Source: Fodinisporobacter ferrooxydans (GTDB taxonomy: Bacteria; Bacillota; Bacilli; Tumebacillales; MYW30-H2). Taken from it: a stretch of DNA of 64,000 nucleotides. Numbering within the stretch: the stretch's first letter is position 1; each line of letters begins with the position of its first letter. Under the pieces are notes generated by a model that saw only the letters and a list, made by a program, of their open reading frames with translations, was not told where the DNA came from and did no database searches. Where the stretch lies: contig NZ_CP089291.1 in assembly GCF_022818495.1 (NCBI RefSeq), positions 1,582,501 to 1,646,500 of the forward strand, in the 5' to 3' direction. This document shows positions 1 to 64,000 of the stretch, piece by piece. The position numbers and the translations under genes are program-made.

Positions 1-2
1 CC

Positions 3-1283
3 GATTACGACAAAAAATATTCCGGCATGATGGCAGCGATGAAGATCGATCCGAAAACCGGACACATGAACCTTGGCTGGGAATTGCAATTGCCGCCTTG
101 GGACTACGACTTGTCTGACGAAGGAAAAGGTCCTTCGAATGGATGGGCATTTATCACAACGTATAACACGGAAGAAGCGACAACCAATCTGGAAGTCAAT
201 GCATCGCAAAAAGATCGTGACTATACGGTCATGGTGAACTGGAAAGCAGCTGCAAAAGCGGCAGCAGATCCAAAAAACACATATGAACTCAACGGTGCGA
301 AAGTTCTCGATCCGACGAAAGTGCCTGGTCTCATCTATCTGTTGCCAACGCCGAAGTCGCCGCACGGTGTCGACGTATCGCCCGATGGAAAATACATTGT
401 GGCGAGCGGCAAATTATCGCCGACAGTCACTGTGTTCTCTTTCGACAAGATTCAAAAAGCGATCGACAACAAAGATTTTGCCGGAATGGATCATGGCTTG
501 CCGATTTTGAAATTCAACGATATCAAAGAAGCGGAAGTCAATGTGGGTCTTGGACCACTTCATACGCAATTTGACGGCAAAGGCTATGCGTATACAACGC
601 TCTTCATTGACAGTGCAATTGTCAAGTGGAAACTGGGCGATTGGAAAGTCGTCGACAAGATTGGCGTAAACTACGCGCCTGGTCACTCTGCCGCATCTAT
701 GGGCGACTCGGCTGTACCGGATGGCAAATATCTCGTATCACTGAATAAGATCGCCAAAGACGATTTCTTGCCGGTCGGTCCGTCACATCCGGTGGCCATG
801 CAGCTAATCGATATATCCGGTCCGAAGATGAAACTGTTGTATACGGCGCCGATCGATGAGGAACCACACTATGCGCAGATTGCTCCGGCGGATCTTTTCC
901 ATCCGATCAATGTGTATCCGAAAGATACGAGCAATCCGGCTGCCATCTATAATCCGAAGCAGGCGAAAGTCGTCCGCAACGGCAATAAAGTGGAGATTTG
1001 GATGACAGCGATCCGCAGCCACTTTACTCCTGACAACATTCAGGTCAATGAAGGCGATCAGGTAACGATTCACTTGACCAACCTCGACCGCGATGAAAGC
1101 ATTGCACACGGTTTTGCGATTGAAAGTTACGACATAAATGAGATTGTGGAACCTGGTCAAACAAAGACATTTACATTTACTGCCAAAAAGGCCGGTGTCT
1201 ATCCGTTCTACTGTACCAACTTCTGTTCGGCTCTCCACCAGGAAATGCAAGGATATTTGCTGGTGAAACCGAGTCAACAATAA
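3..1283 (+). CDS. nosZ: Nitrous oxide reductase NosZ, C-terminal part (cut by left edge)
   Basis: Reduces N2O to N2 outside the membrane. The reading frame is open from base 3, so the N-terminus lies outside the window. The visible part holds the end of the seven-bladed propeller with His residues typical of the CuZ site (SPHG, PLHTQF, PGHSAA, GPSHP, EEPHY). A C-terminal cupredoxin domain follows, with the CuA motif CTNFCSALHQEM (C-x3-C-x3-H-x2-M; first Cys codon at 1212). The next gene, nosB, is characteristic of clade II (Sec-type) nos clusters, but the signal peptide that would prove this is not visible. Expected electron donor: the lipoprotein cytochrome c at 5538-6011 (inference). The stop is followed by a 211-bp gap with a hairpin, so nosB may be transcribed by read-through or from its own promoter. 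Confidence 0.97.
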   Translation, partial: DYDKKYSGMMAAMKIDPKTGHMNLGWELQLPPWDYDLSDEGKGPSNGWAFITTYNTEEATTNLEVNASQKDRDYTVMVNWKAAAKAAADPKNTYELNGAKVLDPTKVPGLIYLLPTPKSPHGVDVSPDGKYIVASGKLSPTVTVFSFDKIQKAIDNKDFAGMDHGLPILKFNDIKEAEVNVGLGPLHTQFDGKGYAYTTLFIDSAIVKWKLGDWKVVDKIGVNYAPGHSAASMGDSAVPDGKYLVSLNKIAKDDFLPVGPSHPVAMQLIDISGPKMKLLYTAPIDEEPHYAQIAPADLFHPINVYPKDTSNPAAIYNPKQAKVVRNGNKVEIWMTAIRSHFTPDNIQVNEGDQVTIHLTNLDRDESIAHGFAIESYDINEIVEPGQTKTFTFTAKKAGVYPFYCTNFCSALHQEMQGYLLVKPSQQ

Positions 1284-1413
1284 TTCGGACACATAGAATG
1301 AAACTCCGAATTACACGCTGGCAGAGGAATCTTCAAAGTCCGCAAAGTTTAGAAAGTTTGTAAAGTTCGCAAAGGCTAGATTTCTGCAAACAAGAAATTC
1401 ATTTCTAAGTTGA

Positions 1414-1441
1414 AACTGGGTTCCAATAGAGGAACCCAGTT
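1414..1441 (+). terminator. Hairpin after nosZ
   Basis: An 11-bp perfect stem (AACTGGGTTCC / GGAACCCAGTT) with a 6-nt loop. It lacks a run of T, so it may attenuate transcription or protect the nosZ mRNA 3' end rather than terminate fully. A second inverted repeat (AATTCGGA / TCCGAATT) overlaps and follows the nosZ stop. Confidence 0.55.
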
Positions 1442-1494
1442 ATCTACCCATCTGTCGTGAAAGATGAATAAATAACGGAAAAGAGGCGAGCGCC

Positions 1495-2100
1495 ATGTGG
1501 CGTAAAAAGGGGAAAGGAGCGACTGTGATCGAGCGGGCGGGGCTGTTTCTTGGAACGGTACTCATCATAATCAGTACATTTCAGCCTCTCTGGGGAATGA
1601 CTTTGATTGCGCCGCAATATCCGGAAGGCCTTCGAGTGGAGATATTTACAAAAGCCATCAAAGGCAATCTGGATATTATCAATACATTGAACCACTATGT
1701 GGGCATGAAAGATCTCGATAACATGAGTTTTCCGGAATTGAAATACATGACTGCACTCTTGCTTGCATTGGCAGCGTTGTTTTTTCTTTCCGCTGTCATC
1801 GGCAGACTCTGGATGGTTGCGGCCACGATGGGAATTTCTGCAGTTGTCGGGATTGCGGGAGTCTATGATCTGTACCACAAACTTTACAACTATGGCCATA
1901 ATTTGGATCCCCGCGCACCGATTAAACTCAGCGGCGGATTTACACCGCCGGTTATAGGTCAGAATCAATTGGCAAATTTTCATACGTATTCCTATTTTCT
2001 TTCCGGGAGCTATCTGATTATCGCAAGCGGTTTGATCGGGGTGTGGGTATTATGGCAATTGGCAAGAAGATCACGGCGATCTGTACAACCATCATCATAG
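1495..2100 (+). CDS. nosB: NosB-like membrane protein
   Basis: A 201-residue integral membrane protein with about four hydrophobic segments (roughly residues 13-35, 86-104, 108-124 and 172-190) and an extracytoplasmic loop between the first two. I assign it by position: in clade II nos clusters a polytopic protein of unknown function called NosB lies directly after nosZ. No catalytic motif is visible. The ATG is preceded by AAGAGG. Its 3' end overlaps the start of nosD by 49 nt, which implies translational coupling. The family name is inference from context and topology; the membrane nature is seen directly. Confidence 0.65.
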   Translation: MWRKKGKGATVIERAGLFLGTVLIIISTFQPLWGMTLIAPQYPEGLRVEIFTKAIKGNLDIINTLNHYVGMKDLDNMSFPELKYMTALLLALAALFFLSAVIGRLWMVAATMGISAVVGIAGVYDLYHKLYNYGHNLDPRAPIKLSGGFTPPVIGQNQLANFHTYSYFLSGSYLIIASGLIGVWVLWQLARRSRRSVQPSS

Positions 2101-3353
2101 CTCAAGTCTGTACGTTCACATACGGATACAGCCATGCAAAAGAGATTCAAGATCCTGGTGCCACAGCAACGAGCAAGTCCGCGAATCCATTGCAACAATT
2201 GATACAGAATGCCCAATCAGGAGCAACGCTCCTGATTTCGGCTGGAACGTATAAAGGTCCCATTCGTATTGACAAACCGGTGCGTTTGATCGCAAAAGGG
2301 GATGTGACGATTGACGGCGGCGGCCATGGCGACGTGGTGACACTTGCGGTCAACGGGATCGAGTTGCGAGGCTTTACGATTGTTCATAGCGGAAGAGAGT
2401 TGGAAAACGACCAATCGGGGATCAAGCTGCTCTCATCGAACAATGTAATTGCCGGTAATACGATTGAAGATTGTTTGCACGGGATTTATTTGAAAGAGTC
2501 TTCGAACAATCAGATTGTGAATAATCGGATCAAAGGAATTTCTTCCCTTGATATCAATGATCGGGGAAACGGGATTCATTTTTTTCATTCCCCATCGAAT
2601 GAAATTGACGATAACTCGATTTCCTTTACACGGGACGGCATGTACTTTTCTTATTCCAGCCACAATCATGTGATGAGGAATCAAGTCCATGATGTCCGGT
2701 ATGGACTGCATTATATGTATTCCAATGACAATAGATTTGAATGGAATACATTTTCACACAATGTGGGCGGTTCAGCATTGATGTATTCACATGGCATTGT
2801 TTTGAAACATAACACGTTTTCTGAGAATCGGGGACAGAAAGGAACCGGAATCGTTTTCAATACGTGCGATGATTCATTAATAGAAAACAACAAGATCTTC
2901 AATAATTTGCGAGCGTTCTTCATGGACAGCTCCAGCCGCAATACCATTCGAAACAACGATATCGTCAACAATTTCATTGGCATGGAAATACCCTCAAGCT
3001 CTTCTGACAACAAGATTTACGGAAACAACTGGATATCCAATGATGTGCCGGTCATAACGGATCACAACAGCAAATCGAATGAGTGGTACAATTCGGAAAC
3101 CAAAAAAGGGAACTATTGGAGTCATGCGGAATTGCTCGATTTCAATCACGATGGAGTCAGTGACATGCCTTATCATCCGACAACCGTTCAAAGTTATTTG
3201 ATTGGACAGTATCCCGATTTGCGATTTTTAGAAAACAGCCCTGCGATGAAACTATTGGATTTTGCCTATCAGCAGTTTCCGGTTTTTAAAATTCCGAGTC
3301 CGGTTGATCCATATCCTTTAATTGCTCCTTTCGATTGGAGGAACAAAACGTGA
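2052..3353 (+). CDS. nosD: NosD copper-site maturation protein
   Basis: An exported right-handed beta-helix protein of the NosD family, needed with NosFY for copper sulfide centre assembly on NosZ. I prefer ATG 2052, with GGGGTG upstream; an in-frame GTG at 2043 is possible. A signal peptide covers about residues 1-28 (hydrophobic core TAICTTIIIAQVCTF). The rest is a long array of NosD/CASH-type repeats rich in N-x-I-x-x-N turns. The length (433 residues) is normal for NosD. The TGA overlaps the nosF start (GTGA), so nosDFY form a tightly coupled block. Confidence 0.93.
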   Translation: MAIGKKITAICTTIIIAQVCTFTYGYSHAKEIQDPGATATSKSANPLQQLIQNAQSGATLLISAGTYKGPIRIDKPVRLIAKGDVTIDGGGHGDVVTLAVNGIELRGFTIVHSGRELENDQSGIKLLSSNNVIAGNTIEDCLHGIYLKESSNNQIVNNRIKGISSLDINDRGNGIHFFHSPSNEIDDNSISFTRDGMYFSYSSHNHVMRNQVHDVRYGLHYMYSNDNRFEWNTFSHNVGGSALMYSHGIVLKHNTFSENRGQKGTGIVFNTCDDSLIENNKIFNNLRAFFMDSSSRNTIRNNDIVNNFIGMEIPSSSSDNKIYGNNWISNDVPVITDHNSKSNEWYNSETKKGNYWSHAELLDFNHDGVSDMPYHPTTVQSYLIGQYPDLRFLENSPAMKLLDFAYQQFPVFKIPSPVDPYPLIAPFDWRNKT

Positions 3354-4033
3354 AGACAATGATTCATCTGCATGGTGTAACCAAATTCTATAAGAAGAAA
3401 AAAATTGCCGGTCCTCTGGATATGGATGTATTGCAAGGAGAATCGGTGGCTCTTGTTGGCGGCAATGGTGCGGGAAAAAGCACGACATTGCGGGTGATTG
3501 CGGGATTATTGAAGCCAAGTCGCGGTGCTGCAGAAATTGGCGGGCATCCGGCAGGCAGCAAAGAGGCCAAACAAATGCTTTTTTATCTGCCGCAAAAATT
3601 AATGCTTCCCGGCCATCTGACATTGAATGAAGCACTTCGATTCTTTTCGAAGCTCCACAATCGTCCCATAGCGGATATTCAAAATCTGGCGGCCATCTAC
3701 CATTTATCAGATGTAACGGATGACCGAATTGGAACATTTTCCGGTGGAATGATGCAGCGTCTTGGATTGTTAATCGCGGATCATGTGAACACTCCCATTT
3801 TATTATTGGATGAACCGACTTCAAATCTGGATCGGCAAGGGATTGAATTGTTTTTCGAGCAAATGTATGCATGGCGAAAGAATGGACGGACAATTGTGTT
3901 TGCTTCACATGCTGCTGCAGAGATCAATGAGTTGGCAGATCGATGTGTAGTAATGGAAAGCGGCCGCGTGCAAGAAATGTATGCAACCACATCGGCAGTC
4001 TCCAAACGAACGGAGGGGTTCGCACATGCGTGA
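3350..4033 (+). CDS. nosF: NosF ABC-type ATPase
   Basis: Cytoplasmic ATPase of the NosFY transporter that works with NosD in NosZ maturation, probably supplying a sulfur species. Walker A GGNGAGKST, a Q-loop region (YLPQK), signature FSGGMMQR and Walker B LLLDEPT are all present. I chose GTG 3350 because GGAGG sits at 3337-3341 and the codon overlaps the nosD stop; a longer frame from a TTG at 3335 would lose this site. It overlaps nosY by 8 nt. Confidence 0.94.
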   Translation: MKTMIHLHGVTKFYKKKKIAGPLDMDVLQGESVALVGGNGAGKSTTLRVIAGLLKPSRGAAEIGGHPAGSKEAKQMLFYLPQKLMLPGHLTLNEALRFFSKLHNRPIADIQNLAAIYHLSDVTDDRIGTFSGGMMQRLGLLIADHVNTPILLLDEPTSNLDRQGIELFFEQMYAWRKNGRTIVFASHAAAEINELADRCVVMESGRVQEMYATTSAVSKRTEGFAHA

Positions 4034-4847
4034 AATCTGGATGATGGCGAACTATGAATGGAAACTGATTCGTTCGAAACGTTTGCTTTTGCTTTTTGCA
4101 ATTTTTTATGCCGTGCTATGTATTGCCATTGCCTATTTCGGATCGTTTTACGCAGGCTATGGCAGAATTCAAAACTTGCGGACGACTGGAATTTCCCTCA
4201 TGAATTTTTCTCTGCTGTTTCTGCCGTTGATGGCATTGCTATCTGGTGTCACAAGCTTTACGGATCAAAAAGAATCTTGGGAGCTCATTTGTACACAACC
4301 AATCACCATCGGTGAATTGATGATCGGAAAGTTTTTGGGACAATTTTTCGGTATGATTCTGCCGATTTTAGCGGGATTTGTGATGTCGGCAATTGTTATT
4401 GTGTCAAGCGGCACGTTTTATGGTTGGCGAGATTATCTCTTCTTGCTTTTGTTAAATATCGTAACTGCCGCAGTGTTTTTGGCGATCTCATTTGCTGTTG
4501 CCGCACTATGCAAGCGCGGTGCGAAAGTATTTGGCTGGATATTTGCCGTTTGGGCGACCATGGTGCTTTTTTACGATATGTTGGTGATTGGACTTGTTAT
4601 TTTAAGTACGGGATTGAACCAACAAATTTCCTTATGGGCAGCGCTTTTATTCAATCCTGTCGATATGATACGAATTTTGGGTGTTTCACAAATGGGTGTA
4701 TATGATGCCGTCTCGGCAACCGGTACGTTAGTGCAAGAGACTTTGCAAACGAAAGGGCCGGCATTCTTGCTTGTTGCGGTTTTCATCTGGTTTGCCGGTT
4801 GCTTGTTTGCAGCCATTCAATTCACACGCCGTCAGGATTTGGTCTAG
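4026..4847 (+). CDS. nosY: NosY ABC-type permease
   Basis: A 273-residue polytopic membrane protein (about six hydrophobic segments), the permease partner of NosF. ATG 4026 follows GGAGGGG and overlaps the nosF stop, so the upstream in-frame extension to 3981 is unlikely to be used. The N-terminal stretch MREIWMMANYEWK leading into the first membrane helix is typical of ABC-2 type permeases. Together NosDFY give the complete maturation set seen with nosZ. Confidence 0.93.
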   Translation: MREIWMMANYEWKLIRSKRLLLLFAIFYAVLCIAIAYFGSFYAGYGRIQNLRTTGISLMNFSLLFLPLMALLSGVTSFTDQKESWELICTQPITIGELMIGKFLGQFFGMILPILAGFVMSAIVIVSSGTFYGWRDYLFLLLLNIVTAAVFLAISFAVAALCKRGAKVFGWIFAVWATMVLFYDMLVIGLVILSTGLNQQISLWAALLFNPVDMIRILGVSQMGVYDAVSATGTLVQETLQTKGPAFLLVAVFIWFAGCLFAAIQFTRRQDLV

Positions 4848-4874
4848 TGCGGTCATTAGGATCAGTTATGGTTC

Positions 4875-4907
4875 ATGTGATTGATGTGATTGATGTGATT
4901 GATGTGA
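4875..4907 (+). repeat. 9-bp tandem repeat upstream of a lipoprotein start
   Basis: Three perfect copies of ATGTGATTG plus a partial fourth (ATGTGA) lie between the nosY stop and the GGAGG of the next gene. Unit number could change by slippage. It is not in the reading frame I assign to the lipoprotein, so it would alter leader length rather than protein. Confidence 0.9.
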
Positions 4908-4924
4908 AGTGGAGGAATGTAAGA

Positions 4925-5341
4925 ATGCGCCGATTTATAAAACGGTCGTGTCTTGTATCCATAAGTCTGGCGAGCGCATATTTCCTGACAGGTTGCGGGG
5001 ATATTGCTACACAAAGTACCGATCACTATACGATTACATTTCTTAACAGGAACACCGTGCAGCAGGCAAATCAAAAGGCGGATTTTCAATTTCAGATTCA
5101 AGGAAAGGGAAGCATATCTGCTCCTGATTCGGTAGTGCTTGATTTTGACAATGTGGAGATGGATCACGGCAAAAATGAAGTGACAGCAAAGTCGATCGGC
5201 CACGGGAAATATGATGGGGCGACAAAGCTGCCGATGGGCGGAAAATGGGCGGTTACCGTACATATCGGCAAAGAAAGCGCCCAATTTCCTTTTCAGGCGG
5301 AAGGAAACATGGCGAATCCTGCAGGGGGTGATGAAAAGTAA
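4925..5341 (+). CDS. YtkA-like lipoprotein in the nos operon
   Basis: A 138-residue lipoprotein: signal peptide with lipobox LTGC (Cys about residue 22), then one small beta domain. The segment with VEMDHGKNEV, GHGKYDGATKLPMGGKW and VTVHI resembles the YtkA-like/FixH-type fold found in copper-associated exported proteins. ATG 4925 is chosen because GGAGG lies at 4911-4915; the longer frame begins inside nosY. Gram-positive nos clusters often have a NosL copper chaperone here, and this protein may fill that place, but I see no NosL motif. Role in copper delivery is inference. Confidence 0.75.
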   Translation: MRRFIKRSCLVSISLASAYFLTGCGDIATQSTDHYTITFLNRNTVQQANQKADFQFQIQGKGSISAPDSVVLDFDNVEMDHGKNEVTAKSIGHGKYDGATKLPMGGKWAVTVHIGKESAQFPFQAEGNMANPAGGDEK

Positions 5342-5407
5342 TCGTTACAGTTGCACGAGGTAGAAGGTAGAAGGAGATATAACAGTTGGAAGGTTCATTG
5401 AAGAAAT

Positions 5408-5450
5408 TAGTCGTTTTGTACTAGTGTGATTGACTCGTTGTAACTATAGT
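5408..5450 (+). promoter_or_regulatory. Inverted-heptamer site plus -10 before cytochrome c
   Basis: TAGTCGTTTTGTACTA at 5408-5423 (site 1 of the six-member set), with a -10-like TATAGT at 5445-5450. The site centre lies 29.5 bp upstream of the hexamer, which would place it at about -41.5, the usual class II activator position. No good -35 is seen. Confidence 0.6.
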
Positions 5451-5537
5451 ACAGGAAAGTTCCCGGTGTTAGGTTTATTATGCAGGGCAGGACTTAATCT
5501 TTTACCTGATTATTTCATTAGATTTGGAGGTAGCCGT

Positions 5538-6011
5538 ATGAAGAAGAAACTCATCTTTGCTGCAATTGCCACAATGGGCGTATTAGTGCTTGCCGGTTGC
5601 GGCAGTACGTCAAGTTCGCAACAAGCGGATAACTCTTCCCAGTCTTCAAACACGCAAGCCGGTTCGGAGGCTTCTTCGCAAAGCGCCGGCAGTTCCGGTG
5701 GCGCCGCTAAAACAACCAACACAGGCGCAACAGCTTCTGCAGGAGATGCTGCGAAAGGAAAAGCTGTTTTCGATCAAAGTTGCGCCAGCTGCCATTCGAC
5801 GGGGACAGATCAGATCGTTGGACCAGGCCTGAAAGGGATAACGGCACAACCGACCATTGCAGCAAACGGCAAACCGATGAATGATACCAACTTGACTGAA
5901 TGGATCAAAACCGGCGGTACAGGTAAAATCGGCAACATGCCGGGTATGGCGGGAAGTCTTTCGGATCAGCAGATTGCAGATGTTGTGGCATATGTCAAGA
6001 CATTGAAGTAA
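5538..6011 (+). CDS. Lipoprotein cytochrome c (monohaem)
   Basis: A 157-residue membrane-anchored cytochrome c. The signal peptide ends in lipobox LAGC; a Ser/Gln/Ala-rich linker spans about residues 23-68. A class I haem domain follows, with CASCH and a distal Met probably in NMPGMAG. ATG 5538 follows TTGGAGG; the longer in-frame extension has no such site. In Gram-positive respirers such small lipoproteins carry electrons from the bc complex to terminal enzymes, so NosZ, encoded upstream, is the likely partner (inference). It has its own putative promoter at 5408-5450 and a strong terminator after it. Confidence 0.93.
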   Translation: MKKKLIFAAIATMGVLVLAGCGSTSSSQQADNSSQSSNTQAGSEASSQSAGSSGGAAKTTNTGATASAGDAAKGKAVFDQSCASCHSTGTDQIVGPGLKGITAQPTIAANGKPMNDTNLTEWIKTGGTGKIGNMPGMAGSLSDQQIADVVAYVKTLK

Positions 6012-6058
6012 TGGTTTATAAAATGCATTTCATTCCAATGAACATGTTGAAAGCAATG

Positions 6059-6096
6059 CAACACTCACGGTCTCTATGGGATTGTGAGTGTTTTTT
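6059..6096 (+). terminator. Rho-independent terminator after cytochrome c
   Basis: A 9-bp stem AACACTCAC / GTGAGTGTT (6060-6068 and 6084-6092) followed by TTTTT. It closes the nos transcription unit. Confidence 0.88.
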
Positions 6097-6142
6097 AAAG
6101 AGGTGTTTTTGCATTTTCAAGATTGGAGTACAAGATTGGGAG

Positions 6143-6158
6143 TAGTTGAAGTGAACTA
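6143..6158 (+). promoter_or_regulatory. Inverted-heptamer site, distal narK promoter region
   Basis: TAGTTGAAGTGAACTA (site 2 of the set). A weak -10-like TATCTG starts at 6181, 30.5 bp from the site centre. An imperfect hairpin, with CTGC/GCAG in its stem, lies at about 6178-6207. Confidence 0.5.
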
Positions 6159-6257
6159 TCTTAATATAGGAGTTTCGGACTATCTGCGCACTTGCAGCGA
6201 GTAGTCTTCGCTAGGGAAAATGAGAATGGAGAATCAGGAATTTGCGAAAAAAGAGTC

Positions 6258-6300
6258 AGGGAAGTCCCCGAATTACAAAGGGAAACTCCGGATTTAGAAT
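6258..6300 (+). promoter_or_regulatory. GC-rich palindrome and -10, proximal narK promoter
   Basis: AGGGAAGTCCCC (6258-6269) followed by TAGAAT at 6295-6300, 31.5 bp from the palindrome centre. The narG leader has the same arrangement. Nitrate-reductase promoters under NreC in staphylococci carry GC-rich palindromes, so NreC (18754-19410) is the candidate binder (inference). Confidence 0.55.
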
Positions 6301-6346
6301 TGCATTGTGAGGAGCAAATTGAATCACATGGAAAGAAGGGAATACA

Positions 6347-7531
6347 ATGACGAAGCAAAAAGGTGCAACGAGCGTTTTGGTAATCAGCACATTGGCAATG
6401 GTGGTTGCTTTCACCTGTTGGGCAGCGATCTCGCCATTGGCGGTGTTGCTGCAGAAAACGTACCATTTGTCCGCTACACAAAAAAGTATTTTGGTTGCGA
6501 TCCCTGTTTTATTGGGTTCCGTCATGCGGATTCCGCTGGGAATGGCGACAGACCGTTTCGGCGGCAGAAAAGTGTATTCTCTGCTGATGCTGTTCCTCGT
6601 CATTCCGGCGATTGGTCTTGCGAATGCCCATTCGTATATGGCTTATGTCGGTTGGGCGTTCTTGCTTGGCATGGCCGGAACATCCTTTGCGGTCGGGATC
6701 GCTTCCGTCTCAAAATGGTATCCGCCCAATGAACAAGGACTCGTACTTGGAATTACCGGTATGGGGAATATCGGAACGGCCGTTGCAGGGTTCGCTTTGC
6801 CCACAATTGCCAAAACCAGCGGTATCTCTTCCGCATTCTGGGCTTTGGTTGCGCCGGTCGTGATTGCGGCAGTTGCCATCTTCCTGTTTACGAAAGATCC
6901 AGTGGTGTCGAAAAAAGCTCAACCTGCCAGTCAACAATTCGCCGTTATGAAAAACAAAATGGTCTGGGTATTGTCATTATTCTACTTTGTCACATTTGGC
7001 GGTTTCGTTGCATTTGGAAACTACTTGCCGAGTCTGCTTGTCGACGTGTTTAAAATCACACCGATTGATGCAGGCATGCGTGCAGCAGGTTTTGTCGTAT
7101 TGGCAACGCTTGTCCGTCCGATTGGCGGATATTTGGCAGATAAATTTGGAGCCAGCAAGATGCTTTCATTGATCTTTATTCTGTTGTCTGCCTGTGCGCT
7201 CATCCTCAGTGTGGCGTTGTCGAACATTATTGCGATGACGATTGCTTGCCTATTGACGGCGGCTCTTGTCGGAATCGGCAATGGTACGGTATTTAAGCTT
7301 GTACCCCAATATTTCCCGACAACAACGGGGATCGTTACAGGGATTGTCGGAGCTGCCGGAGGAATCGGCGGATTTTTCCCGCCGATTGTCATGGGGATTA
7401 TCAAAGATGCTACAGGCGGCTATGCGTTGGGATTTGTCTTCCTGTTAGTCTTTACATTCTCCTGTTTGCTGGTAAATGGGAAATTGCGCCGGAGTGCTCC
7501 CAACAACATAAAAATGTCCAGCGCTTCTTGA
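6347..7531 (+). CDS. narK: Nitrate/nitrite transporter NarK (MFS)
   Basis: A 394-residue major facilitator protein with about 12 membrane segments. The motif GMGNIGTAVAGF matches the nitrate signature of the NNP (NarK/NasA) family. GMATDRFGGRK is the MFS loop between helices 2 and 3. It imports nitrate and/or exports nitrite for NarGHI. ATG 6347 follows AAGAAGGG. It stands alone between terminators and has two putative promoters (6143-6158 and 6258-6300). Confidence 0.94.
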   Translation: MTKQKGATSVLVISTLAMVVAFTCWAAISPLAVLLQKTYHLSATQKSILVAIPVLLGSVMRIPLGMATDRFGGRKVYSLLMLFLVIPAIGLANAHSYMAYVGWAFLLGMAGTSFAVGIASVSKWYPPNEQGLVLGITGMGNIGTAVAGFALPTIAKTSGISSAFWALVAPVVIAAVAIFLFTKDPVVSKKAQPASQQFAVMKNKMVWVLSLFYFVTFGGFVAFGNYLPSLLVDVFKITPIDAGMRAAGFVVLATLVRPIGGYLADKFGASKMLSLIFILLSACALILSVALSNIIAMTIACLLTAALVGIGNGTVFKLVPQYFPTTTGIVTGIVGAAGGIGGFFPPIVMGIIKDATGGYALGFVFLLVFTFSCLLVNGKLRRSAPNNIKMSSAS

Positions 7532-7659
7532 TAAGGGTTGATCCTGAAGGCATAGATCCTAAAGATATTACTAAGGTACACAGATACGACAAGACAAAAC
7601 AGCAAGATCCTGGCTCTTTGCAGTATCGATGGAGTCTCGGTAATGTATTTTGAAAAGAT

Positions 7660-7694
7660 AAAGAGTATTGTCTGACTGGGCAATGCTCTTTTTA
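7660..7694 (+). terminator. Rho-independent terminator after narK
   Basis: The stem AAAGAGTATTG / CAATGCTCTTT is followed by T-rich DNA. Apart from this and the narG operator region, the 375-bp narK-narG gap holds no recognisable gene. Confidence 0.85.
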
Positions 7695-7813
7695 TCATCT
7701 GTACTGCATCTTTCCAGGCATTCGCAAAACGAGAAAACAGGAATGGAATTTGAATGCGGCTACTCTCTTGCAACTTAGAATTATTCAAAATAAGGGAGTT
7801 GCCGTAAGGAAAT

Positions 7814-7857
7814 AGGGGAGTCCCCTGATAAACGAACTCTACTTTCAGTTATAGAAT
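7814..7857 (+). promoter_or_regulatory. GC-rich palindrome and -10, narG promoter
   Basis: A perfect AGGGGA-G-TCCCCT palindrome at 7814-7826, with TAGAAT at 7852-7857, 32 bp from its centre. Spacing and core (GGGRAGTCCCC) match the proximal narK element. Confidence 0.6.
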
Positions 7858-7906
7858 GTAAACATAGATGGAGTTGAGAAACAGTGTTCGGAAAGGAGCA
7901 TGAAGC

Positions 7907-10900
7907 ATGAAAAAGCAGCCTTCCCCTTTTCTGAAAAAATTGCGGTTTTTTCAACCGCGTGAACGTTTTTCAGATGGTTGGAGTGAAGTAAGCCCACAAG
8001 ATCGGGAGTGGGAAAAAATATATCGGCAGCGCTGGCAGCATGACAAAGTTGTCAGAACGACACACGGGGTCAATTGTACAGGTTCCTGCAGCTGGAAAGT
8101 ATTTGTGAAAGACGGCATTATCACATGGGAAAATCAGCAAACGGATTATCCAAGCACCGGACCGGATATGCCGGAATTTGAACCGCGGGGATGTCCGCGG
8201 GGCGCCAGTTTTTCCTGGTACGTATACAGTCCGCTACGTGTGAAATATCCATATGTTCGCGGCAAGCTGCTGAAGTTTTGGCGGGAAGCGTTAAAGCAAA
8301 CAAACAACAATCCGGTGGCGGCATGGAAGAGTATTGTGGAAGATCCGGAAAAGACGAAGCAATACAAAAAAGCTCGCGGAAAAGGCGGATTTGTCCGTGC
8401 GACCTGGGATGAAGTAAACGGAATGATCTCAGCGGCCATGATTCACACGCTGCAATCCTATGGTCCGGATCGCATTGCCGGATTTACGCCCATACCTGCC
8501 ATGTCAATGGTCAGCTATGCATCAGGCGCACGTTTCCTTTCCATGGTCGGATCGCCAATGCTGAGTTTCTATGACTGGTATGCAGACTTGCCGCCTGCAT
8601 CGCCGCAGATTTGGGGCGATCAGACAGACGTGCCGGAAAGCAGCGACTGGTATAACGCCGGCTATATCATGATGTGGGGTTCCAATGTTCCGATGACACG
8701 TACGCCGGATGCCCACTTTATGACAGAAGTTCGGTACAAAGGCACAAAGGTCGTCGCGGTAAGCCCGGACTATGCGGAAAACGTGAAGTTCGCGGATAAC
8801 TGGCTGGCTCCAAATCCAGGTTCGGATGCGGCCTTGGCACAAGCGATGACACATGTCATTCTCAAAGAATTTTATGTTGAGAAACAGACGGAATATTTTA
8901 CTGATTATGCGAAACGGTATACCGATTTGCCGTATTGGATTCGATTGAAAAAACAAGGCGATGCTTACGTATCCGATCGTTTCTTGCTGGCGAGCGACCT
9001 CGGCTTTGACGTGAAACAAGGGGACTGGAAGCCGGTTGTTCTCGATGCGACAAGCGGTGAGTGGGTGATTCCGAACGGGAGTATCGGCCATCGCTGGGCG
9101 GATCATGGCAAATGGAATTTGAAGCAGGAAGACGATCAAGGTCGTCGGTATGATCCGAAATTGACGTTGCTGGGCTCGGAAGATGAGATTGTGCAAGTCG
9201 ATTTTCCCTACTTTGATGAACATACGCGGACGACATTCCGCCGCGGTTTGCCGGTGAAGACGATCGAACAGGATGGAGAGACCCTTTATGTCGCGTCTGT
9301 GTATGATCTCATGCTTGCCAATTACGGCGTGGGCCGTGGACTTCCGGGCGAATATCCGGTGGACTACCAAGACGCCAAGCCTTTTACACCTGCCTGGCAG
9401 GAACAACATACAGGCGTAAATCCGAATCTCGTCGTTCAGATCGCTCGCGAATTTGCCCAAAATGCGGTGGATACAAAGGGGCGGTCCATGATTATCATGG
9501 GTGCCGGGATTAACCACTGGTTTAATGGTGACACGATTTATCGGGCCATTCTGAACCTGGTTCTCTTAACAGGAGCGCAAGGTGTCAATGGCGGCGGATG
9601 GGCGCATTATGTGGGGCAGGAAAAATGCCGGCCGATTGAAGGGTGGTCGACAGTCGCTTTCGGGCGTGACTGGTCAATGCCGGCCAGACAGCAAAACGCC
9701 GCTTCTTTCTACTATTTTGCAACAGATCAATGGCGCTATGACGAATTGCCGCTGAATGAATTGGCGGCTGCCACGACCGGCAAACCGAGATATCAACATT
9801 CTGCCGATTACAATGTACTTGCGGCAAGGTTAGGCTGGCTGCCATCCTATCCGCAATTCAATCGAAATTCGTTGGATCTGGTGGAACAAGCCAAACGCAA
9901 TGGAGCGACTTCAGCCGAGGGATATTCCGATTATATCGTCAGGGAATTGAAAAATGGCGCAATGCAATTTGCAGTGGAAGATCCGGATCACCCGGTAAAC
10001 TTCCCGCGCATGTTGTTTGTCTGGCGCTCCAATCTATTGTCCAGTTCCGGCAAGGGGCACGAATATTTCTTGAAACATTTATTAGGGACACATCATGGTG
10101 TGTTATCGGAAGAAAGCAAGGATAACCGCCCGCAGGAAGTAATCTGGCGGGAGCAGGCTCCGGAAGGAAAGCTCGACTTGCTGGTCAGCCTTGATTTCCG
10201 AATGGCTGGCAACGCGCTGCATTCAGACATCGTATTGCCGGCAGCTACCTGGTATGAAAAACACGACTTGAGCAGTACAGATATGCATCCCTTCGTGCAT
10301 CCATTTAACCCGGCGATTAATCCGCCTTGGGAAGCGAAATCCGACTGGGATATTTTCAAAGGTTTGGCATACAGCTTTTCCGAGATGTCCAAGACGTATT
10401 TTGCAGGAACGAAAACAGATGTCGTAACAGTACCGCTGCTGCACGATTCGCCGGAAGAATTGTCACAGCCTTTTGGAAAAGTGCGGGATTGGCGCAAAGG
10501 GGAAATCGAAGCGATTCCTGGCCGAACGATGCCGAAGTTTGCGTATGTGGAACGGGATTATACGAAAATCTACGATAAATATATTGCGTTAGGACCCAAT
10601 GTTGAAAAAAATCCGGTCGGTGCGCATGGAATTTCTTTCTCTGTCGCGGATCAATATGATCGTCTGAAAAAATTCAATGGCGTTGTTGCAAAGCCTGGCA
10701 TCGCCAACGGCATGCCGAAATTGGAGACGGGACGGGATGCGGCGCAAGTGATGCTGACGCTGTCCAGCGCCACAAATGGCAAAATTGCAGTCCGCGCATG
10801 GGAAGCGGAAGAGAAAAAAACGGGCATGGAGCTGCGGGATTTGGCAGAAGAGCGGGCGAATGAACATTTTACATTTGCGGATATTACGGCACAACCGCGG

Positions 10901-11596
10901 CAGGTGATTCCGACACCGGTATTTAGCGGTTCGAATAAAGGAAATCGCCGCTACTCGCCATTTACCACATCGATTGAACGTCTCGTGCCATTCCGTACGC
11001 TGACTGGAAGACAACATTTTTATATCGATCATGAAATTTTGCTGGAATTCGGCGAAGGGTTTCCGATCTACAAGCCGACACTGCCAAGCCAAGTGTTTGC
11101 TGATTTTGATAACCAACCGGCAGAGCAAGGACCGGAAATCACGTTGCGTTATTTGACGCCACATGGCAAGTGGAATATTCACAGCATGTATCAGGACAAC
11201 TTGCACATGTTGACATTATTCCGCGGCGGCCCGAATGTCTGGATCAATCATAAAGACGCCGAGCAAGCAGGAATCAAAGATAACGATTGGCTGGAAGTCT
11301 ACAACCGCAATGGCGTGGTTACGGCACGGGCAGTCGTCAGTCACCGGATGCCGCGCGGCACTCTTTATATGTATCATGCCCAAGATCGGCATATCAATGT
11401 ACCCGGCTCGACGATTACAAAAGATCGCGGCGGTACACACAACAGCCCGACGAAAATTCATCTCAAACCAACACAGATGATCGGCGGCTATGCGCAATTA
11501 AGCTACGGGTTTAACTACTACGGCCCGATTGGCAATCAGCGGGATTTATACGTAAAGGTTCGCAAAATGAAGGAGGTGTCTTGGCTTGAAGATTAA
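7907..11596 (+). CDS. narG: Respiratory nitrate reductase alpha subunit NarG
   Basis: The 1229-residue Mo-bisMGD catalytic subunit facing the cytoplasm; reduces nitrate to nitrite. The N-terminal FS0 [4Fe-4S] ligands are visible as H53, C57, C61 and C96 (HGVNCTGSC ... CPRG), the His-first pattern specific to NarG. The Mo region contains DWYADLPPASPQIWG. The length is normal for NarG. The start follows AAAGGAG with an 8-nt spacer. It begins the narGHJI operon and overlaps narH by 11 nt. Confidence 0.98.
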   Translation: MKKQPSPFLKKLRFFQPRERFSDGWSEVSPQDREWEKIYRQRWQHDKVVRTTHGVNCTGSCSWKVFVKDGIITWENQQTDYPSTGPDMPEFEPRGCPRGASFSWYVYSPLRVKYPYVRGKLLKFWREALKQTNNNPVAAWKSIVEDPEKTKQYKKARGKGGFVRATWDEVNGMISAAMIHTLQSYGPDRIAGFTPIPAMSMVSYASGARFLSMVGSPMLSFYDWYADLPPASPQIWGDQTDVPESSDWYNAGYIMMWGSNVPMTRTPDAHFMTEVRYKGTKVVAVSPDYAENVKFADNWLAPNPGSDAALAQAMTHVILKEFYVEKQTEYFTDYAKRYTDLPYWIRLKKQGDAYVSDRFLLASDLGFDVKQGDWKPVVLDATSGEWVIPNGSIGHRWADHGKWNLKQEDDQGRRYDPKLTLLGSEDEIVQVDFPYFDEHTRTTFRRGLPVKTIEQDGETLYVASVYDLMLANYGVGRGLPGEYPVDYQDAKPFTPAWQEQHTGVNPNLVVQIAREFAQNAVDTKGRSMIIMGAGINHWFNGDTIYRAILNLVLLTGAQGVNGGGWAHYVGQEKCRPIEGWSTVAFGRDWSMPARQQNAASFYYFATDQWRYDELPLNELAAATTGKPRYQHSADYNVLAARLGWLPSYPQFNRNSLDLVEQAKRNGATSAEGYSDYIVRELKNGAMQFAVEDPDHPVNFPRMLFVWRSNLLSSSGKGHEYFLKHLLGTHHGVLSEESKDNRPQEVIWREQAPEGKLDLLVSLDFRMAGNALHSDIVLPAATWYEKHDLSSTDMHPFVHPFNPAINPPWEAKSDWDIFKGLAYSFSEMSKTYFAGTKTDVVTVPLLHDSPEELSQPFGKVRDWRKGEIEAIPGRTMPKFAYVERDYTKIYDKYIALGPNVEKNPVGAHGISFSVADQYDRLKKFNGVVAKPGIANGMPKLETGRDAAQVMLTLSSATNGKIAVRAWEAEEKKTGMELRDLAEERANEHFTFADITAQPRQVIPTPVFSGSNKGNRRYSPFTTSIERLVPFRTLTGRQHFYIDHEILLEFGEGFPIYKPTLPSQVFADFDNQPAEQGPEITLRYLTPHGKWNIHSMYQDNLHMLTLFRGGPNVWINHKDAEQAGIKDNDWLEVYNRNGVVTARAVVSHRMPRGTLYMYHAQDRHINVPGSTITKDRGGTHNSPTKIHLKPTQMIGGYAQLSYGFNYYGPIGNQRDLYVKVRKMKEVSWLED

Positions 11597-13097
11597 AGCA
11601 CAAGTCGCAATGGTCATGAACCTCGACAAATGTATTGGATGCCATACTTGCAGCGTCACATGCAAAAACACCTGGACGAATCGTCCGGGTGCGGAATATA
11701 TCTGGTTTAACAATGTAGAGACAAAACCGGGTGTCGGATATCCGGTGGAATGGGAAAATCAAGAGAAACGCAAAGGCGGCTGGATTCTGAAAGATGGAAA
11801 ACTGCAATTGCGGGCGGGGAACAAAGCAAATAAGCTGGCAAACATTTTTCATAATCCGGATCTGCCGACAATGGATGAATACTATGAACCCTGGAATTAT
11901 GATTATGAAACATTGATCAATAGTCCGGAGAAAAAACACCAGCCGGTTGCTCGTCCCAAATCGGCAGTGACCGGAGAATATATGGATATTCAATGGGGCC
12001 CGAACTGGGAAGACGACTTGGCGGGAGCGCCGGAACATGCGCCGCGGGATCCGAACCTGGTAAAACTGGAAGAATCGATCCGAATGGAATTTGAACAGGC
12101 GTTCATGATGTATTTGCCCCGCATTTGCGAACATTGTTTAAATCCCGGGTGTGTAGCTTCTTGCCCGTCCGGCGCCATGTACAAACGTGACGAAGACGGC
12201 ATTGTGCTGGTGGATCAAGAAGCATGCCGCGGCTGGCGTTTCTGCATGTCGGGTTGCCCGTATAAGAAGGTCTATTTTAACTGGCAGACGAAAAAAGCGG
12301 AAAAATGCACATTCTGTTTCCCGAGAATTGAAGCTGGTTTGCCGACAGTATGCTCGGAAACGTGCACAGGCCGTATTCGATATATCGGAATTCTCCTATA
12401 CGATGCGGATCGGGTGCAGGAAGCAGCTTCTACGCCAAATGAAAAAGATTTATATCAGGCCCAATTGAGCTTATTCCTGGATCCGAATGATCCTGCTGTG
12501 ATCGAGCAAGCGCGAAAAGATGGAATTGCTGACGACTGGATTGAAGCAGCGCAACATTCGCCGATTTACAAGCTGGCGATCAAGTACGGTGTGGCATTGC
12601 CGCTGCATCCGGAGTATCGTACGTTGCCAATGGTCTGGTATGTACCGCCGTTAAGTCCGATCATGAACGTTTTTGAAGGGAAAGGCAGCGAACTGAACGG
12701 CGATGTCATCTTCCCGGCGATTGAAGAAATGAGAATTCCGGTTGAATATTTGGCCAGTATTCTGACCGCCGGCGACACGGATGTGATTCGCCTGGTATTG
12801 GGAAGAATGGCTGCCATGCGCCATTATATGCGCAGCCAAACAACAGGGAAAGCGGCCAATCTTGAATTGCTTGAATCGCTTGGATTGACGGAAGAGACAG
12901 TGCAGGAAATGTACCGTTTATTGGCCATTGCCAAATACGAAGACAGATTTGTGATTCCGACCGCACATAAAGAGCAAGCGATGAATTTGTACAGCGAACA
13001 AGGATCGACAGGTTTTTCCTTTTCTGACTGCAATTCTTGTGAAGTAGGAGGATATTCCGGTGACAACATCCACTTCTATCCCTCATACCGAGATTGA
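11586..13097 (+). CDS. narH: Nitrate reductase beta subunit NarH
   Basis: A 503-residue iron-sulfur subunit carrying electrons from NarI to NarG. Four Cys clusters are visible: CIGCHTCSVTC near residue 16, CEHCLNPGCVASCP, CRGWRFCMSGCP (Trp in place of one Cys, giving the [3Fe-4S] centre) and CTFCFPR with CSETC. The start is TTG 11586, supported by AAGGAGGTG at 11570-11578. It overlaps narJ by 38 nt. Confidence 0.98.
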   Translation: MKIKAQVAMVMNLDKCIGCHTCSVTCKNTWTNRPGAEYIWFNNVETKPGVGYPVEWENQEKRKGGWILKDGKLQLRAGNKANKLANIFHNPDLPTMDEYYEPWNYDYETLINSPEKKHQPVARPKSAVTGEYMDIQWGPNWEDDLAGAPEHAPRDPNLVKLEESIRMEFEQAFMMYLPRICEHCLNPGCVASCPSGAMYKRDEDGIVLVDQEACRGWRFCMSGCPYKKVYFNWQTKKAEKCTFCFPRIEAGLPTVCSETCTGRIRYIGILLYDADRVQEAASTPNEKDLYQAQLSLFLDPNDPAVIEQARKDGIADDWIEAAQHSPIYKLAIKYGVALPLHPEYRTLPMVWYVPPLSPIMNVFEGKGSELNGDVIFPAIEEMRIPVEYLASILTAGDTDVIRLVLGRMAAMRHYMRSQTTGKAANLELLESLGLTEETVQEMYRLLAIAKYEDRFVIPTAHKEQAMNLYSEQGSTGFSFSDCNSCEVGGYSGDNIHFYPSYRD

Positions 13098-13647
13098 TCG
13101 GGAAGAACGGCAAAGAGTGTTTCAACTGCTTTCGCTGCTGCTTCAGTATCCGGATGAATGGGAGAACTATAAAGAATTATGTGAAGAAGTAGCGAACATT
13201 CAACACCCGCAAATCAAACAATGCGTATTTTCCTTTTTGGAATATTTAGAAGCTGCAAGTATCGATGAATGCAAGGTCAATTATGTGTATACCTTTGATT
13301 TCAATTCGAAAACCAATCTCTATCTCACATATTCGAACCAAGGCGAAGAACGGGAACGTGGGCAGTCATTGGTGAATCTGAAGCAACTCTATGAAGCAGC
13401 CGGGTTTGCGATGACATCCGAAGAGTTGGCGGACTATCTGCCGCTGGTGTTGGAATTTCTGGCTGTGGCGCCGATGGGTGCCGTTCTTGAGTTGGTGCGA
13501 TTGTACGATGCGTCCGTTCGCAAGATTTATGATCAATTGCAGGCTTCCAATAGCCCCTATGCAGCAGTATTGCAAGCGTGTATCTACGCATTTGAAATCT
13601 TGCAACCACAGACGGATCCAAACAATCCGTTCAAGGAGGCGGAATAA
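13060..13647 (+). CDS. narJ: Nitrate reductase assembly chaperone NarJ
   Basis: A 195-residue all-helical TorD/NarJ-family chaperone that inserts the Mo cofactor and helps haem loading of NarI. Conserved parts include YVYTFDFNSKTNLYLTY and a C-terminal acidic tail. GTG 13060 follows AGGAGG. Position between narH and narI supports the name. Confidence 0.95.
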   Translation: MTTSTSIPHTEIDREERQRVFQLLSLLLQYPDEWENYKELCEEVANIQHPQIKQCVFSFLEYLEAASIDECKVNYVYTFDFNSKTNLYLTYSNQGEERERGQSLVNLKQLYEAAGFAMTSEELADYLPLVLEFLAVAPMGAVLELVRLYDASVRKIYDQLQASNSPYAAVLQACIYAFEILQPQTDPNNPFKEAE

Positions 13648-13651
13648 TGCT

Positions 13652-14353
13652 ATGAATATTTGGCAGCAATTTCTTTGGGTGGTTTACCCCTATGTCATGA
13701 CCACCATTTTTATCGTCGGACATATTTACCGATATAATACGGATCAATTGTCATGGACGGCAAAATCCAGCGAATTTCTGGAGAAAAAACAATTGCGGAT
13801 CGGCAGCCTCATGTTCCATTTTGGCATTTTGGCGGTGTTTTTCGGCCATGTCGTGGGATTGCTTGTTCCAAAGTCGCTATTGACAAATATGGGAATATCG
13901 GAAGCAGCGTATCACCAAGGCGCCATTTATGGCGGAGGTCTTGTCGGGATTGTCGCGTTTGCCGGAATCTTGCTGTTGTTCATCCGCCGTACCTCGAATG
14001 CGCGGGTGCGGGCGACAAGCAGTACCGGCGACGTGGTTGTCGTCGTATTATTATGTATCATTATGGGCATGGGGCTGTACAATACGATCGGTTTTAATCT
14101 GTTCGTCGGCGGTTTTGACTATCGAGAAACGATCGCTCCATGGTTTCGCGGACTGCTGACATTTACGCCGGATGCAGCTTATATGATTCATGTGCCGCTA
14201 TTTTATCAATTGCATGTGATTTTCTCCTTTGCTCTTTTTGGTATTTGGCCGTTTACTCGCCTTGTACATGTATGGAGTGTGCCGGTGTCATATTTTCGTC
14301 GCAGTTTCATCGTATATCGCAGAAGGAATGCTGTTCATAACTCTCGAATCTGA
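13652..14353 (+). CDS. narI: Nitrate reductase gamma subunit NarI
   Basis: A 233-residue cytochrome b with five membrane helices that oxidises menaquinol and passes electrons to NarH. The candidate bis-His haem ligands lie in GHIYRY, GHVVGLLVP and in HVPLFYQLHV. ATG 13652 is chosen from AAGGAGGCGG at 13633-13642; the frame extends back to 13478 inside narJ but without a credible start. Confidence 0.96.
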   Translation: MNIWQQFLWVVYPYVMTTIFIVGHIYRYNTDQLSWTAKSSEFLEKKQLRIGSLMFHFGILAVFFGHVVGLLVPKSLLTNMGISEAAYHQGAIYGGGLVGIVAFAGILLLFIRRTSNARVRATSSTGDVVVVVLLCIIMGMGLYNTIGFNLFVGGFDYRETIAPWFRGLLTFTPDAAYMIHVPLFYQLHVIFSFALFGIWPFTRLVHVWSVPVSYFRRSFIVYRRRNAVHNSRI

Positions 14354-14429
14354 ATTCTGATTGGTTCCGTTTCAAATGATTCCGTTTAAAGAAAATATGT
14401 TAGGCAGTGTGGTACTGGGGGCATGAACC

Positions 14430-14936
14430 ATGTGGAGTCTTCAAGAAGAAATTGAAGGGTGTTTATTTGAACTGCGCCGTTTGACTGCAACAGATTTTGC
14501 GGCAATTGCTTGTTCGAATCAAAAAGATCAGACCATCCGTTGGGTTTATGTTTCCGGTAACCGCAACGACCGTTATAAACGAATCCTGTTGCGACCGGGC
14601 AAAGGGATTGCCGGAAAAGTTGCAAAGTCCGGACGACCGATGGTCATCCACTCCTTTTCTCCCAAAAGCGGGGACGATCCGCGGGAATATCCGATTCTTT
14701 TGGCTGAAAATTTAAAGTCGGTAGTCGGCGTGCCGATTACGATTGAAGATCGAGTATTTGGAATCTTGCTGATTGGCAGCAGACAGGAACGCATATTTGC
14801 AGAGCAGGATGTTGAGCTTGTCACAAATGTTGCAGAACAATTGGGACCACTATTAAAACAACAAGGCGGGATAGAAAATGGGAATGTTCGACAAATCACC
14901 TTTTATCGTCATATGGGAGGTCACGAGAGCATGTGA
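14430..14936 (+). CDS. GAF-domain protein, possible NreA-like nitrate receptor
   Basis: A 168-residue soluble protein made almost entirely of one GAF domain (about residues 5-145), with motifs RPGKGIAGKVAKSGRP, SVVGVPI and VFGILLIGS. In staphylococci NreA is a single-GAF nitrate receptor that controls the kinase NreB; NreB and NreC are encoded 3 kb downstream, so this is the obvious NreA candidate. I cannot confirm the nitrate-binding residues. The last 59 nt overlap the next gene, indicating coupling. Alternative: a generic GAF regulator of the nar operon. Confidence 0.75.
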   Translation: MWSLQEEIEGCLFELRRLTATDFAAIACSNQKDQTIRWVYVSGNRNDRYKRILLRPGKGIAGKVAKSGRPMVIHSFSPKSGDDPREYPILLAENLKSVVGVPITIEDRVFGILLIGSRQERIFAEQDVELVTNVAEQLGPLLKQQGGIENGNVRQITFYRHMGGHESM

Positions 14937-15993
14937 ATTGGCATGTCTTCATTGTCGGGCAGAGGCGCAACCGAAAGCGGACCCCCGCCAATTGACGACG
15001 GAAGAAGGGTATCGTCTGCTGGATCAAATCAGGGAATTCGGCAATCCGGCTCCGGTTGTCGTCTTTACCGGTGGTGATCCGTTAATGCGGCCAGACCTTT
15101 TTGATCTGATTTCCTATGGAGTGAGCATCGGCCTGAAAATATCCATGACGCCAAGCGCTACGCCGCATGTGACAAAAGAAGCGATGGAGAAGGCAAAAGC
15201 GGCGGGTTTGTCGCGTTGGGCGTTTTCCATTGACGGCTCTTCACCGGAAATACACGATGCGTTTCGCGGCGTTGCCGGCTCTTTCCAAAGAACCATACAG
15301 GCAATCGAATATTTGCATGAATTGCAATTGCCGATCCAGATCAATACAACCGTAAGCCGATATAATCTTCATGATTTGGACAATTTGGCCGATCTGATGA
15401 AGCAATTGCAGGCGGTTCTCTGGAGTGTGTTTTTTCTGGTTCCTACCGGCAGGGGCAAAATGAATGACATGATCTCTCCGGAGGAGCATGAGCAAGTGTT
15501 TCAATGGCTGTATGAATTATCAAAAACAGCACCTTTTGACATTAAAACAACAGCGGCACAGCACTATCGCAGAGTGGCCATTCAGCATGGCAAAGAGGAT
15601 GGACGAAATGTATCCCGGATGGATTTGAAAGGCGTTCAGCGCAATGATCCGGGTCAAGAAGATGGAATCGGACGCTCCATGTATGGAGTAAACGATGGAA
15701 ATGGTTTTGTGTTTGTATCACATCTGGGAGATGTGCAGCCAAGCGGATTTTTGCCAGTGACCGCCGGGAATGTAAGAAAACAGTCACTCGCAGATATTTA
15801 CCGGAATTCACCGGTTTTTCAATCATTGCGAGATCCGAATGGTTTTAAAGGCAAATGCGGCGTTTGCAATTTCCGTTTTGTTTGCGGTGGGTCGCGTGCG
15901 CGTGCCTATGCTTTGACTGGGGATTATTTGGAAAGTGAACCGTATTGCGTGTATTTACCGCCTGCCTATCAGCAAACGGGGCAGACCGTTTAA
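14878..15993 (+). CDS. Radical SAM/SPASM protein of the nar operon
   Basis: A 371-residue radical SAM enzyme: CELACLHC (C-x3-C-x2-C) near residue 19 binds the SAM cluster, followed by FTGGDPL. A C-terminal SPASM-type cysteine set (CGVCNFRFVC ... EPYC) binds further [4Fe-4S] clusters. It resembles the AhbD/NirJ-like group (TIGR04053-like) found next to denitrification or haem genes, and may act in haem or peptide modification. I do not assign a reaction. It overlaps the GAF gene and is the last gene of the nar unit. Confidence 0.82.
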   Translation: MGMFDKSPFIVIWEVTRACELACLHCRAEAQPKADPRQLTTEEGYRLLDQIREFGNPAPVVVFTGGDPLMRPDLFDLISYGVSIGLKISMTPSATPHVTKEAMEKAKAAGLSRWAFSIDGSSPEIHDAFRGVAGSFQRTIQAIEYLHELQLPIQINTTVSRYNLHDLDNLADLMKQLQAVLWSVFFLVPTGRGKMNDMISPEEHEQVFQWLYELSKTAPFDIKTTAAQHYRRVAIQHGKEDGRNVSRMDLKGVQRNDPGQEDGIGRSMYGVNDGNGFVFVSHLGDVQPSGFLPVTAGNVRKQSLADIYRNSPVFQSLRDPNGFKGKCGVCNFRFVCGGSRARAYALTGDYLESEPYCVYLPPAYQQTGQTV

Positions 15994-16002
15994 CCTGAAA
16001 AC

Positions 16003-17487
16003 TTAATGTTCGCCACTGTTTGCAGGATTGTTCGGGTTCTGCAATTTTAGCTTGCGGATTCGATATTGCAGACTTTGCCGACTGATTCCCAATTCTTTTG
16101 CTGCCTTTGAGATATTGTAATGACAGGTTTCGAGAACGTGTTGAATATAGGATGTCTCGAACCTCTTCATTTGTGCCTGTAGTGTAAGATTCTCATGATC
16201 GATTGGTTGCACTTGTTGCAATTCTGCCAAAGAGTTTTCGGGTAAAGAATTTTCCGGGAATATCTGTTGCTCCAATTGGTTGCTGTTCTTTATTGATATT
16301 CGTTGTGAATGGCGGATTGGCAGGTGTGAAAGCTGAATTTCGCCTTCATCGTCCAGCATCAGATTCATGGCGCCTTCGACCATATGTTGCAATTCACGTA
16401 CATTTCCCGGCCAATCATATTCCATAAGGAATTTCAATACATTCTGATTGATCTGTTTCACGTTCATTTGAAATAAATCATTATATTTCGCAATAAAATA
16501 TTGAACCAGTTCCGGTATATCTTCTTTTCGCTGTCGTAATGGCGGTATGAATAATGTCACAACACCCAAACGGTAAAATAAATCTTTACGTAAATGGTTA
16601 TTGGAAATTGCTTCAACCGGATCTTCGTTGATTGCGGCTATGATTCGTACGTGGATTGGACGATCTTTCGTGTCGCCGATGCGTCGAATCATCCGCTCCT
16701 GAATGGCGCGCAACAATTTTGCCTGTAAATGCAAACTAAGGGAATTGATTTCATCCAGAAACAATGTACCGCCTTCTGCCTGTTCAAACAATCCCGGTCG
16801 CTCAACAGCTCCTGTAAAAGCACCGCGGACGGTTCCGAACAGCAATCCTTCGATTAGGCTGTCCGGCAATGCAGCGCAGTTTTGCGAAATAAACGGTGCT
16901 GCTGTTGACGCGCTTGCATGATGAATGCTTTGCACGAACAATTCTTTTCCGGTTCCTGTCTCGCCGACAACCAATACGGATGAAGTCGTTCTGGCCGCAC
17001 GTTTCGCATTTTCAATGATTTCCCGGATTGCATCACTTTTGCCGATGATGTCTTGAAATGTAAAGCGAGTCGGATTTTTTTCCTGTTCTAATATTGTACC
17101 GCGAATGAATCGTTCTATTTTTGTCACATCATTTGCGATTTCCACTGCGCCTACGATTTTTCCCTGCTCATAAATGGGGAATGTATGGTTGATCGTCGTG
17201 ATTTTTTTACCTTTGTCATTATAATACGTTTGTCTGATATTGCGATATTCCTGGCCAGTCCGTAATGCAAGAAGAAGGGTGCTTTCCTGGCCGTTCGGAA
17301 ATTGGAAGATTTCGAGCAACGGTTTCCCCAATACGTCCTGTTTGCTCATCGACTCAAGTTCTGTCATTTTCCGATTGTAAACAACAGTTCTGCCATTTTC
17401 GTTGATGACATGAATCCCTTCATGTATCCGATCTAATATTTCTTCATAAAAAGAAAAAGAATGAAAACGATTCTGTAATGGATTCAT
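16003..17487 (-). CDS. RocR-like sigma-54-dependent activator
   Basis: A 494-residue bacterial enhancer-binding protein: N-terminal PAS domain (about residues 15-130), AAA+ domain with Walker A GETGTGKE, the sigma-54 contact loop GAFTGA and Walker B GGTLFLDEI, and a C-terminal Fis-type HTH (AAKELGISRQSLQYRIRKL). The segment LLFGTVRGAFTGA, with no H/YE-KG, is typical of the RocR branch. Its target is not evident: I found no -24/-12 promoter in the immediately flanking gaps. It is convergent with the radical SAM gene and divergent from nreB. Confidence 0.88.
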   Translation of the reverse strand: MNPLQNRFHSFSFYEEILDRIHEGIHVINENGRTVVYNRKMTELESMSKQDVLGKPLLEIFQFPNGQESTLLLALRTGQEYRNIRQTYYNDKGKKITTINHTFPIYEQGKIVGAVEIANDVTKIERFIRGTILEQEKNPTRFTFQDIIGKSDAIREIIENAKRAARTTSSVLVVGETGTGKELFVQSIHHASASTAAPFISQNCAALPDSLIEGLLFGTVRGAFTGAVERPGLFEQAEGGTLFLDEINSLSLHLQAKLLRAIQERMIRRIGDTKDRPIHVRIIAAINEDPVEAISNNHLRKDLFYRLGVVTLFIPPLRQRKEDIPELVQYFIAKYNDLFQMNVKQINQNVLKFLMEYDWPGNVRELQHMVEGAMNLMLDDEGEIQLSHLPIRHSQRISIKNSNQLEQQIFPENSLPENSLAELQQVQPIDHENLTLQAQMKRFETSYIQHVLETCHYNISKAAKELGISRQSLQYRIRKLKLQNPNNPANSGEH

Positions 17488-17599
17488 AACAAATTTCCCC
17501 AGTTAACTTTTTTTCGTTTTTAAAAATCATAAATATTTCATTTTTTAAAAACGCTATAAAAACAGCCACACGACTCTACTATACAGCAAATATATTTCG

Positions 17600-17616
17600 T
17601 GCAAAATAATTTTGCA
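17600..17616. promoter_or_regulatory. 17-bp palindrome in the divergent promoter region
   Basis: TGCAAAATAATTTTGCA is a perfect inverted repeat with a single central base between the sigma-54 activator gene and nreB. It is a candidate operator for either gene. It does not fit the -24/-12 pattern: the dinucleotide spacing is 11, and GG is absent. Confidence 0.5.
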
Positions 17617-17657
17617 ATATCCATCCATTTATTCGATAGCATCAGAAAGGTATAATA

Positions 17658-18782
17658 ATGAATAGGCGGGTATTGAGGGGAATGTATATGGTATTATTAG
17701 GAAAATTAGATGAGAGCAAACCGGGAGATTCTTTCTTGGATACAATTTTTCAAAATATTTCCGATGGGATGTTAGTGGTTGATCGAGAAGGTATCATCGT
17801 GGGCGCGAATCGTGCCGCTGAGAAAATGACCGGATATTCCAGCGATGAGATGGTTGGCCGTCTTCAACTTTGTGATGTGTGTTTGGGTATGGCTACTTGC
17901 TACGAGGAGAAGTCCTGCGTTGACTGTTTTGCCAAAAAATTAAAAGTTTCTTCCTTTGAAATGCGCCTGCGGACGAGACGCGGGCAAGAAATCCCCGTTA
18001 CGGCCAGTTCGACCCGGATGCCGGACCATGCCATGGGAGCGTTGGTTGTAATTCTGCGTGATATGTCTGAGCAAAAACGCGTAGAGCGCGAACGGTTTCA
18101 GCGGATTACTACGAATCATGTGATACAAGCACAGGAAGAAGAGCGCAAACGGGTTTCCCGGGATTTGCATGATGGCGTAGGGCAGGCCCTTTATAGCATC
18201 GTTATTGGATTGCAATTGCTGCAAAATCAGGTGGTCAATGAGGATGTAAAAAATTATCTGGAAGATGTTCATCAGATGACCATCCGTGCGTTGGAAGAAG
18301 TCAAAAGCCTGGCCGTCGAACTTCGTCCATCCGCTTTGGATGATCTCGGTCTTATACCTGCCATACGTTCGTATAGCAAACGCTTTGAACAAACGTTTGG
18401 GATTGAAACGGAGTTGGAAGTCAGCGGACCCATGCGGCGCTATGCATCTTCAGTGGAGACTGCCCTTTACCGCATTTGCCAGGAAGCGATGACGAACGCT
18501 GTAAAATACGCAGATACGGATAAAATTCACATTCGACTGAGGGATGAAGGGCATTTGTTAGAGTTGCAGATTGCGGACAAGGGCCAAGGATTTGATGTAA
18601 ACCAAATTGAAATCCAAGGAACGGGTCTCGGATTGTATGGAATGAGTGAACGTGCGCATTTGTTAGGCGGGCAGTTGGACATACAATCTTCCATCGGAGA
18701 AGGTACTTGTATTTCCGTGTCTGTGCCGTTAAGCGAAAGGGGGGAACCGATCTATGAAAATTCGCATATTGATCGCGGATGA
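17658..18782 (+). CDS. nreB: Oxygen-sensing histidine kinase NreB
   Basis: A 374-residue soluble kinase. An N-terminal PAS domain carries CDVC ... CVDC with spacing C-x2-C-x11-C-x2-C, identical to the oxygen-labile [4Fe-4S] ligands of staphylococcal NreB; an extra Cys lies between. A HisKA_3 H-box ([12 protein letters not shown]) and HATPase motifs ([21 protein letters not shown]) follow. Under anaerobiosis the cluster is intact and NreB phosphorylates NreC. The start is uncertain: ATG 17658 (AAAGG upstream) or ATG 17688 (GAGGGG with better spacing), which would remove 10 residues. It overlaps nreC by 29 nt. Confidence 0.93.
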
Positions 18783-19410
18783 TCATGCGATTGTCAGATC
18801 CGGGTTAACCATGCTGATCAATGCGCAAGCGGATATGGAAGTTGTAGCGACTGCTGCAGATGGGAATGAAGCGATTCAGAAGGCGCTGGAATGGAAACCG
18901 GATATTGTTTTAATGGATTTAAGCATGCCGCCTGGCGAGAATGGGTTGACAGCGACGACGCGTTTAAAAGAAATGGCGCCGGAGATCCACGTGTTGATCC
19001 TAACGATGCATGACGACGAGGAATATTTATTCCGGGTTTTGCATGCAGGTGCATCTGGATATATCTTGAAAAGCGCACCGGATATGGATTTGATTTCGGC
19101 CATTCATACGGTCCATCAAGGAGCGGCATATCTGTATCCATCCGCGACAAAACTTTTGATTCAGGAATTTTTTAATCGTTCCCGTTCTGCTGAAGATGCC
19201 GATGGCCTGCATATTTTAACGGAACGTGAGCAAGAGATTTTAGCATTGATTGCAAAAGGATATTCAAATAAGGAAATTGCAGAAAAACTGGTGGTTTCGG
19301 TAAAAACGGTAGAGACACACAAGACGAAAATCATGGAAAAATTACATCTTAGAACTCGCCCGGAATTGGTAAGATACGCGATGAAAAAAGGGCTGTTAGA
19401 TTTTGAATAG
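18754..19410 (+). CDS. nreC: Response regulator NreC
   Basis: A 218-residue NarL/FixJ-type regulator: receiver domain with the acidic pair ADDH, phospho-acceptor Asp in VLMDLSMP, Thr/Lys in TMHD and LKSA, and a C-terminal LuxR-type HTH ([25 protein letters not shown]). It pairs with NreB. Candidate targets in the window are the GC-rich palindromes before narK and narG, or the 7-2-7 heptamer sites. Its stop overlaps possible starts of moeA. Confidence 0.93.
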
Positions 19411-19423
19411 AAAGGTGTCCACT

Positions 19424-20689
19424 TTGAACCAACGACCGATATTTATTGATGAAGCAGTACAAATGATTTTACAACATGTCTGTTCTGCGGGGGCGCATTT
19501 GTTGAATTTGCCGGAAACAGAAGGGCACATACTTGCTGAAGACTTATATGCTTCCACAGATGTGCCGCATTTCTCCAAAAGTATGATGGATGGTTTTGCG
19601 ATTCGTTCGGAAGATGTACAGGATGCTTCGTTTTCGTCCCCTGTCACATTGAAAGTCATTGATGAAGTGATGGCGGGTGAAGTGAGTTCCTGTAGGTTGC
19701 AACCGGGTGAAGCGATTCGCATTATGACAGGTGCGCCTATTCCTGCTGGAGCGGATGCTGTCTGCAGATTTGAACAAACCAGAGACGGATTCAAACAGAA
19801 TATCCGGGAAGTGGCGATATTAACGCCAGTTCGAGCCGGAGAGTCGATTTCATTCTGCGGTGAAGATATACAAAAAGGGCAGTTGCTGCTTTCCGAAGGC
19901 AGCCAAATCGGGCCTTCGGAAGCTAGTATATTAGCGACATTTGGAATTGCGGATGTGCCGGTTTTTAAAAAGCCGAGAGTGGGAATTGTATCGACAGGAA
20001 GTGAACTTGTCGATTACCGGTCAACAGCAGAAGAAGTATCGGATGGAAAACTTCGCAACAGCAATAGCATATTAGTCTCTCAGTTAATTCAGCAACATGG
20101 CGGAATTCCCCGCATCTACCCCTACGTATCCGATGATCCGGAAGCGTTGCAAGAGCGCCTGCGATCCATGCTGGAGAGAGAGGATATTGTGGTGTTTACG
20201 GGCGGTGTCTCTGTAGGCGATAAAGATTATATTCCGCACATTTGCCGGGAAACCGGTGTGGATATAAAATTTTGGAAGGTCATGATTCGGCCTGGTCAGC
20301 CTGCCATGTTTGGTGTATTTGGCAAACGATTGGTTTTTGGCTTGTCGGGAAATCCGGCAGCATGCTTTATAAATGCGCTGTTGTTTCTTGTTCCGGCCAT
20401 TCGGGCTATGAACGGAAGAAAGGGAGATCAAGTCACTTTACCGGCACTGACTGCCCGGTTAATCGGGGATGTTGGGCAAAAGCCGGTAAAGCATACTCGG
20501 TTTTTACGCGGGAATGTGTTTTTGGATGAAGGGCAATTGTTTGTCGATATTCAAAGAGCCCAATCCTCTGCGATTATGTCCAGTTTTTTGGGAACGAACT
20601 GCCTGGTGCGGATCGATTCCGATCACATACCGAAGCACGGGGAGCTTGTATCGATTTATCAATACGGATTGATAGGGAAACCGGTGTAG
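19424..20689 (+). CDS. moeA: Molybdopterin molybdenumtransferase MoeA
   Basis: Inserts molybdate into adenylated molybdopterin, supplying Moco for NarG. Family motifs: MMDGFAIR, MTGAPIPAGADAV, GIVSTGSEL, VFTGGVSVGDKD and GLSGNPAA. The frame opens at TTG 19403, but TTG 19424 has AAAGG at a normal distance and gives the usual N-terminus with IDEAVQMIL. About 421 residues, normal for MoeA. Co-location with narGHJI and nreBC suggests joint anaerobic expression. Confidence 0.95.
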   Translation: MNQRPIFIDEAVQMILQHVCSAGAHLLNLPETEGHILAEDLYASTDVPHFSKSMMDGFAIRSEDVQDASFSSPVTLKVIDEVMAGEVSSCRLQPGEAIRIMTGAPIPAGADAVCRFEQTRDGFKQNIREVAILTPVRAGESISFCGEDIQKGQLLLSEGSQIGPSEASILATFGIADVPVFKKPRVGIVSTGSELVDYRSTAEEVSDGKLRNSNSILVSQLIQQHGGIPRIYPYVSDDPEALQERLRSMLEREDIVVFTGGVSVGDKDYIPHICRETGVDIKFWKVMIRPGQPAMFGVFGKRLVFGLSGNPAACFINALLFLVPAIRAMNGRKGDQVTLPALTARLIGDVGQKPVKHTRFLRGNVFLDEGQLFVDIQRAQSSAIMSSFLGTNCLVRIDSDHIPKHGELVSIYQYGLIGKPV

Positions 20690-20792
20690 TCTTTGTGTGG
20701 CATTTGCAAGGATTGTTTGATGTTTTGGAAAATATGATTGCGTTTTGGTCTTTTGGAGGTTTTTAAGCGATTTTTTATTAGCGAGGATGCCG

Positions 20793-21305
20793 ATGATACC
20801 TAGTATAGCGTTTGTTGGATACAAAAAAACAGGAAAAACAACTTTGATTTGCAAAGTAATAGAAGTGTTGGGCTCAAAAGGATTGCGAATCGGGGCCTTA
20901 AAGCATGATGGACATGAGTTTGAAATGGATCATGTGGGGACGGATACATACGACTTTCGAGAAGCTGGTGCGAAAAGTGTCATGATTCAATCCGCACGAC
21001 AAGTTGCGATGATTGAGAAGGTCGATTCGCCTGCCCCGGTTTCAGAATTGCTGCAGCGTTTTAGGGATGTAGATTTGATAATAATGGAAGGATTCAAGAG
21101 AGAATCGATACCGAAGATTTTATTAATTAAAGACGAACAACATTTTGAGCTTATTCACAAACTTGAACATATTCAAGCGGTATGTACGAATCCATCTTTC
21201 CTGACATCTGCAACGGATCACTGGAATGGTCCGGTATTTGATTGGAGTGATGCATCATCCATTGCGGAGTTTGTATATCAATGGTGGATGAAGTTTCAAT
21301 CCTAG
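20793..21305 (+). CDS. mobB: Molybdopterin-guanine dinucleotide biosynthesis protein MobB
   Basis: A 170-residue GTP-binding P-loop protein with Walker A GYKKTGKTT, KHDGHEFEMDHVGTDTYDFREAGA and IIMEGFKRE, all typical of MobB. It assists attachment of GMP to molybdopterin for bis-MGD enzymes such as NarG. ATG 20793 follows GCGAGG; an ATG at 20787 and a TTG at 20745 are in frame but poorer. No mobA is visible here. Confidence 0.93.
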   Translation: MIPSIAFVGYKKTGKTTLICKVIEVLGSKGLRIGALKHDGHEFEMDHVGTDTYDFREAGAKSVMIQSARQVAMIEKVDSPAPVSELLQRFRDVDLIIMEGFKRESIPKILLIKDEQHFELIHKLEHIQAVCTNPSFLTSATDHWNGPVFDWSDASSIAEFVYQWWMKFQS

Positions 21306-21318
21306 GTAAAAATTATTA

Positions 21319-21717
21319 TTGTTTTTTGTATTTGAATCGTGGTATGATACTCATCGTCACTTCTCAGTGACAGTTTGGATATGTGGTAATGTTTTGGAAA
21401 TTCATTTTGTCATTTGAATACGTGCTTTAAATGAATACGTGTTTTAAAATAGAAAGTATAATGCAGAATGAAATTTCCTGCAAATTACTGTTTGACATTT
21501 TATAAGAAAGATGATAAATTATTTAATTGTTGACGGTAAATTTGATGAAGTTCCTTGAAAACTAAACAAGTGCAGGGAGTTATTATGTAACTCCTGTCAT
21601 TAGTCAGTATTGATTCTGACAGGGTCAAATGCTTCGGTTGCTAAGCGATCTTTTGTGGAAACTTCAACGACCTTCGGTTGCGGAGTAAATTCACACGAAG
21701 TGCTGAAGCACTAAGTG
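21319..21717 (+). promoter_or_regulatory. rRNA operon 1 promoter and leader
   Basis: The gap after mobB holds two candidate promoters: TTGTTT-N18-TATGAT (hexamers at 21319-21324 and 21343-21348) and TTGACA-N17-TAAATT (21492-21497 and 21515-21520). A transcribed leader follows with CTTGAAAACTAAACA (from about 21554), which is shared with operon 2, and a stem GGAGTTA/TAACTCC. The last 100 bp before 16S are unique to this operon and contain several short inverted repeats. Confidence 0.65.
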
Positions 21718-21719
21718 TT

Positions 21720-26682
<4,963 letters not shown>

Positions 26683-26752
26683 TAAACAAAAAGGTTTACG
26701 TGCGCAAAGGGTACGATAGCATTCGCATCTGGTTTTGAAAGAATATTATAAT

Positions 26753-26829
26753 CGGAGCATGGCGCAGTTTGGTAGCGCGCTTGGCTTGGGACCAAGAGGT
26801 CGCGGGTTCAAATCCTGCTGCTCCGACCA
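26753..26829 (+). tRNA. tRNA-Pro(TGG)
   Basis: A 77-nt cloverleaf with anticodon loop CTTGGGA and an encoded CCA end. It follows 23S directly, where 5S would normally stand. Confidence 0.96.
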
Positions 26830-26833
26830 GTAT

Positions 26834-26906
26834 GAGCCATTAGCTCAGTTGGTAGAGCACCTGACTTTTAATCAGGGTGCCGCTGGTTCGAGTCCAGCAT
26901 GGCTCA
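26834..26906 (+). tRNA. tRNA-Lys(TTT)
   Basis: A 73-nt cloverleaf: acceptor GAGCCAT/ATGGCTC, anticodon loop CTTTTAA. CCA is not encoded. Confidence 0.95.
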
Positions 26907-26914
26907 TCTTTATT

Positions 26915-27071
26915 AGAGGATGTTCAAAAAGTAGTCAAAACTCCACGGCGGATTGCTTTGTCGAATCCCAAAAAGGCTTACTCATGTACCAAACACGTAC
27001 ACTCCGTCGCCTTTTCGTGCTTCGGCTTCGCACTCCTTGTGTCTTACTTAACCACTTTTTGAACACGCACT
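26915..27071 (+). mobile_element. 157-bp MITE, copy A, inside the tRNA cluster
   Basis: Terminal inverted repeats AGWGSRTGTTCAAAAAGT at both ends; no transposase. Flanked by TATTAG at 26911-26916 and 27071-27076, which reads as a target duplication. Near-identical full copies lie at 37689-37845 and 40980-41136. It separates tRNA-Lys from tRNA-Gly. Confidence 0.9.
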
Positions 27072-27089
27072 ATTAGGTTGATATATTGT

Positions 27090-27164
27090 GCGGAAGTAGC
27101 TCAGTGGTAGAGCATCGCCTTGCCAAGGCGAGGGCCGCGGGTTCGAGTCCCGTCTTCCGCTCCA
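27090..27164 (+). tRNA. tRNA-Gly(GCC)
   Basis: 75 nt, anticodon loop TTGCCAA, CCA encoded. Confidence 0.96.
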
Positions 27165-27169
27165 TACCC

Positions 27170-27258
27170 GGAGGGATACCGAAGCGGTCATAACGGGGCG
27201 GTCTTGAAAACCGTTAGGGTGCAAGCCCACGGGGGTTCGAATCCCTCTCCCTCCGCCA
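27170..27258 (+). tRNA. tRNA-Ser(TGA)
   Basis: 89 nt with the long variable arm of class II tRNAs, anticodon loop CTTGAAA, CCA encoded. Confidence 0.95.
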
Positions 27259-27266
27259 TTTGTTAT

Positions 27267-27343
27267 GTGCCCTTAGCTCAGCTGGATAGAGCGTTTGACT
27301 ACGAATCAAAAGGCCGGGAGTTCGAATCTCTCAGGGCACGCCA
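27267..27343 (+). tRNA. tRNA-Arg(ACG)
   Basis: 77 nt, anticodon loop CTACGAA, CCA encoded. Confidence 0.96.
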
Positions 27344-27359
27344 CTATTAAAATGAATAT

Positions 27360-27477
27360 GTCTGGTGATGATGGCAGAGGGGATACACGCGTACCCATCC
27401 CGAACACGACCGTTAAGCCCTCTAGCGCCGATGGTACTTGGAACGCAGGTTCTTGGGAGAGTAGGACGTTGCCAGAC
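27360..27477 (+). rRNA. rrf: 5S ribosomal RNA, copy 1
   Basis: About 118 nt closed by GTCTGG/CCAGAC, with CCCATCCCGAACACG. It lies after five tRNAs instead of directly after 23S. It differs from the other copy (48042-48159) in at least two internal positions (GCGTACCC versus ACGTACCC; GTTCTTGG versus GTTCCTGG) and in the closing stem. Confidence 0.96.
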
Positions 27478-27486
27478 AATAAAAAT

Positions 27487-27562
27487 GGGGGTATAGCTCA
27501 GTTGGGAGAGCACCTGCCTTGCAAGCAGGGGGTCAGCGGTTCGAATCCGCTTACCTCCACCA
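27487..27562 (+). tRNA. tRNA-Ala(TGC)
   Basis: 76 nt, anticodon loop CTTGCAA, CCA encoded; one G-T pair in the acceptor stem. Confidence 0.95.
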
Positions 27563-27611
27563 TTTACTAAATTCCCAATTAATACCACGAATTCGTATAT
27601 CCCTGTTAGTA

Positions 27612-27686
27612 TTCCTTGATAGCTGAGCTATAGAATATTCGACTGAAGACCTTCGGTTTGCAAGTTCGAATCCTGCTCGGGGTCCA
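27612..27686 (+). pseudogene. Decayed tRNA, Phe(GAA)-like
   Basis: A tRNA-like remnant: D-arm TAGCTGAGCTATAGAA is shortened, anticodon region CTGAAGA is present but its stem no longer pairs, the T-arm GCAAG-TTCGAAT-CCTGC has a mismatch, and the 5' and 3' acceptor strands (ATTCCTT and CTCGGGG) do not match. The end still reads GGTCCA. Probably non-functional. Confidence 0.6.
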
Positions 27687-27691
27687 TAATT

Positions 27692-27763
27692 GGCCCCATG
27701 GTCAAGCGGTTAAGTAACCGCCCTTTCACGGTGGTAACAGGGCTCCGAATCCCCTTGGGGTCA
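27692..27763 (+). pseudogene. tRNA-Glu(TTC) with damaged T-arm
   Basis: Acceptor, D-arm and anticodon arm (loop CTTTCAC) look normal, but the T-arm reads AGGGC-TCCGAAT-CCCCT. The universal G53-C61 pair is lost, and the T-loop begins TCC instead of TTC. Either a decaying copy or a highly divergent tRNA; CCA is not encoded. Confidence 0.6.
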
Positions 27764-27773
27764 TCATTAACAT

Positions 27774-27849
<76 letters not shown>

Positions 27850-27854
27850 TATGT

Positions 27855-27931
27855 GGAGCTGTGGTGTAGAGGCCTAACATGCCTGCCTGTCACGCAGGAG
27901 ACCGCGGGTTCGAATCCCGTCAGCTCCGCCA
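27855..27931 (+). tRNA. tRNA-Asp(GTC), copy 1
   Basis: 77 nt, anticodon loop CTGTCAC, CCA encoded. Confidence 0.95.
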
Positions 27932-27936
27932 CAATT

Positions 27937-28012
<76 letters not shown>

Positions 28013-28098
28013 GTATAAAATTTGATGATTTGAACAATATTACTAGTAGACGAATTTCAATTCTTGTGCAATGATTATACTAGCTCGCATTGTTATAC

Positions 28099-28172
28099 GG
28101 CTCGATAGCTCAGTTGGTTAGAGCGACGGATTCATAACCCGTAGGTCGGCAGTTCGAATCTGCCTCGAGCCA
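28099..28172 (+). tRNA. tRNA with CAT anticodon (elongator Met or Ile2)
   Basis: 74 nt, acceptor GGCTCGA/TCGAGCC, anticodon loop TTCATAA with one A-C mismatch at the top of the anticodon stem; no encoded CCA. The acceptor and T-arm resemble elongator Met of Firmicutes. Confidence 0.85.
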
Positions 28173-28193
28173 TCTTGCATTTTTATAAGAATC

Positions 28194-28316
28194 ATGAGTT
28201 TAGATCAGGTACCGTGCGTCGGAAACTCCGAACCGTGTCAGATCCTGACGGAAGCAGCACTAAGGGGATCTCTCCGAGCGTTGCGGCAATACCTGGTCTA
28301 AACTCATGGTTTTTTT
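28194..28316 (+). ncRNA. ffs: Signal recognition particle RNA (small type), with terminator
   Basis: The apical domain has GTGTCAGATCCTGACGGAAG followed by CAGCACTAAG, the conserved SRP54-binding hairpin. The ends pair (ATGAGTTTAGA / TCTAAACTCAT) and run into seven T, so the closing stem also serves as terminator of the tRNA cluster. Confidence 0.9.
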
Positions 28317-28351
28317 ATTTTTAAAAAAACATAAATATAAACATAACTATC

Positions 28352-28434
28352 AGTGCGTGTTCAAAAGGTGGTTAAGTAAGACACAAGGAATGCGAAGCCG
28401 AAGCACGAAAAAGCGGCGGAGTGTGTACGGGTAT
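28352..28434 (-). mobile_element. Truncated MITE, copy B (inverted)
   Basis: Starts with the right terminal repeat AGTGCGTGTTCAAAAGGT of the 157-bp element read from the opposite strand and matches it for about 80 bp, then diverges. The intact end abuts CTATC, the complement of the TGATAG-type target. Confidence 0.75.
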
Positions 28435-28440
28435 AATCGG

Positions 28441-28480
28441 TATGATCAAGAGCCACATGAATATGTGGCTCTTGATCATA
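28441..28480. terminator. Perfect 18-bp hairpin between convergent units
   Basis: Arms TATGATCAAGAGCCACAT and its exact complement with a 4-nt loop GAAT. It separates the rRNA/tRNA unit from the leftward gene at 28500; no T-run, so a bidirectional block or a protein site are both possible. Confidence 0.65.
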
Positions 28481-28499
28481 TATACTTGAATACATGACT

Positions 28500-28775
28500 T
28501 TAATCATGAACAGCCTCTTGAGTTTCGACAGGTTTATCTGATAAATGGACTGTAGGAGAAATTTCGGCTTTTTCAGTTGTTGAAATTCCCATTGAATACA
28601 GTAAAGGGCAAACGCGAGTAATTCCTTCAGCCACTTTTATTGCACCGCCGGCAATCAAGAAATAGCTTGTCAAATCCCGCCGACGAACGGAACGTCCAAT
28701 TCCACAACCAAGTGCCGTTAATCCAATCACTAACCGAGTGTAAGCATCCCAAGTACCTACATTTTGTTTGATCAT
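28500..28775 (-). CDS. DUF2892 small membrane protein
   Basis: A 91-residue protein with two short hydrophobic segments around GLTALGCGIG and YFLIAGGAIKVAEGITRVCPLL. NVGTWDAYTRLVIG and the single Cys of RVCPLL match the DUF2892 family, also seen as the C-terminal part of YgaP rhodanese. The start at 28775 has AAGGAGG upstream; the longer frame lacks one. Function unknown. Confidence 0.85.
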   Translation of the reverse strand: MIKQNVGTWDAYTRLVIGLTALGCGIGRSVRRRDLTSYFLIAGGAIKVAEGITRVCPLLYSMGISTTEKAEISPTVHLSDKPVETQEAVHD

Positions 28776-28908
28776 GGAATTTCCTCCTTTATTGTCATGT
28801 ATCCAAGCCATACATATCGTTGACAAAGTCAGAGGATTTTATCCGATCACTTGGCGAAACTTAGAATCAGATGAAGTAAAAACTCCAACTGATTCAAGTT
28901 TTACTTTA

Positions 28909-30174
28909 TTAAGAAGTTGCTTGTAAATGTTTTAACCGTTCTGCAATATTTGTCAAATCTAATAATGTTTCATCAATATGATCCATTGCTCTCGTCTGCT
29001 CTGTTGTCGTTGCAGAAATCTCTTCGGTCATTGCAGTTACGTGTTGTACATTTCCTTGAATTTGCTTTGCTTTCTCGTTTAATAGATCCATACTTTCCCG
29101 CTGATGCGCAACGTCATTTTGAACTTCATTTACAACGTTTGAGACGGACTGAACTGCTTCTTTGATCGTCACAAAAGACTGTTGTATGATATCACGGGCT
29201 TGATCTACTTTAGCAAAGGAAGTACTGGTATTTTCTACAGCTTGAACGACATCGTGAATATCACTTAGCATGGACTGTATCACTTCTTGAATATCGTGAT
29301 TGGCTTCTTGGCTTTGTTCAGCTAATGCCCGAACTTCATTGGCTACGACTGCAAACCCCCGCCCGACTTCGCCAGCACGTGCCGCCTCAATTGAAGCATT
29401 TAAAGATATCAAGTTTGTCCGATTCGCAATTTCTTCGACAGTCTGTAAAATTTCAACAATATTCTGACCCCTCTGTTGTAATTTTCGAGTCATTGCAATT
29501 GTTTGATCAGAGGCCGTATTGGCCCGAATGGTTTCGTGACTGATTTGTTCTGATCGGGTACTCCCTTCGTTGATTGCCCGATGCAGTTCAGTCATGGCGC
29601 GTATCCCTGACTTTACATCCGACTCGATTCGATTTGATATTTCTAAAGTCTGATTTGCAATTGTCATTTGGGAATCCACAGCTTCCACCTGATTCATCGA
29701 GCCTGTTGCAATTTCTTTCATTGCAAAATCAATTGTCAAAGAGCCTTCGTGGGCTGTTTGTACTAGTTTTTGTACATTCTCTACAGAGTTACGCAGGGTA
29801 GCAATGGAATGATCCATTTCCTCCCGGTATTGACGCAATACAAGGACTAGCTCGGAAAATGCTATCGCTACATCGGAAAGTTCATTTTTAATTTTCGGTG
29901 TTGGAATGTTAACGTTATAATTTCCATTTTTCATTTCCATCACGGCGTTGTGAAGTTTTCTTACTTGTCCAACAATGTATTTCGCACCAAAACCGGCAAG
30001 CAATACTTGCCAAATAACCCCTCCCAAAAGAATCAGAGCAGAAATTACTAATGCATGTGTGCCGGAATCGCCGGTTTTTTTCTGCCATAAAAGCAGAATT
30101 TCACTACAGCCGTAAGTAATGATGGATACGATTACAGTAACAATGATCAATTGCCATTCCAATTTTTTTTTCAT
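28909..30174 (-). CDS. Methyl-accepting chemotaxis-type transducer without sensor loop
   Basis: A 421-residue signalling protein. Two N-terminal membrane segments (about residues 8-28 and 40-62) are joined by a very short loop, so there is no extracellular ligand domain. A HAMP-like segment ([18 protein letters not shown]) and a long coiled-coil MCP domain follow, with the hairpin tip [23 protein letters not shown]. It likely senses membrane or redox state, or relays a partner's signal. The start at 30174 is preferred over GTG 30198. A perfect inverted heptamer site lies 85 bp upstream, suggesting control by the nitrate/oxygen regulators. Confidence 0.92.
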
Positions 30175-30258
30175 ACGTTGTTGTCCTCTTTTCTGCACAT
30201 GAATTCCTTATTCTATCTGTCATGTTCGTATTTTTATTCATAGATCTTTAATTGCAAA

Positions 30259-30274
30259 TAGTCCAAATGGACTA
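30259..30274 (-). promoter_or_regulatory. Inverted-heptamer site before the chemoreceptor gene
   Basis: TAGTCCAAATGGACTA, fully palindromic (site 3 of the set). On the minus strand TAAAAA starts 30.5 bp downstream as a possible -10. Confidence 0.6.
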
Positions 30275-30525
30275 TATTTCTAAACTTGAAGCGAATATTG
30301 AAATATAAAAATCAAGTAAAAATTCAGAATGAATTTAGAGGAAAGTAGAGATACATTGAAAATCATCCGAATTAACTAGTTGAAAGTAGTTCATTTGCAT
30401 CTTCGCCGCGAATAAAATGAAATGTTAAAAAAGAAGAAACTGGAATTATAAATCCTCTTGTACTATATTACTATATTTTAATAAACAGGGGTTAAGAATT
30501 TATAGCAATTTGGTACGAACCTTAT

Positions 30526-30795
30526 ATGATTTTGGGAGATGCGGTCATTGCTACGAATTCAGATCACCAAATTCTTGAACTTAACAGAGAATACGAACAG
30601 GCATGTGGCTACAATCACTCCCAATTGATAGGAAAAAAAGCCGAATTTATAAAATCAGGTCTAACTCCTAAATATGTATATAATGCCTTAAAGGAATCCC
30701 TAAGCCAAAACAAAAGCTGGATGGGAATATTAACAAATAGAAAGCCGGATGGATATTTATGGAACCCACCTTTAATAACTGGGATCATTTGTTAG
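30526..30795 (+). pseudogene. Orphan PAS-domain fragment
   Basis: 89 residues covering the first two thirds of a PAS domain (DAVIATNSDHQILELNREYE, then GYNHSQLIGKK and NKSWMGILTNRKPDG). It ends before the last PAS strands and has no output domain. No good ribosome binding site precedes ATG 30526, and the frame is open only a little further upstream. Probably the remnant of a sensor protein; a free PAS protein is possible. Confidence 0.6.
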
Positions 30796-30858
30796 CGATT
30801 TATCGCGACCAAAATAAGACAGACAGTTTGCCCAGTTAAGCAAAAACCTTCATTTGTT

Positions 30859-30885
30859 CACTTGGCAGCGCCAAGTGTTTTTTAT
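30859..30885 (+). terminator. Rho-independent terminator
   Basis: CACTTGGC / GCCAAGTG with a 3-nt loop, then TTTTTTATTT. It ends the PAS-fragment region before the regulator operon. Confidence 0.88.
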
Positions 30886-31064
30886 TTGTAACCTTAGATT
30901 GTGTTTGTAACATAATGTTCATAATTGTATCAATACATTCAAGTATTTTATTATATAATGTAAAAATTAAATTACCGATTCTATGACGAACTCAATATTT
31001 GGGTTTTTCTATATTTTCAATGATGGCAAACTCAAGTATAATTATAAATAATGAGGTGAAATAT

Positions 31065-31724
31065 ATGCCGATTCGAGTACTTGTAGTTGATGATCATCAA
31101 TTGTTTCGACGTGGAGTTATAGGCATATTACAGTTGTCGGAGGAGTTTGAAGTTGTTGGCGAAGGAAGCAATGGCGAAGAAGCCGTTGATATGGTGGAGC
31201 GTGTAAAACCTGATGTATTGATCATGGATTTATCCATGCCCGTTATGAATGGGATGGAAGCAATGCGTCAGATTCAGCATATGGAGACAAGTACGCGAGT
31301 TCTTATTTTAACTGTAAATGAAGAAGAAGAAGCATTATTTGAAGCTGTGAAAAATGGAGCACAAGGATATTTGATAAAAACGGTGGAGCCGAATGAGTTA
31401 CTGGCCGCTATTCGCAATGTCGCTGCCGGAGAAGCTGTAATACCTAGCAATCTGGCCGTTAAGATCTTGTCTGAAATCGCCAAACCGAAACCGGTGACTG
31501 TTGAAGCATTGATTGAACCATTGACGCAAAGAGAGCTGGAAGTGTTAAAGGAGCTTGGGAAAGGATTCTCCAATCGGGAAATTGCCAAACATCTTTTTAT
31601 TAGTGAAAATACCGTACGCAACCACGTACGTAATATATTGGATAAATTGCACATGACAAACCGTGTGCAAGCAGCAGCATATGCCGTGCGAGAAGGTCTG
31701 ATCAAAGGGGATGAAACCAGTTGA
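31065..31724 (+). CDS. Second NarL/NreC-type response regulator
   Basis: 219 residues. The receiver has VDDHQLFRRG, LIMDLSMPVMNG with the phospho-acceptor Asp, and Lys in LIKTVEP; the LuxR-type HTH is LTQRELEVLKELGKGFSNREIAKHL. ATG 31065 follows GAGGTG; the frame reaches back to 30999 without a good site. TATAAT at 30954-30959 is a likely -10. Its stop overlaps the kinase start. NarL-family proteins bind paired 7-bp half-sites, and the 7-2-7 sites near this gene make it a prime candidate binder (inference). Confidence 0.92.
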   Translation: MPIRVLVVDDHQLFRRGVIGILQLSEEFEVVGEGSNGEEAVDMVERVKPDVLIMDLSMPVMNGMEAMRQIQHMETSTRVLILTVNEEEEALFEAVKNGAQGYLIKTVEPNELLAAIRNVAAGEAVIPSNLAVKILSEIAKPKPVTVEALIEPLTQRELEVLKELGKGFSNREIAKHLFISENTVRNHVRNILDKLHMTNRVQAAAYAVREGLIKGDETS

Positions 31725-32785
31725 GTAGTCTGCAGGACTTTTTGTCAAAGCCGGAAGGTTCATTGCCAATCTTTGAGTCGCATGTTTTTCGGCATGTTTT
31801 TGAATATGCAGCTGACGGTTATATCATTCTGGACGAACATATGAATGTGTTGTATATGAATCAAACAGCGAAGACGTGGTTTGGCGATTTGTCCATGAAT
31901 CATCCGATACGTTGCAACGATCTGTTGCATTGTCACGATGGACAGGGAAATTCGCTAAAACAATCCGGATGTTATGGACAGTGTGTATTTTTCTCAAAGT
32001 CTTCATTAACCAATATTGAAATGAACGTAAAAAATCTGGCAGGAGAAGAACGGCTTGTTTCTGTTTCCTACTCGTATATTCCATCTCATTCATTAACAGA
32101 ACGCATCATTATGATGTCGATTCGGGATATTACCGATGCCAAGCAATTCGAGGCAGAAAAGAGAAAAGTTGAAAAATTGACATATACGATTCGTGAACGT
32201 GAGCGGTTGGCCAGAGATTTACATGACACGGTTGCACAGGATCTGGCGTTCGCAAATATGAAATTAAAAGTTATCGAACAAGATGCGGCAAAGCTTCAGG
32301 GTGACAAACTTTGTGAATCTATTCACGATGTTTCGGTTGTTTTGGATGATTGCCTTGTGGAGCTTCGACATACGTTGCGGGATTTAAACTTTTCAGGAAG
32401 AGACCTACATGGCTTTGTTCAAAACACTGTACGTACGTTTGAAAAACGTACTGGCATTCAAATAAAATTGTACGTGGAGGGAACATTTGAAGATTTGGAT
32501 GTCATGATTGCCACACAAGTAGCGAGATTGCTACAGGAATCGTTGGCGAATATTCGAAAACATGCGAAAGCAACCATAGCCATCCTTTCATTGATTCGAA
32601 CAAATCATATGTTGAAAGTAATGGTCAGTGATAATGGAATCGGCTTTGACCCGGATTCCATCAATGCAGAACATCATTTTGGATTGCGCTCCATGCGTGA
32701 ACGATGTGCTGCAATGCACGCAAGAGCAGTCTTGGATGCGAAGCCTGGGAAAGGAACGACTTGGACATTTGAATTTGACTTATAG
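31721..32785 (+). CDS. Cysteine-rich PAS histidine kinase (NreB-like paralogue)
   Basis: A 354-residue soluble kinase. The N-terminal PAS contains four Cys in RCNDLLHC ... GCYGQC, spaced C-x5-C-x12-C-x3-C, which differs from the NreB cluster but may also hold a metal or Fe-S group. A HisKA_3 H-box (RDLHDTVAQDLAF) and HATPase motifs (DNGIGFD, FGLRSMRERC) follow. TTG 31721 overlaps the regulator stop (TTGA). It forms a pair with the upstream regulator; the signal is unknown, with oxygen, NO or redox state as candidates. Confidence 0.9.
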   Translation: MSSLQDFLSKPEGSLPIFESHVFRHVFEYAADGYIILDEHMNVLYMNQTAKTWFGDLSMNHPIRCNDLLHCHDGQGNSLKQSGCYGQCVFFSKSSLTNIEMNVKNLAGEERLVSVSYSYIPSHSLTERIIMMSIRDITDAKQFEAEKRKVEKLTYTIRERERLARDLHDTVAQDLAFANMKLKVIEQDAAKLQGDKLCESIHDVSVVLDDCLVELRHTLRDLNFSGRDLHGFVQNTVRTFEKRTGIQIKLYVEGTFEDLDVMIATQVARLLQESLANIRKHAKATIAILSLIRTNHMLKVMVSDNGIGFDPDSINAEHHFGLRSMRERCAAMHARAVLDAKPGKGTTWTFEFDL

Positions 32786-32823
32786 TTTTTCATAGATGAC
32801 CATCAAAGTATAACGTTTTATAC

Positions 32824-32863
32824 AACCGCCTTGTTTAGTCTCATTGGACTATGAAGGGCGGTT
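32824..32863 (+). terminator. Terminator hairpin containing a heptamer site
   Basis: Outer arms AACCGCC / GGCGGTT and inner arms TAGTC / GACTA, followed by ATTTTG. The inner part, TAGTCTCATTGGACTA at 32836-32851, is site 4 of the heptamer set, so it may be an operator, a terminator, or both. A TATTAA at 32877 is only a weak -10 candidate. Confidence 0.6.
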
Positions 32864-33030
32864 ATTTTGTGTGGTGTATTAAATATGTAAACATTCTACA
32901 ATACATCTAGACGATCAAAATAATAGGATAAGAAACCAAATTAAAAATTTAGAGTTGATCTGTTAATTTAAAGTTGATCGGTTAATCTTCTGGCAATCTT
33001 TCAGAATGTTTTCTAGGGTGTGATGAATCG

Positions 33031-33648
33031 ATGCATGTAAAACGCACAAAAGTATTACAAATTTCAAAAAATATCCAACAGATAGAATTTCAAGATATAT
33101 TTCGGACAATCGATCGTAAAATTCTTGAATTCTTGCAAAATTATTCTGCACTCATTGCGTCAATCATGGGGATTGGCTTATGCGCTTGGGGTTTGTTCCG
33201 ACATGACTTAAATTTGGTTATCGAAACCTTGCTTTCAGGTGCAATCGGTTATTACATAGGCTTTTTCCCCGCATTAATCGTAAATCTATTTATATTTTTT
33301 CTCCGAATTCATAGTGCAGGACCTGCATATCAGGTGTTTGATGTAAAGGTATTGCAGTTTTTTGGATGTGCGTATATTGCCTGGTTGGGATTTTGCCATC
33401 GTCAATCGGCGCTTTTCAGCCGTCAGCAATTCTTTCAGGAAGAGCCACATGCCCATCTCATATCTTGGACATTGGTAAACGAGGTGCGAAACTCTTTGAT
33501 GGCGATGCGATTATTATTATTTAAGTACTACAAATCAGAAACGGAACAAAGTGAATTTAAGCTCGTAGAAGATGAACTGTTGCGACTGGAGTTAATTTTC
33601 GGTTCTTTGTCAAAAAGTCATCCTCGCCAAAAACCGCCAAAACACTAG
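33031..33648 (+). CDS. Membrane protein with DHp-like domain lacking the phospho-His
   Basis: 205 residues. Two hydrophobic stretches (about residues 40-58 and 67-93) form a membrane hairpin region. The C-terminal third, with WTLVNEVRNSLMAMRLLL and later VEDELLRLELIF, resembles the helical dimerisation domain of histidine kinases around the H-E-x-R-N box, but Asn stands where the His is expected, and no ATPase domain follows. It may be a pseudokinase-like partner or scaffold, or an unrelated helical protein. It lies between the two-component pair and the oxidase genes. Confidence 0.6.
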   Translation: MHVKRTKVLQISKNIQQIEFQDIFRTIDRKILEFLQNYSALIASIMGIGLCAWGLFRHDLNLVIETLLSGAIGYYIGFFPALIVNLFIFFLRIHSAGPAYQVFDVKVLQFFGCAYIAWLGFCHRQSALFSRQQFFQEEPHAHLISWTLVNEVRNSLMAMRLLLFKYYKSETEQSEFKLVEDELLRLELIFGSLSKSHPRQKPPKH

Positions 33649-33663
33649 TGTTTACCAGCCGAA

Positions 33664-33707
33664 TAGTCCATTTGTACTAGAGTGTAACAATGCTAACGGA
33701 CTATAAG
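33664..33707 (+). promoter_or_regulatory. Inverted-heptamer site and -10 before the ba3 oxidase operon
   Basis: TAGTCCATTTGTACTA at 33664-33679 (site 5) with TATAAG at 33702-33707, 30.5 bp from the site centre. The local layout, including TACTAG after the N4-TG core, closely resembles site 1 before cytochrome c. Confidence 0.6.
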
Positions 33708-33817
33708 GGATAGGTAGATTTTCATATTGTTGGCAGATCCTGCTTATGTTAAAAAAAAGTTAGCATTCTTATTTAAACAGATATCATCAAAGAATTTTTA
33801 AGAAAGGGGAGTCTGAC

Positions 33818-34000
33818 ATGGCAGACCTGTCGCCAACACCGGGAAAGGGGAGCACTTTGCCAAATGCGCCAACCACACAGGAAGAACATCCACATGACAA
33901 ATATTCTCTAAAAGGGACATTTGCTTGTGTATTGTTGCTGGCTGCTTTGATTGTTGCGAGTTGGTATGCGGTCTTTGCGTTATTTTTGAGTAGGCAGTAG
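33818..34000 (+). CDS. ba3-type oxidase small subunit IIa
   Basis: 60 residues: a polar N-terminus and one membrane helix (KGTFACVLLLAALIVASWYAVFALF). The pattern K-G-T-F-A-x-V-L-L-L is typical of subunit IIa of ba3 oxidases. It is followed by subunits II and I. The ATG has AAAGGGGAG upstream. Confidence 0.85.
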   Translation: MADLSPTPGKGSTLPNAPTTQEEHPHDKYSLKGTFACVLLLAALIVASWYAVFALFLSRQ

Positions 34001-34044
34001 GCATTTACCAGGTGAGCAGTAGGATAGGAGAAGGTGATAATCGT

Positions 34045-34524
34045 ATGTACATGCCTCGTTCTGAGAAGGTTTGGATCACCATTGGAGGCGTGGTTTTAGC
34101 AGCTTTTTTTGCTACGGTTGCTATAGACGCATTTGTAATGGGTGCAACTCCACCGTCTGATCCAAAAATGATTGATCCGGCAAAAGTAAGTACAACACCG
34201 CCATTTGACAAACCAGGCTTGGTTCAAGTCGGACCGAAAGAATATGATGCCAATATGACTGCATTCACCTTTGGTTTCGGTCCAAATGTGTTAAATGTTC
34301 CGGTAGGCGCTAAAGTGAACTTTCATGTCACCAGCAAAGATGTGGTACATGGATTTGAAATTCCTGGTACTGATGTAAACATGATGATTGATCCGGGATT
34401 TGTGAATAGCGCATCACATACGTTTGATAAGCCGGGAAAATACTTAATCTTGTGCAATGAATATTGTGGTGCGGGACACCAGTTGATGATGGCTACTATC
34501 ATTGTAGGTGGTGATGCGAAGTGA
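34045..34524 (+). CDS. ba3-type cytochrome oxidase subunit II (CuA)
   Basis: 159 residues with one N-terminal membrane anchor and a cupredoxin domain. CuA ligands are in CNEYCGAGHQLM (C-x3-C-x3-H-x2-M) plus the upstream His of VVHGFEIPG. A single anchor helix fits the ba3 family rather than the two-helix aa3 type. ATG 34045 follows GAGAAGGTGA. It overlaps subunit I by 4 nt. Confidence 0.93.
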   Translation: MYMPRSEKVWITIGGVVLAAFFATVAIDAFVMGATPPSDPKMIDPAKVSTTPPFDKPGLVQVGPKEYDANMTAFTFGFGPNVLNVPVGAKVNFHVTSKDVVHGFEIPGTDVNMMIDPGFVNSASHTFDKPGKYLILCNEYCGAGHQLMMATIIVGGDAK

Positions 34525-36182
34525 TGACGCAAGACAATTCGATACTGGCGCGTTTTGATAAAAAGGATGCATCCCTGAGTCTGGCATATGTTGTAATTGC
34601 TTTTTTAGCGATATTCATTGGTGCTATTGCAGGTCTTCTGCAAGGACTTGACCGTGGTCATTTGATTACACTTCCAAGCACCTTATATTATGAGATTTTA
34701 ACTGCACATGGCGTGATGATGGGAGTTATTTTTACGACCTTTTTTATCATTGGATTCCTGTTTGCAGGTACAGCCCGCACTGTTGGGGGACTTACCAACC
34801 TTTCCAGATCACTGGGTTGGATTGGCTACTGGATGATGGTGATTGGCACAGCTCTTGGAACGGCTGAGATTTTAGCTGGGAATGCTTCTGTACTTTATAC
34901 GTTTTATGCACCTTTAAAAGCTTCCCCCTTTTTTTATATCGCATTGACTTTGATTGTTGTGGGGAGCTGGCTTGGTGGATACGGAATATTTGCAAGTTTC
35001 GTCAATTGGCGCCGCAATCATAAAGGACAGACAACACCCCTGTTTGCTTATATGGCAACTGCAACCATGGCATTATGGCAAATTGCCACACTTGGTGTTG
35101 CGGCTGAAGTTCTCTTTCAATTGATTCCATGGTCATTTGGGTGGGTTCCGACGATTGATGTACTGCTCAGTCGTACATTATTCTGGTTTTTTGGGCATCC
35201 TCTGGTATATTTCTGGCTCTTGCCGGCATATGCTTGTTGGTATGTAAACATTCCGAAGATTATTGGCACCAAACTTTTTAGCAATGCATTGCCGCGTGTG
35301 ACTTTTATGTTGTTCTTGTTATTGTCTACGCCGGTCGGATTCCACCATCAATTGCTTGAGCCAGGAATCCCGCCGAGTTGGAAGGCGTTGCATGTTGCAT
35401 TGACAATGGGTGTTGTTATTCCTTCTTTGATGACCGCATTCGCCTTGTTTGCAACATTTGAGATCCGCGGCCGTGAACGCGGCGCCAAGAGTCTCTTTGG
35501 ATGGTTTTCCTCACTGCCATATAGTGATGTTCGTTTTTTTGGACCATTCATGGGCATGTTAATGTTTATTCCGGCAGGTATTGGCGGTATTATCAATGCC
35601 AGTTTTCAATTGGATGAAGTCGTTCATAATACGTTATGGGTTACTGGACATTTCCATATTACTGTAGGGGCAGCCGTTGCATTAACTTTCTTTGGGACGG
35701 CGTATTGGCTGATTCCTGCTCTTAATGGGCGTGTCTTAACACCGCGCATGAATAAAATGGGCTTGCTGCAAGTGTTCTTATGGGTTGTCGGCATGACTTT
35801 CATGTCAGTCTCCATGCATACATTAGGATTGTTGGGAGAACCGCGCCGTACAGCGTTTACGAATTATTTGAACAGTCCTGTCGTGCAAGAATGGGCAGGA
35901 ATGCGTTTGACATTGGCAATTGGCGGGATCATCCTTTTCATATCTGCCATGATTTTGACCGCTAATATTGTGAATCTCCTGTTTTTTGCTCCCAAAGGCG
36001 AAACTGAGTTTCCGGTCGCAGAAGAAGCTGCTGCAACACCTGAGAGCGTTCCACCGATTTTGGAGCGCTGGGGAGTCTGGTTGTCAATCGCGGTTGTATT
36101 GGTTTTGATTGCGTATACTATGCCTGTTTACGATCAAATCCAACTCCATCCACCAGGATCGAAAGGTTTTGTTACCTGGTAA
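34521..36182 (+). CDS. ba3-type cytochrome oxidase subunit I
   Basis: A 553-residue haem-copper oxidase, about 13 membrane helices. The CuB/Tyr region reads GHPLVYFWLLPAY and the haem ligands sit in VTGHFHITVG; an early His in TAHGVMMG ligates the low-spin haem. The B-family form (ba3) fits the IIa and II partners and suggests high oxygen affinity. GTG 34521 or ATG 34524 may be the start. No subunit III or assembly gene follows; the unit ends at terminators. Confidence 0.94.
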   Translation: MMTQDNSILARFDKKDASLSLAYVVIAFLAIFIGAIAGLLQGLDRGHLITLPSTLYYEILTAHGVMMGVIFTTFFIIGFLFAGTARTVGGLTNLSRSLGWIGYWMMVIGTALGTAEILAGNASVLYTFYAPLKASPFFYIALTLIVVGSWLGGYGIFASFVNWRRNHKGQTTPLFAYMATATMALWQIATLGVAAEVLFQLIPWSFGWVPTIDVLLSRTLFWFFGHPLVYFWLLPAYACWYVNIPKIIGTKLFSNALPRVTFMLFLLLSTPVGFHHQLLEPGIPPSWKALHVALTMGVVIPSLMTAFALFATFEIRGRERGAKSLFGWFSSLPYSDVRFFGPFMGMLMFIPAGIGGIINASFQLDEVVHNTLWVTGHFHITVGAAVALTFFGTAYWLIPALNGRVLTPRMNKMGLLQVFLWVVGMTFMSVSMHTLGLLGEPRRTAFTNYLNSPVVQEWAGMRLTLAIGGIILFISAMILTANIVNLLFFAPKGETEFPVAEEAAATPESVPPILERWGVWLSIAVVLVLIAYTMPVYDQIQLHPPGSKGFVTW

Positions 36183-36253
36183 ATTATTTCTATTCCGTGA
36201 TTTATGTCGAATGTATTTTCTTTTTGTACGTTGTCCGGTATCTATGAAAAACA

Positions 36254-36290
36254 AGAGGATGAGAACAGTACTTCTCTCATCTTTTTGTTT
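36254..36290 (+). terminator. Hairpin after oxidase operon
   Basis: GATGAGA / TCTCATC with flanking A- and T-rich arms and TTTTTGTTTTTT on the right. Confidence 0.7.
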
Positions 36291-36386
36291 TTTGGATACA
36301 AGTTTTTTGAATACAGTCATGGAATATCCCAACGTTTATTTGAATTCAAAAAATTGTGCTCCTATTTTTAAAAGTATGGGCAAAAA

Positions 36387-36422
36387 GGCAAAAGAGCCTC
36401 ATGGATTAGGGGCTCTTTTGCC
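36387..36422. terminator. 12-bp bidirectional hairpin
   Basis: GGCAAAAGAGCC / GGCTCTTTTGCC between the rightward oxidase and leftward AcuB-like gene. A-rich DNA precedes the left arm, fitting leftward termination. Confidence 0.7.
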
Positions 36423-36492
36423 ATGTTTGTAAAGATGGTATGAAGGGAAAGGTGACCATGCATGTTGCCGTTGGATTTTTCAATCTAAAAAG

Positions 36493-37128
36493 TTATTCAA
36501 GTGGAGGATCAATTACGGTATATCCATTGTTTTTTAAATGTTGAATGATCTTTCCTGGATCAATCGTTTTCACGCGCAAACTGATCCTTCGCGTAAGTGG
36601 AGTATTGGATGGCAGCATCAGCATTGAGCATACTTTCGCATTGCATTGCAGCAGTACATTTGCAATCCCAAATAAGCCTTGGGGTGTATCCGGCAATTCT
36701 ACTTCGATTCTGCTGGATGGTGTTGACACGCCCATCATCTCTACTAATGTTTGCAAAATGTCATTTCGTGTGAGAATTCCGACCAATTGGTTGTCTTTCA
36801 TTACAGGTAAAAATCCGATTCGATACTGATACATTTTTAAGGCAGCATCTTCCACGAAGTCGAGAGGATGCACAGTGATGAGATTCACCTGCTTCATAAA
36901 TTGCTTGACAGGTGTATTTAATATAGATGAATCTGGATTTTCGTCGAGTATGGAAGGGCGTGCATCCCGAATATCAATATCGGAGACGATTCCTATCACT
37001 TCTCCATTCGAAACAACAGGAAAATGCCGGATTTGATTCTTTTTTTCGAGTTCCAAAATCTCACTTAAAGTGGATTCCGGCGAAAGCGTTATAATATTCT
37101 CTTTCACCATAATCTGCTCGACTAACAT
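36493..37128 (-). CDS. acuB: AcuB-like CBS-ACT protein
   Basis: A 211-residue cytoplasmic protein with two CBS domains (about residues 5-60 and 75-130) and a C-terminal ACT-like domain (about 140-210). This is the AcuB layout, linked to acetoin utilisation and acetyl-CoA synthetase control; CBS pairs usually bind adenine nucleotides. The start at 37128 has AAAGGAG; the longer frame does not. No acuA or acuC is present, so the gene name rests on domain order. Confidence 0.8.
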   Translation of the reverse strand: MLVEQIMVKENIITLSPESTLSEILELEKKNQIRHFPVVSNGEVIGIVSDIDIRDARPSILDENPDSSILNTPVKQFMKQVNLITVHPLDFVEDAALKMYQYRIGFLPVMKDNQLVGILTRNDILQTLVEMMGVSTPSSRIEVELPDTPQGLFGIANVLLQCNAKVCSMLMLPSNTPLTRRISLRVKTIDPGKIIQHLKNNGYTVIDPPLE

Positions 37129-37212
37129 GTTTCGTTGCTCCTTTCCCATGTATCAGCAGTGAAAAATCAAACCAATAGGCACAATGGGTCTTGGAAATCC
37201 TATGCCTGGCAT

Positions 37213-37644
37213 TTATTTTACAATAAGAACCGGGCAAACAGCATGCTGAGCTACTTTATGGCTTACACTTCCTAAAACCAATTCGCTGAACGCGCCTAAA
37301 CCGCGGCTTCCCATCACAATCAAATCATATTGTTCTGCTTTCGCCTTATCATAGATTTCCAAAGCCGGATCTCCGGAAACAATCACGCTATTGCACGGAA
37401 TTCCTGCATGAAGTACTTTTTCTGCGGCTGGCTTTAGCAGTTTCATGCTTTCTTCATTTATTTTCTCTTCGATATTGATATCGATGGCGATTAAGTCTCC
37501 ACCCCAATAATGAACAAGCGGATTTACATGCAATAAAGTAATTTGACAAATCGATTCTCTGCCTCTGCAAAGGGAAATGGCTGCATCTGTTGCTCTTTGC
37601 GAATGTTCTGAACCGTCATAAGCTACCAGTATTTTATTATACAT
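37213..37644 (-). CDS. Universal stress protein (UspA family)
   Basis: 143 residues with the Usp fold: N-terminal ILVAYDGSEHS and the ATP-binding motif GSRGLGAFSELVLGSVS (G-2x-G-9x-G-S type). The start is chosen from GGAGGGG upstream of 37644. The upstream region was entered by a MITE only 45 bp from the start, which probably separates the gene from older control elements. Confidence 0.92.
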   Translation of the reverse strand: MYNKILVAYDGSEHSQRATDAAISLCRGRESICQITLLHVNPLVHYWGGDLIAIDINIEEKINEESMKLLKPAAEKVLHAGIPCNSVIVSGDPALEIYDKAKAEQYDLIVMGSRGLGAFSELVLGSVSHKVAQHAVCPVLIVK

Positions 37645-37688
37645 ACTATACCCCTCCAAGTGTTTTGGAATTTTTATAATATCCTACA

Positions 37689-37845
37689 AGAGGATGTTCA
37701 AAAAGTAGTCAAAACTCCACGGCGGCTTGCTTTGCCGAATCCCAAAAAGGCTTACTCATGTACCAAACACGTACACTCCGTCGCCTTTTCGTGCTTCGGC
37801 TTTGCACTCCTTGTGTCTTACTTAACCACTTTTTGAACACACACT
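37689..37845 (+). mobile_element. 157-bp MITE, copy C
   Basis: Full element with the same terminal repeats, flanked by TACAAG at 37685-37690 and 37845-37850. It lies just upstream of the universal stress protein gene. Confidence 0.9.
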
Positions 37846-37915
37846 ACAAGAATCATTATGACAGTTTCGAAATGAACAAGGGAGTTCAGAATTAACTAAT
37901 ATGTGAATGTTTTAC

Positions 37916-37958
37916 TAGTTAAATTGAACTATTTTTAGGTAGTAAAAACGGATATAAA
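37916..37958 (+). promoter_or_regulatory. Inverted-heptamer site with rightward -10
   Basis: TAGTTAAATTGAACTA at 37916-37931 (site 6) followed by TATAAA at 37953-37958, exactly 29.5 bp from the site centre. No rightward gene follows; a hairpin at 37992-38027 would end a transcript of about 65 nt. Confidence 0.5.
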
Positions 37959-37991
37959 AGCTAAGGGATTGAGGAAGTGGTTTGGACAAAC

Positions 37992-38027
37992 AGGCGGAAT
38001 CCTGAAAATTTGCAACAAATTCCGCCT
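37992..38027. terminator. Hairpin after Lin0512 gene or of a small RNA
   Basis: 9-bp arms AGGCGGAAT / ATTCCGCCT. It lies just downstream of the leftward gene at 38063, and also at the right place to end the putative rightward transcript from 37965. Confidence 0.6.
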
Positions 38028-38062
38028 CAATGTTATTTGATGAGTTTGTCTGCTGCAAGAGC

Positions 38063-38425
38063 CTAGTAGCCGACTTCTACTACTGCATTTACGATGACCA
38101 TTTCATCCGTTTGATCCCCTTTTTCCGGCAAGATTACGCCACTGCTTGCGAGGAGTCCGCCTTCGCGGATCGTAATGAATACCTGTCCATATGGGAAGAC
38201 TGCCTTGACTGTTTCTATATTGACTTGCTCATGGTGAAAGGGTACGCCTAGTGTCACGTGCACCTTCATGTTATCCAGACTGTTGCCGGGCAATACAGAT
38301 CGCAAGCCAGGCATGGAATTGTGGCCGATTGCATCGCGACAGGCGCGAGCACATGCGACTGTAACATCTTGTCCATGCAAATCGATGCCGGTGCCAATTT
38401 CAATAAACATCACTTTGTTCATCAT
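38063..38425 (-). CDS. Lin0512-family protein
   Basis: About 120 residues. IEIGTGIDLHGQDVTVACARACRDAIGHNSMPGL and the repeated use of GVPFHHE are typical of the Lin0512 family of conserved proteins of unknown function. I start at ATG 38425; GGAG is 14 nt away, so a GTG at 38437 or 38440 may be used instead. The longer frame to 38599 is unlikely. Confidence 0.75.
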   Translation of the reverse strand: MMNKVMFIEIGTGIDLHGQDVTVACARACRDAIGHNSMPGLRSVLPGNSLDNMKVHVTLGVPFHHEQVNIETVKAVFPYGQVFITIREGGLLASSGVILPEKGDQTDEMVIVNAVVEVGY

Positions 38426-38469
38426 GATTTCACTCACCACTCCTAATTCGTTAAAAATTTCACCGTAAA

Positions 38470-38499
38470 AGGATGTACAAAAGTGTTCAAAACTCCATC
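38470..38499 (+). repeat. Degenerate MITE end
   Basis: AGGATGTACAAAAGTGTTCA and the next ten bases (AAACTCCATC) match the left end of the 157-bp element with changes. The rest of the element is absent, so it is an old remnant or solo end. Confidence 0.55.
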
Positions 38500-38570
38500 G
38501 TATATGTTTGTAGTAGTTTCCATTTTCCATCATACAATTCCTGCTGGATATCTGTATATGAAATTGAAAA

Positions 38571-38597
38571 TAGTCCGAAAGTATCATTTTTTGATAC
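38571..38597 (+). promoter_or_regulatory. Operator-like inverted repeat before pduL-ackA
   Basis: GTATCA-TTTTT-TGATAC at 38581-38597, preceded by TAGTCC at 38571-38576, a single heptamer half-site. It lies in the 326-bp gap before the fusion gene, which otherwise shows only AT-rich DNA and the MITE remnant. Confidence 0.45.
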
Positions 38598-38751
38598 AAA
38601 TTCCAGGAAGGGAAATAGTATATTTGGAACTGTCATGTCGACACGGAATTAAGGATAATATTTTCAACTTCAACTAACTTGTTACATGTATCTTGTTGCA
38701 TTTTCATAAAGAAAACAAATTTTTATAAGCAACAGAATGGAGGAGTGGGGT

Positions 38752-40503
38752 ATGCAAGTTGTAGTAGGTGTTTCCAATCGGCATGTCCATTTGACAAAGC
38801 TGGATTTGGAAGTTTTATTCGGGAAAGGGTACGAATTGACATATGTAAAAGACTTGCGCCAACCTGGGCAGTTTGCAGCGGAAGAAACCGTATCGCTGAT
38901 TGGTCCGAAAGGCGCCATTCATCATGTTCGGGTATTAGGACCATGCCGCTCCTATACGCAAGTGGAAATTTCCAGAACGGATTCTTTTATTCTCGGAGTG
39001 CAACCGCCGATTCGAGATTCCGGAGATCTGGCGGGTGCTGAATCGATTCTCATACGTGGACCCAGAGGGGAGGTCGAGGCGAAAGAAGCTGTCATCCTTC
39101 CTTTGCGGCATATTCATATGACGCCAGCAGATGCCGACCGGTTAGGGGTCACGAACAAACAATTCGTAAGTGTTCATGTTCCAGGTGAGCGTGCTTTACT
39201 GTTGGAACATGTATTATGTCGGGTTGCAGACGCTTCAGCTTTGGAATTTCATCTAGATACAGATGAAGCAAATGCAGCTAATTTGAAAAATGGCGACTTA
39301 GTAGAAATTGTAACAGATTCAGAAATCAAGCTGGGAAATGTAAATGTTTTACACAAAAAATCCCGTATTCTCGTTTTGAATTGTGGAAGCTCTACGATTA
39401 AATACAAAATTTATCAAATGCCGGAAGAAACGATCGTTGAGACAGATACGATTGCGAAGATCCCGGCTTCAGAGTATGGAAATCGGATCGAAAACGTCCT
39501 GAAAGGATTCTCACAGCACAAATTTGATGCGATCTGTCATCGTGTCGTACATGGCGGCGAAGATTTTAAACAATCAACGATTGTAACAGAGGAAGTAAAA
39601 GCATCCATTCGAAAATATGAAAGATTTGCCCCGTTACACAATCCGAACAACTTGATAGGGATTGAATCAGCTGAGAAGGTATTTCCCGATACGCTGCAGG
39701 TAGCTGTTTTTGATACGGCATTCCATCAAACAATGCCGCCGTCTTCGTATTTGTATTCCATCCCTTATGAATATTATGAAAAATACGGGATTCGAAAATA
39801 CGGATTTCACGGCATGAGTCACCGTTACGTCATGGAACGCGCCGAACAACTGCTTGAGATTTCGGCATCCAAATTGCGGTTATTAAGTTGTCATATTGGC
39901 AATGGCGTAAGCATTTGCGCGATTAAGCACGGAAAATCTTATGATACATCGATGGGTTTAACGCCCCTTGCAGGATTGACGATGGGAACGAGAAGCGGCA
40001 ATATCGACCCTAGCATTATTTCATTTATTCAAGACATTGAAGAATCATCAACAGAAGGTGTTATTGATATTTTAAATTACAAGAGTGGCGTTTTGGGGAT
40101 TTCCGGGGTGTCTGGCGATCTCCGGGATGTTATGGAGGCAGCGAAGGCAGGAGACAAACGCTGTCAATTGGCAATCGAAATGTACACGACTCGTATTCAT
40201 AAATACATTGGTTTATATTTGGCACGATTAAATGGCGTAGATGGAATTATATTTACAGCCGGTGTAGGAGAAAACAGTCCTGAGCTGCGGGAGATGATTT
40301 GCGCCGGCTTTGAGTATGCAGGTGTTGTGCTGGATTATGAACAAAACAGAAATAAACATGGAGAACGGTTTATTTCCGCGCAATATTCACCAATCAAAGT
40401 GATGGTGATTCCAACGAATGAAGAATTGATCATGGCGCGGGATGGATATGCGTTATTGCCAAAGTTACGCGAAAATAAGCGAACAGCGGAAGTTGTTTCA
40501 TAA
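38752..40503 (+). CDS. PduL phosphotransacylase - acetate kinase fusion
   Basis: A 583-residue bifunctional protein. Residues 1-200 are a PduL-type phosphate acyltransferase with both His motifs (VSNRHVHLT and LRHIHMTP). Residues from about 205 are a full acetate/propionate kinase: LNCGSSTIKY, CHRVVHGG, DTAFHQTMP, GFHGMSHRY, MGTRSGNIDP, GVGENSP and NEE near the end. One chain would turn acyl-CoA plus Pi and ADP into acid plus ATP via a channelled acyl phosphate. ATG 38752 follows GGAGGAG; no stop or frameshift at the junction. A strong terminator follows, so it is monocistronic. Confidence 0.93.
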   Translation: MQVVVGVSNRHVHLTKLDLEVLFGKGYELTYVKDLRQPGQFAAEETVSLIGPKGAIHHVRVLGPCRSYTQVEISRTDSFILGVQPPIRDSGDLAGAESILIRGPRGEVEAKEAVILPLRHIHMTPADADRLGVTNKQFVSVHVPGERALLLEHVLCRVADASALEFHLDTDEANAANLKNGDLVEIVTDSEIKLGNVNVLHKKSRILVLNCGSSTIKYKIYQMPEETIVETDTIAKIPASEYGNRIENVLKGFSQHKFDAICHRVVHGGEDFKQSTIVTEEVKASIRKYERFAPLHNPNNLIGIESAEKVFPDTLQVAVFDTAFHQTMPPSSYLYSIPYEYYEKYGIRKYGFHGMSHRYVMERAEQLLEISASKLRLLSCHIGNGVSICAIKHGKSYDTSMGLTPLAGLTMGTRSGNIDPSIISFIQDIEESSTEGVIDILNYKSGVLGISGVSGDLRDVMEAAKAGDKRCQLAIEMYTTRIHKYIGLYLARLNGVDGIIFTAGVGENSPELREMICAGFEYAGVVLDYEQNRNKHGERFISAQYSPIKVMVIPTNEELIMARDGYALLPKLRENKRTAEVVS

Positions 40504-40540
40504 TATTGGATTGGTCATTCATTGGGTTTAGAGTCTCATA

Positions 40541-40577
40541 GAAAAAAGCATCCGCGATGGGATGCCTTTTTTCTATG
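40541..40577 (+). terminator. Rho-independent terminator after the fusion gene
   Basis: GAAAAAAGCATCC / GGATGCCTTTTTTC, ending in a T-run; symmetrical enough to act both ways. Confidence 0.9.
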
Positions 40578-40645
40578 GAATAGGGGGTGACTGTTTTGAA
40601 GGCCGTTCGAGTTGATCGACCACTGTTTGCCCGTCTATCGTTCCA

Positions 40646-40870
40646 TTAGGATATGGCGGCGATTGTTTCCAAACGAGCAAAACTTACATTGACAATGGTA
40701 CCGGCAACAACTGCAGGTCTGGTCAGAACCATTTCAAAGTTATCAAGATCTACTGCGACAACACGTCCTGTAAGTGTGACGCCGTCTACAAGCACAGAAA
40801 CACGAGTGCCGGCTGCGGCATATCCAAGTAAGCGTTGACGAAATGTTGGGCCGTAAAATCCGTAGCTCAT
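40646..40870 (-). CDS. Small beta-barrel protein, unknown
   Basis: About 74 residues: MSYGFYGPTFRQRLLGYAAAG, then alternating strands GTRVSVLVDGVTLTGRVVAV and NFEMVLTRP. The pattern looks like an Sm/SH3-type small barrel, similar to DUF2642-like spore-associated proteins of Bacillales. The ribosome binding site is weak. Function not recognised. Confidence 0.55.
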   Translation of the reverse strand: MSYGFYGPTFRQRLLGYAAAGTRVSVLVDGVTLTGRVVAVDLDNFEMVLTRPAVVAGTIVNVSFARLETIAAIS

Positions 40871-40979
40871 AACTTTACTTCTTCCATGAGGGCGGTTTTG
40901 TTGTTCCCTCACTATACTTTATGAAGCTACGATTTCAAGTGCAGTAGATTTGAATCTATTTTTTAAAAAATTGGTTGAT

Positions 40980-41136
40980 AGAGGATGTTCAAAAAGTAGT
41001 CAAAACTCCCCGGCGGATTGCTTTGCCGAATCCCAAAAAGGCTTACTCATGTACCAAACACGTACACTCCGTCGCCTTTTCGTGCTTCGGCTTCGCACTC
41101 CTTGTGTCTTACTTAACCACTTTTTGAACACGTACT
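40980..41136 (+). mobile_element. 157-bp MITE, copy D
   Basis: Full element flanked by TGATAG at 40976-40981 and 41136-41141. It sits just downstream of the aminotransferase gene's 3' end. Confidence 0.9.
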
Positions 41137-41196
41137 GATAGGGAATCGGATGGTTAAATTCAAAAGCAGCGTAAATTTGCATGGAATATCATTTAT

Positions 41197-42372
41197 CTAC
41201 TGCTTAGCTTTTTTTAGGAACTCTCCAATTCGATCTGCGGCTTCTGCCAAACGCTCTGCAGGCTGAACAAGAGCAATTCGGACATAACCTTCTCCCTGTC
41301 CGCCAAAAGCATCTCCCGGCACTACTGCAACGCCAGCTTCCTCAATCAGATCGTATACAAACTCTTTTGAAGTCCATCCCTTAGGAATCGCTGCCCATAC
41401 AAACATTGTGGCAGGCGGAGGATCGATTTTCCAACCAGCATTGGCAAGGCCGTTAATGAGAACCTCCCGTCTCGATTCATATTCTAAGACTTGTGATCGT
41501 AGTGTAGAAAAATCGGAGGTCAAAGCCGCCTCTGCCGCTTTCTGTATCGGATAAAAAATACCGTAGTCAATATTTGATTTTAAATCTGCCAATATCCTTA
41601 AAATCTTAGAATTTCCGGCTGCATAGCCGATTCGGCAACCGGCCATATTAAATGTTTTGGAAAGTGAATTAAATTCAATGCCTACTTCTTTGGCGCCTGG
41701 AACGGATAAGAAACTTACTGGTTGTCTGCCGTCAAAAATTAGTTCCGAGTATGCAAAATCATGTACAACGAGAATATTGTTCGTTTTGGCAAAATCAATC
41801 ACTTGCTGAAAAAATGACCGATCTGCAAGTGCTGTTACGGGATTTCCAGGATAGCTGATAATCATCATTTTGGTTTTTCTCAAAATATCTATTGGAATGT
41901 CCTCGAATTTTGGGAGAAAATTATTTTCTTTCAATAAAGGCATTGGGTAAATGTGACCGCCGGCAATCGTTACACTTGCTTCATAGATCGGGTAACCAGG
42001 GTCGGGAACCAATACATATTCGCCTGGATTTACGATGGCCATGGCGAGATGTGCCAAGCCATCTTGCGACCCCATCAGTTGCAGAATTTCCTCATCGGGA
42101 TTCAGTCCAACTCCATAGCGTTCTTTATAGAAATAAGCCACAGCACGTAGAAAGTCAGGTGTTCCGGTCAAGGTATATCCATACTTGGATGTATCCTGGA
42201 CATATTCCTTTAATGTATGGATCACGATTGACGGAGGCGGCAGATCCGGGCTGCCAACACTTAAATCGATAACGGAAATTCCATTTTCAACTGCTCTTCT
42301 TTTACGGTTGGCCAATTCTGTGAAGATTCCGGTACTTAATTGTTGAATGCGATTCGAAGCGATAATGTCCAT
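41197..42372 (-). CDS. Class I/II PLP-dependent aminotransferase
   Basis: 391 residues of fold type I. PLP features: GSQDGLAHL phosphate-binding turn, SYPGNPV, HDFAYSEL, and the Schiff-base Lys in NSLSKTFNMAGCRIGYA. It resembles LL-diaminopimelate or alanine-type aminotransferases; the substrate cannot be fixed from sequence. The start at 42372 follows GGAGG with a 5-nt spacer. It is the last gene before rRNA operon 2 and is transcribed away from it. Confidence 0.9.
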   Translation of the reverse strand: MDIIASNRIQQLSTGIFTELANRKRRAVENGISVIDLSVGSPDLPPPSIVIHTLKEYVQDTSKYGYTLTGTPDFLRAVAYFYKERYGVGLNPDEEILQLMGSQDGLAHLAMAIVNPGEYVLVPDPGYPIYEASVTIAGGHIYPMPLLKENNFLPKFEDIPIDILRKTKMMIISYPGNPVTALADRSFFQQVIDFAKTNNILVVHDFAYSELIFDGRQPVSFLSVPGAKEVGIEFNSLSKTFNMAGCRIGYAAGNSKILRILADLKSNIDYGIFYPIQKAAEAALTSDFSTLRSQVLEYESRREVLINGLANAGWKIDPPPATMFVWAAIPKGWTSKEFVYDLIEEAGVAVVPGDAFGGQGEGYVRIALVQPAERLAEAADRIGEFLKKAKQ

Positions 42373-42504
42373 GTGGTCCTCCATTTGGTAAAATTAAAGT
42401 GGATTTTAAGAGTTTTGAAGTTAGCTTATCGTCTGTCATGTTTAAGAATTACGATAACTCTATTGTACGATAACTCTATTTTAAATAAATGCATAAAATT
42501 AAAA

Positions 42505-42719
42505 TTGCTTGAGAAGAAATAAATTTTTAAAATCCTAAAATTTTCATTTGCGTTCTCTAAGGGATTATGATATATTTATCAATGTCACTTCGACAGTCTG
42601 TCGCTGATGACACTTGAATTAAAGTTATAAGAAGTTCCTTGAAAACTAAACAAGTGCAGGGAGTTATATATGTAACTCCTGTCATTAGTCAGCAATGATT
42701 CTGACAGGGTAAAAACTTT
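42505..42719 (+). promoter_or_regulatory. rRNA operon 2 promoter and leader
   Basis: Candidates are TTGCTT-N17-TAAAAT (42505-42510, 42528-42533) and TTGCGT-N17-TATATT (42548-42553, 42571-42576). The stretch TATGATA followed by GTCACTTC also occurs at operon 1. The shared leader CTTGAAAACTAAACA starts near 42639. The 100-bp insert seen before 16S copy 1 is absent. Confidence 0.6.
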
Positions 42720-44272
<1,553 letters not shown>

Positions 44273-44620
44273 AAGTCCCTTATGGGGATGCGAAAAAGAG
44301 TGTTTGTGTTACACGAACATTGCCCTGCACTTGGTTAGTTTTGAGGGAACCTCCCTCAAATGGAAACATCTGATGGTTGCATCGCTGGATGCAGCGTATT
44401 AAGATGGATTTCCTGCTTCCGCAAGGAAGCGTGAATATGGAATGGCTTTTTTATGTACTTTGTTCTTGATGTTCTTTGAAAACTGGATAGCGAATTCTAT
44501 CGTATACAGGATGAATACAATGCGTGGTAACTGCGCAAGCAGTACACAATTTCATCAAATGTTTTACCCGAGCGCTTAACGATTTTTATTTGGTATGCAT
44601 GTTCTATGCAGCACCAAGCT

Positions 44621-44738
44621 GCGACTCGCTAGCGGCGAGAAGTGCTAGGAAGAGATTTCGTGAAGAAGTGAGCATAATGGAATTATGTGAACGATGAACG
44701 AAAGATCTGACAACGCAATTCGAAGCCGATAGATAGAG
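44621..44738 (+). repeat. rRNA-spacer hairpin element, copy E2
   Basis: Nearly identical to copy E1 through GATCTGACAACGCAATTCGA; its right end differs (GATAGATAGAG). Confidence 0.75.
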
Positions 44739-44742
44739 TGAA

Positions 44743-44864
44743 GTCGAATCAGAAGCGAGAAATGCAAGGAAGAGCGTTTGTGGAGGAGGGAGCGTACGAA
44801 GTGGGTACGTGACTGACGGAACAAACGATCTGACACAGCAGTTCGACGCTTATCATTCGACGAA
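44743..44864 (+). repeat. rRNA-spacer hairpin element, copy E3
   Basis: Ends GTCGAAT / ATTCGAC are inverted; internal CGTTTGT / ACAAACG pair; cores GCAAGGAAGAGCG and GATCTGACACAGCAGTTCGA match the family. It is absent from the operon 1 spacer, so it marks an insertion or duplication. Confidence 0.75.
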
Positions 44865-44866
44865 TA

Positions 44867-47842
<2,976 letters not shown>

Positions 47843-47916
47843 TAAACAAAAAGGTTTACGTGCGCAAAGGGTACGATAGCATTCGCATCTGGTTTTGAAA
47901 GAACATCTTTCTTTAT

Positions 47917-48037
47917 GATTCGCTAGAAGCGAGAAGTGCAAGGAATGACCGGAGCGAGTGAAGGAGCGTACGGTATTGGTACGTGACTGAGGCGAGTGAT
48001 GGGAATGACACAGCAATTCGAAGCTTATAGTAGAATC
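47917..48037 (+). repeat. rRNA-spacer hairpin element, copy E4 (23S-5S spacer)
   Basis: Ends GATTC / GAATC are inverted; cores GCGAGAAGTGCAAGGAA and TGACACAGCAATTCGAAGC match the other copies. In operon 1 the corresponding place holds five tRNAs and a MITE instead. Confidence 0.75.
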
Positions 48038-48041
48038 AGAT

Positions 48042-48159
48042 GTCTGGTGATGATGGCAGAGGGGATACACACGTACCCATCCCGAACACGACCGTTAAGC
48101 CCTCTAGCGCCGATGGTACTTGGAACGCAGGTTCCTGGGAGAGTAGGACGTTGCCAGGC
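48042..48159 (+). rRNA. rrf: 5S ribosomal RNA, copy 2
   Basis: 118 nt closed by GTCTGG/CCAGGC; follows 23S after the hairpin element, the usual order. Confidence 0.96.
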
Positions 48160-48169
48160 GAATATACAT

Positions 48170-48245
48170 GGGCGCTTAGCTCAGCTGGGAGAGCACCTGC
48201 CTTACAAGCAGGGGGTCGGCGGTTCGATCCCGTCAGCGCCCACCA
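48170..48245 (+). tRNA. tRNA-Val(TAC)
   Basis: 76 nt, anticodon loop CTTACAA, CCA encoded. It takes the place of tRNA-Ala in operon 1. Confidence 0.95.
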
Positions 48246-48313
48246 TGTAATTCACAAGATCGACGAATCGTGATATTCTATCACAGAGTCGACATGATGA
48301 ATGTACTGTTCGT

Positions 48314-48389
<76 letters not shown>

Positions 48390-48394
48390 TATAT

Positions 48395-48471
48395 GGAGCT
48401 GTGGTGTAGAGGCCTAACATGCCTGCCTGTCACGCAGGAGACCGCGGGTTCGAATCCCGTCAGCTCCGCCA
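48395..48471 (+). tRNA. tRNA-Asp(GTC), copy 2
   Basis: Identical to the copy at 27855-27931. Confidence 0.95.
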
Positions 48472-48476
48472 CAATT

Positions 48477-48549
<73 letters not shown>

Positions 48550-48566
48550 TCATAAAATTAAGAATT

Positions 48567-48598
48567 AAAAGACAGAGAATGAATTCTCTGTCTTTTTT
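48567..48598 (+). terminator. Terminator of rRNA operon 2
   Basis: GACAGAGAA / TTCTCTGTC, 4-nt loop, then TTTTTT. The next 150 bp up to 48752 hold no gene I can recognise. Confidence 0.93.
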
Positions 48599-48752
48599 GC
48601 AGTGCGCCCAGTATGCGTGCTATCATGATGCAACGTATCTGCGAAGATACAAAGTACAGAAATCAGCAGACGCAATAGTATCCGAATCGTGGCGGCAGCA
48701 AGCGGAGGGATGAGCATGGAATAGGCCATGTCTACAATACTATAAGCCCACC

Positions 48753-48782
48753 AAAAAAGACCCTTAACAAATATAAGGGTCT
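48753..48782 (-). terminator. Terminator of zwf-kynB
   Basis: AGACCCTTA / TAAGGGTCT; read leftward it is followed by TTTTTTGG. Confidence 0.9.
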
Positions 48783-48795
48783 GTAAATGATAGGT

Positions 48796-49425
48796 TTAAT
48801 GTATTCCTTCAATTAATAAAACTCTCGCAGGTGCGGCTTCCGTATCAAGCAGCTTAATTGGTGCGGCTACAAGGAAATAAGATCCAGCCGTTACATTCTT
48901 TAACCGCAGCCCTTCTATAATCACAATATCCGCTTGAAATAGCGACTTGTGTGTCGGATGACCCGGTTGACTGCGTTCAATGCCAAGCGAGTCAATACCG
49001 ACGCCTTTTATCTTCAGCTCTGCAAGGTATTTTGCACCATCTTCCGCCAAAAAAACAAATTCAGGAGCAAAGGAATCTTCCTTGGAATTTTTCGTTTTTA
49101 ACAGAATAAATTCTCCTGGTTGTATATTGTGTGAAACAAGATCTTCTTTTGTAATTCCGCCAACTACATCACTAAGATCCAAAATGCGGCAAGTGCCGAT
49201 CAGTCTTTCTAGGGAAATTGTTTTTATGGTGCCGCCATCAGGGACCATATGCAGCGGTGAATCGATGTGTGTTCCTGTATGTACGTCCATGTCAATTCTT
49301 GATTCCCTTGCCGGACTGTCCGGAAAGTCTTGAACGATGCGAATGCTTGGCTGTTTTTCCGGTTTATTTTTATACACGGGCATACCTTCAAAGATCGCCA
49401 TTGAAATATCATGCACTTTATACAT
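48796..49425 (-). CDS. kynB: Cyclase-family hydrolase, KynB-like
   Basis: A 209-residue metal-dependent amidohydrolase of the cyclase family. The Zn-binding motif HTGTHIDSPLH lies near residue 49, and a late GIERSQPGHPTH fits the active site. Members include kynurenine formamidase (N-formylkynurenine to kynurenine). No other kyn genes are near, so the substrate is unproved. AGGAGG precedes the ATG, and the first 8 nt overlap zwf: it is the second gene of a zwf operon. Confidence 0.82.
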   Translation of the reverse strand: MYKVHDISMAIFEGMPVYKNKPEKQPSIRIVQDFPDSPARESRIDMDVHTGTHIDSPLHMVPDGGTIKTISLERLIGTCRILDLSDVVGGITKEDLVSHNIQPGEFILLKTKNSKEDSFAPEFVFLAEDGAKYLAELKIKGVGIDSLGIERSQPGHPTHKSLFQADIVIIEGLRLKNVTAGSYFLVAAPIKLLDTEAAPARVLLIEGIH

Positions 49426-51010
49426 ACATCGGCCTCCTATGCTGCAAATCTACATGTTTCAATTCCACACCGTGGATTTTTTCCTGCGATGATGTTGAGA
49501 CATTCCACCAATTGTGTTGCTCTTGCTGAAGCAGTTTTTCTGATTCAACGGGACCAAAGGAACCTGCTTCGTAATAACATAACGTTTCTGGATGATTGTC
49601 CCACGCACGGCGAATGGGATCAACGAATTTCCAAGCTAAAGATACTTCATCCCACCTGGTAAAAAATGTAGAGTCTCCCTGAATGGCATCATAGAAAAGA
49701 CGCTCATACGCTTCTGGCGTCTCTTGTCCGCAATTGTTGCAAAACGACATCGAAATGGGTACGACATCGTCATCCGTTCCGGGTTTTTTCGCATTTAAAA
49801 CTAAATCCATTCCTTCCATTGGGTTGATTCGAATGATTAATAAATTTGGCCCCAAAACTCCGTTTTTATTAAAGAATATTCCTTGGGGCATTTCCTTGAA
49901 CTGAATGACAATCTCTGTCGATTTCCTCGGCATGCGTTTTCCGGTTCGGATATAAATAGGAACACCGGCCCACCGAAAATTATCGATAAACAACTTTGCT
50001 GCTACGAAAGTTTCTGTTAAAGAATCCGGCTTGACATTTGGTTCCTCTCGATAGCCGGCTACTTTATGATTTTGCATGGAGCCTTCCCGATATTGTCCAC
50101 GAACAATGTATTTTGGAACTTCATCTTCACTATATCGACGAAGAGAGCGCAGAACTTTCACTTTTTCATCTCGAATTGCTTCTGTTTTTAAACGGCTTGG
50201 CGGTTCCATACAGACCATCATGATCATTTGCAGCATGTGATTTTGTACCATATCGCGCAAAGCTCCGGCATTTTCATAGTAAACGGCACGTTCTTCAACG
50301 CCAACCGTTTCACTTGCGGTAATTTGAATATTCGAGATGTGTGTGTTATTCCATAAAGGCTCGAATAAAGAATTGGCAAAGCGAATGACTTCGATATTTT
50401 GAACCATTTCTTTTCCCAGATAATGATCAATGCGAAAGATTTCTTCTTCATCGAACGCTTGCTGAATCTGTTGATTCAACTCTTCTGCTGAAGCAAGATC
50501 ATGGCCAAACGGTTTTTCGATTACAAGACGTTTCCATCCATTCGTATCCGTGAGACCTGATTGTTTTAAATAACTTGCCACGGGTCCAAACAGATTAGGG
50601 GCAATCGCCAGATAGAACAGTCGGTTCCCGGCGGTGCCGGCTTCTTTTTCTTTCGTGTGAACAAGTGCAAGTAATGCGTTATATGCCTGCAAGTTCATAA
50701 CATCCAAAGAAATATAGGAAAAGTGAGAAATGAATTGTGTCCATTCTTCTTCCGTATCGATAGATATCCTGCCGAATGTTTCAATAGAGTGTCGAACCAT
50801 TGCTGTAAAATCGGAATCGCTCATGACGGAACGCCCGCTTCCAATTACACGAAAGTCAGCGTGCAGCTTCTTTGCCTTGTATAATCCAAAAAGTGCAGGA
50901 AATAATTTACGTTTTGCCAAATCACCGGTTGCGCCAAAAAGAACCATAAGAAATGGAGTTTGTTCGCTGATATCAATTGAGTTAGAATTGTTGTCTGTAT
51001 ATGTTTGCAC
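49418..51010 (-). CDS. zwf: Glucose-6-phosphate 1-dehydrogenase
   Basis: Oxidises glucose-6-phosphate to 6-phosphogluconolactone, making NADPH. NADP-binding GATGDLAKRKLFPAL near residue 26, active-site RIDHYLGKE, and EKPFGHD are all present. I start at GTG 51010 (GAGGTG upstream), giving about 530 residues; the frame runs on to 51118 but that part is unlike the family. A C-terminal tail rich in Gln and His (about 20 residues) extends past the usual end and reaches into kynB. Confidence 0.95.
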   Translation of the reverse strand: MQTYTDNNSNSIDISEQTPFLMVLFGATGDLAKRKLFPALFGLYKAKKLHADFRVIGSGRSVMSDSDFTAMVRHSIETFGRISIDTEEEWTQFISHFSYISLDVMNLQAYNALLALVHTKEKEAGTAGNRLFYLAIAPNLFGPVASYLKQSGLTDTNGWKRLVIEKPFGHDLASAEELNQQIQQAFDEEEIFRIDHYLGKEMVQNIEVIRFANSLFEPLWNNTHISNIQITASETVGVEERAVYYENAGALRDMVQNHMLQMIMMVCMEPPSRLKTEAIRDEKVKVLRSLRRYSEDEVPKYIVRGQYREGSMQNHKVAGYREEPNVKPDSLTETFVAAKLFIDNFRWAGVPIYIRTGKRMPRKSTEIVIQFKEMPQGIFFNKNGVLGPNLLIIRINPMEGMDLVLNAKKPGTDDDVVPISMSFCNNCGQETPEAYERLFYDAIQGDSTFFTRWDEVSLAWKFVDPIRRAWDNHPETLCYYEAGSFGPVESEKLLQQEQHNWWNVSTSSQEKIHGVELKHVDLQHRRPMYV

Positions 51011-51252
51011 GAAACGAAACACCTCAGTCTTGTGTTTTAATTGCCGATAGTAAAACTTTTTCAGTTTATGACCATAGTCTTTCCAAAGCAGTATATAACA
51101 ATGTAGAAGGAAAGCCAACTATTTCAAGATGCGAAAAAAAAGTTTATGATAAAGGATGTCGGAAATTCGGCATGTAAAGAATTTCATTCGAAGTTTTTGA
51201 AGCATTTCAATTTGAAGTATCAATCTGAAGCATTTTGTTTACTGAGGAGAGG

Positions 51253-52662
51253 ATGGTTCGTTCATTTATGGATGCAAATGCGAAAGACAAATCGAACATA
51301 TCGTTGGGTTTGTCTATTTTTCCCTTTGCCATAACGATTGCATCATTATTGCTCAGCCTTTTTGTCATGCATTTCCCCTTGTATGTAGCTTTATTATTGG
51401 GGTGGATGTCAGCTTTCATCATTGCTTTGCGGTCTGGTTATTCATGGGAAGAGCTCTTGAAAGCAACATGGAGGGGGATGAAGTCTACATCCATTGTTGT
51501 GACCATTTTATTGTTGATCGGCGGTGTGATTGCAGTTTGGATGGCAAGCGGCACAATTGCAGGTTTTATCGTCTATAGCAGTCAATATGTCTCAGGAAAG
51601 TATTTGGTCATAGGGGCGTTTTTGATCACGACAGCCATGTCTATGTTGCTTGGTACATCGATTGGCACATTGTCTACGATTGGATTTGTATTTGCAGGAA
51701 TGGGGCAAATGTTTGGAATTCCTGCAGCTTTGATCGGAGGCGCTTTGATGTCTGGTGCGATGGTTGGTGACCGCTCTTCTCCATTATCGGGTACGGTACA
51801 TTTGCTGGCCGCTACTGTTGGTGTAAAAGCGGAATCCGCGATTGCCGTAATCATTCGTTCCGGTATTCCGGTTGTAGTATTGTGTACCATTCTCTATGCC
51901 ATTTTGGGATATCAATTGCCCTGGCATAACCAGGCGCTGTACGGCAATTTGACGATCATTCATAGGATTCAATCTGATTTTGTATTAAATTCTTGGGTTT
52001 TGCTGCCGCCGATTGTCGTAGTGGCATTGGCGGTTGCGCGCATTCCGATACGGCGAAATTTATTCATTGGCTTGCTGCTGGGCATGGGGTTTGCGTATTT
52101 TGTACAAAACGATTCATTCCTTCGCATCCTTTATTTTTTTTGGAACGGTTATGTCTTGGAAGATGCTCATAGTGGTGTTCATCTGGCCGGTGGCGGAGTA
52201 TGGAATATGTTTACGGAAGTATTGATTATTATTACAGCGGGAGCACTCAATGGAATTCTTGAGGCATCAGGCATGATGACAAGATGCATCGAAGGTTTCC
52301 TTATGAATGTCCGCACAAAAGGCGGATTGCTGTTGGCAACAGTCATACTGTCTGGAATATCCGGACTCGTTTTTTGCAATCAAACATTGATGGTCATCAT
52401 TCCGGGGCGCATGTTGCAGTCGAAATTTCAGGAATTGCAAATTGACAAAATTGAGCTGGTACGAACCCTGGCCAATTCAGGAGTTGTGATGGCACCGCTG
52501 ATTCCCTGGAATTTGCATGGGATTCTATCGACTGCGGCGATGGGAATCCCAACTATGGTGTATGACCGGTATGCATTTTTTCTGTGGTTTTTGCCTGCAT
52601 TTACATTGATTCGCGGTTTTTTTCTTACATACAAATATAAGGCGGATAGAAGTGCCGCTTAG
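51253..52662 (+). CDS. nhaC: NhaC-type Na+/H+ antiporter
   Basis: A 469-residue membrane protein with about 11-12 helices. LLGTSIGTLSTIG and MSGAMVGDRSSPLSGT are characteristic of the NhaC family, and ANSGVVMAPLIPWN lies in the last third. It exchanges Na+ (or a carboxylate in MleN-like members) for protons. ATG 51253 has GAGGAG close by; ATG 51268 and TTG 51235 are alternatives. Its stop overlaps the convergent gene by 4 bp, with no terminator between them. Confidence 0.9.
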   Translation: MVRSFMDANAKDKSNISLGLSIFPFAITIASLLLSLFVMHFPLYVALLLGWMSAFIIALRSGYSWEELLKATWRGMKSTSIVVTILLLIGGVIAVWMASGTIAGFIVYSSQYVSGKYLVIGAFLITTAMSMLLGTSIGTLSTIGFVFAGMGQMFGIPAALIGGALMSGAMVGDRSSPLSGTVHLLAATVGVKAESAIAVIIRSGIPVVVLCTILYAILGYQLPWHNQALYGNLTIIHRIQSDFVLNSWVLLPPIVVVALAVARIPIRRNLFIGLLLGMGFAYFVQNDSFLRILYFFWNGYVLEDAHSGVHLAGGGVWNMFTEVLIIITAGALNGILEASGMMTRCIEGFLMNVRTKGGLLLATVILSGISGLVFCNQTLMVIIPGRMLQSKFQELQIDKIELVRTLANSGVVMAPLIPWNLHGILSTAAMGIPTMVYDRYAFFLWFLPAFTLIRGFFLTYKYKADRSAA

Positions 52663-54200
52663 TTGGATCCCTCCGTATTCGTAATGAATTTCATGATCAT
52701 GGAGTCTGTCATCAATTCGACCGGCGCATGGTTGTCTGTCAAAAGTGTGCCGGCCGCCGTTTCCTTATGAGCAAGGGGGCGCATGGAAACAGGCCACTCT
52801 TCCGCAATGGCGTGGATCGGATTGGTTGCGGGAATTTGCGCGAATCCGGAAGTTGACAGTTTCGTCTGCGAACCCAGCAAAATATAATTGTACTGCCCCC
52901 GTGCCTTTATGACATATGTATAAGGAAAGACCGATTGAACGGTTTTTTCCATCGAAACGAGCAATTTGGAGTTGGGCGATATGGCATTCACATTGAGTGC
53001 GACAACTCCGGATGGCTGCAAATGTTCCTTTAGTTGTGTAAAAAACTCTTGTGTTGCCAGGTGAAACGGAATGTAGATCTGCTGCGTATATGCGTCGACA
53101 ATAATGATATCGTAACGGTTGTTTGTATGATTGATAAATTGTCTGCCATCTGCATTGACTAATTTCCCATCGGACGGCAAGAATCCAAAATATTTCCGGG
53201 CAAGCGGGATGACAGCAGGGTCAATTTCCACCCCTGTAAGTTGCAAATTGGGGAAAAACGGCTTATCGTACCTGGCCAGCAAATGGGGAATCGTACCTCC
53301 TGCCGAGCCGAGAATGACAGCTTTTCCGGGATGATTGACAAGGTAAGGCAAAAGCAAATAATCGTCGTAATAGTCATTAGGATTTAACGCATCATGCGGC
53401 CTGTGCAGGGATTGGACACCACCGCCTTCATTGTAGACGAGGGCAGTGGTGCCATCGGAATTGCGAATGACTTGAACAAATTGATATAACGTATCTTTTG
53501 ACCATAGAACATCCCCATTCTGTTTGAGCGGTCCGTGCAGCCACAGATACAAAAGCAGAGGAAGAGCGAGACTGAACCAGGCCAGCCGTCCGATACGGCT
53601 GCTTTTCAATCCGATGCAGCTAATCAGGAGCAAGGAAGCAGACCATAAATAAAGGGTTTCTTGTGTGCCCAAAAAGGGTATGGTTCCAAATGCTGTGCCA
53701 AATGTTCCAATGATACTGCCCAAGGTGGAGAATGCATAAAGGTTGCCCGCGATTTTACCCGTTTGTTCAGGTGGACCGGCGACCAATCGCAAAGCAAAGG
53801 GGCTAACCATCGCCAGTAAAAAGACAGGCGGAGCAAACACCAGTAAAATGGATACAAAAGACAGTAGAATAGTCAGCACAGGCGTATTCATGATGCCGCC
53901 GGATAAATAGCGAAAGATGATTTGCCCCCATAGCGGCAATAATGAACTCCATATTCCGGATAGCAACGATAACGTCATCAAGATATTTCCGGATGGCTTG
54001 CGGTCAGCCAAACGCCCCCCAAGCCAATAGCCGAGGGAAAGGGAGAGCAGAATCAATCCGATGATGTTGGCCCAGACGATCATCGATGTGCCAAAATAGG
54101 GTGCTAAAAAGCGGGACGCAGCCAATTCCAGCGCCATTACGGAGGCGCCGGTCACACATACATATACGTACAAAAATTTTGCTGAGATGTTTTGCTTCAT
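52659..54200 (-). CDS. Membrane-fused spermidine synthase-like protein
   Basis: 513 residues. The N-terminal 220 form about six to seven membrane helices with ASRFLAPYFGTS near the start. The C-terminal part is a spermidine-synthase-type Rossmann domain with GSAGGTIPHLL, GVEIDPAVI and VDAYTQQIYIPFHL. This fused architecture is common in bacteria, and its polyamine activity is usually unproven. No speD or speA homologue is near. The start has only a weak GGGTGA. Confidence 0.87.
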   Translation of the reverse strand: MKQNISAKFLYVYVCVTGASVMALELAASRFLAPYFGTSMIVWANIIGLILLSLSLGYWLGGRLADRKPSGNILMTLSLLSGIWSSLLPLWGQIIFRYLSGGIMNTPVLTILLSFVSILLVFAPPVFLLAMVSPFALRLVAGPPEQTGKIAGNLYAFSTLGSIIGTFGTAFGTIPFLGTQETLYLWSASLLLISCIGLKSSRIGRLAWFSLALPLLLYLWLHGPLKQNGDVLWSKDTLYQFVQVIRNSDGTTALVYNEGGGVQSLHRPHDALNPNDYYDDYLLLPYLVNHPGKAVILGSAGGTIPHLLARYDKPFFPNLQLTGVEIDPAVIPLARKYFGFLPSDGKLVNADGRQFINHTNNRYDIIIVDAYTQQIYIPFHLATQEFFTQLKEHLQPSGVVALNVNAISPNSKLLVSMEKTVQSVFPYTYVIKARGQYNYILLGSQTKLSTSGFAQIPATNPIHAIAEEWPVSMRPLAHKETAAGTLLTDNHAPVELMTDSMIMKFITNTEGSN

Positions 54201-54532
54201 GGAATCACCCGATATTCAATGTCTTGGAGTGTGCAAATAGCCGCAGCTTTTAAACAGACTCTAATTACTCATTATATCTGGTAGAATATGCACTTCCAAG
54301 TGATAGTCAAACGTATGTCAAAAATATATGAACGATTGCACGAAATCGTGGGAATTTTGTCTATTCAATGTATCTATCTACTCAAATGATCCATATGTTC
54401 AAGAATCAATTCCATTGTCGAACGGATGAAATATATACATAGATGAAATATATTATGGAAACCAGAGGATTTTCATATTCTGATAAAATGGGTTAAGATG
54501 GAACTGATGATTCTATATGGGAGGGACATGCG
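54201..54532 (+). other. Intergenic region with short repeats
   Basis: No gene seen in these 332 bp. It holds overlapping palindromes ACGATT-N6-AATCGT (54332-54349) and CACGA-AA-TCGTG (54339-54350), and a direct repeat GATGAAATATAT at 54425 and 54442 (17-bp period). It should contain the divergent promoters of the flanking genes. Confidence 0.6.
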
Positions 54533-55222
54533 ATGGAGATTTTGTATCATGGTCATTCGTGTATTCAAGTAACGAACAATGGGATATCATTCATTGTGGA
54601 TCCGTTTTTGACTGGAAATCCATTGGCGAAGGCAAAGGCGGAAGATATCAAAGTTCAATATGTCTTGCTTACACATGGTCATTTTGACCATATTGCAGAT
54701 GCGGTTCAAATCGCCAAACAAAATGATGCGACCGTCATCGCCACATTCGAGTTGGCAAGCTACATGGGGATGCAGGGAGTAAAAAATCATCCAATGAATT
54801 TGGGAGGTTCGTATGCATTTGAGTTTGGGAAAGCAAAAATGACCCAGGCATTTCATAGCTCCGGTTTTGTAATGGAAGAAGAACAAAAGATTATTTACCT
54901 GGGGATGCCAGGAGGGTTCTTGATTACGATCGGCGATTCAACCCTATATCACGCCGGGGATACCGCGTTATTCGGCGATATGAAACTGATCGGAGAGCGG
55001 CATTCGATTGATCTGGCATTTTTGCCGATCGGTGATAATTTCACCATGGGCCCTGATGATGCGGTACAAGCGGCGGAGTGGATTCAAGCAAAGGTTACAG
55101 TCCCCGTCCACTATAATACATTCCCGCCGATTCGACAGGATGGTGCCGAATTTGTTCGTTCACTAGCGGCGAAAGGATTGCAAGGGCGAGCGCTGCAGCC
55201 GGGTGAGACAATTATTTTGTAG
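54533..55222 (+). CDS. UPF0173 metal-dependent hydrolase (YtkL-like)
   Basis: A 229-residue metallo-beta-lactamase-fold protein. Metal ligands: [10 protein letters not shown] (HxHxDH) near residue 48, HSSG, AGDT and [10 protein letters not shown]. The length and the [10 protein letters not shown] start fit the UPF0173 family. The substrate is unknown. GGGAGG precedes the ATG. Confidence 0.92.
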
Positions 55223-55335
55223 AAAAGTGTTCCGATATACGTAAAAATGCGCGGACGATATTTCAGAAAGTACAGTAAACCAAAAACTTAACTGCATGAC
55301 AATTTGCTGCATGACAATGGGCGACCAAAAACAAA

Positions 55336-55378
55336 AAGCACCTCAAGCTGATTTTCATCCAAATCGTTTGAGGTGCTT
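55336..55378. terminator. Bidirectional terminator
   Basis: AAGCACCTCAA / TTGAGGTGCTT between convergent genes, with T-rich DNA on both exits. Confidence 0.88.
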
Positions 55379-55409
55379 ATTGCTTTTCACAGAATTGAAG
55401 CTTTGATTG

Positions 55410-56306
55410 TTACTTGACGGTTACATCACCCATCATGTAGTCGTTATGCGACATGGCCCATTCCTGGTTTTCGCCATCGCATTTCAATGTGCAATTCCAC
55501 TGGAATTTGCCGGATTTTTGCGGCGTGAATGTTACTTTCGTAATGCTTGGTTCGCCTTTTTTCGTACTGCCGCTGATTTGTGCGTTCACATTCAGGCCAG
55601 GTGCCGTAAATGTATGTTTGCCGTCATCAAAGTTGAAAATCGTCAATTCGACAGGTTCTCCGCTATTGACTGTAAAATTGCCGGGCGTGAATGCGTCATG
55701 CAGCTTTCCGTCAGGGCCGAGCTTGTAACCTGCATTGATGACCATGGATACATGCTGCACTTTTTGATCGGTCACAGTGATTTTCCCTTGCATGTAGCCT
55801 TGGTGTGCCATCGCCCACTGGTTATTCTCACCATCGCACGGGTCTTTGCAAATCCAGTTAAATGTTCCTGTTTTGGTCGGTGTAAACGTTACTGTCGTTA
55901 CACCAGGCTCACCCTTTTTCTTGCTTCCTTGCACTTTAACATCCAGATTCAAATCGCTTGCAGTCAATGTATGTGTACCGTCATCGTAGTTGTAAATCGT
56001 AAGTTTGACCGGCTGGCCGACTGTAACCGTAAAATCGCCGTTGATAAAAGCGTCGTGCAGCTTTCCGTCCGGTCCGAGCTTCATGCCTGGTTCCACCACA
56101 AGATTTACGTTTTGCGGCTGTTGCGCTGCCGTATTGGTGTCAGTGGCGGAAGCTGTCGAATCTTGTTTCGTTTGTGCTGTTGTCTGCTGAGCCGCAGATT
56201 TGGCAGATTGATCGGCAGATGCGGGTGCCGCAGTATTTTGTCCGCAACCTGCAAGTGTTATGGAAGCGACCGTTGCAAAGGCAATTGCTGTCAGCCATTT
56301 TTTCAT
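55410..56306 (-). CDS. Tandem cupredoxin lipoprotein with unusual Cu-like motif
   Basis: A 298-residue lipoprotein: lipobox LAGC, an Ala/Gln/Ser/Thr linker to about residue 70, then two homologous domains of about 110 residues. Each has GPDGKLHDAF, a His after the Y/FDDG turn (THTLTA, KHTFTA) and the late motif C-x3-C-x10-H-x3-M (CKDPC ... AHQGYM; CTLKC ... SHNDYM). This resembles a CuA-type loop with six extra residues before the His. Likely an extracellular copper or electron carrier. ATG 56306 has GGGGGAT upstream. Confidence 0.85.
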   Translation of the reverse strand: MKKWLTAIAFATVASITLAGCGQNTAAPASADQSAKSAAQQTTAQTKQDSTASATDTNTAAQQPQNVNLVVEPGMKLGPDGKLHDAFINGDFTVTVGQPVKLTIYNYDDGTHTLTASDLNLDVKVQGSKKKGEPGVTTVTFTPTKTGTFNWICKDPCDGENNQWAMAHQGYMQGKITVTDQKVQHVSMVINAGYKLGPDGKLHDAFTPGNFTVNSGEPVELTIFNFDDGKHTFTAPGLNVNAQISGSTKKGEPSITKVTFTPQKSGKFQWNCTLKCDGENQEWAMSHNDYMMGDVTVK

Positions 56307-56517
56307 ACATTCCATCCCCCTAAGTACTCTTCGAATTGAGCATGCAGACATGATGGCAAGAGATCATTTGCAATATGGATGTATGCTCAAAAGCAAGATG
56401 TTCGCAATAAATTGGTTACGAGTTTGATTATAGGAGGATGGAAAGATTTGCACATGTTCAGATATAACTAATTTTTTTAGACAAAAAAGACTAGTACATA
56501 TGAAGCATTGCAAAATT

Positions 56518-57654
56518 TTATAGTGTTGTAAACAAACGCAGCAAGAGCGCGATGCGTTGCGGGATGGCGCCAATCACGATATGTTCATGGCTGGCATGTG
56601 CGCCATCGCCTACCGGGCCAAGTCCGTCTAACGTAGGCGTGCCGACAGCCGCCGCAAAATTGCCGTCACTCGTCCCGCCTGCGTTAGCTTCTGTCAATTG
56701 CAGCTCTTCCAATGCCGCCTGCTGTTTTGCATGTGCAAACAATCGTTCAGAATCCGGCGTTCGCTCAAGCGGGAGAATCGAAATTTCTCCGTCAATTTCA
56801 AGAGCGGCACCCTGCAGGACGGGCTGCAAATTTTGCATTTGTGCGGTAATGCGTTCCGCTTCGGATTTTTTGGAAATTCGCACATCCACACAAGCTTCTG
56901 CGAATTCCGGCACTACATTTGTCGCCGTGCCTCCATGAGCCGTTCCGACAGATAATGTGGTTCCTTCCGCATAATCGGTCCAGGATTGAATTTCCAAAAT
57001 GTGGTGTGCCAATTCTTCAAGTGCATTGATTCCCTTGGCGTGATCATTGCCGGCATGTGCAGCTTTGCCATACGCGCGGATGATAAAATCACCACCGCCT
57101 TTTCGACTTGTCTTGGCCGCTCCGTTCGGACCGGTCGGCTCTACTACCAGGACATAATCACTTTTTCTCGCTTCTTCTTCGATCCATCTGCGGGAAGAAG
57201 GACTTCCCACTTCTTCGTCTGTATTCCAAAAAAATACGAGTTTTTTATTCAAAGAAAGGCCATTTTCAACAATTGCCTTGAGGGCGAAGTAACTGAATAC
57301 AATGCCTGCTTTCATGTCGAAAATGCCGGGACCAAACGCTTTCCCGTTTTCAATTTTCCACGGTTCTTTGACAAGCGTGCCGATCTCCTTGACTGTATCA
57401 AAATGGCCGAGAATCATCAGTTGTCGGTCGCCTGATCCGTACTCCATTCGCAGTTGATTGCCATAGCCAGTTTGCGGGATGGCGGCAACTTCACAGCCAA
57501 GTGCGGAAAACTGTCGGGCAATATACGATCCAAGCCGGTCGACCGCCTCTTTTTCATGACTTGGCGATTCAAATTCAACATATCGTTGTAATTCTGACAG
57601 TATAGTGACTCTTTGTTCTTCAAAATAACCTGACCAGCGTTCTGATTGTGTCAT
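56518..57654 (-). CDS. M20-family metallopeptidase, glutamate carboxypeptidase-like
   Basis: A 378-residue cytoplasmic zinc peptidase. Metal and catalytic residues are visible in GHFDTV, GPGIFDMKAG, WNTDEEVGS, VVEPTG and HEHI, and the dimerisation domain holds GKAAHAGNDHAKGINALEELAHH. The sequence is closest in style to carboxypeptidase G2-type enzymes, which release C-terminal glutamate. A sigma-54-like promoter lies 44 bp upstream and the divergent neighbour is a sigma-54 activator, so it probably belongs to the same amino acid module. Confidence 0.9.
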   Translation of the reverse strand: MTQSERWSGYFEEQRVTILSELQRYVEFESPSHEKEAVDRLGSYIARQFSALGCEVAAIPQTGYGNQLRMEYGSGDRQLMILGHFDTVKEIGTLVKEPWKIENGKAFGPGIFDMKAGIVFSYFALKAIVENGLSLNKKLVFFWNTDEEVGSPSSRRWIEEEARKSDYVLVVEPTGPNGAAKTSRKGGGDFIIRAYGKAAHAGNDHAKGINALEELAHHILEIQSWTDYAEGTTLSVGTAHGGTATNVVPEFAEACVDVRISKKSEAERITAQMQNLQPVLQGAALEIDGEISILPLERTPDSERLFAHAKQQAALEELQLTEANAGGTSDGNFAAAVGTPTLDGLGPVGDGAHASHEHIVIGAIPQRIALLLRLFTTL

Positions 57655-57697
57655 TTGTTCCTCCGATTTTCAATAAGTTTCTCTCACCTTGTTTCTA

Positions 57698-57714
57698 TTC
57701 AAGAATCGTGCCAA
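57698..57714 (-). promoter_or_regulatory. Sigma-54-like promoter of the M20 gene
   Basis: Leftward TTGGCACG-ATTC-TTGAA: a perfect -24 box, ten bases between the key dinucleotides, but GA instead of GC at -12. An inverted repeat AATCAATC / GATTGATT at 57748-57784 could bind the activator. Confidence 0.55.
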
Positions 57715-57810
57715 TAAAATTTCAAGGATTCTTTGGTTTACGGATACAATCAATCTTCGTTATATTGGTTAAAAAGGATTGATTTTGGTTTATATGGGTG
57801 ATGATCAGTG

Positions 57811-59907
57811 ATGAAAAGTCATGAACGAAAAACACTTGCTTTGGTTACCGGCACGAAAATGACGCTGCGAGCGCTTTCGCAGCAATTGACCGATATTTTT
57901 TGCGACTCCGATTCGATTGAAATTCATGAATATGCGTTGGACGAATGGATAGGCGACAAGTTGTTCATCACGGCAGACCTGCTGTTGCTATCGACGGAAC
58001 ATTTGCTGGAACAAGCAACCCCTTATCTGGATCCGGCTTGTCCGTTGCTGATAGCAAAACGTGTCACCAATTACCATCATATCGACCAGCTTTTGATGTT
58101 GGAAGAAGGGACGAAAGTATTGCTTGTTAATGACCACAAGGAAACGGCGCTGGAATCGATCGAGTCACTCATGACTCTTGGAGTGGATCATCTTCAATAT
58201 ATTCCGTATTTTCCGCAAGACGACAAGGGACAGGGAATGGAGGATATCGAGGTCGCTGTCACGCCTGGAGAAGTTGTGCTGGTGCCAAAGGGAATTCGGC
58301 AAATCATCGATATCGGGCCCAGATTGCTGGATGTCATTACCATTATGGAAATTTTGACGAGATTTGGGCTGCTGGAAACGCCCAACCGGTTTCTTTCGGA
58401 ACGATATATGAAAAAAATTATTGAACTTGGCAAAGAGATGGCAGATGCAACAAAACGGGTCACGATGCTAAACAGGCATGTACAACAAGTATTGGACGGG
58501 GTAAATGAAGGGATTCTCGCTGTAAACCAACAGGGGAAAATTACGATCTTTAATGAAATTCTTGAACAAATATCCCGCGTACCTGCACTTAGGGCCATCG
58601 GGAAGCCGCTACACCAAGTGATAACGATTCCCGAACTGATTCAATTTTTGACGGATTTGCCTGACGAAGAAACTCGTTTGTTTCAAGTGGAGGGCAAATC
58701 GGTCGTCGTTACACGGCTGCCCCAGGAAGATGGATTTATTGCAACATTCCAGAATTTGAAAGACATTTCCAAAAGCGAACAACAGTGGCGAAAAACCATG
58801 TTGAATAAAGGGTATATAGCAAAACACACATTTCACCATATTGTCGGGAAAAGTGACGCGATTCAAAACGTCAAACAAATCGCAAAAAAGTTGGCGCGGA
58901 CAGACCTTACCGTACTGATCGAAGGGGAAAGCGGAACAGGGAAAGAGCTGTTCGCAAGTGCGATTCATAACGAATCAGAACGAAAAAAATGTCCTTTTCT
59001 GGCGGTGAATTTTAGTGCTTTATCAGAGGATCTTGTGGAAAGCGAACTGTTTGGTTACGAAGAAGGAGCGTTTACCGGAGCAAAAAAAGGCGGGAAGGCA
59101 GGGCTTTTCGAATTGGCGGAGGGTGGAACGATTTTTCTTGATGAAATAGGGGATATCTCTGTAAAAATCCAGGCGCGTTTGTTGCGCGTGCTGCAAGAGA
59201 AAGAAGTCATGCGAGTGGGAGGAAACAAAATCACGCCGGTCGATGTTCGTGTCATCGCTGCCACCAACAAAAATCTGTTGGCGATGATACAAGAAGGACG
59301 ATTTCGAGAAGATTTGTATCATCGTTTAAAAGTGTTGTCGCTAAAGTTGCCGCCATTGCGCATGCGAACTTCGGATATACCGATTCTTGCAAGTCATTTT
59401 CTGCGACAAAGCTCGATTCGAAACATTGCAATCACACCAGAGGTGATGGGAAAATTATGTGAATGTTCATGGTTTGGAAATGTCAGGGAGTTGAAGAATG
59501 CCATCGAGTATATGTTGGCAGTATCGGAAGGGGATGAACTGAGACTAGAGGATCTCCCGGATTCGTTGCATGACTCAAATTCCTTACAGGATCCATTCGA
59601 AATCCAACAGGACGATTTTGCCTCCCTGGATCCCGTTTGGCAAGAATTCGCCCAACTTGGGGACCAGGAGATATATCTCGCGCTTTTGACAGCCATAGAA
59701 ACTTTGAAAAAGCGGGGGTTAAGCGCCGGACGGCGCACGCTTTCGGTGTTTTTGGCTTCCCGGCACTTGCAGCTAAGCGAGCAGCAAATTCGCAATAAAT
59801 TAGATGTACTTGAAAAACATGGGTATATTTTGAAAACAAAAGGACGTTCCGGCGCTTCCATTTCCGCAAAAGGACAAAGGATTCTTTGGCAAAATGGGTT
59901 GAAATAG
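57811..59907 (+). CDS. Sigma-54-dependent activator with winged-helix C-terminus
   Basis: A 698-residue activator. Residues 1-200 form a ligand or PrpR_N-like sensor region that I cannot name surely. A PAS-like domain follows (about 215-330), then AAA+ (Walker A EGESGTGKE, sigma-54 loop GAFTGAKKGG, Walker B GGTIFLDEIGD). The C-terminus is not a Fis helix but a winged-helix-like segment (LSEQQIRNKLDVLEKHGYI then KGRSGASIS). It sits between two sigma-54-type promoters and likely activates both the M20 gene and the ABC transporter. GTG 57808 is an alternative start. Confidence 0.88.
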   Translation: MKSHERKTLALVTGTKMTLRALSQQLTDIFCDSDSIEIHEYALDEWIGDKLFITADLLLLSTEHLLEQATPYLDPACPLLIAKRVTNYHHIDQLLMLEEGTKVLLVNDHKETALESIESLMTLGVDHLQYIPYFPQDDKGQGMEDIEVAVTPGEVVLVPKGIRQIIDIGPRLLDVITIMEILTRFGLLETPNRFLSERYMKKIIELGKEMADATKRVTMLNRHVQQVLDGVNEGILAVNQQGKITIFNEILEQISRVPALRAIGKPLHQVITIPELIQFLTDLPDEETRLFQVEGKSVVVTRLPQEDGFIATFQNLKDISKSEQQWRKTMLNKGYIAKHTFHHIVGKSDAIQNVKQIAKKLARTDLTVLIEGESGTGKELFASAIHNESERKKCPFLAVNFSALSEDLVESELFGYEEGAFTGAKKGGKAGLFELAEGGTIFLDEIGDISVKIQARLLRVLQEKEVMRVGGNKITPVDVRVIAATNKNLLAMIQEGRFREDLYHRLKVLSLKLPPLRMRTSDIPILASHFLRQSSIRNIAITPEVMGKLCECSWFGNVRELKNAIEYMLAVSEGDELRLEDLPDSLHDSNSLQDPFEIQQDDFASLDPVWQEFAQLGDQEIYLALLTAIETLKKRGLSAGRRTLSVFLASRHLQLSEQQIRNKLDVLEKHGYILKTKGRSGASISAKGQRILWQNGLK

Positions 59908-59957
59908 GTTTTTAAGATCGGTTGATTAGGTTGAAATAGGCGGAATTGATACTGCGG

Positions 59958-60022
59958 ATTCCAACAAACGCTCCGCTATTCCAACAGAATGGGACATTTT
60001 AGCGATTGGCATACAATTTGCA
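59958..60022 (+). promoter_or_regulatory. Sigma-54 promoter and activator sites of the ABC operon
   Basis: TTGGCATACAATTTGCA with TGGCAT at 60007-60012 and TTGCA at 60018-60022; ten bases separate GG and GC, the exact -24/-12 layout. Upstream, ATTCCAACA occurs at 59958-59966 and 59978-59986 (20-bp phase), and GCGGA/TCCGC forms an inverted repeat around the first copy; these are candidate activator sites. Confidence 0.8.
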
Positions 60023-60087
60023 TGATATAGAATGACAAATGCAAACAAGAAATATTGTGCAGATATTTTTAAGAGGGGGCTTCATTT

Positions 60088-60912
60088 ATGAAACGGGTAA
60101 ACATATTGGCAACGTTGGCAATTACCAGCCTTTTCGCTACGTCCATCCTGGCCGGATGCGGCAGTTCCGGCAGCGCGGGGAATGATCAGGGGAAACCCCA
60201 ATTATCCAATTCCGGTTCGGCGGCAGCATCGAAGCCGCATTTGATCATGGCGACTTCTGCCGATTATCCACCGTATGAATTTCATGATTTGAAAAACAAC
60301 AACAAGATTTCCGGATTCGACATCGATATTGCCAATGCAATCGCCAAACAATTGAATTTTGATTTTGAAATCAAAGATATGGATTTTAATGGATTGATTC
60401 CGGCATTGCAAGCAAAGCGGGCGGATTTTGTCATGGCTGGCATGACGCCAAAGCCGGAGCGTTTGAAAAATGCAGATTTTTCAATTATTTATTATGAAGC
60501 AAAGAACACAATTGTTGCCAGAAAGGACAGCAACATTACAAAGCCGGAAGATTTGGCTGGAAAGAAAGTCGGCGTACAGCTCGGCTCCATTCAGGAAGGG
60601 GATGCCAAGGACCTTGCCAAAAAGGAAAAAGGAATGCAAGTGGTCCCTTTGAACAAAGTGCCTGACATTATTCAAGAGCTAAAATCCAACCGAATTGACG
60701 CGGCTATTATTGAGGATACGGTAGCAAAGGGCTATACAGACGCAAACAAGGATTTGATGTTTACAACTATTCCCACTACCGGGCCAAGTGGTTCTGCTGT
60801 AGCCTTTCCAAAGGGCTCCAAGTGGGTGGATAAATTTAATAGTGTATTGAAGAAAATGAAAGCAGATGGAGAAATTGATGCACTGGTTAAAAAATGGTTT
60901 GAAAAAAAATAA
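60088..60912 (+). CDS. Polar amino acid ABC transporter, substrate-binding lipoprotein
   Basis: 274 residues with lipobox LAGC and an SBP family 3 domain: SADYPPYEF, GFDIDIANAIAKQL, DFVMAGMTPKPER and VGVQLGS. This group binds glutamine, arginine or other polar amino acids. AGAGGGGG precedes the ATG. First gene of the sigma-54-driven operon. Confidence 0.94.
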   Translation: MKRVNILATLAITSLFATSILAGCGSSGSAGNDQGKPQLSNSGSAAASKPHLIMATSADYPPYEFHDLKNNNKISGFDIDIANAIAKQLNFDFEIKDMDFNGLIPALQAKRADFVMAGMTPKPERLKNADFSIIYYEAKNTIVARKDSNITKPEDLAGKKVGVQLGSIQEGDAKDLAKKEKGMQVVPLNKVPDIIQELKSNRIDAAIIEDTVAKGYTDANKDLMFTTIPTTGPSGSAVAFPKGSKWVDKFNSVLKKMKADGEIDALVKKWFEKK

Positions 60913-60927
60913 CACATTGAAAGGTGT

Positions 60928-61596
60928 TTGAGAGACGTGCATCTGGATTTCAGTCAAATTGTGCCTGCCATCCCGTATATGCTGCGTGGGGTATTGGTCA
61001 CACTGGAATTTACGCTTGCTTCGGCAGTTGTCGGATTCCTTTGGGGCACATTATTATCGTTAATTAAAATAGCTCGTTATCGGCCTTTGCAATGGTTTGG
61101 TATTGCCTATACATCGGTGTTTCGCGGAACGCCTTTGATTGTGCAATTAACTTTGATTTATTTTGCCATTCCCCAGCTGACGGGATTTGATATTTCTCAA
61201 TTTCAGGCGGGTGTCTTGACGTTCGGACTGAATTCGGCCGCCTATATTTCCGAGACGATTCGCGGCGGTATTTTGGCTGTGGATAAAGGTCAAAGGGAAG
61301 CGGCTTTGTCCCTCGGCGTTCCGTACAAGCGCATGATGCTGGATATTATTTTGCCGCAAGCGGTCAAAAACATCCTGCCGGCATTGGTTAATGAAAGCAT
61401 TGCGTTATTGAAAGATTCGGCGCTGATTTCCACGATCGGCGGAGCGGATCTCTTGCGCCGGGCTACCATAGTAGGTGCAGACACGTTCAAATATTTTGAG
61501 CCATTAATCATTGTCGCGTTTACCTACTATCTCTTGGTCATGCTGTTGACATGGGCGGCCCGTGGCTTGGAAAGGAGGATCCGGCGCAGTGATTAA
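60928..61596 (+). CDS. Polar amino acid ABC transporter permease
   Basis: 222 residues, about five helices, with the EAA loop (QREAALSLGVPYKRMMLDIILPQA) that docks to the ATPase. A HisM/GlnP-type permease. The start is TTG 60928 or GTG 60937 (AAAGGTG upstream). It overlaps the ATPase gene. Confidence 0.93.
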   Translation: MRDVHLDFSQIVPAIPYMLRGVLVTLEFTLASAVVGFLWGTLLSLIKIARYRPLQWFGIAYTSVFRGTPLIVQLTLIYFAIPQLTGFDISQFQAGVLTFGLNSAAYISETIRGGILAVDKGQREAALSLGVPYKRMMLDIILPQAVKNILPALVNESIALLKDSALISTIGGADLLRRATIVGADTFKYFEPLIIVAFTYYLLVMLLTWAARGLERRIRRSD

Positions 61597-62311
61597 AGTA
61601 GAAAAGCTGTATAAATCATTTGGGCAGCTTGACGTCCTGAAAGATATTTCGACGGAGATTCACAAAGGGGATGTTGTCGCAATCATAGGTCCCTCCGGTT
61701 CCGGAAAATCTACTTTGTTGCGATGCATGAATTTATTGGAAGAGCCGACGAAAGGCCATGTATTTATCAATGGGATCGATATTACGGATCCGAAAACGGA
61801 TATCATGAAAATTCGACAAAACATCGGCATGGTATTTCAACACTTTCATTTGTTTCCACATATGACCGTACTTGAAAATCTGACATATGCACCGATGAAA
61901 GTGAAAAACATAGGGAAAGAAGCAGCTTCACAAAAAGCTTTTGAGCTATTGTCACGAGTCGGATTAAAAGACAAGGCGGACGTATATCCGTCAAAATTAT
62001 CCGGCGGACAGAAACAGCGTGTCGCAATCGCCAGATCCCTGGCCATGGAGCCGGAAATTATGCTGTTTGATGAGCCGACATCCGCTCTTGATCCGGAAAT
62101 GGTCAAGGAAGTGCTGGAAGTTATCAAATTGCTGGCCCACACAGGTATCACGATGGCGATCGTTACACACGAGATGGGGTTCGCGAGAGAAGTTGCCGAT
62201 CGGATTTGTTTTCTGGAAGACGGAACATTATTGGAAGATTCACCGCCAAAAGAATTTTTCAGTGCACCGAAAAGCGAACGTGCCAGACAATTTTTGGACA
62301 AAATGTTGTAG
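61589..62311 (+). CDS. Polar amino acid ABC transporter ATPase
   Basis: 240 residues: Walker A GPSGSGKST, Q-loop VFQHFHLFPHMT, signature LSGGQKQR, Walker B ILMLFDEPTSALDPE-type (MLFDEPTSALD) and H-loop VTHEM. This is a GlnQ/HisP-type protein. GTG 61589 follows AAAGGAGG; the longer frame lies inside the permease gene. Confidence 0.94.
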   Translation: MIKVEKLYKSFGQLDVLKDISTEIHKGDVVAIIGPSGSGKSTLLRCMNLLEEPTKGHVFINGIDITDPKTDIMKIRQNIGMVFQHFHLFPHMTVLENLTYAPMKVKNIGKEAASQKAFELLSRVGLKDKADVYPSKLSGGQKQRVAIARSLAMEPEIMLFDEPTSALDPEMVKEVLEVIKLLAHTGITMAIVTHEMGFAREVADRICFLEDGTLLEDSPPKEFFSAPKSERARQFLDKML

Positions 62312-62524
62312 CGGGAGTTTGCAGGCTGCGAATACAAATTCGATGACGTTCCGACAGTGTGTATAATCGATTGAATTTTGAAGAATAGGGTTTATACGCT
62401 TGCATATCCGCTTCAGGCATGGGAATATAATATCAACTTCATCCAACATATGGAGAAGAATGCATGGGAACGTTTTTGATTGGATAGCCAAGAAAACGTT
62501 TCTTCTTTTTTGGAGGAGACATTT

Positions 62525-63247
62525 GTGGAGGAAGTTATTCGCTTCAGCAAAGTTGCCAAGTATATTCAAACGCCAATTGGCAGGCAAGCCATACTGAATG
62601 AAGTTTCGGGAAGTGTGCCAAAAGGTGTCATTCTCACTTTGATCGGACCGTCGGGAGCGGGGAAAAGCACGTTGTTATCCCTTTGCAATTTGCTCGCGAC
62701 GCCGGATGAAGGTCATGTATATGTAGATGGCAAGGAAGTACGGAGTTGGCCAATCACCGAGCTTAGGCGGTCGGTCGGTTATGTCATGCAGACGCCGACA
62801 ATGCTTCCCGGCACTGTCATGAATAATCTGGCGATCGCCGCGCAGTTGCATGGAAAAACATTGGAGAACCCAGGGCATTTTCTCGATATGGTGGGGTTGG
62901 ATGAGGAGCTTTTAAGCAAATCCGCGCAAGATTTATCAGGCGGACAAAAACAACGAGTGGCGCTTGCACGTACGCTTGTCAATCATCCTTCGATCTTGTT
63001 GTTGGATGAAGTGACATCTGCTTTAGACCCTGGTTCTACAAGGGAGATTGAAGATCTTTTGCTGGGATTGCAAAAAAATACGAGTACAACCATTCTGTGG
63101 ATCACACATGATTTGCAACAAGCAAGACGTGTAGGAGATTATACATGGTTGTTGGCCAATGGCCAAGTCATTGAAGCGGATGAAACGGAGCGCTTTTTTT
63201 CAAAGCCGAAAGAACAACTGAGCCAGCAGTTTTTAACTGGCGTATAA
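62525..63247 (+). CDS. fetA: FetA-like ABC ATPase
   Basis: A 240-residue ATPase with Walker A GPSGAGKST, signature LSGGQKQR, Walker B LLLDEVTSALDP and H-loop ITHDL. It pairs with the downstream UPF0014/FetB-type permease, an arrangement known as FetAB (YbbLM), linked to metal or iron export and oxidative stress in E. coli. GTG 62525 has GGAGGAG at 62512-62518, so the frame from 62480 is not needed. Confidence 0.85.
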   Translation: MEEVIRFSKVAKYIQTPIGRQAILNEVSGSVPKGVILTLIGPSGAGKSTLLSLCNLLATPDEGHVYVDGKEVRSWPITELRRSVGYVMQTPTMLPGTVMNNLAIAAQLHGKTLENPGHFLDMVGLDEELLSKSAQDLSGGQKQRVALARTLVNHPSILLLDEVTSALDPGSTREIEDLLLGLQKNTSTTILWITHDLQQARRVGDYTWLLANGQVIEADETERFFSKPKEQLSQQFLTGV

Positions 63248-63265
63248 CAAAGGCAGGTGACCTGT

Positions 63266-64000
63266 TTGAGTATTGCTGCGCTTGCTTTGACATTGGTTTT
63301 TGTTTTGGTTGCGTTACTCCTGTCCCTTTGGCAAAAGTTTGGCATGGAAAAGGATATACTGATCGCGACGGTACGTTCCAGCGTTCAATTGATTGTTGTC
63401 GGATATCTGCTGAAATTTGTTTTCTCCTTGCAAAGTCCTTTGTATATTCTGCTTATGATTTTGATTATGATTCTGGTTGCTGCCCACAATGTCAAGAAAA
63501 AGACCGCCAAACGGTGGACGCTGTTTCTCAAGATCGTTGCAGCCCTAACCGTTACTGAATGTATTACACAAGGATTTTTGTTAGTGACGGGAATTGTTCC
63601 GGAGAAAGCGCAGTATATCATCCCGATCAGTGGGATGATCATTGGCAACAGCATGGTTGTATCAAGCCTTCTTTTAAATCGAATGCGTGCTGATGTAAAG
63701 GCGCGAACACAGGAAATTCTCGTCGTGCTCTGCTTGGGGGGAACAGCCAAACAAGCGATTTTCCCGATTCTTAAACAATCGATCCGTGCCAGTATGATCC
63801 CGACGATTGATAGTACAAAAACGATTGGACTCGTACAGTTGCCTGGCATGATGACTGGACAAATCATTGCCGGAGCAGATCCCATTCAGGCCGTTCGCTA
63901 TCAAATCTTGATTGTTTTTACGCTGATGGCTTCTGCTGCCATGACAAGTTTTGTGCTGGGGTTCCTGGCGTATACGAATTTTTTTAATCAGTATCAACAA
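63266..64000 (+). CDS. fetB: FetB-like (UPF0014) ABC permease, cut by right edge
   Basis: The frame is open from TTG 63266 to the window end (245 codons, no stop). Helix-rich: LALTLVFVLVALLLSLW, SVQLIVVGYLLKFVF, LYILLMILIMILVAAHN. GMIIGNSMVVSSLLLNRM and LVQLPGMMTGQIIAGADP are typical of the UPF0014/FetB family. It starts 18 bp after fetA with AGGTGA upstream, so the two are co-transcribed. Confidence 0.88.
   Translation, partial: MSIAALALTLVFVLVALLLSLWQKFGMEKDILIATVRSSVQLIVVGYLLKFVFSLQSPLYILLMILIMILVAAHNVKKKTAKRWTLFLKIVAALTVTECITQGFLLVTGIVPEKAQYIIPISGMIIGNSMVVSSLLLNRMRADVKARTQEILVVLCLGGTAKQAIFPILKQSIRASMIPTIDSTKTIGLVQLPGMMTGQIIAGADPIQAVRYQILIVFTLMASAAMTSFVLGFLAYTNFFNQYQQ

What the first reader, a model, noticed from the sequence alone, without database searches (positions are those of the whole stretch)
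5408..37931. Six copies of a 7-2-7 inverted-heptamer operator across a respiration regulon
TAGTYNNNNTGNACTA fits all six sites exactly: 5408-5423 (cytochrome c), 6143-6158 (narK), 30259-30274 (chemoreceptor), 32836-32851 (before the DHp-like gene), 33664-33679 (ba3 oxidase) and 37916-37931. The half-site TAGTYNA arranged 7-2-7 is the geometry used by NarL-family regulators, but the sequence differs from the enteric heptamer. At sites 1, 2, 3, 5 and 6 a -10-like hexamer starts 29.5-30.5 bp from the site centre, as for activators at -41.5. By simple base counting fewer than one match is expected in 64 kb, although I drew the consensus after seeing the sites. Two NarL-type regulators (18754-19410, 31065-31724) are encoded here.
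Basis: partly seen in the sequence, partly recalled or inferred. Interest (0 to 1): 0.88.

Follow-up and report, generated by a model that had tools for sequence, protein, structure and literature searches.

The report
Conserved switch controlling bacterial respiration genes
Six copies of a short mirror-image DNA sequence mark promoters of respiration genes in this Bacillota genome, and the same sequence in front of the same kinds of genes in many relatives points to one unstudied regulator protein that probably switches their respiratory chain.

Summary
The sequence is a symmetric 7-2-7 site; relatives sharpen its consensus to TAGTCCR-NN-YGGACTA. In 28 other genomes I examined 118 sites. They lie before genes for the NarL-type regulator RR2 (window 31065-31724), its likely kinases, a small membrane protein, terminal oxidases, heme synthesis, chemoreceptors and stress proteins. 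Of the 53 with intact TAGT/ACTA ends, 2 lie inside predicted genes. Sites are relatively more frequent in genomes with RR2 than in genomes without it, including same-order genomes that carry only the other regulator (RR1, NreC-like). RR2 is therefore the best candidate binder; its recognition helix is well conserved and resembles NarL's, RR1's does not. Corrections: site 4 lies inside a strong terminator-like hairpin, although at the usual distance before its gene. The -41.5 promoter phase fits five of sixteen site-promoter pairs in this genome but is not seen in relatives. The small protein family has Asn where histidine kinases carry their phosphorylated His, so it looks like a membrane-bound pseudo-kinase piece. 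Binding, signal and direction of control are not shown. Eight literature searches found no description.

The parts
5408..5423 (+). Operator site 1, before the cytochrome c gene 5538-6011; -10-like TATAGT 29.5 bp from its centre. The weakest fit to the cross-genome consensus (3 mismatches).
6143..6158 (+). Operator site 2, before narK 6347-7531 and narGHJI 7907-14353
30259..30274 (.). Operator site 3, matches the palindromic pattern on both strands; before the chemoreceptor gene 28909-30198 (- strand). A chemoreceptor gene also has a site (143-144 bp upstream) in two other genomes.
32836..32851 (+). Operator site 4, 179 bp before the pseudo-DHp gene; it also forms the inner arm of a terminator-like hairpin
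   Evidence: distances in relatives 124-213 bp
32825..32863 (+). Terminator-like hairpin about 40 bp after the HK2 stop codon; the 71-base fold is -23.5 kcal/mol, z -4.3; edges approximate
   Evidence: not listed by the terminator scan, whose loop limit of 8 bases excludes it
33664..33679 (+).
37916..37931 (+). Operator site 6. Target uncertain: 257 bp before a universal stress protein gene (37213-37659, - strand), or a + strand promoter (TATAAA at 29.5 bp) whose first gene is unclear
   Evidence: Usp genes have sites in other genomes
31065..31724 (+). RR2: NarL-type response regulator, best candidate to bind the operator
31721..32785 (+). HK2: PAS + HisKA_3 histidine kinase with a four-cysteine motif C-x5-C-x12-C-x3-C, likely a partner of RR2
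33031..33648 (+). Small membrane protein; its C-terminal helices resemble a histidine-kinase DHp domain in which the phosphoacceptor His is Asn (pseudo-DHp). No Pfam or NCBIfam match.
17658..18782 (+). HK1: PAS + HisKA_3 kinase with C-x2-C-x11-C-x2-C as in NreB (signature recalled). Nearby, but not tied to the operator by the evidence.
18754..19410 (+). RR1: NreC-like response regulator, the rejected alternative binder

Best explanation
The six sites are operators of one NarL-type response regulator, RR2. Two RR2 output domains bind the inverted heptamers TAGTCCR-NN-YGGACTA as a dimer, as NarL does on its 7-2-7 sites. RR2 is phosphorylated by one or both of two sensor kinases: HK2 next to it, whose PAS domain carries four conserved cysteines (probably an iron-sulfur or redox sensor), and a PAS-HisKA kinase that in many relatives is the gene beside RR2 and whose own promoter carries the site here (699324). 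It retunes the respiratory chain: terminal oxidases, nitrate and nitrite reduction, heme supply, chemoreceptors and stress proteins. A membrane protein with a DHp-like hairpin lacking the phosphoacceptor His is part of the regulon and probably modulates the kinase or RR2. Shown: sites, conservation, positions before genes, co-occurrence with RR2. Inferred: binding by RR2, kinase pairing, redox signal, activation. Activation is more likely than repression at the promoters here with a -10 element 30 bp from the site.
For: Sites exact and non-random in the window. In 28 other genomes that carry the pseudo-DHp gene, 118 of 122 consensus places were examined: 33 lie inside predicted genes, 79 lie outside with a start codon within 450 bp, 6 neither; of 53 with intact ends 2 are inside, of 18 with no mismatch 0. 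Genes 12-303 bp downstream, distinct genes: pseudo-DHp 8, RR2 orthologs 9, COX2 6, PAS-HisKA kinase 5, HK2-like 4, Usp 4, UbiA/CtaB-like 4, cytochrome bd I 3, phosphofructokinase 3, formate/nitrite transporter 3, CtaA 2, chemoreceptor 2, hemerythrin 2, Crp/Fnr 2, cytochrome b 2. RR2 (E <= 1e-60) is in 26 of 30 genomes with pseudo-DHp and in 2 of 40 without; one of those two, G033, has an exact site 130 bp before a gene next to its HK2-RR2 pair. Forward/reversed counts: 129/210 in 27 RR2 genomes (own included), 104/477 in 43 others, Mann-Whitney P 1.4e-5. The RR2 recognition helix ISENTVRNHVRNIL is nearly the same in orthologs 51-67% identical overall and matches NarL (ITESTVKVHVKHML) better than RR1 ([14 protein letters not shown]). 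Further own-genome sites: PAS-HisKA kinase 43 bp, CoA-disulfide reductase-like 67 bp, thiol peroxidase 26 bp, nirK 180 bp, second pseudo-DHp 116 bp.
Against: No binding or expression data. Even in RR2 genomes the consensus is rarer than its reversed form (0.61), so that control is not calibrated; only the difference between groups counts. The TAG and CTA ends disfavour coding positions anyway (7 of 19 inside in relatives). 33 of 118 sites are inside predicted genes, and singletons such as sbcD here or pilin-like and acyl-CoA-ligase-like genes elsewhere are odd targets. Four pseudo-DHp genomes gave no RR2 match at that threshold (G082, G110, G332, G359), and G341 and G377, which have both genes, show 0 and 1 consensus places and instead a TAGTGCA variant before the pseudo-DHp gene. 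This genome has a second RR2-like gene (35281-35925, 56% identical) with no site found near it. In the window itself no site lies directly before RR2. Gene calls were my own script's.
Confidence: 0.8

Rival explanations
1. The NreC-like regulator RR1 (18754-19410), with its NreB-like kinase, binds the sites, because it sits next to the nar operon.
For: RR1 is encoded within 13 kb of sites 1 and 2, and HK1 has the C-x2-C-x11-C-x2-C pattern of NreB (signature recalled). Staphylococcal NreC controls nar, nir and narT from a GC-rich palindrome (PMC8139620, one passage).
Against: An RR1 ortholog (77-83% identical) is in 12 of the 13 other same-order genomes, yet consensus sites there are depleted (24 against 173 reversed) compared with RR2 genomes (129 against 210). 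RR1's recognition helix differs from NarL and RR2. The recalled NreC palindrome TAGGGN4CCCTA is not enriched in the window (14 found, shuffle mean 12.6).
Confidence: 0.08
2. RR1 and RR2, or the two RR2 paralogs, share the sites, as NarL and NarP do in E. coli.
For: Two RR2-like genes in this genome and several NarL-type paralogs; overlapping specificity is common in this family (recalled).
Against: No sign of sites in RR1-only genomes; no site near the second RR2 gene in the 14 kb examined.
Confidence: 0.1
3. Another respiratory regulator (Crp/Fnr or Rex type) or chance hairpins explain the sites.
For: A Crp/Fnr gene lies near nirK upstream of the window; site 4 is part of a terminator-like hairpin.
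Against: The Fnr-type pattern TTGATN4ATCAA does not coincide with the six sites and is at chance level (6 found, mean 5.4). The conserved sequence, its spread before many promoters and the RR2 co-occurrence are not explained by hairpins.
Confidence: 0.02

Closest known systems
NarL/NarP 7-2-7 operators of Escherichia coli
   Same: Inverted heptamers separated by 2 bp, bound by the NarL output domain as a dimer; an engineered high-affinity site is TACCCCTAAAGGGGTA (PMC4549865, passages). NarL is RR2's best match among solved structures (1a04, E 2.8e-46).
   Different: Consensus half-site TAGTCCR instead of TACYYMT (recalled): positions 3 and 7 differ. RR2 scores 201.8 against NCBIfam's NarL cutoff of 250. 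Here the regulon centres on terminal oxidases and its own sensors.
NreABC of staphylococci and NreBC of Bacillus licheniformis
   Same: Soluble PAS kinase with a cysteine cluster plus NarL-type regulator controlling nitrate respiration (PMC8139620) or sulfide oxidation (PMC9918477, passages).
   Different: That system corresponds to RR1/HK1. HK2 has another cysteine spacing (C-x5-C-x12-C-x2/3-C), and the operator is different.
LiaFSR-type three-component systems
   Same: NarL-family regulator, HisKA_3 kinase and a small membrane protein in one regulon; LiaF is inhibitory (PMC7191749, start of abstract in a search listing).
   Different: The membrane protein here resembles a DHp domain without the phosphoacceptor His; I did not test it against LiaF.

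Membership tests
NarL-type 7-2-7 operator | Two inverted heptamers with a 2-bp spacer | tested here: met
   Position counts over 74 sites from other genomes: symmetric TAGTCCR NN YGGACTA; window sites
NarL-type 7-2-7 operator | Heptamer consensus TACYYMT (recalled) | tested here: not met
   Position 3 is G in 73 of 74 sites and position 7 is A or G in 72 of 74; positions 1, 2, 4, 5 and 6 mostly fit. So it works like, but is not, the enteric heptamer.
NarL-type 7-2-7 operator | Binding by a phosphorylated NarL-family dimer | not testable with these tools
   needs gel shift or DAP-seq
NarL/FixJ response regulators (RR2) | Receiver domain plus GerE/LuxR-type helix-turn-helix | tested here: met
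   Response_reg 5e-30, GerE 3.2e-21
NarL equivalog (NCBIfam NF007935) | Score above the curated cutoff of 250 bits | tested here: not met
   201.8 bits
NreBC | Four-cysteine PAS motif C-x2-C-x11-C-x2-C (recalled) | tested here: met
   HK1 17658-18782 has it; HK2 does not
NreBC | Operator TAGGGN4CCCTA (recalled) | tested here: not met
   14 found in the window at up to 2 mismatches, 12.6 expected; none exact
HisKA histidine kinase DHp domain (small membrane protein) | Conserved phosphoacceptor His in the H-box | tested here: not met
   Asn in 38 of 38 family rows, some rows repeated; the only His is the kinase added for comparison. No Pfam match; profile match to the kinase is weak (E 0.011, probability 3.7%).

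The most novel reading that the evidence does not exclude
A branched redox-signalling system in Bacillota: two unrelated kinases (a soluble HisKA_3 kinase with a new four-cysteine sensor and a PAS-HisKA kinase) and a membrane-anchored pseudo-DHp protein without phosphoacceptor His all act on one NarL-type regulator, which governs the choice of terminal oxidase through a newly recognised variant heptamer. The pseudo-DHp protein would read membrane or quinone state and act as a decoy or adaptor for the kinase or the regulator.
Probability: 0.3. Interest if true: 0.78.

Novelty: new variant of a known kind. Interest (0 to 1): 0.62.

Why it matters
It gives a genome-readable operator and a named candidate regulator for how several families of Bacillota switch between oxidases, nitrate respiration and stress protection, groups for which my searches found no described respiratory two-component regulon. 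It predicts the targets of one regulator in dozens of genomes, and it reveals a conserved pseudo-kinase membrane protein whose role can be tested directly.

Tried and rejected
RR1 as the binder: rejected because sites are not enriched in same-order RR1-only genomes and its recognition helix differs. NreC and Fnr palindromes (short consensus patterns recalled) near the sites: at chance level. A first palindromic pattern was one base short and found nothing useful. A general -41.5 rule: in 92 site-gene pairs from other genomes 0 have a 5-of-6 hexamer at 29.5 bp and 1 at 30.5 bp; the highest two-offset counts are 6 pairs at 10.5 and at 53.5-54.5 bp (mean 1.4), not tested for significance. Extra half-sites: AGTYC occurs 13 times at offsets +23 to +26 from the site start (mean 0.24 per offset; rows include related genomes), possibly cooperative binding; not pursued. 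AlphaFold model of the small membrane protein: mean pLDDT 51.9, too poor for a fold search; it only suggests two C-terminal helices. Literature: eight searches listed nothing on this regulon; four papers were seen as passages only. The library lacks most subscription papers.

Full report
Observation. The pattern TAGTYNNNNTGNACTA occurs at exactly the six stated places; shuffles gave none. Since it was drawn from the sites, I looked for a consensus elsewhere. Upstream of relatives of the 'DHp-like' gene 33031-33648 in other genomes I found TAGTCC..GGACTA palindromes in genomes of 42 to 61% G+C. The pattern TAGTYCRNNYGRACTA with at most one mismatch, suggested by those sites, finds four of the six window sites and nothing else in the window. 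Site 4 has two mismatches and site 1 three, a level at which chance matches are common.

What is conserved. I read the surroundings of 118 of the 122 consensus places in the 28 other genomes that carry the small membrane protein (own genome and G082 left out; five places in G288 were not listed, one more was met by chance, and places with identical flanks were merged; G341 has none). By my own gene predictor 33 lie inside genes, 79 outside with a start codon within 450 bp, 6 neither. Of 53 sites with intact TAGT and ACTA ends 2 are inside; of 18 without mismatch none is. The second control shows that TAG-bearing patterns avoid genes anyway, so the fairer contrast is 2 of 53 against 7 of 19.

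Targets. Distinct genes behind the sites: RR2 orthologs 9 (a tenth cluster member is a CheY-like gene), pseudo-DHp 8, COX2 6, a PAS-HisKA kinase 5, HK2-like kinases 4, universal stress proteins 4, UbiA/CtaB-like 4, cytochrome bd subunit I 3, phosphofructokinase 3, formate/nitrite transporter 3, and two each of CtaA, chemoreceptor, hemerythrin, Crp/Fnr and cytochrome b; one nitric oxide reductase; 26 clusters are singletons, some with no evident link to respiration. One representative per family was scanned with Pfam; names of the rest follow by BLAST clustering. In this genome further sites lie before the PAS-HisKA kinase (43 bp), a CoA-disulfide reductase-like gene (67 bp), thiol peroxidase (26 bp), nirK (180 bp), a second pseudo-DHp gene (116 bp) and, on one reading of its start, a formate dehydrogenase-like gene (94 bp). 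A CoA-disulfide reductase-like gene in G377 has a site too.

Which regulator. RR2 (31065-31724) has relatives at E <= 1e-60 in 26 of the 30 genomes with the membrane protein and in 2 of 40 others. One of those two, G033, has an exact consensus site beside its HK2-RR2 pair; the other, G002, has an in-frame stop in the match and no consensus place. Consensus places relative to the reversed pattern are 129/210 in 27 RR2 genomes (own included) and 104/477 in 43 others (Mann-Whitney P 1.4e-5), and 24/173 in the 13 other same-order genomes, of which 12 have a close RR1 ortholog. RR2's recognition helix is nearly the same in its orthologs and similar to NarL's; RR1's is not. RR2's own promoter carries the site in at least nine genomes, which suggests autoregulation, though not directly in this window.

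Mechanism. Most likely a phosphorylated RR2 dimer binds the 7-2-7 site. In this genome 5 of 16 site-promoter pairs have a good -10 element 29.5 or 30.5 bp from the site centre (three window sites, the second pseudo-DHp gene and the CoA-disulfide reductase-like gene), the place for an activator at -41.5. In other genomes this phase is absent (1 of 92 pairs), so the arrangement varies or my start assignments there are poor. At the kinase gene 699324 a TATAAT begins only 13.5 bp from the centre, which would suit repression.

Site 4. Its distance to the pseudo-DHp gene, 179 bp, falls within 124-213 bp seen before eight such genes elsewhere. I read it as an operator overlapping a terminator.

The sensors. 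HK2 and its full-length relatives share four cysteines, in 8 of 8 rows that cover the region; four other rows lack it, and HK1 has a different spacing. The small membrane protein family has N-E/D-[VIL]-R-[NTS]-S-L where a HisKA kinase has H-E-I-R-N-P-L. The link to DHp domains rests on this motif and a weak profile match; the structure model is poor.

Literature and limits. Eight searches found no account of this regulon; NarL site facts come from passages of PMC4549865, NreC facts from PMC8139620 and PMC9918477.

Noticed in passing
21719-28301 and about 42.4-48.8 kb: A complete rRNA operon (16S, 23S, 5S) with eleven tRNA genes and a small SRP RNA lies at 21.7-28.3 kb; a second ORF-poor stretch with repeats about 21.16 kb away and four tRNA genes is probably another. 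They flank the RR2/oxidase block.
   Followed up: partly
1563001-1582500 of the genome contig (L035), just left of the window: Denitrification genes: copper nitrite reductase-like (below the NCBIfam cutoff), a large NorB-like protein, a Crp/Fnr regulator and NnrS-like proteins, so the window continues a larger island.
   Followed up: partly
G000:C1 180003-183811 and 1878530-1879717 (L222, L223): Two near-identical loci in opposite orientation, each with a NarL-type regulator gene, a 71-codon fragment of the pseudo-DHp protein and a site-like palindrome TAGTACGTCCAGACTA.
   Followed up: no
33031-33648 and 30 genomes: A family of small membrane proteins without Pfam or NCBIfam match (checked for the window protein), with a DHp-like motif in which His is Asn.
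   Followed up: partly
about 30530-30800: A short PAS-like reading frame between the chemoreceptor and RR2 genes, perhaps a decayed sensor; judged by eye from the sequence, not scanned.
   Followed up: no
38752-40503: A fused PduL-type phosphotransacylase and acetate kinase; a 56% identical protein lies next to the pseudo-DHp gene in G208 and G306.
   Followed up: partly

Follow-up and report, generated by a model that had tools for sequence, protein, structure and literature searches.

A PduL-acetate kinase fusion in Fodinisporobacter ferrooxydans and other Bacilli, a predicted single-chain counterpart of Pta and AckA

The locus and its fused reading frame

The gene considered here lies in a 64,000-nucleotide stretch of Fodinisporobacter ferrooxydans DNA (NZ_CP089291.1, positions 1,582,501 to 1,646,500), which we call the window and whose numbering is used throughout. 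It is situated between two rRNA operons (21719-28301 and 42719-48549); tRNA gene clusters follow both operons, and the small SRP RNA also follows the first. On the opposite strand upstream are genes for a two-CBS-domain protein, perhaps AcuB-like (36493-37149), a universal stress protein (37213-37659) and, directly upstream, an uncharacterized protein of the Lin0512 family (PF09585; 38063-38599). A universal stress protein gene is also found near the fusion at two other loci, L143 and L152. The gene itself occupies positions 38752 to 40503 of the forward strand and consists of 583 codons, stop-free from 38752 to 40500 as read directly from the sequence, followed by a TAA stop codon (40501-40503); the probability of so long a stop-free run at the given composition is approximately 1.5e-14. 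An alternative in-frame ATG is present at 38737, but the ATG at 38752 is the right start because a ribosome-binding site, GGAGGAG (38739-38745, forward strand), sits 6 nucleotides before it. A hairpin with a T run resembling a terminator follows the stop codon (40548-40573, forward strand); it is a consensus match only, and such sites are no commoner than chance (3 found against 2.9 expected in shuffled sequences). Together with the divergent orientation of the upstream neighbor, this hairpin suggests that the fusion gene is transcribed as a single-gene unit. A candidate cre-like regulatory site upstream of the fusion was rejected as inconsistent.

The frame encodes, in order, a PduL-type phosphotransacylase half (residues 1 to 187; 38752-39312), a linker of 17 amino acids (residues 188 to 204; 39313-39363) and an acetate kinase half (residues 205 to 583; 39364-40500), all on the forward strand. 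The first-pass annotation had proposed that a phosphotransacylase and a kinase share one uninterrupted frame, and matches to PF06130 and PF00871 along the 583 codons confirm this; PTAC and Acetate_kinase were the only Pfam domains detected in the protein at an E value of 0.001 or below. It had also named a sequencing error at the junction as one observation that would undo the proposal. Genes encoding PduL and AckA are known as separate neighbors in other bacteria, for example in Desulforamulus putei and Hungatella sp. UBA5385, and sequencing or assembly could in principle have joined such a pair; however, a junction error is excluded because the same fused frame and architecture recur in 18 further genomes, and with 19 genomes in agreement the probability that the fusion is an artifact is vanishingly small.

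Active sites of the two halves and the predicted reaction

The N-terminal half carries a full-length PTAC domain (PF06130; residues 5 to 179 against positions 2 to 176 of a 176-position profile; E value, 1.4e-73) and scores 261 bits, against a cut-off of 209, with the NCBIfam model for phosphate propanoyltransferase (NF011652). It aligns without gaps to the PduL of Rhodopseudomonas palustris (5cuo), and its predicted model has the PduL fold (Z score of 30.5 and rmsd of 0.9 over 187 residues against 5cuo). The zinc ligands of the R. palustris enzyme are H48, H50, E109, H157, H159, and H204, and R103 contacts phosphate (PMC4784909); in the window protein, the corresponding residues are H11, H13, E72, H120, H122, and H167, together with R66. 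In an alignment of 20 fusion rows, in which one genome is counted twice, all six ligands and R103 are invariant, as are the coenzyme A contacts S45, R97, L99, and N211, and K70 is retained in 19 rows and replaced by arginine in one. The protein begins directly with the PTAC domain and has no encapsulation peptide. A role in a bacterial microcompartment was considered and rejected, as the genome contains no match to the shell protein family PF00936.

The C-terminal half matches Acetate_kinase (PF00871; residues 253 to 563; E value, 7.6e-136; 453.3 bits against a cut-off of 22) and the acetate/propionate kinase family TIGR00016 of NCBIfam (458.9 bits against 293.4), and its model superimposes on the Thermotoga maritima enzyme (2iir) over 358 residues with a Z score of 43.7 and an rmsd of 2.1. 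By alignment, the catalytic residues of the window protein are R264, D321, H353, R414, and E557. We compared the fusion kinases with a set of MtAckA residues (PMC4390882): N7, S10, S11, K14, R91, H123, D148, H180, H184, H208, R241, D283, R285, G331, N335, and E384 are invariant across the aligned rows, as are V93, L122, F179, and P232 of the acetate pocket. The sole exception among the tested kinase residues in the window protein is a conservative one, threonine at the position of S12. Thus the expectation that all characteristic motifs would be present holds for every zinc and phosphate ligand of the PduL half and for nearly all tested residues of the kinase half. The description of the kinase as complete stands for the active site but not for the N-terminal domain, which lacks approximately 26 residues between the third strand and the next helix relative to ordinary AckA (at least about 394 residues), with the core strands and helix still present in the predicted model. 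A full-length N-terminal domain is a usual feature of AckA that the family models PF00871 and TIGR00016 do not demand. Serine replaces asparagine at the position of N211 in eight rows, all of them fusions of family f26 (L115, L004/L113, L005, and L119 to L122), and this PHOSPHATE2 residue is retained as asparagine in a short standalone kinase (L008). The N211S substitution in MtAckA reduces the specific activity approximately 200-fold, to 4.4 units as against 883 (PMC4390882), but serine is the natural residue at this position in CnACK of the fungus Cryptococcus.

We propose that the di-zinc site of the PduL half would convert acetyl-CoA and Pi to acetyl phosphate and CoA, that acetyl phosphate would pass to the C-terminal half, and that the kinase would transfer its phosphoryl group to ADP to give acetate and ATP, so that the predicted net reaction is acetyl-CoA + Pi + ADP <-> acetate + CoA + ATP, reversible overall. 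Earlier annotation of the locus had suggested that the fusion couples acyl-CoA to ATP, a proposal supported by two predicted active sites that are complete, conserved, and joined in frame. With a probability of approximately 0.88, we regard the protein as a bifunctional enzyme whose single chain performs the work that Pta and AckA divide between two proteins, acetate probably being the principal acid; this reading includes a single origin of the fusion in the surveyed class and the later disappearance of the PduL half from a Brevibacillus lineage. The activity, the preference for acetate, and the direction in the cell are the inferred parts of this reading. Domain matches far above the cut-offs and models that fit known enzymes well speak for bifunctionality; against it stand the shortened N-terminal domain, threonine at S12, serine at N211 in family f26, and the presence of a Pta and a second PduL in the window's genome. 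In the literature that we searched, most subscription journals lying beyond its reach, we found no biochemical study of any PduL-AckA fusion.

Two other readings of the active sites deserve attention. One half might be catalytically dead and serve as a regulatory or CoA-sensing domain, and the short N-terminal domain and the serine at N211 in the f26 fusions could indeed weaken the kinase (PMC4390882); however, all zinc ligands and catalytic residues are kept, the two halves evolve at similar identity, and six of the fusion genomes yielded no second enzyme for either step, which makes this reading very improbable. Alternatively, propionyl-CoA and propionate might be preferred over acetyl-CoA and acetate, given that propionyl-CoA is a substrate of the PduL enzymes found in Pdu compartments and that the kinases for acetate and propionate are closely related (PMC3475010). 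Against this, the acetate-pocket residues are kept throughout, which points to acetate rather than propionate, no microcompartment shell gene is present, and the fusion is the only AckA of its genome and must therefore serve acetate at least; we consider a preference for propionate improbable. The position of V93 is occupied by Ala88 in TdcD, and structures of the TdcD variants A88V and A88G were among the structure-search matches of the predicted model.

Distribution, origin and loss of the fusion

In a sample of 399 genomes from the window's class, a full-length fused frame was found in 18, among them the window's own, distributed over seven families (f1, f3, f5, f11, f16, f26, and f31); Brevibacillus dissolubilis is among the 18, and Brevibacillus migulae provides a nineteenth genome. 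Identity to the window protein is 56 to 64% for the PduL halves and 55 to 65% for the kinase halves. In a 398-genome sample of the phylum, no further full-length fusion was found beyond the window's own. A 736-residue frame in genomes G402 and G448 was rejected as a fusion, since it proved to be a separate Pta open reading frame with a TAA stop codon, followed by AckA. We found no conserved metabolic neighborhood: the genes flanking the fusion vary between families and therefore offer no operon clue.

The PduL halves of 19 fusions fall on one side of a branch that separates them from 35 standalone PduLs in an unrooted tree (support, 99/99), and the same split is recovered with fewer rows (97/96). 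The kinase halves form one group with a set of short standalone kinases (genus g27 of family f26; one Brevibacillus isolate) with support of 100 in a second unrooted tree, a quick tree for which the support is SH-aLRT only. All of these kinases, fused and standalone, share the deletion of approximately 26 N-terminal domain residues. The short standalone kinases are nested within the fusion group beside the f26 fusions (support, 99), their genes occupy the same genomic spot as the f26 fusions, preceded by matching efflux and VanZ-like genes, and the PduLs of the genomes that carry them fall outside the fusion clade. For these reasons, the simplest reading of the trees and gene positions is that the fusion, an ancient and inherited one, arose once in the surveyed class and that the Brevibacillus g27 lineage later shed its PduL half, another PduL remaining there. 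The standalone PduLs of Brevibacillus were also considered as split-off fusion halves, a candidate rejected on account of their position outside the clade. Horizontal transfer may have had a part in the history of the fusion. Four genomes of genus g27 (G034, G126, G258, and G365) have PduL matches and no PTA_PTB match; AckA may be absent from them, as the strongest hit that the fusion query obtains there reaches PduL level only.

The complement of related genes suggests what the fusion replaces. Twelve of the 18 fusion genomes have no PTA_PTB match at all, and a full Pta is present in the window's genome only. Six genomes (G003, G062, G068, G076, G102, and G106) contain one PTAC and one AckA domain, both in the fusion, and no PTA_PTB match; as they show no further PduL, acetate kinase, or Pta, the fusion probably constitutes their Pta-AckA pathway and the sole visible route from acetyl-CoA to acetate via acetyl phosphate. 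These genomes support the proposal, made in 2016, that PduL can stand in for Pta (PMC4784909). Three others (G110, G208, and G307) likewise have one PTAC and one AckA domain in the fusion, with a sole PTA_PTB match of 24 bits that is probably PlsX, a member of the same clan, and matches of 149 to 157 bits in G152 and G171 are perhaps phosphate butyryltransferase.

The window's genome has no AckA-family gene other than the fusion, which is accompanied by a second PduL and one Pta. Xsc converts sulfoacetaldehyde to acetyl phosphate. The second PduL adjoins a gene for this sulfoacetaldehyde acetyltransferase (xsc; TIGR03457, 829 bits against a cut-off of 676) and an aminotransferase gene, and the Pta adjoins a second xsc; the two loci, near 3.87 and 4.06 Mb (L138:8097-12089 and L156:6493-9431), thus show a single genome employing two phosphotransacetylases, unrelated to each other, for the same role. 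Most likely, the second PduL and Pta turn the acetyl phosphate made by Xsc into acetyl-CoA, which leaves general acetate metabolism to the fusion.

The tether and comparison with known systems

Besides serving as an energy intermediate, acetyl phosphate donates phosphoryl or acetyl groups to signaling proteins. A true channel would pass it from the active site of PduL to that of the kinase unmixed with the cell pool, limiting acetyl-phosphate signaling and hydrolysis; the retention of the fusion over seven families, a linker length (14 to 18 residues among relatives) that is constant at 14 or 18 within lineages, and an earlier proposal to the same effect (PMC4784909) speak for this idea. The evidence does not bear out the claim of channeling made when the locus was first described, however: the linker sequence differs between lineages, residues 191 to 200 are modeled at pLDDT values below 50, the overall pTM of 0.62 does not allow the two halves to be placed confidently relative to each other, and Brevibacillus g27, having shed its PduL half, retains a PduL that belongs to another branch and is not linked to the kinase. 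We therefore regard channeling as doubtful. A flexible tether that ensures 1:1 coproduction and holds the halves close together explains the data equally well and would suffice to keep the fusion. In its fullest form, the argument would hold that a lineage of Bacilli exchanged the near-universal Pta-AckA pair for a tethered, channeling PduL-AckA with a trimmed kinase N-terminal domain, making acetate without a free acetyl-phosphate pool, and that Brevibacillus then returned to separate enzymes; we consider this combination unlikely, and if true, it would offer a naturally occurring test of the tether's function. The tethered making and use of acetyl phosphate where no Pta is found, together with the undoing of the fusion in a sister lineage, would offer a test of the effect of physical coupling on flux and acetyl-phosphate signaling, and the fusion could serve as a ready-made one-gene module that links acetyl-CoA to ATP.

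The first-pass annotation was unsure how often the fusion had been recorded. The architecture is already known, because Erbilgin et al. (2016; PMC4784909) described PF06130 in proteins of several domains, most of which carry an Ack annotation, and suggested that fusion may ease channeling. Like those proteins, the one described here combines PF06130 and acetate kinase in one chain, without an encapsulation peptide and outside microcompartments. Theirs was a single remark without sequences, distribution, or tests, whereas origin, distribution, residues, the missing Pta, and secondary loss are worked out here; as far as the searched literature shows, most subscription journals being outside the search, the distribution, single origin, shared N-terminal domain deletion, missing Pta, and Brevibacillus loss are new. 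In Moorella, PduL is the phosphotransacetylase that feeds Ack in the acetate pathway (PMC10823632).

The fusion remains a variation on a known enzyme pair. ADP-forming acetyl-CoA synthetase has the net reaction that is predicted for the fusion, but it belongs to protein families unrelated to the fusion and hands no acetyl phosphate between two such active sites; no NDP-forming CoA-ligase domain was detected in the fusion protein (Pfam, E value of 0.001 or below). The PduL of R. palustris (5cuo) and PduL1 and PduL2 of Moorella thermoacetica share the fold and the di-zinc site of the N-terminal half but are separate proteins, unfused to a kinase. Free AckA (T. maritima, 2iir; M. thermophila, 1g99) has the fold and catalytic residues of the C-terminal half in approximately 400 residues, whereas the fusion kinase has some 26 fewer in its N-terminal domain and is tethered to PduL. 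The adjacent pduL-ackA pairs of genomes such as D. putei and Hungatella sp. UBA5385 comprise the same two enzymes in the same gene order but encode two proteins, with a full-length AckA, on other branches of the tree.

Follow-up and report, generated by a model that had tools for sequence, protein, structure and literature searches.

A tandem CuA-derived cupredoxin lipoprotein of Fodinisporobacter ferrooxydans with a putative His-Cys2-Met2 copper site

What kind of metal site would be formed by two cupredoxin domains that share a cysteine loop of unusual spacing, and what might such a protein do on the outside of a Gram-positive cell? The question is raised by one gene in a 64,000-nucleotide stretch of DNA (the window; contig NZ_CP089291.1, positions 1,582,501 to 1,646,500) from F. 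ferrooxydans MYW30-H2. The strain description gives an iron oxidiser that grows at pH 3.5-6.0 and has a 4.86 Mb single-contig genome (PMC11123200); the contig analysed here has 4,856,687 bases.

The gene lies on the minus strand, as do all of its parts. It spans 55410..56306 including the stop codon and encodes 298 amino acids from the ATG of MKKWLTAIAF, based on the ORF list, the Pfam match and the structural model described below. A probable ribosome binding site, AGGGGG (56316..56321), recognised by eye, is located 9 bases 5' of the ATG. Its neighbours are a gene for a peptidase-like protein and one for a metallo-beta-lactamase-fold protein; it stands alone with its own intrinsic terminator (55330..55378; folding energy -29.6 kcal/mol, z -3.66), a hairpin and U run at which transcription probably stops. 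The product begins with a signal peptide containing the lipobox LAG-C21 (56244..56306), which, by the lipobox rule, predicts a lipid anchor; an NCBIfam scan gave 16 weak matches, all under cut-off, mostly to signal peptides and including lipoprotein types. A low-complexity linker of 42 residues rich in Ala, Thr and Gln (residues 22-63; 56118..56243) leads into cupredoxin domain 1 (residues 64-181; 55764..56117) and domain 2 (residues 183-298; 55413..55760), both delimited by Pfam, alignment and the model.

That these are tandem cupredoxin domains had been proposed from the letters alone in an initial annotation, and the searches bear this out. The protein matches PF13473 (Cupredoxin_1) with E 5.6e-12 and 46 bits, above the gathering cut-off of 27, and the AlphaFold2 model (22 sequences) has a mean pLDDT of 96.0 over residues 64-298. 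Structural alignment with VIA-align places the model close to the CuA domains of NosZ and ba3 oxidase (Z 10.6-11.2): the NosZ domains align at Z about 11 with an rmsd of 1.5-1.6 Å over 92-94 residues and 27-32% identity, and the ba3 domain 2cua at Z 10.7 with an rmsd of 2.6 over 105 residues. A sequence profile also reaches NosZ (2iwf, E 0.003), in an alignment that spans both Cys.

The repeated pattern that first drew attention to the gene, C-x3-C-x10-H-x3-M with an upstream His, is present in both domains. In domain 1 the loop C153-x3-C157-x8-M166-x-H168-x3-M172 occupies 55791..55850, and the candidate upstream ligand His112 is encoded at 55971..55973; the equivalent loop of domain 2, C272-x3-C276-x8-M285-x-H287-x3-M291, occupies 55434..55493, and His231, assigned by alignment, lies at 55614..55616. 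The C-x3-C pair and upstream His that characterise the CuA class are found in both domains. Among 627 six-frame ORFs of at least 50 amino acids in the window there are three matches to the pattern (the two domains and a 72-aa ORF), versus 0.06 per set of shuffled ORFs, which indicates that the motif is not a product of chance. The annotation's argument from identical spacing stands to that extent, but the two domains are not two independent observations, as they share 68 of 118 protein columns (58%) and 224 of 354 DNA columns and inherited the spacing by duplication. A single tandem duplication shared by the whole family is doubtful: domains 1 and 2 of four loci (L055, L056, L022, L030) lie near each other in a tree in which some forks are poorly supported. 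The pattern also passes over a Met in each loop (Met166 and Met285, in WAM) that is conserved more than the His.

When every retrieved locus was searched with a profile, 197 hits came back, representing 67 distinct loop-covering domains once copies and partial matches were removed; partial matches (e.g., L103, L104 and short pieces in L102, L116 and L127) and hits in a distant branch were left out of this figure, since in them the profile aligned with less than the whole domain. Main-branch domains had first been gathered by motif pattern, a bias that the profile inherits, and domains were selected as intact by the presence of both Cys (64 of 67). His112, Met166, Met172, His84, Asp158 and Gly174 are invariant in all 64 (domain 1 numbering), and position 168 is His in 49, Gln in 10 and Asn in 5. 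Cys157 and Met166 are separated by 8 residues in 51 domains, 6 in six, 16 in five and 7 in two; the 16-residue loops (L056, L085-L088) are rich in Gly, Pro, Asn and Lys. The constant pattern across intact domains is C-x3-C-x(6,7,8,16)-M-x5-M plus the upstream His, and the annotation's C-x3-C-x10-H-x3-M gives way to it: neither its His nor its spacing is fixed, while Met166 is. The CuA-type loop that the annotation had recognised accordingly holds as kinship with NosZ CuA, supported by profile and structure, and is not supported as a site of the form C-x10-H-x3-M. The M-x-G that follows the loop in the CuA class is also universal here, with Met172 as a candidate ligand.

The second Cys (Cys157) is missing from three domains, all of them first domains (L021, L028, L029); a tree from which the loop was excluded resolves these losses into two events. 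His112 and Met166 are gone in all three degenerate domains and His84 is kept in all three; His168 and Met172 are each retained in two. On the same tree position 168 changes about ten times, and positions 112 and 166 change twice each, at the site losses. His112, Cys157 and Met166 are kept and lost together, with Cys153 and Met172 nearly so, and hence the set behaves as one metal site.

The family is real and well conserved, and its alignments redefine the site: it is a variant of the CuA-type cupredoxin with a putative copper site. Each domain probably binds copper through five residues, one His, the two Cys of C-x3-C and two Met. The first of these Met (Met166) would replace the second His of canonical CuA, and the variable His, Gln or Asn at position 168 may be a second-shell or auxiliary residue. 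We infer copper binding, and with it any copper number, from the sequence, the fold prediction, conservation, joint loss, distribution and gene neighbours.

The distribution of the family is patchy and often multi-copy, with four matches in one genome (G288). Ten loci were recovered in a contig scan, of which seven are true two-domain relatives (best-segment identity 47-58%) from Neobacillus, Aneurinibacillus and one Bacillota bin; three (L016, L017, L018) were dropped, their match being confined to the signal-peptide end. Whole-genome searches found the family in 11 of the 398 class genomes and 1 of the 14 order genomes searched, and a phylum search at a loose cut-off, which takes in distant and generic cupredoxins, gave 12 of 398. 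Searches of the order to which G548 belongs (73 genomes) and of the class to which G621 belongs (82 genomes) each gave four carriers, the two sets being identical apart from rank, and 14 of 41 genomes of one family (f11) have it. Plasmids yielded no match to the window gene, and a literature search, conducted mostly outside subscription papers, returned no published description of this cupredoxin family.

In two genomes from different families (G548 and G621) a Rieske gene and a gene for a cytochrome b whose C-terminus carries CxxCH come directly after the two-domain gene in the same orientation, and a divergent two-component pair lies upstream of the cupredoxin (Pfam in L079). The cytochrome b frames fused to the CxxCH domain are at 9852-11246 in L078 and 10492-11850 in L079, in line with the Rieske gene and the tandem cupredoxin. 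In G783 and G784, the loci of close relatives of these genes retain the two-component pair but have no bc genes, cytochrome b being encoded elsewhere. A sigma-54 PAS activator adjoins the cupredoxin in G783 (L089 9658-11685); in the window, a frame two genes away (57808-59907) looks like an AAA regulator and, by look only, resembles that activator. Other respiratory neighbours are a convergent, adjoining cytochrome b gene in G350 and, in G852, genes for cytochrome bd subunit II and two ABC transporter proteins upstream of the cupredoxin (Pfam), an arrangement shared by G853 and G854 as judged from gene order only. A COX2/COX1 operon lies a few genes from the cupredoxin in G169, its COX2 frame lacking C-x3-C-x3-H-x2-M, and Sco-type redoxins are encoded near the cupredoxin gene in G288. 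Respiratory neighbours are absent from most loci of the family, and no one neighbour recurs throughout; a conserved operon for the window gene was rejected, given its own terminator and the finding, from all-against-all comparison, of no neighbour common to most of 24 loci.

An electron-carrier role for the window protein is favoured on the strength of the bc genes and the remaining respiratory neighbours; we consider it a serious possibility that stops short of being probable. Single electrons would most likely be shuttled at the outer face of the membrane, between quinol-driven complexes and acceptors.

A less likely alternative is an outer-face Cu(I) chaperone or buffer resembling CupA, in which soft Cys and Met ligands hold Cu(I) and hand it on or render it harmless. 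The Cys/Met-rich ligand set suits such a protein, the VIA-align matches include CupA (Z 11.1, rmsd 1.7, 86 residues aligned) and the CopA metal-binding domain, and several genomes encode multiple paralogues. Frequent two-component neighbours would also suit a copper-response protein: OmpR- or NarL-type response regulators are adjacent in L079, L089, L011 and L051 (Pfam), and in L078, L090 and L050 by gene order only. With respect to soft ligands and two-component neighbours this reading fits nearly as well as electron transfer. Against it, the CupA ligands (C74, C111, M113 and M115; PMC5646241) include no upstream His, a residue found here in 64 of 64 intact domains; no copper exporter gene adjoins the window gene, and bc-complex genes are adjacent in two genomes.

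The initial annotation had suggested instead that the protein, as a carrier with two centres, might supply copper to NosZ or the ba3 oxidase, and the window does encode both. A Gram-positive nos cluster occupies 27-7531 on the plus strand, with a nosZ C-terminus that has the canonical CuA motif (CTNFCSALHQEM) and genes for NosD, an ABC ATPase, an ABC-2 permease, a YtkA-like protein, cytochrome c and an MFS protein. Genes for a ba3-type oxidase, encoding COX2 (with CNEYCGAGHQLM) and COX1, are at 30999-36182 on the plus strand, with genes for a LuxR-type response regulator and a HisKA_3 kinase ahead of them. The Neobacillus carriers have nosZ as well, and a single-domain relative adjoins nosZ in G261, so that a NosZ link may exist in some species. 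Neobacillus sp. PS3-12 has a further copy of nosZ (G781:C1:3288711-3290449), which is split into two frames with an internal TGA and is likely a pseudogene. However, the window gene is ~54 kb from nosZ and ~21 kb from COX2, and among main-branch carriers tested NosZ was found in 5 of 17 and COX2 (E 1e-6) in 14 of 17, with neither matched in G548 or G621 at the thresholds used. As a role for the family, loading of NosZ or the ba3 oxidase is not supported, and for the window protein itself it is improbable. COX1 was found in all 22 genomes searched, three of which are non-carriers.

The site itself could be read differently, as canonical CuA with an extended loop, His168 and His287 being true ligands. 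Both domains of the window protein have this His, and it is the commonest residue at the position, yet Gln or Asn replaces it in 15 of 64 domains, and the x10 spacing departs from C-x3-C-x3-H-x2-M, which the NosZ and COX2 of the same window hold exactly. The distant branch of the family argues in the same direction. All eight of its aligned domains have the His, two Cys and two Met in the form C-x3-C-x10-M-x5-M, and there is no His at the position of 168; the pattern used to gather them demanded both Cys and the final Met, accepted M, L or A in place of the first Met and left the His free, and the alignment omitted one partial frame in L033. Members include L058, L059, L060, L069, L070, L071 and a gene of the F. 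ferrooxydans genome itself at 655,136. This gene (G000:C1:655136-655711; L072, L075) encodes a second, single-domain cupredoxin of the His-Cys2-Met2 type, and a frame further on, on the opposite strand, opens like a response regulator by look only. The distant-branch model gives a similar VIA-align list (nitrosocyanin, Z 11.5), its loop being less certain (pLDDT 64-75). A canonical centre is improbable, and the two invariant Cys and non-conserved second His likewise differ from the one Cys, two His and Met of type 1 blue copper. Least probable is a metal-free protein in which the C-x3-C pair forms a structural or redox disulfide and conservation reflects folding: a location outside the cell favours disulfides, but a pure disulfide would have no need of His112 and Met166, and these vanished with Cys157 in two separate events that left the rest of the domain in place.

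Taken as a whole, the favoured reading is that the gene product is an outward-facing lipoprotein whose two cupredoxin domains derive from CuA, holding copper in His-Cys2-Met2 sites and acting as a single-electron shuttle, a combination that we advance tentatively. A bolder version is rather unlikely: that the protein is a natural CuA-type centre with one His changed to Met, high in potential and acid-proof, which acid-living Firmicutes use in tandem, tethered to the membrane, in place of cytochrome c downstream of the bc complex. Its appeal is that Met is not protonated at low pH, so the ligand would not be lost by protonation. The acid link is drawn from the source organism and the presumed habits of a few carriers, with no count behind it; Aneurinibacillus terranovensis is an acid-tolerant species, and the Neobacillus carriers, which are not known to be acidophiles, speak against a strict association. 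If the five-residue site is correct, nature would have answered a question of protein engineering, that of a CuA scaffold working with His replaced by Met, and acid-living Gram-positive bacteria would gain a candidate electron carrier at their outer face. Sequence conservation predicts that Met166 is essential and His168 dispensable.

Several known systems resemble the window protein in part. The best structural match is nitrosocyanin, the red copper protein of Nitrosomonas europaea (Z 13.8, rmsd 2.2, 95 residues), which has one domain, as opposed to two, and ligands that include one Cys and a Glu. The Bacillus anthracis Cupredoxin_1 protein 4hcf (Z 13.2, rmsd 1.5, 88 residues) is the top sequence match among solved structures; it too is a single domain, and its entry title calls the function uncharacterised. 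CupA, the Cu(I) chaperone of Streptococcus pneumoniae, and the CopA metal-binding domain share the cupredoxin fold, Cys and Met ligands and a membrane anchor, the last predicted here from the lipobox; compared by residue lists, the window family does not have the CupA ligand set and keeps instead an upstream His, C-x3-C and an invariant His-Cys-Cys-Met-Met. AcoP of Acidithiobacillus ferrooxidans, set beside the family by description, is likewise a respiratory cupredoxin of an acidophile with an unusual inter-ligand loop length (PMC4059628). It differs from the window protein in having a single green copper site. The CuA domains of NosZ and COX2 share the cupredoxin fold, the upstream His, C-x3-C and a Met-x-Gly that opens the last strand; the window family differs from them in a longer loop of variable length, a non-conserved second His and an additional invariant Met, and the window protein in carrying two such domains on a lipid anchor without a catalytic domain.
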